Source: Halobacteriales archaeon QS_5_70_17 (lineage in GTDB: Archaea > Halobacteriota > Halobacteria > Halobacteriales > Haloarculaceae). From it: a DNA stretch of 33,322 nt. The position numbers and the translations under genes were made by a program. Positions within the stretch are counted from its first letter, which is position 1. Every line of letters begins with the position of its first letter. The notes beneath the pieces are model-generated. The model ran no database searches. It was not told the origin of the DNA and saw nothing but the letters and a program-made list of their open reading frames with translations. The stretch covers positions 1-33,322 of the forward strand of contig PXRR01000046.1 of NCBI GenBank assembly GCA_003021975.1, given 5' to 3'. Of this stretch, positions 1 to 33,322 are shown one piece after another.

Positions 1-248
1 ACTCCGCGATCCGGAAGTGCGTCCGGGTCCAGCTCATCAAGAACGGAAAACAGGTCACCGCGTTCTGTCCCGGTGACGGTGCCATCTCGTTCATCGACGA
101 GCACGACGAGGTCACGATCGCCGGTATCGGTGGCGCGAAGGGTCGCGCGATGGGCGACCTCTCGGGTGTCAACTACAAGGTCGAGAAGGTCAACGGCGTC
201 TCCATGATCGAACTCGTCCGCGGCAACGCGGAGAAACCGGTCCGATAA
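1..248 (+). CDS. rpsL: 30S ribosomal protein S12 (3' part)
   Basis: The left edge cuts this gene. The visible 81 residues are read from position 3 and end at TAA 246-248. They contain the conserved S12 blocks [36 protein letters not shown] and the C-terminal stretch ending [12 protein letters not shown]. The form is the longer archaeal/eukaryotic S23-like S12, not the bacterial one. S12 sits at the decoding centre of the small ribosomal subunit. It lies 2 nt before rpsG, the usual order in the archaeal str operon, so the two are surely co-transcribed. Identification is close to certain; only the N-terminus is missing. Confidence 0.97.
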
Positions 249-250
249 GC

Positions 251-868
251 ATGAGTGCAGACGACGACTCCACCGAGACGGACGAGCCGGCCCCGGCCGA
301 GGAAGAGAGCGCACCCGCGAAGCTCTTCGGCGAGTGGGAGGTCACCACCATCGAGTACTCCGACCCCTCGACCGAGCGCTACATCACCGTCACACCCATC
401 GCCCACACGATGGGTCGCCACGCCGGCAAGCAGTTCCAGAAGTCGGAGATCAGCATCGTCGAGCGGCTGATCAACCGACTCATGCAGACCGACGAGAACA
501 CCGGCGACAAGCAGAAGGTCATGGGTATCACGCAGGATGCCTTCGAGATCGTCCACGAGCGCACCGACGAGAACCCGATCCAGATTCTCGCCCAGGCGGT
601 CGAGAACTCCGCCCCGCGCGAAGAGACCGTTCGCCTGAAATACGGAGGTATCTCCGTCCCGAAGGCCGTCGACGTCGCGCCCCAGCGCCGCGTCGACCAG
701 GCGCTGAAGTTCATCGCCAACGGCGTCTACAACGCTTCGTTCAAGACGCCGACCGACGCCGAGGAGGCGCTGGCCAACCAGCTTATCGGCGCTGCCAACG
801 ACGATGTCTCTACCTACTCCGTCAACCAGAAAGAGGAAAACGAGCGCGTCGCCGCCGCCGCTCGCTAG
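251..868 (+). CDS. rpsG: 30S ribosomal protein S7
   Basis: A 205-residue protein of the archaeal S7 (eukaryotic S5) type. It nucleates assembly of the 30S head and contacts the E-site and mRNA exit. An acidic haloarchaeal N-terminal extension (residues 1-25) precedes the S7 core. Recognisable blocks are HTMGRHAGKQFQKSEISIVE, the segment NPIQILAQAVENSAPREETV and the C-terminal helix region with ALKFIANGVYNASF. The ATG at 251 lies 2 nt after the rpsL stop, so translation is coupled. The translation factor gene often found next in archaeal str operons (aEF-2) does not follow; a 489-bp spacer and bioY do. Confidence 0.97.
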   Translation: MSADDDSTETDEPAPAEEESAPAKLFGEWEVTTIEYSDPSTERYITVTPIAHTMGRHAGKQFQKSEISIVERLINRLMQTDENTGDKQKVMGITQDAFEIVHERTDENPIQILAQAVENSAPREETVRLKYGGISVPKAVDVAPQRRVDQALKFIANGVYNASFKTPTDAEEALANQLIGAANDDVSTYSVNQKEENERVAAAAR

Positions 869-987
869 ACAGTCTCTTACGCTGGATTCTCTCCCTTCGT
901 TCGGTCCGGTCGCGTAGCCGGTGGTGCGTGCCTCGTCGATGGGATCGGTGTTGATTCTGCTTCTGGATCCTCGTTTCGCTCGCCATG

Positions 988-1095
988 AGCAGTGACCACC
1001 AGAGACAGCAGTGACAGGAGAACGCCCTCGACGCGCTCACTCGCAGCAGTTACCACCAGAGACAGCAGTGACAGGAGAAAGCCCTCGACGCGCTC
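988..1095. repeat. two-copy 51-bp direct repeat, period 57 bp
   Basis: Copy 1 is 988-1038 and copy 2 is 1045-1095. They differ at only two positions (G994/T1051 and C1023/A1080) and are separated by 6 bp. The shared core includes ACCACCAGAGACAGCAGTG. Two copies with a 6-bp gap do not make a CRISPR. A recent local duplication in the spacer is the simplest reading. Confidence 0.85.
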
Positions 1096-1108
1096 GCGGT
1101 CGCTGTCT

Positions 1109-1155
1109 CTGAAAATCGGAGATTTTCAGGATGACGAGAGAGCGAAGCTCTCTCG
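1109..1155. repeat. tandem pair of perfect 9-bp triloop hairpins
   Basis: Hairpin 1 is CTGAAAATC (1109-1117), loop GGA, GATTTTCAG (1121-1129). Hairpin 2 is CGAGAGAGC (1135-1143), loop GAA, GCTCTCTCG (1147-1155). Both stems are perfect and both loops are three purines. They lie 5 nt apart on the same strand. Possible roles are an rpsG-operon terminator or processing site, or remnants of a dispersed haloarchaeal intergenic repeat. Confidence 0.7.
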
Positions 1156-1357
1156 AACCAAGCGGCATATCCTCGCTCTGCTCGGATAAGGGCCGCTCAG
1201 ACGACGCTCCTTCGGCGCGACCGCGCCTCGCCCTTTCAGTCCACCAGGAAAACAGCACCCCACACCGCCACAGCACCGCGCCACACACCTCCCCAACCGA
1301 CTGCGCTTCTCGCTCACTCCGCTCGCTCCGATGCTCATCCCTCATGCAGGGAGGCAT

Positions 1358-2101
1358 ATGGCTCAGGACTACGATTCTGTAGAGCTGGTCGGCGACGACG
1401 CCGTCCGGAACCTGGCGTTCGCGGCGGTGCTGGCGGCGCTGACGGCGGCGTTCGCCCAGGTGTCGATTCCGCTGCCGGGCTTGCCGGCACCGGTCTCGTT
1501 CCAGGTTTTCGGTGTGTACTTCGCTGGGCTCCTGCTCGGGCCGCGCTGGGGCGGGCTGTCGATGGCGCTGTACCTGCTCGTCGGGGCGGCCGGCGCACCG
1601 GTGTTCTCGAACGCGACGGGCGGTCTGCAGGTGATCGCGGGCCCGACCGGTGGGTACCTGATCGGGTTCCTGCTGGCGGCGGTCCTGATCGGTGCGGTCG
1701 TCCACCGGTCGCTCGACCCGCGCCCGCTGTCGGACGTCTCGGTGTCCCTACAGGCGGGTGCGCTGCTGGCCGGGCTGGGCCTGATCTACGCCGTAGGCGT
1801 CCCGTGGCTCGCGGTCAACAGCCCGTACGACTTCGCTGGCGCAGTCGAGATCGGCATGGTGATCTTCCTGCCGGGGGACCTGCTCAAGATCGCCGTGACG
1901 CTCGGGCTGGTCCGGAGGAACCCCTTTCCCGAGGAGCCGCCCGAACACGTCCGCGCGCTCCGCTACCGCTACCGGTTCACGACGCCCGAAGAGCGTGCCG
2001 AGACCGGCCGGTGGTGGGAGCGCGAACGGGTCGGAACCTACGTCGACGCCGTCTCGCTGAACGACTCCCGGGCGGGTGAGCGCCGGAGCGCTCGGCGCTG
2101 A
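1358..2101 (+). CDS. bioY: BioY-family biotin transporter substrate-binding subunit
   Basis: A 247-residue integral membrane protein, the S-component that captures biotin in ECF-type vitamin importers. The BioY signatures are visible: the amphipathic loop PLPGLPAPVSFQVFGVYFAG (about residues 38-57), the GGLSMALYLLVGAAGAPVF block (65-83) and the GPTGGYLIGF motif (95-104). About six hydrophobic segments run to residue 190. A charged extension of roughly 55 residues follows, longer than in typical BioY. The ATG at 1358 is chosen because a GGAGG ribosome-binding site lies at 1350-1354; an upstream ATG at 1331 would give a poor N-terminus. No energising subunits (BioM ATPase, BioN) are adjacent, so it either acts alone or shares an ECF module encoded elsewhere. 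Confidence 0.88.
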   Translation: MAQDYDSVELVGDDAVRNLAFAAVLAALTAAFAQVSIPLPGLPAPVSFQVFGVYFAGLLLGPRWGGLSMALYLLVGAAGAPVFSNATGGLQVIAGPTGGYLIGFLLAAVLIGAVVHRSLDPRPLSDVSVSLQAGALLAGLGLIYAVGVPWLAVNSPYDFAGAVEIGMVIFLPGDLLKIAVTLGLVRRNPFPEEPPEHVRALRYRYRFTTPEERAETGRWWERERVGTYVDAVSLNDSRAGERRSARR

Positions 2102-2209
2102 ACCCGAGGAACGAGGGGGAGTGGCCGGGCGCTCGCGGCTCGCGTTGCAGACGCGGCTCTCGTCCGGCGGAGTGCGCACGTCCGATGCCGTCCAGAACCG
2201 CTGGCAGTC

Positions 2210-4474
2210 CTATCGGTCGGCGGACTCGACGCCCGTGATCTCGAATCGCGCCCCGCCGTCGGAGCCCTCGGTCGCGCGGACGGTCCACCCGTGGGCCTCG
2301 GCGATCCGCTCGACGATACGCAGCCCGTAACCGGTGCCGTCCTTTGCGGTGGAGTAGCCTGCCTCGAACACGCTGTCGCGTTCGGCGGGCGGGATCCCGG
2401 GGCCGTCGTCCTCGACGTAGAACCCGCCGGCGCACTCGCCGATCGTGACGGTCACGGCCTCGCGGCCGTGCTCTGGGCTGTCGCCGGACGGCGTACGGCT
2501 GCCCGTGGACTCGTGTTCCACGCTGTTCCCGCGAGCGTCCGAGCGGGGGCTCGTCGAACTGTGCTCAACACTGTTCCCGAAGAGGTTCGCAAGGAGCTGT
2601 CGGAGGCGGCTCGGGTCGGCGTGGATCGTCCGGTCGATGTCAGCGACGAGCGTCGCCTCTGCCGTGACGACGTTCTGCCAGCAGTCCCTGGCGAGCGCCG
2701 CGAGATCGACGGGTTCCATGTCGGCGACCAGTTCACCTTCGCTGGCCAGTGTCAGCAACTCGGCGATGAGCGCTCTCATCCGATCGTGAGCCCGCGATGC
2801 GGCAACGAGATGCTCGGTGTCGCACTCCTCACGCGCTAGCTCCAGTCGACCTTCGGCCACGTCCAGTGGGGACTGGAGGTCGTGAGAGACGATGCTGGCG
2901 AACTCCTCCAACCGTTCGTTCTGTCGCTGGAGCTGACGCCTTCGTCGTCTCCGCTCGGAGTCGTCCCGACTGTTCACGAGAATGCCGTCGATCGTGTCGT
3001 CGTCCAACCGGTTTCGCATCGTCGATTCGAGCCACCGCCACGAGCCGTCGGGGCGCCGGAATCGCGTCTGAACCGTCCGTATCTCGCCCGGGTTCCGGAG
3101 AACGTGCTCGATGGCGTCGGCCATGGCCTCTCTGGTCTCGGGCGATTCGAAGCCGAACCGGTCTTCGCCGATCAGTTTCTCCGGTTCGTAGCCGAGCACC
3201 CGCTTCGTGGACGGACTCGCGTAGGTAATCGTCCCGTCCGGATCGACGATGGTGGCGACGTCGTTCAACACCTCCACGATCCGCTGGTACCGCTCTAGCT
3301 CCGCCTTCTGCTCTTTCTGTTCGGTGATGTCGGTGTAGTGTTCGATGCGCCCCCCTTCGTAGAGACCCGCCTCGATGGGTTGGCTCCAGTGGTTGAGCCA
3401 CCGATCTTCCCGCTCCTCGCCCGCGAGCACGTGACACTCGAACTCCTCGACGTAGGTGTTGTCCTCGTACGTCGTGGTCACGATCTCGGCGAACCGGGCG
3501 GGCGCTTCGAAGATGGACGCGATGTCGGTCTCGATCAGTTCCTCTTTGTCCGCACCGATGATGGCCTTCCGATCGAGGCCGAAGTACTCCTCGACGGCCT
3601 CGTTGACCCAGACGATTTCGAAGTCCGAGTCGAGGATGAACGTCCCGACGTCGGAGCTGTCGAGGACGTCCTCGGTGAGCGAGCGGTACCGGGCTTGGCT
3701 CGCATCGAGTTCGTGCTCGCGTTCCTTCCGATCGGAGATATCCCGGACACTGTAGAGCCTCGTGCCGTCCCGAATCGCCACCTGCTTCACCGTGACGAGA
3801 ACGGTTCGCCGCTCTCCCGCCTTGTCGACGATCTCGGTCTCGACGTTCGGTATCTCCCCCTCTGCCTCCAGTTCGTCCTGCTCGACGAGGCGTTCATCGA
3901 AGAGCGCGTCGATGGAGTCGCGTTCGGTCACTTCTTCGGCCGAATATCCGAATACGAAATGCACGTTCGGACAGACATACGTGAACGTGCCGCTATCGTC
4001 AGTGATGAACACGGTATCGGAAATGTTGCTCAGAACCGTCTCGTGGGTCTCTCTCGCCGCCGTCAGTTCCTGTTCGGCGCGGTAGCGATCGCATGCGTTC
4101 ACTACCCGATTGGCGAGGACCGTATACTGGTCGCTTCCGCCGCTTTTCTGGAGGTAGTCCGTGGCTCCCGCCGAAATCGCGTCGCTGGCGACCTGCTCGG
4201 AGCCCTTGCCCGTGAACAGGATGAACGGGAGGTCCGGATGGTCGTTTCGGACGTCTTCGAGGAATTCGATTCCGTCTTTCCTCGGCATGTCGAAGTCGCT
4301 GACGATACAGTCGAACTCGTCTCCGTTCGCCAGTCGGTTCAGGCCGCCGCTGGCACTGGTCTCCGTGCTGACCGCGAACCGGTCGTTCTCGCGCTCGAGG
4401 AACTCCGCGACCACCTCTCCGAAGCCGGGTTCGTCGTCGACGTGGAGGACGCGGATCGTCGGCTCTCCGTTCAC
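2210..4474 (-). CDS. soluble hybrid sensor histidine kinase (REC-PAS-PAS-PAS-HisKA-HATPase)
   Basis: A 754-residue signal-transduction kinase without membrane segments. An N-terminal receiver domain (about 7-120) has the acidic pocket DD13-14, phospho-acceptor D60 (IVSDFDMP), T88 and K110. Three PAS domains follow (about 140-250, 258-390, 395-508). The HisKA helix has H531 in SHDLQSPL. The ATPase domain has its N-box at N634 (LFGNSVEH), G1 box EDDGPG (688-693) and G2 box GTGYGL (713-718). Residues 633-671 carry three tandem N-box-like copies (GNSVEHSS, GNSVEHES, GDSPEHGR). The GTG at 4474 is chosen because the receiver strand starts right after it; an in-frame TTG at 4609 would add 45 basic residues unlike the rest. 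No partner regulator is adjacent. Stop TAG is at 2210-2212, convergent with bioY. Confidence 0.88.
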   Translation of the reverse strand: MNGEPTIRVLHVDDEPGFGEVVAEFLERENDRFAVSTETSASGGLNRLANGDEFDCIVSDFDMPRKDGIEFLEDVRNDHPDLPFILFTGKGSEQVASDAISAGATDYLQKSGGSDQYTVLANRVVNACDRYRAEQELTAARETHETVLSNISDTVFITDDSGTFTYVCPNVHFVFGYSAEEVTERDSIDALFDERLVEQDELEAEGEIPNVETEIVDKAGERRTVLVTVKQVAIRDGTRLYSVRDISDRKEREHELDASQARYRSLTEDVLDSSDVGTFILDSDFEIVWVNEAVEEYFGLDRKAIIGADKEELIETDIASIFEAPARFAEIVTTTYEDNTYVEEFECHVLAGEEREDRWLNHWSQPIEAGLYEGGRIEHYTDITEQKEQKAELERYQRIVEVLNDVATIVDPDGTITYASPSTKRVLGYEPEKLIGEDRFGFESPETREAMADAIEHVLRNPGEIRTVQTRFRRPDGSWRWLESTMRNRLDDDTIDGILVNSRDDSERRRRRRQLQRQNERLEEFASIVSHDLQSPLDVAEGRLELAREECDTEHLVAASRAHDRMRALIAELLTLASEGELVADMEPVDLAALARDCWQNVVTAEATLVADIDRTIHADPSRLRQLLANLFGNSVEHSSTSPRSDARGNSVEHESTGSRTPSGDSPEHGREAVTVTIGECAGGFYVEDDGPGIPPAERDSVFEAGYSTAKDGTGYGLRIVERIAEAHGWTVRATEGSDGGARFEITGVESADR

Positions 4475-5153
4475 AACTGGCAAACAGTTCTGGCGCTGCT
4501 GTCGGTCGCCCACAGCTCGAGTCCCTCCCTTGCGGCGAGAGCTCCGGCGGAGGTGACCCGTGAGGCGCTCGGCGGTACCATTTCTTACACTCTCGTGATA
4601 GAGAGACAAAACAGTACCGACGGTCGGACTCCCCGTACCGTCCTACGAGCGGGCGAGCGACAGACCCCGGGCGCCTATCCGAAGGGACTCCCGGCGTACG
4701 GAGTGTCTCCGGTCGAGCGGTGCGGTATGCGACGAGCGCATCGACCGACCGAGTCAGTCGCTCGGCCGGGCGAGAGTGCCCGCCACGAGCAAACGGACGT
4801 ATCGGGGAGCGACGGGCGATCCGGATCCGGTGCGGGTGGTCGGCTCCGGAGCAGACGTCGCGTACGCCTTGATATTCAGATTTCGCACGTTATTTAGATT
4901 ATGCGGAATGCAGAGACAATCGAACGAATCCACCGAGACGGGGTACGGACCGGCGGCGTCAGCGTTTCCGAGAATGAAACGAATCTGAGGGAGACCCCCG
5001 AGCGGCGACCGGAGAACCGTTACGAAGGTACGAGCGTAAGGGGCGGTCGAGCTGGCCGCCGACGCGTGCCCTCCGTCGTCCGCCTTCCGCCGCGCGACCG
5101 ACGTGGTCGCCGCGGAGGTACTGAGTCCCGCGGATCGGGCGCCCGCGCTCCGA
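4475..5153. other. gene-free region upstream of the sensor kinase
   Basis: About 680 bp with no convincing gene; the short frames in it are Arg/Gly-rich and lack haloarchaeal protein character. It contains an AT-rich island (about 4868-4915) with an imperfect inverted repeat: ATTTCGCA at 4880-4887 and TGCGGAAT at 4902-4909, 7 of 8 bases complementary across a 14-nt spacer. It also holds a copy of the 20-bp dyad at 5020-5039. The kinase promoter must lie here, but I cannot place a clear TATA element for it. Confidence 0.5.
5020..5039. promoter_or_regulatory. 20-bp dyad, copy A (TTAC-N4-GTAC-N4-GTAA)
   Basis: TTACGAAGGTACGAGCGTAA, symmetric about the central GTAC. The same arrangement with identical spacing occurs at 24910-24929 and 29853-29872. 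This copy lies 115 bp downstream of the first iclR gene and about 550 bp upstream of the sensor kinase, with no obvious promoter at the distance seen for the other two copies. It is probably a binding site for a dimeric transcription factor; the factor is unknown. Confidence 0.6.
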
Positions 5154-5939
5154 TCACGCGTGTGCGATGTTGAGTTCGACCTCGTTGACGACGCTCAACA
5201 GCAGGTCGGGGATCCCCTCGTCCATCGGTTCGCCGCGCATCCGATGGCTCGGCCCGGAGACGACGCAGGCGCCGAGAACGGTGTCGTCCGGGGCCATCAT
5301 CGGCGCGGCGACGGCGTACAGCCCCCTCGTGCTCTCCCCGTAGCTGTGAGCGATCCCCCGCTCGCGAATCGCCGCCAGCTCCTCGAACAGTTCCTCGTGG
5401 TCGGTGATCGTCGACTCCGTCGCCCGCGGTAGCCCGTGGCGGTCGACGATCTCCTCGACGCGCTCCTCGGGGAACTGCGAGAGGATCGCCTTCCCCGAGG
5501 CAGTCTGGTGGAGCGAGAGGATCTTCCCCGTCCGCGTGCGTGTCGGGACCCCGTTGCGGCCCGCCTCGCGGTAGAGGACCACCGCCTTGCCCCGCTCTTC
5601 GGTCATACACTGGGCGACCTCGCCGGTCTTCTCGGCCAGCTCCTGGATCTTCGGCTTGATGACGTTCGCACCCGGGAACTGCGATCGGACGTGGCCGCCG
5701 ACGTCGAGAAACCGGAAGCTCAGTCGGTAGTCGTCCCCGTCCTTAACGACGTAGCCGTGATCGAGCAGCGTGTTCAGGTGCTTGTGGGCCGTGCTCTTCG
5801 AGAGGTCGGCGCGGTCGGCGACCTCGGTGACCCGACCGCCCCCGAGGTCCTGGAGCGCGTCGACGATGGTGAACGCGGTCCCGAGGCTCTTGATGCGGGC
5901 CTTCCCCGCACCGTCCGATCGTCCGCCGTCGGCTGTCAT
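5154..5939 (-). CDS. IclR family transcriptional regulator (copy 1)
   Basis: A 261-residue DNA-binding regulator. An N-terminal winged helix-turn-helix (about residues 14-75) includes GGRVTEVADRADLSKSTAHK, and an effector-binding IclR C-terminal domain (about 85-255) follows. The ATG at 5939 fits a TATA-like ATTTTAGTTC at 5961-5970, about 27 bp upstream, as in leaderless haloarchaeal genes; a GTG at 5954 is the alternative. It lies 134 bp downstream of the CoA-transferase gene on the same strand and most likely controls the neighbouring organic-acid genes (inferred from context). It resembles the second IclR at 24987-25790 closely in the HTH (RVTEVAD, KSTAHKHL). Confidence 0.9.
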   Translation of the reverse strand: MTADGGRSDGAGKARIKSLGTAFTIVDALQDLGGGRVTEVADRADLSKSTAHKHLNTLLDHGYVVKDGDDYRLSFRFLDVGGHVRSQFPGANVIKPKIQELAEKTGEVAQCMTEERGKAVVLYREAGRNGVPTRTRTGKILSLHQTASGKAILSQFPEERVEEIVDRHGLPRATESTITDHEELFEELAAIRERGIAHSYGESTRGLYAVAAPMMAPDDTVLGACVVSGPSHRMRGEPMDEGIPDLLLSVVNEVELNIAHA

Positions 5940-5960
5940 GCGACTGGATACCACGGAGCG

Positions 5961-5970
5961 GAACTAAAAT
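5961..5970 (-). promoter_or_regulatory. TATA-like element of the first iclR gene
   Basis: On the minus strand this reads ATTTTAGTTC, the only AT-rich patch between the CoA-transferase stop and the regulator. Its centre is about 27 bp from the ATG at 5939, the distance expected for a leaderless haloarchaeal transcript. Confidence 0.5.
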
Positions 5971-6073
5971 CCACCGACGAGAAACGGTACGTCTGATCGG
6001 TTTCTCGATGGGATACGGGCGGCCGATCGCCCCCGATCCTCCGACGTTCGACGACGGCGACGGGATCAGCGGT

Positions 6074-7252
6074 TCAGACGGCGCCCTCGGAACGGAGCCG
6101 TTCGATGTCGGTCTCAGTGTAGCCCAGCTCCGAGAGCACCTCCTCGGTGTGCTCGCCGAGTTTGGGCGGCGCCCGGTCGGCGCTCGTCTCCAGCGTCGAG
6201 AATTCGACGGGGTTGGCCGGCGCGCGGAGCGTCCCCAGGTCGGGGTGGTCCATCTCCTCGACCATCCCGCGGGCGTCCACGTGGGGGTCGCTGGCGATGT
6301 CGGCGACGTCGTTGAGCCGGGTGCAGGGGACGTCCTCCTCGCCGAGGACGGTCAGCCACTCCTCGGTGGATCGCTCCGCGAAGATCGCCTCGAGTTTCGC
6401 GTCGAGTTCCCCCCGGTTGTCGACCCGGTCGGAGAAGGTGGCGTAGCGCTCGTCGTCGATCCACTCCTCGCGGCCGATCGCCCGACAGAACCGCGGCCAG
6501 TAGGCCTCGCTGACGACGCCGACGATGACGTAAGCGTCGGCGGTCTCGAAGGCCTGGTAGGGCATCAGGTTGGGGTGGCGTGTCCCCATCCGCCCGGGGG
6601 CCTCGCCGGTCGCGAAGTAGTTCGTGACGTGATAGAGCAGGAACTGGAAGCTCGTGTCGAGCAGAGCGAGGTCGATCCGCTGCCCCTCACCGGTCCGCTC
6701 GCGGTGGTACAGCGCCGTGGTGATCGCGTAAATAGCGGTCATCGCCGCCGAGATGTCACAGATCGAGACGCCGACGCGCGCGGGACTGTCCTCGCTGCCG
6801 GTGACGCTCATCATGCCGGACTCGCCCTGCAGGATCACGTCGAAGGACTTCTCGCCCGTGTAGGGACTGTTCGACCCGTACCCCGAGATACCGCAGTAGA
6901 CCAGTCCGTCGTTGAGGTCCGACAGCGTCTCGTAGTCGGCACCGAATGCCTCCTCGTTGCCCGGCGCGAGGTTGTGCAGGAACACGTCGGCCTCGCTCGC
7001 GAGATCGTGGAGGACGGCGCGGCCGGCCTCGGTCGTCAGGTCGAGGGTGACGCTGCGCTTGTTGCGGTTCGTGCTGACGAAGTACGCCGACAGGCCTCCG
7101 TAGTCCGGCGAGTACGCCCGGGTCAGGTCGCCCGCTCCGGGGCGCTCGATCTTGACGACGTCGGCGCCGAGGTCCCCGAGCGTCTGGGACGCCAGCGGGC
7201 CCGCGAGCGCCTGCGTCACGTCGACGACGGTAATGTCCTCTAGCGGACGCAT
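6074..7252 (-). CDS. CaiB/BaiF class III CoA-transferase (copy 1)
   Basis: A 392-residue cytosolic enzyme of the formyl-CoA/carnitine CoA-transferase family, which moves CoA between carboxylic acids through an aspartyl-CoA anhydride. The N-terminal block MRPLEDITVVDVTQALAGPL leads into LGDLGADVVKIERPGAGD. NRNKRSVTLDL lies at 63-72, and the presumed catalytic Asp is D166 in VSICDISAAM. The ATG at 7252 is chosen because the domain starts there and a TATA-like palindrome lies 28 bp upstream; the open frame continues upstream with Arg/Ser-rich, non-protein-like sequence. It is divergent from the ThDP enzyme and paired with a second CoA-transferase at 12375. The substrate cannot be read from sequence; oxalate/formate, mesaconate and similar acids are possible. 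Confidence 0.9.
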   Translation of the reverse strand: MRPLEDITVVDVTQALAGPLASQTLGDLGADVVKIERPGAGDLTRAYSPDYGGLSAYFVSTNRNKRSVTLDLTTEAGRAVLHDLASEADVFLHNLAPGNEEAFGADYETLSDLNDGLVYCGISGYGSNSPYTGEKSFDVILQGESGMMSVTGSEDSPARVGVSICDISAAMTAIYAITTALYHRERTGEGQRIDLALLDTSFQFLLYHVTNYFATGEAPGRMGTRHPNLMPYQAFETADAYVIVGVVSEAYWPRFCRAIGREEWIDDERYATFSDRVDNRGELDAKLEAIFAERSTEEWLTVLGEEDVPCTRLNDVADIASDPHVDARGMVEEMDHPDLGTLRAPANPVEFSTLETSADRAPPKLGEHTEEVLSELGYTETDIERLRSEGAV

Positions 7253-7254
7253 AC

Positions 7255-7285
7255 GTTGCCCGGTGGCAACCCCGTCGCATATGCG
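7255..7285 (-). promoter_or_regulatory. CoA-transferase promoter with palindromic operator candidate
   Basis: CGCATATGCG (7276-7285) is a perfect palindrome whose core matches a TATA element, centred 28 bp upstream of the ATG at 7252. Between it and the start codon is a second perfect inverted repeat, GTTGCC-CGGT-GGCAAC (7255-7270). That position would block initiation if bound by a repressor, possibly the nearby IclR. TATA placement is reasonable; operator function is inferred. Confidence 0.5.
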
Positions 7286-7476
7286 TTTCGACGCCCCGCT
7301 CGATCCCCCGCCTCGGAAACTCGCGCTGGCCGGCCGGTCGCACCGCCGGCGTCCCCGGCCGAGCGAACTTTGATGGGCGGCGCTCGCGCACCGTGGGCCA
7401 TGACCGCGCCCGCCCGACGGAGCGCCCGTCCGTTCGCCCGCCCGCCGACCGCCGGACCCCGACCGGGGGGCGGGAC

Positions 7477-9108
7477 ATGACCGTCGCCGAGCGCATCGTC
7501 GATCGCCTCGCCGCCGACGTCGGGACGGTCTTCGGCATTCCCGGCAAGCAGACACTCCCGCTGAACGCAGCGCTGGCCGACCGCGGCGTGGACTTCGTCG
7601 TCGCGCGCCACGAGACCGCTGTCTCCCACGCCGCGTGGGGATACGCCGAGACCAGCGGCCGGATGGCGGCGACGGTCGTCGTCCCCGGGCCGGGCGACAC
7701 GAACGCCATGAACGGGCTGAAGAACGCCTACAACGACTGCACACCGCTGCTCCACCTGGCCGTCGAGACTGACCCCGAGATCCGGGGCGGGGACGGCATC
7801 CACGAGACCCCGCCGGACACCTACGACAACGTCGTCAAGGAGAACGTCACCGTCGAGACGCCCCAGGGGGCGGTCGCCGCCGTCGACGGGGCGATCCGAA
7901 CAGCCCGGACCGACCCGAAGGGACCGGTGCGGGTCGGTGTCCCGAAGAACTTCCTCGGGACGGACGTCCCGCAGGCCGCAGTCGCCGAGCGTGCGCCCCC
8001 GGACCCGCCCGCGCCTGACCTCGACGCCCTCGCTGCGGCCGGCGACTGCCTCGCCGACGCCGACCGGCCCGTCGTCGTCGCCGGCGGCGGCGTCCGGGCG
8101 GCCGACGCGACCGACGACCTGCGCGCGGTTGCCGAGAGGCTCGCCGCGCCCGTCGTCGCGACCTACAAGGGCAAGGGGGTGTTCCCGGAGGACCACCCGC
8201 TGTCGGCGGGCGTGCTCTGCGGCGGGTCCTCGCCCGAACTCGCGGCGCTGCTGGCCCACGCCGACGCCGCTCTCGCGGTCGGGACCGACCTCGACGCAGT
8301 TGCGACCGGCCGGTGGCGCTTCGACCTGCCCGAGGCCCTCGTGCACGTCACTCTCGACCCCGGCGACGTGGGGAGGGGGTACGACCCGAGCGTCGCGCTC
8401 GTGGCCGACGCGGGAGCGACGCTCGCTGCCCTCACCGACGGACTCCCGGCCCGCGACGGGGGGATCGACCGCGCCGCGGCCGTCCGGGAAGCCGACGCCG
8501 AGCGGATCGACGCCGTCGGCGACGGCGACCCGCCGCTCACCTCCCCCGAGGCGCTGGCGGCGGTCCGGGCGGGCTGTCGCCGCGACACGGTCGTCTCCGC
8601 CGACGCCGGCGGCTTCCGCATCTGGACACTCGTCTCCTATCCCGCCGCCGGACCGCGGCGCTACGTCAACCCCGGGTCGTGGGCGACGATGGGGACGGGC
8701 CTCCCGGCGGCCATCGGCGCCGCCAGCGCAGACCCCGACCGGGACGTGCTCGCGCTGACCGGCGACGGCGGCCTGCTGATGTGTCTCCACGAACTCCACA
8801 CGCTCGCCGCCGAGGAACTGGACGTGACGGTCGTCGTCTTCACTAACCACGACTACGCCATCATCTCGGAGGAGGCCGTCCGGAGCCACGGCCTCGAGGG
8901 CTACGGCTGGGGGGACGCGCCGATCGACTTCGTCGCCGTCGCCGAGGGGTTCGGTCTCCGAGCGGTACGCGCCGAGACGGTCGCCGAGATCACCGAGGCT
9001 GTCGAGGCCGCCCGCGCCGGGGACGGTCCGGGGCTGGTCGAGGTGCCGACCGATCCGGCGGAGCCGCAGGCCAGCGAGTGGATGGCCGACCCCGTCGAGG
9101 AGCCGTAG
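7477..9108 (+). CDS. thiamine diphosphate-binding enzyme, acetolactate synthase/decarboxylase-like
   Basis: A 543-residue ThDP enzyme with the three-domain plan of acetolactate synthase and 2-oxoacid decarboxylases. The PYR domain carries the cofactor-activating glutamate E46 in ARHETAVSHAAWGYAE. The central domain spans about residues 190-330. The PP domain has the ThDP/Mg motif starting GDGG (429-432) and ending at N457 (TNHDY). The reaction is unknown: oxalyl-CoA decarboxylase, 2-hydroxyacyl-CoA lyase or a 2-oxoacid decarboxylase are options. The nearby CoA-transferases make an acyl-CoA substrate attractive, but the family signature alone does not decide. The ATG at 7477 is chosen because the in-frame extension from 7393 is basic and low-complexity. 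It heads a plus-strand run with the TAXI transporter. Confidence 0.85.
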   Translation: MTVAERIVDRLAADVGTVFGIPGKQTLPLNAALADRGVDFVVARHETAVSHAAWGYAETSGRMAATVVVPGPGDTNAMNGLKNAYNDCTPLLHLAVETDPEIRGGDGIHETPPDTYDNVVKENVTVETPQGAVAAVDGAIRTARTDPKGPVRVGVPKNFLGTDVPQAAVAERAPPDPPAPDLDALAAAGDCLADADRPVVVAGGGVRAADATDDLRAVAERLAAPVVATYKGKGVFPEDHPLSAGVLCGGSSPELAALLAHADAALAVGTDLDAVATGRWRFDLPEALVHVTLDPGDVGRGYDPSVALVADAGATLAALTDGLPARDGGIDRAAAVREADAERIDAVGDGDPPLTSPEALAAVRAGCRRDTVVSADAGGFRIWTLVSYPAAGPRRYVNPGSWATMGTGLPAAIGAASADPDRDVLALTGDGGLLMCLHELHTLAAEELDVTVVVFTNHDYAIISEEAVRSHGLEGYGWGDAPIDFVAVAEGFGLRAVRAETVAEITEAVEAARAGDGPGLVEVPTDPAEPQASEWMADPVEEP

Positions 9109-9122
9109 CCCGGCAGCCGCAG

Positions 9123-9131
9123 AATACTTAT
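9123..9131 (+). promoter_or_regulatory. TATA-like element of the TAXI transporter unit
   Basis: ATACTTATG is the only AT-rich patch in the 48-bp gap after the ThDP gene. It is centred about 30 bp upstream of the ATG at 9157, so the transporter may have its own near-leaderless promoter in addition to read-through. Confidence 0.45.
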
Positions 9132-9156
9132 GCTCCCGAGAAACAGGAACCATGGT

Positions 9157-10293
9157 ATGCAGGAGATTAGCAGGCGGAACGTCCTGAGGGCAGCAGGTGT
9201 AACTGGACTCGTCGGGCTGACCGGCTGTGCCGGCGGGGACGGCGGAGACGGTAGCAGCGGAAACGACAGCGACGGAAGCGGCGGCGACGGAAACGGGAGT
9301 AGCGGTAGCGACGACGGTGGCGGCGGAACCACGTCCATCAGCGTCGGCATTCCGAGTTCCAGTACGACGACGGGCGCGTCGAGCAACTCTTTCCAGCGTG
9401 TCGTCCAGAAAGTTTCTTCTGACACTGAGCCAGCCGGAACGATCCAGTGGAACAACCAGGAGACCGGCGGCGATCCGCCGAGTCTCCGACAGTACAATCA
9501 GGGCAACGTTCAGGCAATGAGCGGCGGGAACTTCATCATCGCGTCGGCGAAAGAGGAACTCCCGCCGTTCGAGCAGCAGCCGGTCGAGAAGATTCCCCAC
9601 CAAGGGATGGCGATCGCCCCGCTGCACATGCACGTGCTCTCGGTCGCGGGGTCGGGCATCAAGACGACCGATGACCTCGTAGGGAGCAACTTCTGGCCGC
9701 TCCCGCCGCAGTGGGGGCTCCGACAGCAGGCCGAAGCCGTCCTCGAAAACGCCGGTCTCTGGAGCGAACTCCAGGAATCCGACTCGATCGTCAACGCCGA
9801 TACGGGCGACGTGGCCGGCGCTATCTCCGAAGATCGGATCGACGCGATGTTCGTGTACGGGGCGAGCGGCGTCAACCTCGCCGGCTGGGCGACGGAGGTC
9901 GACGCGCGCGCCGACCTCCAGCTTGTCGAGATGACCGACAGCTTCGTCCAAGGGGTCGAAGACACGCGCGGAACGAGCCACAGCCGGATCGAGCCCTACG
10001 GCTGGGAGAACCAGGAGTTCGACGCGAGCGAGATGGACGTCTACGGCGCCGACTTCCAGTTCTGGTTCGGCGAGGAGATCTCCCGGGGCGTCGGCTACGA
10101 ACTCGCGAAGATCAGCCACGAGAACGTCGAGCAGATCCAGGAGGGACAGCCGGCGTACCTCGACCACAGCGATCCGGCCGAGATGGCCTCCCTCTACCTC
10201 GAAGACCACCCGGTCCATCCGGGTCCTTACGACTTCCTCGAGGAGGAGGGCGTCGACATGAGCGCGTACACGCGCGGTGAGGCCCAGGGATAG
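9157..10293 (+). CDS. TAXI family TRAP transporter solute-binding lipoprotein
   Basis: A 378-residue exported binding protein. The N-terminus carries a Tat signal (SRRNVLRAAG, RR at 6-7) and lipobox LTGC with Cys24, so it should be folded in the cytoplasm, exported by Tat and lipid-anchored outside. A Gly/Asp/Ser-rich linker (25-60), usual in haloarchaea, precedes the TAXI domain, which begins at TSISVGIPSSSTTTG. The ATG at 9157 is chosen over 9130 because the Tat motif should be near the N-terminus and the TATA element overlaps 9130. Its partner permease starts 7 nt downstream. TAXI proteins of known ligand bind dicarboxylates, 2-oxoglutarate or glutamate; this ligand is unknown. Confidence 0.88.
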   Translation: MQEISRRNVLRAAGVTGLVGLTGCAGGDGGDGSSGNDSDGSGGDGNGSSGSDDGGGGTTSISVGIPSSSTTTGASSNSFQRVVQKVSSDTEPAGTIQWNNQETGGDPPSLRQYNQGNVQAMSGGNFIIASAKEELPPFEQQPVEKIPHQGMAIAPLHMHVLSVAGSGIKTTDDLVGSNFWPLPPQWGLRQQAEAVLENAGLWSELQESDSIVNADTGDVAGAISEDRIDAMFVYGASGVNLAGWATEVDARADLQLVEMTDSFVQGVEDTRGTSHSRIEPYGWENQEFDASEMDVYGADFQFWFGEEISRGVGYELAKISHENVEQIQEGQPAYLDHSDPAEMASLYLEDHPVHPGPYDFLEEEGVDMSAYTRGEAQG

Positions 10294-10300
10294 CTGACCG

Positions 10301-12304
10301 ATGAGCGACACCGAGAGCGGCCCGCCGGTCTGGTCGCCCCTGGAATTTCGGCGCGACCACCTGCTGAACAACCTCGTTACGATAGTTGCGCTGCTGTTCT
10401 GGGGACGCATCGTCCTCTACGCTTACCTGCAGAACGCGCCGCGAGCGAAGTACGCCACCGCCTTCCTCGGCGGGGGGATACTGATCTACGTCCTCCGGGA
10501 GCTGTACGAACTCGAGGCCGACGCTCGCATCGAACGCTTCGGCCTGTGGCTCTGTGCGGCCGTCGGCGTCGGCGTCTCGGGCTACGTGTGGCGCAACTAC
10601 GACGTCCTCGAGACCCTCCGGGTGGGGTACGCGCTCGAACACGAGTACACACTTGGCGCCGTGTTCGCGCTCGTGGTCCTCTATCTCACCTACCGGGCGT
10701 TCGGCGCCGCGTTCGCCGGGGTCGTCGTACTGACGATCGGCTACGCGCTCTTCGGCGAGTCGATTCCCGGACTGATGGGACACGGCGGCATCGGCGAACG
10801 CCAGGTGATCAACGTGTTGACGATGGAGTTCGACGGCTTCTTCGGGTCGATCACGCAGATCGTCGCCGCGTGGGTCGCCCTGTTTCTCCTGTACGCGGGA
10901 CTGATGCGCGGGTTCGGCGCGTTCGAGCTGATCATGCGACTTTCGTTTCGCACTGCGAAATACCTCAGATCCGGCGTCGCCCAGTCGGCCGTCGTCTCGA
11001 GTCTCATCATCGGCTCCATCAACGGCGCACAGACCGCTAACGCCGCGATGACCGGATCGTTCACGATCCCGCTGATGAAAGAAAGCGGCATGAGACGGGA
11101 GTCGGCCGGCGGCATCGAAGCGGTCGCCTCCTCCGGCGGCCAGATCATGCCGCCGGTCATGGGTGCGGCCGCATTCGTGATGGCGTCGCTGCTGGACGTC
11201 GGCTACGTCGACGTTCTGATCGCGGGCGTCATCCCCGCACTGGTCTTCTACGTCTCGGTCGCCATCGGCGTCCACTACATGTCCATCAAGCAACTGCCCG
11301 AAGGCGGCGTCGACCTGGAGGCGCGGATCGCCGACCTCGACGCGGGCTACCACCCCGTCGTCGAGGCAGTTCGCTTCGGCGTCCCGTTCGCCGTCCTCCT
11401 GTATACGCTCGGCGTCGCCCAATGGACGGTGATCTCGGCGGCACTGTACACGTGTCTCACGATGATCCTCACTGGGGCAGGGATCCCCGTCGCTCTGGCA
11501 CTCGCGCGCGACGGATCCGACCCCGTTGCAACGATCCGGCAGGTCGGCCGCGACACGGTCTCGGGGTTCAAGTTCGGCGCGATCACGGTCGCCCCCATCG
11601 CGATCATCATCGCGGCCGTCAACGGTATCGTCGATCTGCTGAACGCGACAGGGATGCCCGGGAAGCTCTCGCTGGCGCTGGTCGGCATCGCCGGGGGCGT
11701 GATGCTGTTTACCATCGTTCTCGCGATGATCATCTGTCTCATCCTGGGGCTGGGCATGCCAACGGTGGCGGCCTACACCATCGTCGCGCTGCTGATCGCC
11801 CCGACGCTGACTGGGACGTTCGACGTACCGAACTTGGCCGCGCACTTCTTCGTGTTTTACGCGGCCATCCTCTCGGGGATCACGCCGCCGATCGCCATCG
11901 CGGTCGTGGTGACAGCCGGGATCGCGGAGTCGAACTTCTGGCGGACGGCGCTCGAAGCGCTGAAGCTCGGCGTTCCCCTGTTCGTCCTCCCGTTCACCTT
12001 CGTCTACAACCCCGAGATCGTCACGGGCGGATTCAACGTTACGACCGCGGCGTCGGGAGCGGTCGTCCTGCTCGGCGCGGTCACCATCACCCACGGACTC
12101 AACTGCGCGCCGCGGCCGTTCGGCATCCCCTCACCGCTCAGTTACGCCGCGCGCGCCGTGTACGTCGCGCTGGGCGTCCTCGCGATGGTCTGGCCGATGA
12201 CGATGCCGCGCGTCGGCGCGGTGACCATCGCGGTGCTTCTCATCGCCGCCCAGACGCAGATGCCCCGCTTCCGGAACGTCGGCGCCGTCCCGGGCGGCGA
12301 CTGA
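10301..12304 (+). CDS. TRAP transporter fused permease (4TM/12TM)
   Basis: A 667-residue polytopic membrane protein in which the small (DctQ-like) and large (DctM-like) TRAP subunits are fused, the form that pairs with TAXI binding proteins. Hydrophobic helices run throughout. The conserved DctM core is visible as SSLIIGSINGAQTANAAMTG, then IPLMKESGMRRESAGGIEAV and SSGGQIMPPVMGAAAFVMA, with a repeat of the motif late in the protein (LGLGMPTVAAYTIVA, ITPPIAIAVVVTAGIAE). It should drive Na+- or H+-coupled uptake of the acid delivered by the upstream lipoprotein. The start codon lies 7 nt after the preceding stop, so the two are co-transcribed. Confidence 0.92.
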   Translation: MSDTESGPPVWSPLEFRRDHLLNNLVTIVALLFWGRIVLYAYLQNAPRAKYATAFLGGGILIYVLRELYELEADARIERFGLWLCAAVGVGVSGYVWRNYDVLETLRVGYALEHEYTLGAVFALVVLYLTYRAFGAAFAGVVVLTIGYALFGESIPGLMGHGGIGERQVINVLTMEFDGFFGSITQIVAAWVALFLLYAGLMRGFGAFELIMRLSFRTAKYLRSGVAQSAVVSSLIIGSINGAQTANAAMTGSFTIPLMKESGMRRESAGGIEAVASSGGQIMPPVMGAAAFVMASLLDVGYVDVLIAGVIPALVFYVSVAIGVHYMSIKQLPEGGVDLEARIADLDAGYHPVVEAVRFGVPFAVLLYTLGVAQWTVISAALYTCLTMILTGAGIPVALALARDGSDPVATIRQVGRDTVSGFKFGAITVAPIAIIIAAVNGIVDLLNATGMPGKLSLALVGIAGGVMLFTIVLAMIICLILGLGMPTVAAYTIVALLIAPTLTGTFDVPNLAAHFFVFYAAILSGITPPIAIAVVVTAGIAESNFWRTALEALKLGVPLFVLPFTFVYNPEIVTGGFNVTTAASGAVVLLGAVTITHGLNCAPRPFGIPSPLSYAARAVYVALGVLAMVWPMTMPRVGAVTIAVLLIAAQTQMPRFRNVGAVPGGD

Positions 12305-12374
12305 TTCCGCCGGGCGGTCGCAGACGCCTTCTCCGGACCGATACACCTGTTAGCCCCGGGCCGGTGGGTGACGT

Positions 12375-13580
12375 ATGCCGCTCTCAGACGTGCGCGTCGT
12401 CGACTGCGGACAGGTGATCGCCGGACCGCTCTGTGCCGCCTTCCTCGGGGACCTCGGCGCCGACGTCGTGAAGATCGAACCGCCCGGCGGCGAGACCTAC
12501 CGCACCGACCGCCGGCGCCTCGACGGCGAACCGTTCAATCCCGCGTTCGAACTGTACAACCGCAACAAGCGGTCGCTGGCCCTCGACCTGAAAGACGATC
12601 GGGGGCTGGAGGCGCTGTACGACCTCGTCGAGGCCGCCGACGTGTTTGTCCAGAACTGGCCGCCCGGGGTCGCAGAGCGCCTCGGAACGGACTACGAGAC
12701 GCTGACCGAACTGAACCCCGACCTCGTGTACGTCCACATCACCGGCTTTGGCGAGACGGGGCCGATGGCTGATCGACCGGGGATGGACACCATCGTCCAG
12801 CACGTCTCGGGGTTCACGAGCCTGCTGGGCTACGACGACGACCGGCCGCCCATCCGCTCGCAGGCGTCGGTCGCGGACTACTTCGCGGCCTACAGCGCCG
12901 CGCTCAGTGCGCTCGCCGCAATCCGGGCGGTCGACCGCGGCGAGGACGGCCAGAAGGTCGACGTGTCGCTGCTCGAGTCGCTGGCGCACAACATGGACGG
13001 CGCCTACGAGTACTACACCAACCTCGGCGAGGTCCCCGCGCGGGGCGGACGCAACGCGTTCTTCAACCCCATGATGCTATACGGAGCTGCCGAGGCCACC
13101 GACGGCTACGTCTGCGTAGCGCTGTTGCTCTACTCCGATCGGGTGTGGCGGGGGTTCTGCGAACTGCTGGACCGACCGGACCTGGCCGCCGACGAGCGCT
13201 ACGAGACCGACGCGGGACGCATGGCCGAGGCCGATCGGTTCACGGAACTGCTCGAGTCCTGGCTGGCCGACCGAACCGTCGAGGAGGCCGTCGCGGCGCT
13301 CAACGACCACTCGATCCCCGCCGCGCCCTCCCACTCCATTCCCGAGGCCGTGGAGCTAGAGCAGTTCGACCACCGCGGGACGTTTCGCGACCTCGATCAC
13401 CCCCGGTTCGGGTCGCTGACGCTGACGGACACGCCGCTCGCGCTCTCCCGCGACGACCCCTCCATCCGATACCCGGCTCCCGCCTTGGGCGAGCACGGCT
13501 GGGAAGTGCTCGCCGAACTGGGGTACGACGACGAGCGCCTGGCGGCGTTCGCGCGCGACGGCCCCCTCCACGAGGAGTGA
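12375..13580 (+). CDS. CaiB/BaiF class III CoA-transferase (copy 2)
   Basis: A 401-residue paralogue of the enzyme at 6074-7252, sharing the opening pattern (VRVVDCGQVIAGPL, LGDLGADVVKIEPPGGE) and NRNKRSLALDL. The presumed catalytic residue is D168 in ASVADYFAAY. It follows the TRAP permease by 70 nt on the same strand and has a GGTGA ribosome-binding sequence just before the ATG at 12375, so it is probably the last gene of the ThDP-TAXI unit. Two such transferases bracketing one transporter and one ThDP enzyme suggest sequential CoA transfer steps, or donor and acceptor pairs differing in specificity. The substrate is unknown. Confidence 0.9.
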   Translation: MPLSDVRVVDCGQVIAGPLCAAFLGDLGADVVKIEPPGGETYRTDRRRLDGEPFNPAFELYNRNKRSLALDLKDDRGLEALYDLVEAADVFVQNWPPGVAERLGTDYETLTELNPDLVYVHITGFGETGPMADRPGMDTIVQHVSGFTSLLGYDDDRPPIRSQASVADYFAAYSAALSALAAIRAVDRGEDGQKVDVSLLESLAHNMDGAYEYYTNLGEVPARGGRNAFFNPMMLYGAAEATDGYVCVALLLYSDRVWRGFCELLDRPDLAADERYETDAGRMAEADRFTELLESWLADRTVEEAVAALNDHSIPAAPSHSIPEAVELEQFDHRGTFRDLDHPRFGSLTLTDTPLALSRDDPSIRYPAPALGEHGWEVLAELGYDDERLAAFARDGPLHEE

Positions 13581-13698
13581 CCGACTGTCCCGGTGAGCGA
13601 CGATCGGCACCCGTAATCGGAGCGTCCGGCGGCCCCTCGTACACTATCTCGATCGCTGTGCACGCTGCTTCGATCAGCCGGCGAGCTTACACAATCCA

Positions 13699-13725
13699 CG
13701 AAATCCACACAATGTGAATTGCAGG
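13699..13725 (+). repeat. 27-bp AT-rich dyad element, copy 1 (upstream of parA)
   Basis: It starts CGAAATCCACA and contains the dyad AATCCACA-CAA-TGTGAATT (13702-13720), 7 of 8 positions complementary. The preceding bases give TCCACGAAATCCACA (13695-13709), matched 14 of 15 at 32130-32144 beyond sph. It lies about 155-180 bp upstream of parA. It may be a parS-like centromere site or an operator. Confidence 0.6.
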
Positions 13726-13812
13726 AACGACGAGCGTCTGACGTAGGCTTATGTGGGACGGTCGCCGTAGCGTGTCGCATGCAACGCGCGAAACGCCGAC
13801 AATCCGAACGAC

Positions 13813-13842
13813 CCGCGAAATCCACATTTCGCGGATTATTCG
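13813..13842 (+). repeat. 27-bp AT-rich dyad element, copy 2, with perfect 9-bp inverted repeat
   Basis: Positions 13816-13842 match the reverse complement of 31861-31887 at 22 of 27 bases. This copy also holds a perfect inverted repeat, CCGCGAAAT (13813-13821), spacer CCAC, ATTTCGCGG (13826-13834). It ends 36 bp before the parA start and overlaps its likely promoter (the ATTATTCGAAATA patch at 13835-13847). It is therefore well placed for autoregulation by a ParA partner protein. Confidence 0.65.
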
Positions 13843-13878
13843 AAATAGCCGGGCAGCGTAAACAATCCGCCGCTTGGG

Positions 13879-14748
13879 GTGAGCGCCGTGCCTGAGATGG
13901 AGCAACTGCCCGGCGCGACGGTGAACCTGCTAAAAGGCGGGGTCGGGAAGTCGACCATCGCGCTCAACGTCGCCGAGCGCCTCGCGAACCGCGGCCACGA
14001 CGTCGTGCTCGTCGACCTCGACGACGACGGCCACATGACGATGCAGCTGGGCTACCAGGACGCCTACGACCGCGAGGCCGACCTCGGCGGACCGCTGCTC
14101 GAGGAGTCCGATCCCGCCGACCTCCTCGTCGACACGGAGTTCGGCTTCGCCTTCCTTCCCTCGAACGACGACCTCGAGACCGTCGAGGACCGCTTAAAGA
14201 GCGCCCAGTGGTCGGACATCCGCTTCCGACAGAACGTCGTCGAGCCGCTGGTCGAGGACGGCTACGACTACGTGATCGTCGACGCGCCCGGCGGCCGGGG
14301 GAAGCTCTCGGACAACGCCCTGATCGCGCTCCAGCGGGTGATCGTCCCGCTGATCCCCGGCGCGGGATCGATCAACGGCCTCGGGACGACGATCAGCCGC
14401 CAGATCGTCCCCATCCGCGAGCAGATCGACCTCGACGTGCTCGCGATCACGCCCAACCGACTGACCGAGACGCTAAACCAGCGCAACGAGGACCGCGTTC
14501 TCGTCGAGCACATCAACCGGGAGTTCCCCGAGTACACGCCCGACTACGCGCGCATCCCCGAAGAGACGTTCGACGCGATGGACCGAAACGAGCTCCCCAG
14601 CGGCGAACTCCCCAAACCGGGGATCCGCAAGCGCGCGAGCATCTCCAAGGCGTTCAAGCGGGGCCAGCCGGTAGCGGCGTACGATCCCGACTGCGACCAG
14701 CTCCCGCACTTCGACCACCTCGCGGATCTCGTGGAGGAGGCGAGCTGA
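13879..14748 (+). CDS. ParA family (deviant Walker A) ATPase
   Basis: A 289-residue P-loop ATPase of the ParA/MinD/Soj superfamily, which drives positioning of DNA or protein cargo on the nucleoid or membrane. The deviant Walker A KGGVGKST is at 19-26, the A' motif is VLVDLDDDGH, and the Walker B is YVIVDAPGG. No C-terminal amphipathic MinD-type helix is evident, so DNA segregation or cargo positioning is likelier than MinD function. Possible starts are GTG 13879, GTG 13888 (best spaced after GGTGA at 13878-13882) and ATG 13897; the longest is given. It is followed 2 nt later by a small acidic protein gene in the manner of parA-parB operons, and preceded by palindromic repeats. No ParB-domain protein is present. 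Confidence 0.88.
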   Translation: MSAVPEMEQLPGATVNLLKGGVGKSTIALNVAERLANRGHDVVLVDLDDDGHMTMQLGYQDAYDREADLGGPLLEESDPADLLVDTEFGFAFLPSNDDLETVEDRLKSAQWSDIRFRQNVVEPLVEDGYDYVIVDAPGGRGKLSDNALIALQRVIVPLIPGAGSINGLGTTISRQIVPIREQIDLDVLAITPNRLTETLNQRNEDRVLVEHINREFPEYTPDYARIPEETFDAMDRNELPSGELPKPGIRKRASISKAFKRGQPVAAYDPDCDQLPHFDHLADLVEEAS

Positions 14749-14750
14749 CC

Positions 14751-15263
14751 ATGCCCGACGAGGACGAGCGGATCGGCGACATCGCGGCCCAGCTCGAACA
14801 GAGCGAGGACGGTCTCGGGGTCGACGACTCCGACGCGGACGACGGCCCCGGGGTCGACGGGACTGACGCCGGGGACGCCGCCGCCGACCCCGACCCTGAC
14901 TCCGAGGCCGCTGCCGGAGACGCGGCGAGCGACTCGTCCGCGTCCACCGACGGGGTCCGGGACCCCGGCCCGGAGATCCCGCCGTTTCCCTTCGAGGCGA
15001 CAGAGATGCACGGGTTCTACGTCCGCGACGGCACGTGGGACGACCTCCGGACGACGAAGTCGGCGGTCAGCGCGGCCTGCTCGACGTTCGGCGTCCCGGA
15101 GTTCACCGGCCGGGAGTTCCAGGACGCCTGCCTCCGGGTCGCGGCCGACCACGGCGAGGAGGTCGCCGCCGCGATCCTTGAGGGACGGTCCGTCGAGTTC
15201 GACGAGGAGCGCCTCGCGGAGATCGTCGGTATGCTCCGCGAGCAACGCGGAGAAGACGACTGA
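14751..15263 (+). CDS. acidic two-part protein, candidate ParA partner
   Basis: A 170-residue protein of unknown function. Residues 15-75 are low-complexity and rich in Asp, Ala, Gly and Ser, so probably disordered. Residues 85-165 look folded: a strand-like segment MHGFYVRDGTWDDL, then two or three helices (TTKSAVSAACSTFG; TGREFQDACLRVAADHGEEV; DEERLAEIVGMLREQ). The strand-helix-helix order recalls ribbon-helix-helix partners of plasmid ParAs, but I see no firm family signature. The start is 2 nt after the parA stop, so the pair is one operon. The gene ends 4 nt before the convergent DUF35 gene. By context it may bind the upstream dyads or link ParA to cargo; this is inference. Confidence 0.75.
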   Translation: MPDEDERIGDIAAQLEQSEDGLGVDDSDADDGPGVDGTDAGDAAADPDPDSEAAAGDAASDSSASTDGVRDPGPEIPPFPFEATEMHGFYVRDGTWDDLRTTKSAVSAACSTFGVPEFTGREFQDACLRVAADHGEEVAAAILEGRSVEFDEERLAEIVGMLREQRGEDD

Positions 15264-15267
15264 CCGA

Positions 15268-15693
15268 TCACTCGACGATTCGGGCGGCGAAGAACGGCCG
15301 GCCCGAGCGGTCCCTCCGGTCGTAGTCGGCGTCGTACTCGACGGCCGTCAGTTCGACGGTCGCGTCGAGGGACGGTGCCGCGTCCCCGGGAAGTCCCGCG
15401 AGCAGGCGCGGCCCCTCGACGAGTTCGACGACTCCGAGCGCCAACGGCGCCTCGAACCCCGGCGGGGCGACGTGCTGGCGGGTGAACGACACCAGCCGAC
15501 CCCGGCCGTCGGCCTCGACCCACGCGACGTCGGTCCGGCCACAGCGCGGACAGACCGGCGCGGGCGGGAAGAAGGTCTCCTCGCAGTCTCTACAGCGGTG
15601 CAGTAGGAACCGATCCGCCTCCAGCGCGTCCCAGAACGGATCGGTGTACTGCCCGGCCTCGGGGTCGGCCCGCCAGTCCCGGCCGGCGGTCAC
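15268..15693 (-). CDS. DUF35 (zinc-ribbon plus OB-fold) acyl-CoA-binding partner protein
   Basis: A 141-residue protein with a rubredoxin-like zinc ribbon (Cys34, 37, 48, 51 in CRDC and CPRCG), then an OB-fold domain starting about GRGRLVSFTRQHVAPPGFEA. DUF35 proteins act as CoA-binding partners of thiolase-like enzymes, for example in Ltp2-type aldolases and in archaeal thiolase/HMG-CoA synthase complexes. Its GTG start at 15693 overlaps the stop of the thiolase-like gene (GTGA, 15690-15693), implying coupled translation and a stable complex. Stop TGA is at 15268-15270. Confidence 0.9.
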   Translation of the reverse strand: MTAGRDWRADPEAGQYTDPFWDALEADRFLLHRCRDCEETFFPPAPVCPRCGRTDVAWVEADGRGRLVSFTRQHVAPPGFEAPLALGVVELVEGPRLLAGLPGDAAPSLDATVELTAVEYDADYDRRDRSGRPFFAARIVE

Positions 15694-16850
15694 GCCGACC
15701 CCCTCCGGAAGACGGCGGCGGTCGCGCCGTCGACGTGACCGTGTTCGGTCGTCGTCAGCGCCGTCCGTGCCCCGGGGACCTGCAGGGGCGCCGGCGCGGT
15801 CCCGCGCAACTGGCGGACGGCGGCGGCGTAGTTGAGCAGCGGCGTCACCATCGCCGGGTGGCCCCGGCCGAGACAGCCTCCCGACGGACTCACGGGGTGA
15901 GCGCCGTCCGTGGCCGTGGCGCCGCGCGCGCAGGCGGCCGCGCCAGCGCCGCGGTCGAACAGGCCGACCGCCTCGGTCAGGGCCGCCTCCACGTGGGGGA
16001 AGGGAGCGTACGGTTCCAGGAGGTCGAGGTCGGCGGCCGCGTCGATCCCCGCGTCGGTCAGCGCCGCGTCGACCGCGCCCTCGACGGCCGGCAGCGCGTA
16101 CAGCGGCCCGTCGCGCGGGCCGAGCAGGTGACTCGCGGCGTGGCGGCCGCCGACGCCGACGACGCTCACCGCCCCGTCGGGAGGGTCGCCGTCGGCGGCC
16201 AGTACGAGCGCCGCGGCGCCGTCGCAAGGGGCCGGACACTCGTACAGCCCCAGCGGTTCGGCGATCGGCCGGGCGTCGAGGACGCCCTCGACGGTCACGC
16301 TCTCCTCGAACAGCCCCCGCGGGTTGGCAGCGCCGTTGGCGCGGTTCTTGACGACGACCTCGGCCAGCGTCGATCGGTCGACGTCTCGGTCGTGACAGTA
16401 CCGCCTGGCGCTCGCGGCATAGACTGCCGGGATCGACGGCCCCGCCGGCGCCGCGAACTCGCGGTCGAAGAGCGAGAGGACGTACCCGAAGTAGTCGGCG
16501 GTCTCGACGGTCGAGGTCCGCTCGACGGCGAGCACGAGCGCTCGCTCGGCGCGTCCGGCCCGGAGATCCGCGACGGCGGTCCGGAAGGCGGTCCCGCCGC
16601 TCGTGCCGCCGGTGTAGACCTCGACGGTCCGGCGCGGGCGCGCGCCGAGCAGGTTCGTCAGGAGCGTCGAGAACAGGCCCTGTGCGGTCCACGGGCGCGG
16701 CTTCGGCATGTAGATCCCGTCGAGCGCCCCGGCGGGGCAGTCGGCGGCCTCCAGTGCGTCCAGCGCCACCCGGAGCGCGAGGTCGCGTTCGGGCGCGTCG
16801 TACTCCCCGTTCGGTAGCGTCGCGACGCCGGCGACATGCGGAGTCGGCAC
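15690..16850 (-). CDS. thiolase-like protein (SCP2/Ltp type) lacking the usual nucleophilic cysteine
   Basis: A 386-residue thiolase-fold protein. Family landmarks are VEVYTGGTSGGTAFR (76-90), CPAPCDGAAALVL (205-217) and the C-terminal SPSGGCLGRGHPAM with GHP at 330-332. In true thiolases the loop around residues 81-86 carries the acyl-accepting Cys; here it reads GGTSGG, so thiolytic chemistry is unlikely. Cysteine-less thiolases paired with DUF35 proteins include retro-aldolases acting on beta-hydroxyacyl-CoA, the best functional analogy. The GTG start at 16850 has a GGGTGA ribosome-binding sequence (16858-16863) 7 nt upstream. It overlaps the DUF35 gene. Substrate unknown. Confidence 0.85.
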   Translation of the reverse strand: MPTPHVAGVATLPNGEYDAPERDLALRVALDALEAADCPAGALDGIYMPKPRPWTAQGLFSTLLTNLLGARPRRTVEVYTGGTSGGTAFRTAVADLRAGRAERALVLAVERTSTVETADYFGYVLSLFDREFAAPAGPSIPAVYAASARRYCHDRDVDRSTLAEVVVKNRANGAANPRGLFEESVTVEGVLDARPIAEPLGLYECPAPCDGAAALVLAADGDPPDGAVSVVGVGGRHAASHLLGPRDGPLYALPAVEGAVDAALTDAGIDAAADLDLLEPYAPFPHVEAALTEAVGLFDRGAGAAACARGATATDGAHPVSPSGGCLGRGHPAMVTPLLNYAAAVRQLRGTAPAPLQVPGARTALTTTEHGHVDGATAAVFRRGSA

Positions 16851-16944
16851 GTGTCGGTCACCCGCTCGGACCTGCGCCCGCGGGGGCTTAACGGCTCCCC
16901 CGCGACGCGTAGAGTTTTGCCCCGCCGGGGCGAACGGCCGCCGA

Positions 16945-17452
16945 ATGGAGTTCGCTCCGCAGGACCGCGAGCGCTCGATGTACCGCACGCTCACCGGCAC
17001 CGTCATCCCCCGCCCGATCGGGTGGACCGCCACCACGAGTCCCGAGGGCGTCGACAACCTCGCGCCGTACTCGTTTTTCAACGTGGTGAGCGTCGCGCCG
17101 CCGATTCTCATGTTCGCGCCCGGCGTCCGGTCCGACGGCCTCACCGACACCGCCCGGAACGTCCGCGAGACGCGAGTTCGACCACGCGGGCCTCGAGCGC
17201 GCCGCGTCGTCGGTCGTCCGCCTGCCCCGAGTCGCGGGCGTCGCGGTCGCCTACGAGTGCGAACTCCACGACATGCAGCGGGTCGGGTCCCACCACGTCG
17301 TGATGGGCGAAGTCGTCCGCGCACACGTCGACGACGACCTGCTCACCGCGGAGGGGAAAGTCGACATCGAGCGCCTCGACGCCGTCGGTCGCCTCGCGGG
17401 GGACCTCTACGACACCGTCGAGAGCCGATTCCGGATGCCTCGCCCCGACTGA
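16945..17452 (+). pseudogene. flavin reductase-like (FMN-binding split barrel) gene, internally deleted and frameshifted
   Basis: The first part (16945-17172) encodes MEFAPQDRERSMYRTLTGTV through the conserved IPRPIGWTATTSPEGVDNLA and SFFNVVSVAPPILMF to TARNVRET, a flavin reductase-like FMN-binding domain. Coding then continues in another frame from about 17174 (EFDHAGLERAASSVVRLPRV through VGSHHVVMGEVVRAHVDDDL) to a TGA at 17450-17452. The two parts total about 168 residues, and the segment normally between the ARNV(R/L)ET block and the EFDHAGLE block is missing. A deletion therefore removed about 28 codons and shifted the frame. The junction sits at GCGAGTTCG, consistent with deletion between short direct repeats. 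The gene is divergent from the thiolase-like gene. Confidence 0.82.
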
Positions 17453-17686
17453 CCGAACAGCTCCGGATCGGGCCGACCGCACCCCCTGAACGTTCGTTAC
17501 TGGGAAACGAGATCGGAAGGGGTGGAGAATCGGATTTGCGAGAGGACGCTACGGCGCTCGATACTAGCGATTGCGAGCGGACGCGATCACCGCTCGATAT
17601 CCTGTTTCCTCTGTCGAAACGACCACGAGCCGACTGCCACCGGAAGTCGTGGGGTCGCGCGTAGTCGAGAGAGAGCGGCGACCGGT

Positions 17687-18493
17687 TCAGGAGAGGCGTT
17701 TCGCCACCCACTCCAGGTTCATCACGAGCGCGGCGACGGCGATGACGATCACCGACAGGAGGATGAGGAACGTCGAGACGACGCTCACGACGGGGTTCAG
17801 CGACTGCCGGAGCGTCCCCCACGCCAGCACGGGGATCGTGCGGGTGGCGTAGTTCGACAGGAACAGCGCCATGATGAACTCCTGGAGGCTGATGACGAAC
17901 GCCAGCAGCGCCGAGACGACGATCCCGTTGCGGACGCCGGGCAACGTGATGTGGTAGAACGTCCGCAGCGGCGAGGCCCCGAGGTCCATCCCGGCGTCGC
18001 GCAGTTCCCAGTCGAAGCGGCTGAACACGGACTGCATGACGAAGAAGACCAGCGGGGTCGCCCACAGCGTGTGCGCGAGGACGATGCCGAGATACGACGA
18101 CCTCAGTCCGATCTCGCTGAAGTAGACCAGCAGCGCCACGCCGAGGACGACCGGCGGGATCAGCAGCGGCAACAGCGCGACCGGAGCGAGATACCGGCCC
18201 CAGCCCCCGGACCGCCCCTGCAGGCCCAGCGCGGCGGTGACGCCGAGGAACGTCGACAGCAGCGTCGTCCCGATCCCGATGACGACGCTGTTGTCGAACG
18301 CCTGCAGCCAGTCGGCGTCGTCGAAGAACTCGCCGTACCAAGCCAGTGAGAACCCTTCCGGGGGGAAGGCGAGGTTCCCCGACGCCGAGAAGGAGGTCGC
18401 GACGACCACCACCAGCGGGAGGAACATGAACGCCAGTATCGAGAGGGCGCCAGCGTGGAACGCCGCGGTCTCGGCGGTCTCCCTACGCGCCAT
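17687..18493 (-). CDS. ABC transporter permease, PotC-like (polyamine-type importer)
   Basis: A 268-residue inner-membrane permease with six predicted helices. The EAA loop that docks on the ATPase is visible as DAGMDLGASPLRTFYHITLP. Similar to the second permease of spermidine/putrescine-type importers. Its ATG at 18493 overlaps the end of the upstream permease gene by 11 nt, so the two are translationally coupled. It is the last gene of the minus-strand importer operon; about 230 bp without a gene separate it from the flavin reductase remnant. Confidence 0.9.
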   Translation of the reverse strand: MARRETAETAAFHAGALSILAFMFLPLVVVVATSFSASGNLAFPPEGFSLAWYGEFFDDADWLQAFDNSVVIGIGTTLLSTFLGVTAALGLQGRSGGWGRYLAPVALLPLLIPPVVLGVALLVYFSEIGLRSSYLGIVLAHTLWATPLVFFVMQSVFSRFDWELRDAGMDLGASPLRTFYHITLPGVRNGIVVSALLAFVISLQEFIMALFLSNYATRTIPVLAWGTLRQSLNPVVSVVSTFLILLSVIVIAVAALVMNLEWVAKRLS

Positions 18494-19403
18494 ACTCCAC
18501 CTCCCCGCCCCAGCGGTTGAGCAGGTTGAACAGCGCCAGCGAACTGACGAACATCAAGACGAGCATGATCACCGCGAAGGCCGTGCCGACGGACCAGTTG
18601 AAGTTCGAGAGCATCTGGCTCTCGACCTCGATGGCGAACGTGCGGTCGCTGCCGGCGCCCAGCAGGGCGGGCGCGGCGTAAGCCCCGACGCTCCAGGCGA
18701 ACGTGACCACCGTTCCGACGGCGATTCCGGGTATCGCCTGGGGGAGGACTACCTCGGCGAACGACCGCGGTCGGGAGGCCCCCAGGTCCCGGGCGGCCTC
18801 GACGACCGTCCAGTCCATCGTCGAGAGGACACTGTAGATCGCGAGGACGGCGTACGGGAGGACGATGTACACCTCACCGAGGACGACCCCCGGCGTGTTC
18901 GGCGCGAACTGGACCGGGCTGCTCAGCACGTTCGCGGCCAGCAGGAGGTCGTTGACCGTCCCCGTCGGCGCCAGCAGGGGCAGCCACGCGTAGGTCTTGA
19001 TCACGAGCGTCGTCAGCAGCGGCAGGACGATCGAGAACAGTAACAGCGACTTGTAGAGCCCCGATGCCCGCCAAATGGCGTAGGCGTAGAACGTCCCCAG
19101 TGCGACGGTGATGACCGTCGAGATCACCCCGAGCTTGAACGAGTAGGCGATGACCCCGAGGAAGAACTCGGAGGTGAGGACGTCGACGTACGGCTGGATC
19201 GACCACGTCCCGGAGGCGTAGGCGCCGGCCGTCGACGGCTCCGCGAGGCTGATCCGCAGCAGGATGAGGAAGGGAGCGACGAAGAAGAGCAGTTCGTACG
19301 CGATCAGCGGGAAGAGCAACAGCAGCGACCGATCGACGCCGGCGTCGGTACCGAACGGGGCGGCCGCTCGGACGCGCCCCGCGAGCCCGTCGACCGCGCT
19401 CAT
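18483..19403 (-). CDS. ABC transporter permease, PotB-like (polyamine-type importer)
   Basis: A 306-residue permease with six membrane helices, the first at about residues 27-49. The EAA motif is EAARDLGASRPRSFAEVVLP. It forms the heterodimeric channel with the next gene product. Its ATG at 19403 overlaps the TGA of the ATPase gene (ATGA, 19400-19403). The order binding protein, ATPase, permease, permease is a complete importer of the spermidine/putrescine/2-aminoethylphosphonate class. The true ligand is uncertain. Confidence 0.9.
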   Translation of the reverse strand: MSAVDGLAGRVRAAAPFGTDAGVDRSLLLLFPLIAYELLFFVAPFLILLRISLAEPSTAGAYASGTWSIQPYVDVLTSEFFLGVIAYSFKLGVISTVITVALGTFYAYAIWRASGLYKSLLLFSIVLPLLTTLVIKTYAWLPLLAPTGTVNDLLLAANVLSSPVQFAPNTPGVVLGEVYIVLPYAVLAIYSVLSTMDWTVVEAARDLGASRPRSFAEVVLPQAIPGIAVGTVVTFAWSVGAYAAPALLGAGSDRTFAIEVESQMLSNFNWSVGTAFAVIMLVLMFVSSLALFNLLNRWGGEVEYGA

Positions 19404-20554
19404 GTGGTCTCACCCAGTCGCTCGCCGCCGGGCCGGAACGCCAGCAGGTCCTCGGTGGCCCAGGTGACGGCGACGTCGTCGCCGGTCGCGACGTCGCCGT
19501 GGTCGGTGACGCTCCGCTCGACGAAGATCGACGTCTCGCCGGCCGTCACGGAGTAGCGGACCTGCGACCCACGGTAGAGGACGCTGTCGACGGTGCCCGT
19601 GACGCCGGCGCCCGTCCCGTCGGGGCGGGCCGGAGCGGGGGATTCCGACCGCGTCCCGTCGGTTTCGACCCCGTCGGCGCCCTCCCGCCGCTGCAGCGTC
19701 AGCACTTCCGGGCGCAGCGACACCGTCACCGACGCCCCCTCCGAGAGGTCGCCCCCGACGGGGAGGTCCACCGGCGTCCCGAAGCCTAGGTCGGCGGTCG
19801 CGCGCTCGCCGTCGGTGCGGACGACCGTCCCGCTCACGAGGTTCGTGTCGCCGAGGAACTCCTCGACGAACTCGTTTTTCGGGCGCTCGTAGACCTCGCT
19901 GGGCTCGCCGACCTGCACGAGGCGGCCCGCGTTCATGATGCCGATGCGGTCGGCCAGCGTGAACGCCTCGTCCTGGTCGTGGGTGACGTGGACGAAGGTC
20001 TTCTCGAACTCCTCGTGGATCTGTTTCAGTTCGATCTCCATCTGCTCGCGGAGCCGCTTGTCGAGGTTCGACAGCGGTTCGTCGAGCAGAAGGACGTCGG
20101 GATCGACCACGAGCGACCGAGCGAGCGCGACGCGCTGCTTCTGCCCGCCGCTGAGGTCCATCGGGGCGTGGTCGCCGTACCCGGCCATCTCGACGCGCTC
20201 GAGCATCTCGTCGGCGCGGGCGGCCCGCTCGTCGGCGTCGACGCCCTGCATCTTCAGCCCGAAGGCGACGTTCTCCCGGACGGACTTGTAGGGGAACAGC
20301 GCCCAGCTCTGGAACACCATCGACGTGTTGCGCCGGTAGGCCGGCAGGTCGGTGACCTCGCGGTCGCCGATGTGGACCTCGCCGTCGGTCGGCGTCTCCA
20401 GTCCGCCGATCATGCGCATCGTCGTCGACTTCCCGCAGCCCGACGGTCCCAGCAGGCAGAGCAGCTCTCCGTCCCGGACCGACACGGAAACGTCGTCGAC
20501 GGCCACGAGGTCGCCGAATTCCTTTCTGAGGTTCCGCAGTTCGATTCCGCTCAT
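19400..20554 (-). CDS. ABC transporter ATPase, PotA-like
   Basis: A 384-residue ATP-binding subunit. Walker A GPSGCGKST is at 36-44, Q-loop Q82, signature LSGGQKQ at 134-140, Walker B VLLLDEP at 154-160 and the switch histidine H192. The C-terminal part (about 240-384) is a TOBE/OB regulatory domain interrupted by an acidic, Pro/Gly-rich linker around residues 305-330. It couples ATP hydrolysis to import by the two permeases encoded immediately downstream. Only 3 nt separate it from the upstream binding-protein gene. Confidence 0.93.
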   Translation of the reverse strand: MSGIELRNLRKEFGDLVAVDDVSVSVRDGELLCLLGPSGCGKSTTMRMIGGLETPTDGEVHIGDREVTDLPAYRRNTSMVFQSWALFPYKSVRENVAFGLKMQGVDADERAARADEMLERVEMAGYGDHAPMDLSGGQKQRVALARSLVVDPDVLLLDEPLSNLDKRLREQMEIELKQIHEEFEKTFVHVTHDQDEAFTLADRIGIMNAGRLVQVGEPSEVYERPKNEFVEEFLGDTNLVSGTVVRTDGERATADLGFGTPVDLPVGGDLSEGASVTVSLRPEVLTLQRREGADGVETDGTRSESPAPARPDGTGAGVTGTVDSVLYRGSQVRYSVTAGETSIFVERSVTDHGDVATGDDVAVTWATEDLLAFRPGGERLGETT

Positions 20555-20557
20555 GGT

Positions 20558-21769
20558 CTACGAGTCCGTCTGCATCTCCTTGAACGCGTTCGAGAACTTC
20601 TTCTGGTGGTCGGCGAGGTACGCCCAGTCCGGGAAGACGATCTTCGACGCCTCGTCGCTGTTCCGCGGGAGCTGCTCGCCGAGGTCGCCCGCGTACTCCA
20701 TGTTCTGGTTGGTGAACAGCGTCGGGCTGTTCTTCGACCACTCGGTCTGGGTGTCGGCCGCGAGCAGGAAGTTCAGGAACTCCTCGGCGAGGCGGCGCTT
20801 GTCGGTCCCGCGGACGACCGTCCAGTGGTTGACGAAGCCGGTGTTGGTCTCCGGGGCGTGGTGACTGAGGTTCTCGTGGTCGTCGATGTCGTACTCGGTC
20901 TGCTCGAAGTACCACTGGGCGGCGTCGATGACGCCGTTCTCGAACTGCTGCCAGATGTCCTCGCCCGAGGTCGCCCACCCCGATATCTGCCAGCTGTCCA
21001 GGTAGTTGATCAGCTCGTCGTGGGTCGACTCGTCGTAGACCTCCTCGGCGCGCTCTTTCTCGTCCATGCCGATGGCGGCCGCGTGCATCGGGAACACCCA
21101 GAACCCGGAGTCGATTCCGACGCCGTTGCCGCTGTTCTCCTGGAGGGTCGCGAAGTCGTCCCAGGACGTGGGGTCGACCTCGGCGTCGTCGCGGTAGATG
21201 ATCGTACAGGGGGCGCCGTCGACCGGGACGCCGAACTCCGTCGTCCGGAAGTCGCGGTAGAACGACATCACGTTCTCCAGGTTCGGAACGTTCTCCGTGC
21301 GGATCGGGAAGAAGAGGTCCTGCTGTCGGCCTAAGTAGTAGAACTGCCCCTCAGTGATCGCGACGTCGTACGGCGGGTCGTCCTCGGGGGCGGACTTGAT
21401 CTTCGCGAGGATCTCCGACCAGCCGCGCTTCACGCGCAGCGTGGCGCCGGTCGCCTCCTCGAACATGGGCTTGATCGTCTCCTCGAAGTTGTCGGCGTAA
21501 TTGCCGCTCCAGACGATCACCCGGAGGGTCTCGCCCTCGAAATCCCCGCTGCCGCCCGAGTCGTTGCTGTCGTTCTCCCCGCTCCCGCCCCCGCCTCCGC
21601 CTTCGTTACCGTCGCCGCCGTCGCCACCGAAGACGGCGGTACAGCCGGCCAGTGCGCCCGTCACGCCGCTCGCGGCGGCGGCGATCAGTCGGCGTCGGTT
21701 CGCGGTCGGGGATCGCCCCCGCGCGCTCTGTTCGCTCCCGGAGTCGTACCCGTCGCTCCGCTCAGGCAT
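20558..21769 (-). CDS. polyamine-type (PotD/PotF-like) solute-binding lipoprotein
   Basis: A 403-residue exported binding protein. A Tat-type signal (NRRRLIAAAASG, arginines 25-27) leads to lipobox LAGC with Cys43, then a Gly/Asp/Ser/Asn linker (48-75). The mature domain starts ETLRVIVWSGNYADNFEETI, typical of cluster D spermidine/putrescine-like binding proteins. The ATG at 21769 is supported by a TATA-like element 26 bp upstream lying inside a palindrome. It begins the importer operon and lies 153 bp after the aldehyde dehydrogenase gene. The ligand could be a polyamine, an amino alcohol or a related compound; the neighbouring alcohol and aldehyde dehydrogenases would fit an alcohol- or amine-derived substrate. 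Confidence 0.9.
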   Translation of the reverse strand: MPERSDGYDSGSEQSARGRSPTANRRRLIAAAASGVTGALAGCTAVFGGDGGDGNEGGGGGGSGENDSNDSGGSGDFEGETLRVIVWSGNYADNFEETIKPMFEEATGATLRVKRGWSEILAKIKSAPEDDPPYDVAITEGQFYYLGRQQDLFFPIRTENVPNLENVMSFYRDFRTTEFGVPVDGAPCTIIYRDDAEVDPTSWDDFATLQENSGNGVGIDSGFWVFPMHAAAIGMDEKERAEEVYDESTHDELINYLDSWQISGWATSGEDIWQQFENGVIDAAQWYFEQTEYDIDDHENLSHHAPETNTGFVNHWTVVRGTDKRRLAEEFLNFLLAADTQTEWSKNSPTLFTNQNMEYAGDLGEQLPRNSDEASKIVFPDWAYLADHQKKFSNAFKEMQTDS

Positions 21770-21784
21770 GGGAACACGTGGCTC

Positions 21785-21804
21785 ACAGAACCATTTAGTT
21801 CTGT
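21785..21804 (-). promoter_or_regulatory. palindromic operator candidate over the importer TATA box
   Basis: ACAGAAC-CATTTA-GTTCTGT is a perfect 7-bp inverted repeat. On the minus strand its centre reads CTAAATG, an apparent TATA element about 26 bp from the start codon of the binding protein. A dimeric repressor bound here would exclude TBP. The regulator is unknown. Confidence 0.6.
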
Positions 21805-21922
21805 CGACGTTGTTGGCCCGCGACGCGGCCGCTCCCTCCGGGAAACGCTACTCGCTTGATCTCGGAGGCGTCACTCTCCGCTGACACTGACCGCTCCTAC
21901 GTATGGGTAACGGTACCGTCGA

Positions 21923-23431
21923 TCACAGCGACGGCTCCCCCAGGTTCAGGTAGACGGACTTGGTCTGCCGGTAGTGGTCGAGCACCTCGCGGCCGAGGTC
22001 CCGGCCGATGCCGGAGTCCTTCATGCCGCCGTAGGGGGCCTCCGGAAGGATCGGCCCGTACTCGTTGACGTAGACGACGCCCGCGTCGATGTCGGCGGCC
22101 GCGTTGTGCGCGAGGTCGGTCCGCTCGGTCCCGATCCCGGCGGCCAGTCCGAACCGCGTGTCGTTAGCGAGGTCGATGGCCTCCTCGTAGGTCGAGAAGG
22201 TGTTGATCGTTTGGACCGGGCCGAAGATCTCCTCGCGGGCGATCCGGTCGTCGTTGTCCGCGCCGCCGAACACCGTCGGCTCGAAGTACCAGCCGTCGGC
22301 CAGCGTCGGGTCGTCGGGGCGGCCGCCGCCGGTCAGGAGGTCGGCCTCCTCGCTGCCGATCTCGACGTACTCCCGGACGGTCTCGAACTGCTCGCGGGAG
22401 GTCAGCGGCCCCATGGTCGTCGCATCGTCGAGCGGGTCCCCGAGCGTGTAGGACTCGGCGCGCTCGACGAACCGCTCGCGGAACTCCTCGTGGACGTCCT
22501 CGTGGACGAGCGCCCGGGAGAAGGCGTCGCAGATCTGCCCGGTCGCGTAGAAGATGCCGTCGGCCACCGCGTCGACCACGCGGTCGAGGTCGGCGTCCGG
22601 GAAGACGACGAACGGCGACTTCCCGCCGAGTTCCAGCGTCACCGGTGCGAGGTGGCCGGCGGCCGATCGCATCACCGCCTCGCCGGCGTCAGTGCCGCCG
22701 GTGAACGAGACCTTCCGGACCTCCTCGTGGTCGGCGATCCGGGCGCCGACCGTCGATCCCGGCCCCGTCACCACGTTGAGGACCCCGTCGGGGAAGACCT
22801 CCGCGGCTAGTTCCGCGACCCGGGTGGCCGTCAGCGGACTGTCGCTCGAAGGCTTGAGCACGACACAGTTGCCCGCCGCCAGCGCCGGTCCGAGCTTCCA
22901 GGCCGCCGCCCAGATCGGGAAGTTCCAGGGGACGATCCCCCCGACGACGCCGTACGGTTCGTGGCGGGTGTAGAGGTGGAGGTCCTCCTGTGCCTGGACC
23001 TGCCGGCCCTCCTGGGCGCGACAGATCGAGGCGTAGTACTCCAGCGTTCCGATCGCGCCCTCGACCTCTCCGCGGGCGTCGCTGATCGGCTTGCCCGTGT
23101 CCAGGCACTCGAGGTGGGCGAGTTCCTCGACGTGTTCGCGGAGACGATCCACGAGGTCGAACAGGCGACGGGAGCGCTCGGCCTGTGTCGTCTCGCTCCA
23201 CTCCCGCTCGAAGCCCTCCCGGGCGGCCTCGATGGCGCGGTCGACGTCGCCGGCGTCACAGAGCGGCACCGACGTGATCGGCACGCCGACGGCGGGATCG
23301 ACGGTCTCGAAGGACTCGCCGGTCTCGTGGGGTTCGCCGCCGATCCAGGGCGCGAACGCGCCGCCGGCCGTCGCCTCCTCGTGGCGCTGGACGTGTCGCT
23401 CTCGCATGTCGCTGGTCTCCTCGGTGGCCAT
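21923..23431 (-). CDS. NAD(P)-dependent aldehyde dehydrogenase
   Basis: A 502-residue ALDH superfamily enzyme that oxidises an aldehyde to its acid. The PWNFP motif is at 168-172, the general base E267 is in LELGGKSP, the nucleophile C301 is in GQICDAFSR, and the C-terminal EIFGPV and PYGGMKDSGIGR motifs are present. It resembles betaine-aldehyde/aminobutyraldehyde-type enzymes, but specificity cannot be fixed. The ATG at 23431 lies 27 bp from a TATA-like AAAAATAAG (minus strand, 23455-23464). It sits 104 bp downstream of the zinc alcohol dehydrogenase on the same strand, so alcohol-to-acid oxidation by the pair is likely. Confidence 0.93.
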   Translation of the reverse strand: MATEETSDMRERHVQRHEEATAGGAFAPWIGGEPHETGESFETVDPAVGVPITSVPLCDAGDVDRAIEAAREGFEREWSETTQAERSRRLFDLVDRLREHVEELAHLECLDTGKPISDARGEVEGAIGTLEYYASICRAQEGRQVQAQEDLHLYTRHEPYGVVGGIVPWNFPIWAAAWKLGPALAAGNCVVLKPSSDSPLTATRVAELAAEVFPDGVLNVVTGPGSTVGARIADHEEVRKVSFTGGTDAGEAVMRSAAGHLAPVTLELGGKSPFVVFPDADLDRVVDAVADGIFYATGQICDAFSRALVHEDVHEEFRERFVERAESYTLGDPLDDATTMGPLTSREQFETVREYVEIGSEEADLLTGGGRPDDPTLADGWYFEPTVFGGADNDDRIAREEIFGPVQTINTFSTYEEAIDLANDTRFGLAAGIGTERTDLAHNAAADIDAGVVYVNEYGPILPEAPYGGMKDSGIGRDLGREVLDHYRQTKSVYLNLGEPSL

Positions 23432-23454
23432 GAGTGGACGTGCGCGTCGACCGT

Positions 23455-23484
23455 CTTATTTTTTCCGAATAATAAATGGAAAAA
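23455..23484 (-). promoter_or_regulatory. aldehyde dehydrogenase promoter with inverted repeat
   Basis: The TATA-like element (AAAAATAAG on the minus strand, 23455-23464) is flanked by an inverted repeat, TTTTTCC (23460-23466) and GGAAAAA (23478-23484), 11-nt spacer. The whole patch is strikingly AT-rich for this genome. It may combine promoter and operator; a terminator for the upstream gene is an alternative. Confidence 0.5.
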
Positions 23485-23535
23485 TAGATTGAGCTGTCGC
23501 TTTCCCCGCGGACCGGCGGCCGGGACGTGGGGGCG

Positions 23536-24600
23536 TCAGCTGAAGTCGGTGATCATCGGCAGGCCGATCGTCTGGTAGTCGGTCATGGCCTGCAGTTCGT
23601 CGTTGACCTGCTCGAGGTCGATCTTCTTCGAGACCACGGCTGCGGGGTCGAGCTTCCCGATCCGGACCATGTCGAACAACTCCCCGTACTTGGCGGGGGG
23701 GAGGCCGCTGGAGCCCTTGACCTCGATCTCGTTCATCACGATCGCGTCGGTCGGGAGCGGGTTGTACCCCTCCTGTTCCTTGGTGGTGAGGCCGATCTGG
23801 ACGTGCGTACCGCGGGTGCCAAGCGACTCGACGGCGTTCCGGCAGGTCTCCTCGATGCCCAGCGCGTCCAGCGAGACGTCGGCGCCGCCGTCGGTGACGT
23901 CGTGGATCTCGTCGACGGGATCGTCGACGGCCTCGGCGTCGACGGTCGTCGCCGCGCCGAGATCCTCGGCCATCTCGCGTTTCTCCTCCATGATGTCGAC
24001 GCCGATGACGTTCGCGCCCAGCGCGTCGGCGATGTGGACCGCCGACAGGCCGATCCCGCCCAGCCCGTAGATCACGACGTCCTCGCCGCGGCCGACCTGT
24101 CCCTTGTGGGCCATCCCGCGGTAGGCGGTCATGAACCGACAGCCCAGCCCCGCGACGTCCTCGGAGTCGACGCCGTCGGGGAGTTTCACGGCGTTGATGT
24201 CGGCGTTCGGGATCGGCACCTGCTCGGCGAAGGCCCCGGGGGCGCCCTCCTGGAAGCCCAAGCCGAGGTGGTTCTCACAGAGGTTCTCGTAGCCGTTGCG
24301 ACACTCGTGGCAGTGCCCGCAGGCGAAGTTGAACGGGATCGCGACCTGGTCGCCCTCCCGGACCGTCTCGACGTCCTCGCCGACGGCGACGATCGTCCCG
24401 GCGGGCTCGTGACCGAGGATGTGCCCCCGGGGGGGTTTGTAGTCGAACCACTCCCAGTTGCCGACCCAGCCGTGCCAGTCGCTCCGGCAGACCCCGCAGG
24501 CGTCGACCCGTGCGATGGCCTCGTCGGGCCCTGGATCGTACGGTTCTACCTCCTCGATCGATAGCGGTTCCTCGTACTCCTCGAGTATGGCGGCTCGCAT
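23536..24600 (-). CDS. zinc-dependent alcohol dehydrogenase (MDR family)
   Basis: A 354-residue medium-chain dehydrogenase. Catalytic zinc ligands are C35 (DACGVCRSD) with the GHE motif at 63-65. The structural zinc site has all four cysteines (94, 97, 100, 108). The NAD(P) motif is GLGGIG at 179-184. It oxidises an alcohol whose product the neighbouring aldehyde dehydrogenase can use. The ATG at 24600 is preferred over GTG 24627, because a TATA-like AAATTTTATG (minus strand, 24627-24636) would otherwise overlap the coding start. It is divergent from the second iclR gene, its probable regulator. Confidence 0.93.
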   Translation of the reverse strand: MRAAILEEYEEPLSIEEVEPYDPGPDEAIARVDACGVCRSDWHGWVGNWEWFDYKPPRGHILGHEPAGTIVAVGEDVETVREGDQVAIPFNFACGHCHECRNGYENLCENHLGLGFQEGAPGAFAEQVPIPNADINAVKLPDGVDSEDVAGLGCRFMTAYRGMAHKGQVGRGEDVVIYGLGGIGLSAVHIADALGANVIGVDIMEEKREMAEDLGAATTVDAEAVDDPVDEIHDVTDGGADVSLDALGIEETCRNAVESLGTRGTHVQIGLTTKEQEGYNPLPTDAIVMNEIEVKGSSGLPPAKYGELFDMVRIGKLDPAAVVSKKIDLEQVNDELQAMTDYQTIGLPMITDFS

Positions 24601-24876
24601 GCCTCCGAGCGTTTCCGACGCCGTCACATAAAATTTGCTCCCGGTTGACCGGTGACACGGTACCGCGCCGCAGTACTCCCCCCGATTTGAAGGTTCGACT
24701 CCCGGAAACGGGCTTGCGTGGGAACGCCTCGCACCCCTGTCGACGGTTCGATTCCGTTTCGAATACGTGAACCGATCGCCCCCGTCCAGTTCCCGCCTCT
24801 GAGAGTGTGTCTCTCACTCGCGCTACCGGGTTCCTTCCCCGGGAGCCCGCTCCCGAGAAATCTCGCTCGCCGCGCG

Positions 24877-24890
24877 TTCGAACGTTCGAA
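24877..24890. promoter_or_regulatory. perfect 14-bp palindrome TTCGAACGTTCGAA
   Basis: Fully self-complementary, about 100 bp upstream of the second iclR gene and 20 bp before dyad B. It contains two overlapping TTCGAA units. It is a candidate operator, possibly for IclR autoregulation. Confidence 0.5.
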
Positions 24891-24909
24891 ACTCGCCATA
24901 CCAACATAA

Positions 24910-24929
24910 TTACAGACGTACCTTCGTAA
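24910..24929. promoter_or_regulatory. 20-bp dyad, copy B (TTAC-N4-GTAC-N4-GTAA)
   Basis: TTACAGACGTACCTTCGTAA, the same architecture as 5020-5039 and 29853-29872. Its centre is about 67 bp upstream of the leaderless start of the second iclR gene, upstream of the TATA, where archaeal activators or upstream repressors can act. Confidence 0.65.
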
Positions 24930-24986
24930 CGGAAATCGACGGGGAGTCCGTGTGTTTAAGTCGGCGCGGGCGTCGGTACGGTAGTA

Positions 24987-25790
24987 ATGACTGGAGAGCC
25001 CCACGAGGTCAAGACAACCAGGAAATCCCTCCGGGTGATCGAGGCGCTCCAGGAACTCGACGGCGGTCGGGTCACGGAGGTGGCGGACCACGTCGGGATG
25101 GCCAAGAGCACGGCCCACAAGCACCTGACGACCCTCGAGCGCTCGGGCTACCTCGACAAGGACGGAGACACCTACCACGTCGGCCTCCGGTTCCTCAACC
25201 TCGGCGAGTACGCCCGGAGCCGGTGGCCGGCCGCCGACCTCATCAAGGAGAGCATCTCGGAGCTCTCTCGGCGGACCGACGAGGAGATCGACTTCGTCGC
25301 CGAGGACCACGGCCGGGTGCTCACCGTCTTCGAGTCCTACCACAAGTGGGTGAAGTACGACCGCGGCGACCGCGAGGGGGACGGCACCCGGTACCGCGCC
25401 CAGATCGGCACCTACTACTACAGCCACGCGACCGCCTCCGGGAAGGCGATCCTGACGGAGTACTCCCGCGAGCGCGTCGAGCGGATCATCGACCAGTGGG
25501 GGCTCCCCCCGAAGACCGAGAACACGATCACCGACCGCGAGGCGCTGTTCGAGGAACTCGAGCGCATCGACCGGCGAGGGTACGCGATCGACGACGAGGA
25601 GTACACACACGGACTGCGTAGCGTCGGCAAGGCCGTCGCCGATCCCGCCGGCGACGTTCTCGGCGCTCTCAGTGTCTCCGGGCCAGCCTACCGGGTGAAC
25701 GGGTCGGTCCTCGACGAGGAGATCCCCCGGGCGCTCTCGGAGGTCGTCGCCGACCTGGAGGCCGATATCGACGCCGCCGGAGCGTACTGA
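24987..25790 (+). CDS. IclR family transcriptional regulator (copy 2)
   Basis: A 267-residue regulator. The winged HTH (about 10-70) includes GGRVTEVADHVGMAKSTAHK, and an IclR effector domain follows (about 85-260, with ATASGKAIL around 148-156). The ATG at 24987 is supported by TTTAAG 29 bp upstream. It is divergent from the alcohol/aldehyde dehydrogenase and importer genes and convergent with the MaoC operon, so it may control either. It is a close paralogue of the regulator at 5154-5939 in the DNA-binding helix, so overlapping operator specificity is plausible. Confidence 0.9.
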   Translation: MTGEPHEVKTTRKSLRVIEALQELDGGRVTEVADHVGMAKSTAHKHLTTLERSGYLDKDGDTYHVGLRFLNLGEYARSRWPAADLIKESISELSRRTDEEIDFVAEDHGRVLTVFESYHKWVKYDRGDREGDGTRYRAQIGTYYYSHATASGKAILTEYSRERVERIIDQWGLPPKTENTITDREALFEELERIDRRGYAIDDEEYTHGLRSVGKAVADPAGDVLGALSVSGPAYRVNGSVLDEEIPRALSEVVADLEADIDAAGAY

Positions 25791-25813
25791 CGCCTCCAGC
25801 CGGTCCGCGGACC

Positions 25814-26371
25814 CTACTCCCGATCCCCGGGCTGAGTGCCGACGCCCTCGGGCCAGCCGGGCGGCTGGGCGGCAGAGGGGTCGGCGTACTCGCGTTTCAG
25901 TACCATGGGCGTGCGTTGCAGCGAGAGGACCTTCTCGCCGTCTTGGTTGAACGCGCGGAGTTCGGTAGTGACGATGCCGACGTGGTCGCGGGACTCCGAC
26001 TCGCGTTTCTCGAGGACTTCGCTCTCGGCGAACATGGTGTCGCCGTGGAAGACCGGTGCGTGGTGGCGGACCTCGTCGTAGCCGAGGTTGGCCGTCGCGT
26101 TCACCGAGACGTCGATGACGCTCATCCCCACCGCCAGCGCGAAGACGTAGGTCCCGTCGACCAGTCGCTCGCCGAACTCCGTGTCAGCGGCGTACGCCTC
26201 GTTGAAGTGCATCGGGTTGAGGTTCATCGTCAGGTTCGTGAACCAGACGTTGTCCGTCTCGGTCACCGTCCGCCCGAAGGGGTGCTTGTAGACGTCCCCC
26301 ACCGTGAAGTCCTCGTAGTACCGCCCCTGCCAGCCGACCTGCAGGCGGCTGTCGTCCGTGTCCTCGGTCAT
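25814..26371 (-). CDS. MaoC family hydratase, mesaconyl-CoA hydratase-like
   Basis: A 185-residue hot-dog fold enoyl-CoA hydratase. Landmarks are GRYYEDFTVGDVYKHPFGRT (16-35), NLNPMHFNEAYA (50-61) and the strand GDTMFAESEVLEKRESES. In (R)-specific hydratases the active site is Asp-x4-His; here the first position is N50 and the His is H55. The long form and the TVTETDNVWFT block resemble haloarchaeal mesaconyl-CoA hydratases of the methylaspartate cycle, so a branched dicarboxyl-CoA substrate is possible. It is last in an operon with PrpD-like and acyl-CoA dehydrogenase genes (39-nt gap) and convergent with iclR. Confidence 0.88.
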   Translation of the reverse strand: MTEDTDDSRLQVGWQGRYYEDFTVGDVYKHPFGRTVTETDNVWFTNLTMNLNPMHFNEAYAADTEFGERLVDGTYVFALAVGMSVIDVSVNATANLGYDEVRHHAPVFHGDTMFAESEVLEKRESESRDHVGIVTTELRAFNQDGEKVLSLQRTPMVLKREYADPSAAQPPGWPEGVGTQPGDRE

Positions 26372-26410
26372 CGGCTGATCGGGCGGCGGGCTGGGCGGTA
26401 AAGGTTTCCC

Positions 26411-27754
26411 CTACAGGTCGGCGAGCGCGTCGGTCGCGCGCTCCCGCTCGCGGAGGCCGTCGAGTCCCGAGAGCGCCGCGTCGCCGTCGACGCCGGCCCG
26501 GTCTGCGCACATGCGGAACTTCTCGGCGAGCTCCGCGTCGCTCAGCGGATCCTCGGGGGTGCCCGGTGGCCGCTCTTGGGTGCGCTCGAAGACGCCGTCG
26601 GGGGTCTCGACTGCGACAGTCGTCCGGTAGGGGTCGTACGCCAGGTCGGAGTCGACCTCGAAGCGCACCCGCTCCCGGACCGCCTGCACGGCCGGGTCGT
26701 CGACGTTCGCGTCGTCGAACGCCGCTAGGCCGACGCGGTCGAGCGCGATCGCGCTCGCGACGCAGTACTCCATCGAAAACTTCGCCTCCAGTCCGGTGCC
26801 GGGATCGGCGTAGTGCAGCGCGTCGGCCGCCCCCCGGGAGGCGGTCACGCGGATCCCCTCGACGTCGTCCGGGGCGAGACCGTGCTCGGCGACCAGTCGC
26901 TGGGCGGCGTAGATCGCCGGGTGGGTGAAGTAACAGCAGGGGTACTTCTTGACCTGGAGGCCGTCGGCGCGCAGCGCCCACTCCTCGCCGAGGTCGGCCA
27001 TCGTGGCGCGGTCCGGCGGCTCCTCGCTCGAGTAGAGGTCGAGGAAGCCCCGATCGCCGCCGACGGCGCCCTCGGCCGCGGTGTGGCCGCGCTCGGCGAG
27101 CAGCGCCGCTGTGACTCCCGACCGGGCGGCCTGGCCCGCGTGCATGGGCTTGGTCATGCTCCCGAAGTTGCGCTTCAGCCCGGCGGGCGTCGACGCCGCC
27201 GCGTTCACGGCGTCGCGCGCCGCCCGCTCGTCGAGGTCCAGCAGGACCGCGCCGGCGACGGCGGCGCCGAACGCTCCGAGCGTCGCCGTGGCGTGCCAGC
27301 CCCGCTCGTAGTGCGCGGGGAGCAGCGCGTCCGCGAGGTAACACTGCGCCTCGTAGCCGGCGACGTAGGCCGCGATCGCGTCGGGCCCCGACAGGCCGCG
27401 GTCCTCGGCGACCGCGAGGACCGGCGCGACGATCGGGACGCTGGGGTGCCAGACGCCGCGGGTCACGTCGTCGAAGTCCAGCGCGTGGCCGGCGGTCGCG
27501 TTCGCGAACGCCGCGTCGGGCAGCGAGGCGCTCCCCTCGGCGCCGACCAGTCGCGCCGGGCCGTCCCCGCCGGCCGCGCGGGTCGTCTCGATCGCGACCG
27601 CGCCGGCCCCCTCGGCGGCGCCGGCGACCGTCACGCCGACGGTGTCGACGAACGCGCGCTCAGCGGCGCGGACGAGGTCCTCCGGCAGGTCGCGGTACGA
27701 GAGGTCGGCGGCGAACGCCGCCAGTTCCGCGTCCGGGCGTCGGGTATCTGTCAT
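26411..27754 (-). CDS. MmgE/PrpD family protein
   Basis: A 447-residue member of the family that includes 2-methylcitrate dehydratase and cis-aconitate decarboxylase. Recognisable parts are LDFDDVTRGVWHPSVPIVAP (helical domain), GSMTKPMHAGQAARSGV and KKYPCCYFTHPAI before the C-terminal lid domain. The ATG at 27754 has a GGAG ribosome-binding site 5 nt upstream; the frame continues far upstream but with Arg-rich, non-protein-like sequence. The operon order acyl-CoA dehydrogenase, this gene, MaoC suggests catabolism of a branched or unsaturated dicarboxylic acid such as methylcitrate, itaconate or mesaconate derivatives. The exact reaction is not predictable. Confidence 0.88.
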   Translation of the reverse strand: MTDTRRPDAELAAFAADLSYRDLPEDLVRAAERAFVDTVGVTVAGAAEGAGAVAIETTRAAGGDGPARLVGAEGSASLPDAAFANATAGHALDFDDVTRGVWHPSVPIVAPVLAVAEDRGLSGPDAIAAYVAGYEAQCYLADALLPAHYERGWHATATLGAFGAAVAGAVLLDLDERAARDAVNAAASTPAGLKRNFGSMTKPMHAGQAARSGVTAALLAERGHTAAEGAVGGDRGFLDLYSSEEPPDRATMADLGEEWALRADGLQVKKYPCCYFTHPAIYAAQRLVAEHGLAPDDVEGIRVTASRGAADALHYADPGTGLEAKFSMEYCVASAIALDRVGLAAFDDANVDDPAVQAVRERVRFEVDSDLAYDPYRTTVAVETPDGVFERTQERPPGTPEDPLSDAELAEKFRMCADRAGVDGDAALSGLDGLRERERATDALADL

Positions 27755-27828
27755 GCGAACTCCCTCCGCGCCCAGGCTAATAACTCCCGGGCCGCGGCGG
27801 CCGATCGCTCGCTCGCCGCCGACGCCGC

Positions 27829-29031
27829 CTAGTACGACCGCGGCAGCCCGAGCACCTTCTCGCCGACGTAGTTGAGGGCGAGCTGCTGGGTGATCGGGAC
27901 GAGTCGCGTCAGCCGCGCCTCCCGGAAGTAGCGCTCGACGTCGTACTCGACGGCGACGCCGAACCCGCCGTGGGTCTGGACGGCGGCGTCTGCGGCCTCG
28001 AAGGCGGCGTCGCTGGCGAGGAACTTCGCCATGTTGGCGTACGCGCCGAGGTCCGCGTCCCGGCCGTCCGCGCTGGCGTCCGCGCCGGCGTAGGTGAGCT
28101 GACGGGCGGCCTGCAGGCGGGCGAACGCCTCGGCGAGCGGGTGCTGGATCGCCTGGTTCGAGCCGATGGCGCGGCCGAATACCTCCCGGTCGTTCGCGTA
28201 GTCGACGCCGCGTTCGATGGCCAGCCGACCGAGGCCGAGACACTCCGCCGCGATCACCAGCCGCTCCTCGTTGAGGCCCTCGAGCACCTGGTAGAACCCC
28301 TCCCCCTCCTCGCCGATCAGCGCGTCAGCGGGCAGGCGGAGGTCGTCGAAGTACAGCTGGAAGGAGTGGACGAACTCGCTGACTGACTTCTCGATGGGGT
28401 CGAGTTCCAGCCCGCTGCCGATCGCCTCGTCGAGGTCGACGAGGAACATCGAGATGCCCCGCGTGGCCTTCTCGACCTCCGACTTGGGCGTGGTCCGCGC
28501 GACGAGGACCGCGTAGTCGGAGACGTCGACCCGCGAGATCCAGATCTTCTGGCCGTTGACGACCCATCCGTCGCCGTCGCGCTCGGCGGACGTCTCGATC
28601 GAGGTCGAGTCCGACCCCGCGTTCGGTTCCGTGAGACAGAACGCCTGGATCGAGGCCTCGCCGCGGGCCACTCGCGGCAGGAGGTCCTCCTTCATGGACT
28701 CGCTGCCGTACTTCACCAGGGGAACGGAGTTGTAGATGCCGCCGTGGACCGCCTGCGCGGCCGCGAACCCGCCGCCGCTGGCGGCGATCTCCTCCATCAT
28801 CACGACCGTCTCGCGGGTGTCCATCCCGGCCCCGCCGTACTCCTGAGGGACGAGCGCGCCCATCAGCCCCTCGTCGGCGAGCGTGTCGACGAACTCGTGG
28901 GGGTACTCCCCGGCGCGGGCGCGCTCGCGCCAGTACTCGTCGTCGAAGGCCGAACAGATCCCGCGGACGCTCTTGCGCACCAGCCGCTGGCTCTCGGTCA
29001 GATCGAGGCTCCCGTCGGTGAACCCGGCCAT
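27829..29031 (-). CDS. acyl-CoA dehydrogenase family protein
   Basis: A 400-residue FAD enzyme with the full ACAD layout: an N-terminal helical domain, the FAD/substrate strand motif FCLTEPNAGSD (131-141), QKIWIS (161-166), and the C-terminal helices with QTHGGFGVAVEYDVERYFREA (352-372). At the place where many members carry the catalytic Glu in an EGT motif, this one reads LVPIT (377-381), so the base must lie elsewhere or the chemistry differs. It ends LGLPRSY. The ATG at 29031 follows a GGAGGG ribosome-binding site by 2 nt. It is first in the operon with the PrpD-like and MaoC genes (74-nt gap). Confidence 0.9.
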   Translation of the reverse strand: MAGFTDGSLDLTESQRLVRKSVRGICSAFDDEYWRERARAGEYPHEFVDTLADEGLMGALVPQEYGGAGMDTRETVVMMEEIAASGGGFAAAQAVHGGIYNSVPLVKYGSESMKEDLLPRVARGEASIQAFCLTEPNAGSDSTSIETSAERDGDGWVVNGQKIWISRVDVSDYAVLVARTTPKSEVEKATRGISMFLVDLDEAIGSGLELDPIEKSVSEFVHSFQLYFDDLRLPADALIGEEGEGFYQVLEGLNEERLVIAAECLGLGRLAIERGVDYANDREVFGRAIGSNQAIQHPLAEAFARLQAARQLTYAGADASADGRDADLGAYANMAKFLASDAAFEAADAAVQTHGGFGVAVEYDVERYFREARLTRLVPITQQLALNYVGEKVLGLPRSY

Positions 29032-29161
29032 GTCCCTCCGTTCGAGAGCACCGACAAAAGGGTTGGCGACGGCCGGCACCGGTCCCCCAGGGGACGCCGA
29101 CGCGTCGCGTGCGACGAGGAGAAGCGACGGGAACGGTGGACTTCGAGACGTGAAATCCGGG

Positions 29162-29800
29162 CTACAGCTGGCACTCACAGCCGCCGGCCTCGAGCAGGTC
29201 GTCGATCCCGGTCTGCCGGCCGCACTCGTAACAGAGCACCTGCACGCCGACGAAGACGTCGTACTCGTCGAGCGCGATGGCGTCGACGCCCCGGAGGCGA
29301 TCGAGCGTGTCCTCCGAGACGGCCCGGGTCCGGTTCTGGAGCCGTCGGAGCTTCGTCATGCTCCGCTCAGGGTCGGGCCGGTCGCGCTCGTATTCGACCT
29401 CCCGGTACTTAGTGAGGTAGGTGTGGATCGCCTGGTGGGAGACGAAGTCCGACCGCAAGCCGTCGACGTCGACCCCGCCGCGTTCGAGGCGTGACTCAGC
29501 CTCGGTGCGTGCGCCCGCCGAGACGTCGTCATCGGAGAGGAGGCGGTAGAGGTTGTCCACTTCGCCGTCGAGCGCCCGCATCCCGGCGTCTTCCATCGCC
29601 GCCGTCAGCACCGCGCGGTTGAACACGTCTGCTAGTTCCCGGAGGCTCCGGGACTCGTCGCCGTCGGCGGTCCACTCCGTCTCGAGTCGCTTTCCCATCC
29701 CCTCCAGCCCGTACTCGTCGATGACGCGACCGACCTTCGTGTTCGACGGCCGGCGTCCCCCGTCCTCGCTCGGTTCCGGCCCGTTCGAGCGTTCGTTCAC
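29162..29800 (-). CDS. rdfA: rod-determining factor RdfA
   Basis: A 212-residue cytoplasmic protein of the haloarchaeal RdfA family, linked in Haloferax to rod-shape formation. The family core is VGRVIDEYGLEGMGKRLE, then SLRELADVFNRAVLTAAMED and GMRALDGEVDNLYRLLSDDD (73-92), FVSHQAIHTYLTKYR (119-133). A C-terminal zinc-finger-like group has Cys190, Cys193, Cys208 and Cys210. The GTG at 29800 fits a TATA-like CTTATACG on the minus strand (29824-29831), 27 bp upstream. It is divergent from sph, a pairing known in other haloarchaea, and shares a control region with it that holds dyad copy C. Confidence 0.85.
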   Translation of the reverse strand: MNERSNGPEPSEDGGRRPSNTKVGRVIDEYGLEGMGKRLETEWTADGDESRSLRELADVFNRAVLTAAMEDAGMRALDGEVDNLYRLLSDDDVSAGARTEAESRLERGGVDVDGLRSDFVSHQAIHTYLTKYREVEYERDRPDPERSMTKLRRLQNRTRAVSEDTLDRLRGVDAIALDEYDVFVGVQVLCYECGRQTGIDDLLEAGGCECQL

Positions 29801-29823
29801 GGCCTCGGTTATCGGTCGTCTCG

Positions 29824-29914
29824 TATAAGTGCTTGCGCCGCCGGGAAGTACTTTACAATCGTACAAGCGTAACGGCTTTGGGATTGTCGGGGAAAGACGG
29901 TGAACAATTATGTA
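29824..29914. promoter_or_regulatory. divergent rdfA/sph promoter region with dyad copy C
   Basis: The rdfA TATA (minus strand, CTTATACG, 29824-29831) and the sph TATA (ACAATTATG, 29904-29912) face away from each other, each 27-29 bp from its start codon. Between them is TTACAATCGTACAAGCGTAA (29853-29872), centred about 63 bp from the rdfA start and 75 bp from the sph start. One bound factor could therefore control both genes. Confidence 0.65.
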
Positions 29915-29936
29915 GGGCCGTCCGCAACGCCCTGAT

Positions 29937-31826
29937 ATGGCTTCGCCCACCGAGACGACCGGTGCCGCGCGTCTCGATGTCGACAACATCGGAGGGATCT
30001 CCTCGACGTCGGTCGCGTTCGAACGCGGCGTGACGGTCCTCGTCGGGCGGAACGCGACCAACCGCACCTCGCTGCTCCAGGCCCTGATGGCCGCGCTGGG
30101 CAGCGATCGGGTGGCGCTGAAAGGCGACGCCGACGAGGGGGGCGTCTCCCTGCGAATCGGCGATGAGACGTACGAGCGGCGGTTCGCCAGGCGAGAGACG
30201 GAGGTCGCCTCCGAGGGCGATCCGTACCTCGAGGACTCAGAGCTTGCCGACCTGTTCGCCTTCCTGCTCGAACCGAACGAGGCCCGGCGGGCGGTCGAGC
30301 GCGGCGACGACCTCTGGGAGCTCGTCATGCGACCGGTCGACACGGCGGCGATCAACGAGGAGATCGACGCGCTCGTCGAGCGCCGCCGAGAGATCGACGA
30401 CCGGCTGGAGGAGCTGTCGGCCCTGGAGGAGGACCACGAGTCCCTGGCGCGCCAGCGAGCGGAGCTCACCGAGCGAATCGAGACGACGGAGGCGGACCTG
30501 GAGTCCGCCTCGGCGGCCCTTGAGGCGGCCGAGGCGGACCTCGACGCCCGGCGGAGCGCCGACGGGGAACTGGACGCCAAGCTCGAGGAGCTCTCCGCGG
30601 CCCGGGGGGACCTCGAGGACGTCGAGCAGTCGCTGGCCGCCGAGCGCCGCAGCGTCGAGTCCCTCGAGGAGGAGCTGTCGGAGTTCCGGGCGTCGCTGGC
30701 CGACCTCCCGGAGTCGGACGGCGAGCGCGTCGAGGAGCTGACCGCCGAGATCGAGCGCCGCCGGGACCGCGCCTCGACTTACGACTCCCGGGTGAGCGAA
30801 CTCCAGACCGTGATCCAGTTCAACGAGGAGATGCTGGACGGCGAGGCGAATGTCGTCGGGACGCTCCGCGAGGACGGCGGCGACGGAGCCGTCACCGACC
30901 GGCTCGTCGACCGAGAGGAGTCGGTGGTCTGCTGGACCTGCGGATCCGACGTCTCGCGCGACGAGATCGAGGGGACGCTCGACCGCCTGCGGTCGCTCCG
31001 GGCGGAGGCGCTCTCGGAGCGCAACGACCTCCGGTCGGAGATCGACGAACTGACCGACCGGCGAGACGACCTGCGGGCGACGCTCCGTGAGCGCGAGCGG
31101 CTCCGAGAGCGCATCGAGGCCGCAGAGTCGGAGCTGGCCGACCGATTCGACCGGATCGACGACCTCGAGGCCGAGCGCGACGCCCTGCGGTCCCGCGTGG
31201 AGGGGCTCGAAGATGAGGTCGCGGAACGCCGGAACGACGACCAGAGCGAGGTCCTCGAGGTCCACCGCGAGGTCAACGAACTGGAGTTCGACCTCGATCG
31301 GCTCCGGGAGGAGCGCGCGGAGACCGACGAGCGGATCGCGGACGTGGAGGAGCGCCTGAGCCAGCGCGCCGACCTCGAGAGCGAGCGCGAGCGGCTGGCC
31401 GACCGGTTGGCGGACCTCCGGACGCGGATCGACCGGATCGAGGCGGGGGCCGTCGAGGAGTTCAACGACCACGTGGACGCCGTTCTCGAGATCCTCGGCT
31501 ACGAGAACCTCGAACGTATCTGGATCGAGCGCACGGACCGCGAGACCCGCGAGGGCCGACACACGGTCGAGCGAACCGTCTTCGACCTCCACGTGATTCG
31601 CACCTCGGACGACGGCACCGCCTACGAGGACACGGTCGATCACCTCAGCGAGTCCGAGCGGGAGGTGACGGGACTGGTGTTCGCGCTGGCCGGCTACCTC
31701 GTCCACGACGTCCACGAGACGGTCCCGTTCGTCCTCCTCGATTCCCTGGAGGCCATCGACTCCGAGCGCCTCCCCGAGGACGCACGGGCACTCGACGACG
31801 GCTACCACCGCGTCACCGACATCTGA
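29937..31826 (+). CDS. sph: archaea-specific SMC-like ATPase Sph, with shortened C-terminal ATPase lobe
   Basis: A 629-residue SMC/Rad50-like protein. The N-terminal ATPase lobe has the family's unusual Walker A GRNATNRTS (37-45). Two long coiled coils (about 137-300 and 345-515) surround a zinc-hook-like CWTC (Cys332, Cys335). The C-terminal lobe has the signature-like LSESEREVTGLVFALAGYL and Walker B/D-loop FVLLDSLEAID (598-608). It then jumps straight to LPEDARALDDGYHRVTDI. The helix and strand that normally lie between D-loop and H-loop (roughly 20 residues) are absent, with the frame intact. The ATG at 29937 is 29 bp from a TATA element. Likely role is chromosome organisation; ATPase activity may be impaired. 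Confidence 0.88.
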   Translation: MASPTETTGAARLDVDNIGGISSTSVAFERGVTVLVGRNATNRTSLLQALMAALGSDRVALKGDADEGGVSLRIGDETYERRFARRETEVASEGDPYLEDSELADLFAFLLEPNEARRAVERGDDLWELVMRPVDTAAINEEIDALVERRREIDDRLEELSALEEDHESLARQRAELTERIETTEADLESASAALEAAEADLDARRSADGELDAKLEELSAARGDLEDVEQSLAAERRSVESLEEELSEFRASLADLPESDGERVEELTAEIERRRDRASTYDSRVSELQTVIQFNEEMLDGEANVVGTLREDGGDGAVTDRLVDREESVVCWTCGSDVSRDEIEGTLDRLRSLRAEALSERNDLRSEIDELTDRRDDLRATLRERERLRERIEAAESELADRFDRIDDLEAERDALRSRVEGLEDEVAERRNDDQSEVLEVHREVNELEFDLDRLREERAETDERIADVEERLSQRADLESERERLADRLADLRTRIDRIEAGAVEEFNDHVDAVLEILGYENLERIWIERTDRETREGRHTVERTVFDLHVIRTSDDGTAYEDTVDHLSESEREVTGLVFALAGYLVHDVHETVPFVLLDSLEAIDSERLPEDARALDDGYHRVTDI

Positions 31827-31860
31827 CCCTCGAGACGCACGGTTCGAATTCCCCACAGCT

Positions 31861-31887
31861 CGGATAATCCACAAAATGTAGAATTCG
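31861..31887 (-). repeat. 27-bp AT-rich dyad element, copy 3 (downstream of sph, inverted)
   Basis: The reverse complement aligns without gaps to 13816-13842 upstream of parA at 22 of 27 positions, and shares the 8-3-8 dyad of copy 1, with TGTGGATT as the better half. It begins 35 bp after the sph stop codon. Confidence 0.65.
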
Positions 31888-31971
31888 AACACGATGATGA
31901 TTTCACATGATCTGCATTTTTCGCCGCCAATTACGGGATTTCGACCCGTGTCGAGACGCGCAACTTCGCGT

Positions 31972-32118
31972 ATGCAGTTCGAGCAAATCGCCGACCGCTC
32001 TCTGTCGCTCGGCCGGTGGCCCGCCTCCGATCGGACGATGCGCTCTCTGATATCGTTCGCGGAGCAGCGCTCGCTCTCCCCTGAACGATACTTCCCAGAA
32101 CTCGGAAGTAACGTCTGA
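31972..32118 (+). CDS. possible 48-residue small protein between the dyad elements
   Basis: MQFEQIADRSLSLGRW... to SNV, with fairly GC-rich third positions (roughly three quarters) but no ribosome-binding site and no clear TATA at the right distance. A longer reading from 31894 is open too. No family is recognised. It is kept only because it lies exactly between copies 3 and 4 of the 27-bp element. It may well be chance. Confidence 0.2.
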   Translation: MQFEQIADRSLSLGRWPASDRTMRSLISFAEQRSLSPERYFPELGSNV

Positions 32119-32129
32119 TATCTACGATT

Positions 32130-32160
32130 TCCACGAAATCTACATAGTATGGACAATTCG
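32130..32160 (+). repeat. 27-bp AT-rich dyad element, copy 4 (far side of the sph spacer)
   Basis: Positions 32134-32160 match copy 2 at 19 of 27 bases and copy 3 at 20 of 27. TCCACGAAATCTACA (32130-32144) matches 13695-13709 upstream of parA at 14 of 15. It is opposite in orientation to copy 3. The second half of the dyad is the weakest of the four. Confidence 0.5.
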
Positions 32161-32271
32161 AAAGCCCTCTACACCGTTGCTGTGGGCGTTCGTTTGTCGA
32201 GACGTTCCTGTGGGGCTACTCGGGCGGCGTTAGAATCGCTCGCGCTACGGCAGTCGATTGATCAGAAGTGA

Positions 32272-32634
32272 TTACTCAGGTTGAGAACCATCCCGGGGGC
32301 AGTACTCGAATTCGGGATCACGGGTCCGGAACCCGCAGGTCGGGTACCGTCGGACCGGCGGTGGTTCGCCGTCCTCGTCGCCCGACCGCCGGAACAAGAA
32401 CGGGAGGAAGGGCAGGAAGACGAACAGGGCCAGCGGGTCCCAGTAGACCCACGCGAGGGCGCTGACCACCAGTCCGACCGCGAGACCGACCAGTGCCGTG
32501 ACCGTCCGGAATCCGACCGTACCGCCCGTTCGGCTGGAGGGGAGAAAACCCCGGTGCGTCGGATCGTTCTCCGGATGGGACGCCGAACGCCCGGCGAGCG
32601 TCAGTTCGACTGCTACCGACGCTCCCGGGGTCAC
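32272..32634 (-). CDS. small membrane protein with C-terminal zinc-ribbon-like tail
   Basis: The recognisable part is the last 80 residues. Two hydrophobic segments (TALVGLAVGLVVSALAWVY; LALFVFLPFLPFLF) are followed by a cytosolic tail RRYPTCGFRTRDPEFEYCPR. Haloarchaeal relatives have a CPxCG-type ribbon here; the first Cys is Tyr in this protein, leaving Cys at CG and YCP. The start is uncertain: no ATG lies close to the first helix, and GTG 32634 (120 residues) is chosen as the nearest usable codon, with a TAAT-containing patch about 27 bp upstream. It is divergent from the macro-domain gene. Function unknown. Confidence 0.6.
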   Translation of the reverse strand: MTPGASVAVELTLAGRSASHPENDPTHRGFLPSSRTGGTVGFRTVTALVGLAVGLVVSALAWVYWDPLALFVFLPFLPFLFRRSGDEDGEPPPVRRYPTCGFRTRDPEFEYCPRDGSQPE

Positions 32635-32641
32635 CGTCCGG

Positions 32642-32647
32642 TTTATC
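32642..32647 (+). promoter_or_regulatory. TATA-like element of the macro-domain gene
   Basis: TTTATC, centred about 27 bp upstream of the GTG at 32672, supports a leaderless transcript and that start codon. Confidence 0.45.
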
Positions 32648-32671
32648 TGCGAGCCCTGATTACGACGGCGC

Positions 32672-33181
32672 GTGGAGTTCACCGTCATCCAAGGCGACAT
32701 CGCGGCGGAGAGCGCCGACGCACTGGTGAACGCTGCGGGGACGAGTCTCGAGATGGGAAGCGGCGTCGCCGGCGCGCTCCGGCGCGGCGCGAACGGACCG
32801 ATCAACGACGAAGCGGTCTCGAAAGGCCCCGTCGACCCCGGTGAGGTCGCGGTCACCGACGCTTACGACCTCGACGCCGACTACGTGATCCACGCGGCGG
32901 CGATGCCCCACTACGGCGACGGCCGGGCGACCGAGCAGAGCGTCCGTGCGGCGACGCGCAACGCCCTCGAGCGGGCCGACGAACTCGTCTGCGAATCGGT
33001 CGTTCTCCCCGTCCTCGGGACGGGCGTCGCCGGGTTCGACTTCCCGGAGGGCGCGCGGATCGTCTGCCAGGCCGTGCGGGACTACGGCCCGACGAGCGTC
33101 GCCGACGTCCGCGTGATCGCGTACTCGGAGAAGGAGTACGAGACGCTGGAGCGGGTCGCCGACGAGGTCCGAGAGGGCTGA
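32672..33181 (+). CDS. macro domain protein (ADP-ribose binding)
   Basis: A 169-residue single macro domain. The ADP-ribose pocket residues are visible: GDI (8-10), VNAAG (19-23), the GSGVAGAL loop (29-36), and PVLGTGVAGFDFPEGA. Macro proteins bind or remove ADP-ribose from proteins or nucleic acids, or hydrolyse ADP-ribose-1''-phosphate and O-acetyl-ADP-ribose. The GTG at 32672 directly precedes the first strand (MEFTVIQGDI) and has a TATA-like element 27 bp upstream. No ADP-ribosyltransferase (such as DarT) lies beside it in the window, so a toxin-antitoxin role is not supported. Confidence 0.92.
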   Translation: MEFTVIQGDIAAESADALVNAAGTSLEMGSGVAGALRRGANGPINDEAVSKGPVDPGEVAVTDAYDLDADYVIHAAAMPHYGDGRATEQSVRAATRNALERADELVCESVVLPVLGTGVAGFDFPEGARIVCQAVRDYGPTSVADVRVIAYSEKEYETLERVADEVREG

Positions 33182-33322
33182 GCTGCGTGTCTCCGGAGAG
33201 ACCCTCGTCCGGTCATGCGGGCGTCGTCGCGGTGAGACGGCGAGCGACGGGACCCCCGGAGAATCACCGACGGAACCGGCACACTGGTCGACCGGGGAGG
33301 ACGACCGCTCTCGGGTGAAGTC

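Follow-up and report, generated by a model that had tools for sequence, protein, structure and literature searches.

Described partition systems and the present locus

The appearance of centromeres on archaeal chromosomes and plasmids is named as an outstanding question in a passage of a 2016 review (PMC5120986). Among bacterial ParA systems with tandem-repeat centromeres, the sections cited here describe that ParG forms a coat on tetramer boxes separated by AT-rich spacers, and that it represses parFG as well (PMC7308502), and that omega requires at least four contiguous 7-bp repeats at promoters (PMC9499535).

The DNA analyzed here (the window) is the stretch of 33,322 nt from position 1 to 33,322 of contig PXRR01000046.1 of Halobacteriales archaeon QS_5_70_17 (assembly GCA_003021975.1). 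It contains a parA gene, a gene for a small partner protein and five arrays of short repeats with a period of 9 bp. We consider it likely that they constitute a megaplasmid-type haloarchaeal ParA partition system, with the 9-bp arrays serving as centromere and parA operator. The genes referred to below are:

251..868, + strand: rps7, ribosomal protein S7 (Pfam Ribosomal_S7, E 3.9e-39), a chromosomal landmark
1331-2101, 3' of rps7: BioY-like gene, named by eye without a family search
2210-4609: kinase gene
13879..14748, + strand: parA, Walker-type ParA ATPase of 289 aa (Pfam AAA_31, E 1.1e-25)
14751..15263, + strand: partner gene, 170 aa, the next gene 3' of parA
29162..29800, - strand: rdfA, rod-determining factor A (Pfam PF21811, E 6.3e-77), divergent from sph; context
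29937..31826, + strand: sph, archaea-specific SMC-related protein (NCBIfam NF045487, ASRP; 628 bits against a cut-off of 300)

The sequence 5' of rps7 resembles what we take, by eye and without a family search, to be the end of rps12. The rps7 gene is single in each of 20 genomes (20/20), and the order rps7 then BioY (59% match) recurs in one of 11 relatives' loci. Since the contig carries the chromosomal rps7, the module is either a megaplasmid that has integrated or the product of a chimeric join. No Rfam family was matched in the window. The sph gene is probably context and not part of the partition system.

ParA and its partner

ParA has a deviant Walker A motif (P-loop, KGGVGKST) at about residues 19-26. 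Because the P-loop begins near residue 19, the protein lacks an N-terminal (helix-turn-helix) DNA-binding domain. The K-G-G..G-K residues are invariant across 15 aligned ParA proteins. At E 1e-20, 132 plasmid records match, 17 of them at 60-80% identity; the PDB matches are Soj/ParA-type proteins, and the score against NCBIfam ParA_partition is 50.8 bits, under its 180-bit cut-off. A genome-wide search of contigs found two loci, which were left out of the analysis.

The gene pair is conserved: it was present in 14 of the 14 named plasmid regions opened, where the partner gene overlaps parA by 1-8 bp and is annotated as 'hypothetical protein'. The partner, which is the presumed centromere-binding protein, has an acidic N-terminal part, probably disordered. 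Its C-terminal domain (about residues 77-150) is conserved, with Y, R-E and R invariant among 21 aligned sequences; the alignment of the full set of 24 partners was too diverse for use as a search query. It has no Pfam or NCBIfam match at E 10 or better and no PHROG or PDB-sequence match of note, its profile has no relevant match among PDB chains at E 10, and four scans of viral contigs found no relatives of it. By eye, the pattern Y-x-R-x-x-T, helix, helix is reminiscent of ribbon-helix-helix proteins. A possible assignment to that class found no support in profile comparison (hhalign probability 0.1 against the RHH_1 domains of 7 of 12 haloarchaeal RHH_1 loci) or in the AlphaFold model, which was made from the single sequence, has a pLDDT of 59 with four helices and no strand, and has no PDB match.

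Phased arrays of a 9-bp unit

A preliminary description had reported four copies of a 27-bp dyad, two upstream of parA and two beyond sph. All four are present with the reported sequences, and the pattern AATCYACA-N3-TGTGGATT with up to three mismatches matches at these four sites only (seven strand-matches in the window; 100 shuffles gave a mean of 0.02 matches and a maximum of 1). Counted by eye, 22 of the 27 bases are identical between copy 2 and inverted copy 3, as are 14 of 15 between copies 1 and 4. They are not isolated dyads, as had been thought; the four sites are parts of longer, phased arrays of 9-bp units. Within the 8-3-8 dyad the cores are spaced 9 bp apart, and TCCACGAAATCYACA represents two direct units. 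The distance from copy 1 to copy 2 is 117 bp (13 x 9), which places arrays 1 and 2 in one 9-bp register. The unit in the window consists of a 4-bp core, SYRS (e.g., CCAC / CTAC or complement), and a 5-bp AT-rich spacer (e.g., ACAAT or GAAAT); units occur in both orientations within one shared register. The earlier statement that the window holds no further copy was wrong, as a fifth array lies at 4871-4921. Scores in brackets are from a model trained on relatives only:

Array 1, 13654..13722: about 7-8 units, contains copy 1; score 29.8 (29.2, at 13688-13720)
Array 2, 13770..13870: about 11 units, contains copy 2 (13816-13842); score of the window-trained model 54.8 (29.9, at 13783-13867)
Array 3, 31845..31896: about 6 units, contains copy 3; score 28.3 (26.6)
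Array 4, 32090..32163: about 8 units, contains copy 4; score 35.2 (33.8)
Array 5, 4871..4921: about 5-6 units; score 34.2 (34.3, the highest in the window)

Array 2 ends 8 bp 5' of the parA start codon. Array 3 is located between sph and the contig end, and the first 29 bp of array 4 overlap the 3' end of a 48-aa ORF (31972-32118) that has no Pfam match and a single, chance-level plasmid match (E 0.6). Array 5 sits between genes for an IclR-type regulator and a histidine kinase (neighbors identified by Pfam). The arrays away from the parA operon are found 9 kb upstream and about 16.6 kb downstream of it.

The relatives-only model has nine columns and was trained on the parA upstream regions of three relatives (L038, L039 and L040); the window was never used. 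It scored the five window arrays at 26.6 to 34.3, with the next best segment at 14.7. The maximum was 18.4 in 20 local dinucleotide shuffles and 22.3 in 100 further shuffles, of which 3/100 exceeded 20 and 0/100 exceeded 25. Versions of the model with a period of 8 (five) or 10 (five) gave no match of at least 20 in the window; among 60 column permutations, one gave five such matches, one gave two and six gave one. Simple autocorrelation in the 400 bp 5' of the window's parA is weak, with a z of 1.5 at lag 9 and of 2.8 at lag 18, and in a model-free period scan the window arrays ranked no higher than shuffles. The window arrays were detected through their match to the relatives' unit and not through periodicity alone.

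Recurrence of the period in relatives

The 9-bp period recurs upstream of parA in relatives, many haloarchaeal megaplasmids among them. Across 29 parA loci the mean z was 4.88, 4.23 and 3.17 at lags 9, 18 and 27, and 23 of the 29 reached a lag-9 z of at least 3.0; two (L041 and L098) had no lag-9 signal at all and four more, the window included, had z below 3. These counts, and those for the non-redundant groups below, omit L085 (the same plasmid as L040), L083-L084 and L151-L170. Beyond parA, at a distance of 600-1000 bp, there is only weak coding periodicity, with a mean lag-9 z of 1.3. After reduction to 18 non-redundant groups, the 400 bp 5' of parA gave a mean z of 4.05, 3.87 and 2.85 at lags 9, 18 and 27, and -0.9 to 0.3 at other lags; the lag-9 z was at least 3 in 11 groups, and the strongest lag was 9, 18 or 27 in 15. 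Arrays 5' of parA in 15 of 18 groups support the suggestion, made when the dyads were first noticed, that a ParA ATPase and a small partner share a common parS-type (centromere-like) site. Among the ParA loci of viral contigs, of which 53 out of 80 were analyzed, the period is not a family trait (mean lag-9 z 1.17), with L297/L298 as exceptions (z 7.3).

What the relatives share is the period; the sequence of the unit varies from clade to clade. The exact 27-bp pattern was matched in none of 58 relatives, since plasmid types differ in their unit sequence. An exact-pattern search alone would have suggested non-conservation. Unit sequence did not correlate significantly with partner similarity among 18 loci (Mantel rho 0.14, p 0.095).

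Location of arrays on replicons

Matches to the 27-bp pattern were confined to the window, and within the same genome (2.6 Mb in all) no array segment scored 19 or more in 930 kb of other sequence (19 other contigs of 78). The idea that the sites are remnants of a transposable element, whose copies would be scattered through the genome and have element ends, finds no support, since no array of at least 20 occurs on those 19 contigs.

In relatives, arrays flank the parA-partner operon on both sides. On Halalkalicoccus jeotgali plasmid 2 (363 kb, scanned whole), five of the six segments scoring at least 17 lie at 141974-143777, around parA, and on the circular 165-kb Halorarius litoreus plasmid all six segments above 20 (6/6) are either at parA or no more than 10 kb away from it. 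A 400-kb portion of the H. litoreus chromosome yielded two segments of 18.1-18.2 and none above. Only the plasmid arrays outside the parA upstream regions are independent evidence, because some of the arrays on these two plasmids are near or in the training set. In contrast to the relatives, three of the five window arrays are distant from parA.

Proposed function and alternative explanations

In the partition system that we favor, the small protein encoded directly after parA would coat the 9-bp arrays cooperatively, and the array ending 8 bp before parA would be operator and centromere at once, allowing autoregulation. The partner-array complex would recruit and stimulate nucleoid-bound ParA, and ParA would then move replicon copies apart at division, in a manner like that of bacterial ParA systems whose centromeres are tandem repeats (ParF-ParG-parH, delta-omega). 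The four sites first noticed would probably be DNA handles for sharing out replicons at cell division.

A shared operator had been offered earlier as an alternative, and an operator role may well coexist with a centromere role. That the arrays are operators only, bound by a cooperatively acting repressor (either the partner or a different protein) of parA, the sph-side genes and the kinase-side genes, we regard as unlikely. Array 2 does abut the parA start, all five arrays read as intergenic, and in the omega and ParG systems, according to the sections cited, repeats serve as operators too (PMC9499535, PMC7308502). However, two arrays lie 3' of sph, where no evident promoter of a recognized gene follows them, arrays occur both before and after the parA-partner operon in relatives, and on plasmids the arrays cluster at the ParA operon, which a replication initiator adjoins in 5 of 14 regions.

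Very improbable, in our judgment, is a role of the arrays in loading or positioning the SMC-like Sph, as in an analogue of ParB-parS-SMC on an archaeal chromosome. Two of the five arrays are located within 340 bp 3' of sph, the contig has chromosomal genes, and an excerpt on Sulfolobales places a SegB site inside the gene encoding ClsN, an SMC-family protein (PMC12284271). The functional tie between arrays and Sph proposed in the preliminary description was nevertheless not borne out by relatives: none of 29 other sph loci, scanned with 1.5-kb flanks where the contig allowed, had a model match of at least 20 (one reached 18.9), a test whose strength is limited to arrays with the unit sequence of the window and that would miss other unit sequences. 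H. jeotgali plasmid 2 has this clade's parA as well as sph, and its arrays cluster at parA with none near sph. A model-free period scan around sph was too weak to recover even the window arrays.

Iterons are typically tandem short repeats. It is highly unlikely that the arrays are Orc1/Cdc6 replication-initiator iterons of a former plasmid origin, for although tandem short repeats would fit and an orc1/cdc6 gene is found beside the parA-partner pair in 5 of 14 regions, none was found among the window genes examined, and 9 of the 14 parA regions lack orc1 within 2.5-3 kb, several of them still showing strong arrays (e.g., pNRC100, z 5.2; pNMAG02, z 10.2).

Significance

If the partition reading is true, a family of haloarchaeal megaplasmids now has candidate centromeres of defined sequence, together with the protein that likely binds them. 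The family includes plasmids of laboratory organisms (Halobacterium salinarum pNRC100 and Haloferax mediterranei pHME505), in which the proposal is directly testable. A 'hypothetical' protein family would gain an annotation, and the arrays would suggest what determines incompatibility among these megaplasmids. A more far-reaching version, which we think quite doubtful, is that haloarchaeal megaplasmids, and some chromosomes by integration, have a partition class of their own, with a new family of centromere-binding proteins, possibly of a fold new to partition; the 9-bp array sequence would set plasmid identity, and the arrays, spread here over 27 kb of chromosome, may connect ParA with Sph. 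No description of 9-bp arrays at haloarchaeal parA was found in passages of PMC5120986, PMC6471424, PMC10818511, PMC7617429 and PMC12284271 or among the matches listed, subscription papers and preprints being outside this scope, and novelty is accordingly provisional.

Comparison with known partition systems

The 16-bp bacterial parS consensus, TGTTTCACGTGAAACA, has no match within three mismatches in the window. As an archaeal plasmid partition system with a DNA-coating protein, AspA-ParB-ParA of Sulfolobus pNOB8 is similar to the present one (PMC5120986); it differs in having three genes and in AspA spreading from a 23-bp palindrome, whereas here there are two genes and repeat arrays. SegAB of Sulfolobales likewise consists of an archaeal ParA and, encoded downstream, a site-binding partner specific to archaea, with sites 5' of the operon and elsewhere (PMC5120986, PMC12284271). 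Unlike the present system, SegB binds single 13-bp palindromes, TCTAGA-S-TCTAGA, and the sections cited make no mention of periodic arrays. In the window this motif has one match with three mismatches (at 6189), versus 3.9 expected by chance.

The delta-omega (ParA-ParB) system of pSM19035, in the account cited, resembles the locus in having several arrays, built from contiguous short repeats that face both ways, which overlap promoters and are dispersed over the replicon (PMC9499535). Its units are 7-bp WATCACW, in contrast to the 9-bp units of variable sequence here, and homology of the partner to omega was not detected. ParF-ParG-parH of TP228 (type Ib) shares a short ParA, a small partner encoded after it, a centromere in which AT-rich spacers separate degenerate 4-bp boxes and, as far as that source describes it, a partner that acts at the operator too (PMC7308502). 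The present replicons differ in being archaeal, no sequence similarity of the haloarchaeal partner to ParG was detected, and the ribbon-helix-helix fold is not shown for the partner. The period of parH is 8 bp, and that of the window is 9 bp. The locus can be described as type Ib-like in that its ParA has a deviant Walker A motif and is without an N-terminal helix-turn-helix domain, a small partner gene follows directly 3' (in the window as well as in all 14 named plasmid regions), and an evenly spaced array of short repeats is located at the operon promoter.

A 9-bp repeat unit in five arrays

The preliminary description reported four copies of a 27-bp dyad in the window (13699-13725, 13816-13842, 31861-31887, inverted, and 32134-32160) and no further copy. 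The four sites are present at these positions. When three mismatches are allowed, AATCYACA-N3-TGTGGATT gives seven strand-matches, all at these sites (mean of 0.02 in 100 shuffles). With up to two mismatches, the window alone is matched in the whole assembly (2,606,427 bases, 78 contigs, 73% complete), and the 27-bp version with up to three mismatches matches the window and none of 58 relatives. The details of the dyad were mis-described, however, as each site consists of consecutive 9-bp units: in register, site 1 reads ACAATCCAC-GAAATCCAC-ACAATGTGA, and site 2 reads ACAATCCGA-ACGACCCGC-GAAATCCAC-ATTTCGCGG-ATTATTCGA and continues. The unit combines a core of 4 bp, either CCAC or the complement, with a 5-bp AT-rich spacer. 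Because core and spacer are each strand-symmetric as a class, one register serves both unit orientations, and adjacent inverted units resemble an 8-3-8 dyad.

A symmetric nine-column model, trained on the 450 bp upstream of parA in three relatives' loci (L038, L039 and L040; 253 bp in one), scored five arrays in the window, including one at 4871-4921 that the preliminary description had missed.

Arrays (with score in the relatives' model) and associated genes of the window
4872-4921 (also given as 4871-4921), array 5, score 34.3, 9.0 kb before parA
13688-13720, array 1, score 29.2, and 13783-13867, array 2, score 29.9; together -225 to -9 relative to parA
13879-14748 (+), parA, ParA ATPase gene
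14751-15263 (+), partner gene
29162-29800 (-), rdfA
29937-31826 (+), sph
31842-31896, array 3, score 26.6, about 16.6 kb past the partner gene
32090-32157, array 4, score 33.8, about 16.8 kb past the partner gene

The next score in the window is 14.7, and local shuffles of the window reached 18.4 (n=20) and 22.3 (100 more). Period-8 and period-10 versions of the model found no window segment at a score of 20, whereas among 60 column permutations one gave five segments of at least 20, one gave two and six gave one, indicating that the period matters more than the exact columns. The arrays hold about 5 to 11 units each and are intergenic by gene reading, except that array 4 overlaps the end of an unsupported 48-aa ORF (31972-32118). 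Across 930,000 bp on 19 further contigs of the window's genome (the assembly has 78), the highest segment score was 18.3 under the relatives' model and 18.9 under a model trained on the window.

The 9-bp period in ParA relatives

The window's ParA matched 132 plasmid records at E 1e-20, and 60 of these, sampled evenly along the ranking, were all haloarchaeal by name. In 17 plasmid records from many genera ParA is 60-80% identical to that of the window. The ParA proteins of this clade (PLSDB matches H1-H17) are nearly equidistant from the window's (63.7-65.1%), which suggests a widely shared plasmid backbone. Within the family to which the window belongs, a match at E 1e-80 is present in 22 of 146 genomes, counting the window's; the closest relatives are 64-65% identical, with none nearer.

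Autocorrelation was computed over the 400 bp upstream of 29 parA loci (the window, 15 relatives' loci and 13 named plasmids; three stretches at a record end were 196-253 bp). Mean z was 4.88 at lag 9, 4.23 at lag 18 and 3.17 at lag 27, against -0.84 to 0.46 at the remaining lags, and lag-9 z was at least 3.0 at 23 of the 29 loci, reaching 5.2 on Halobacterium salinarum pNRC100, 6.0 on Haloferax mediterranei pHME505 and 10.2 on Natrialba magadii pNMAG02. The lag-9 signal was weak in the window and at L045, L050 and L091, and absent from the 400 bp at L041 and L098. At L098 (Halobaculum plasmid NZ_CP126155) the top lag was 8 (z 5.3), possibly a different repeat length. In control stretches 600-1000 bp past parA, mean z at lag 9 was 1.3, like other multiples of three, which is the behaviour of coding DNA. 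When alignable upstream stretches were clustered into 18 groups and lags 4-30 compared, the means were 4.05, 3.87 and 2.85 at lags 9, 18 and 27; lag-9 z was at least 3 in 11 groups, and the top lag was 9, 18 or 27 in 15. Stacking of the units showed that their sequence varies between plasmids. At parA loci of viral contigs (53/80 tested) the period is not a shared trait (mean z 1.17), with the exception of L297 and L298. These two IMG/VR contigs (G+C 0.38, distant ParA) have a strong 9-bp period (z 7.3) in the 400 bp upstream.

Halalkalicoccus jeotgali plasmid 2 (NC_014299; 363,534 bp) has six segments of at least 17, five of them around parA (141974-143777) and the sixth weak (18.2, at 223507). 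The H. litoreus plasmid (NZ_CP101455, G015:C2; parA at 254-1108) has six above 20, at 22-92, 142-226, 1613-1667, 155829-155862, 165200-165254 and 165287-165337; four shuffles reached 19.5. On both plasmids the upstream arrays are within or near the training set, and the post-operon segments are outside it. The array at 155829-155862 of the Halorarius litoreus plasmid is separated from parA by some 10 kb. On the chromosome of H. litoreus, a scan of twenty stretches of 20 kb turned up two segments (18.1-18.2). Two relatives carry a parA of this clade on chromosome-sized contigs (G089:C1, 3.48 Mb; G129:C1, 5.2 Mb), where arrays flank the operon on both sides within about 1 kb and one further weak segment (18.5) lies 2 kb away. 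Against this background, the wide spread of the arrays in the window is unusual.

Setting of the contig

The contig starts with rps7, which is single-copy in each of 20 genomes and is probably preceded by rps12. A BioY-like gene lies 3' of rps7, and a BioY match follows rps7 in one of 11 loci. Just past rps7, at 969-1082, are two tandem 57-bp copies, 82% identical. Alongside these chromosomal genes (1-2101; rps7, probably rps12, BioY-like), the contig carries catabolic genes. For the latter, the closest relatives in the same genus are on secondary contigs; those of the CoA-transferase preceding parA are on G001:C2, G003:C2 and G006:C3/C4. We take the contig to be a stretch of chromosome into which a megaplasmid segment has integrated, although it could also be a chimeric assembly.

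Sph and RdfA

The protein encoded by sph is SMC-related and specific to archaea, and the neighbouring divergent gene encodes RdfA; a study of Haloferax volcanii describes both as required for rod shape (PMC10869688). The proposed link of ParA and Sph through a common site finds no support in relatives. Under the model, which recognises one unit type, none of 29 sph loci from relatives (scanned with at most 1.5 kb on each side, less at some contig ends) has a segment of 20; the highest scores 18.9 (L015), and no array lies at sph of H. jeotgali plasmid 2 (49947-51761). Arrays of another type could lie near other sph genes, a unit-free scan being too weak. The observation gains more interest from the recurrence of the arrays across the family than from a connection between ParA and Sph.

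The partner protein

The partner has 170 residues and an acidic N terminus. Next to parA on its downstream side, all 14 named plasmid regions have a gene annotated 'hypothetical protein', which overlaps parA by 1-8 bp; five of these regions have an orc1/cdc6 gene in the same stretch as parA. Twenty-four partners are alignable, and Y, R-E and R are invariant across the C-terminal domains of 21. The window's partner matches nothing in Pfam or NCBIfam, and the family has no consistent match in Pfam, PHROG or PDB sequences. By eye alone, the C-terminal domain has a ribbon-helix-helix look; hhalign against seven haloarchaeal RHH_1 domains returned a probability of 0.1. An AlphaFold monomer of one partner sequence (residues 70-170) was poor (pLDDT 59), with four helices and no PDB match, a weak test of the fold because strand pairing formed only in a dimer would be invisible in it.

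Comparison with known partition systems

The 9-bp arrays are candidate centromeres of haloarchaeal megaplasmids, and the unannotated partner is a candidate array-binding protein. It would coat the arrays, repress parA when bound to them and recruit ParA. The sites of SegAB and of bacterial ParB-parS are unlike the window's arrays. In contrast, bacterial ParA systems with tandem-repeat centromeres have the same anatomy; the comparison is one of probable mode of action and does not claim membership in that class. In pSM19035, arrays of 7-bp repeats are described as overlapping promoters, and ParA activation as requiring at least four contiguous repeats (PMC9499535). In TP228, ParG is described as coating tetramer boxes with AT-rich spacers and repressing its own operon (PMC7308502). 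By analogy, the window's system probably works like those of pSM19035 and TP228.
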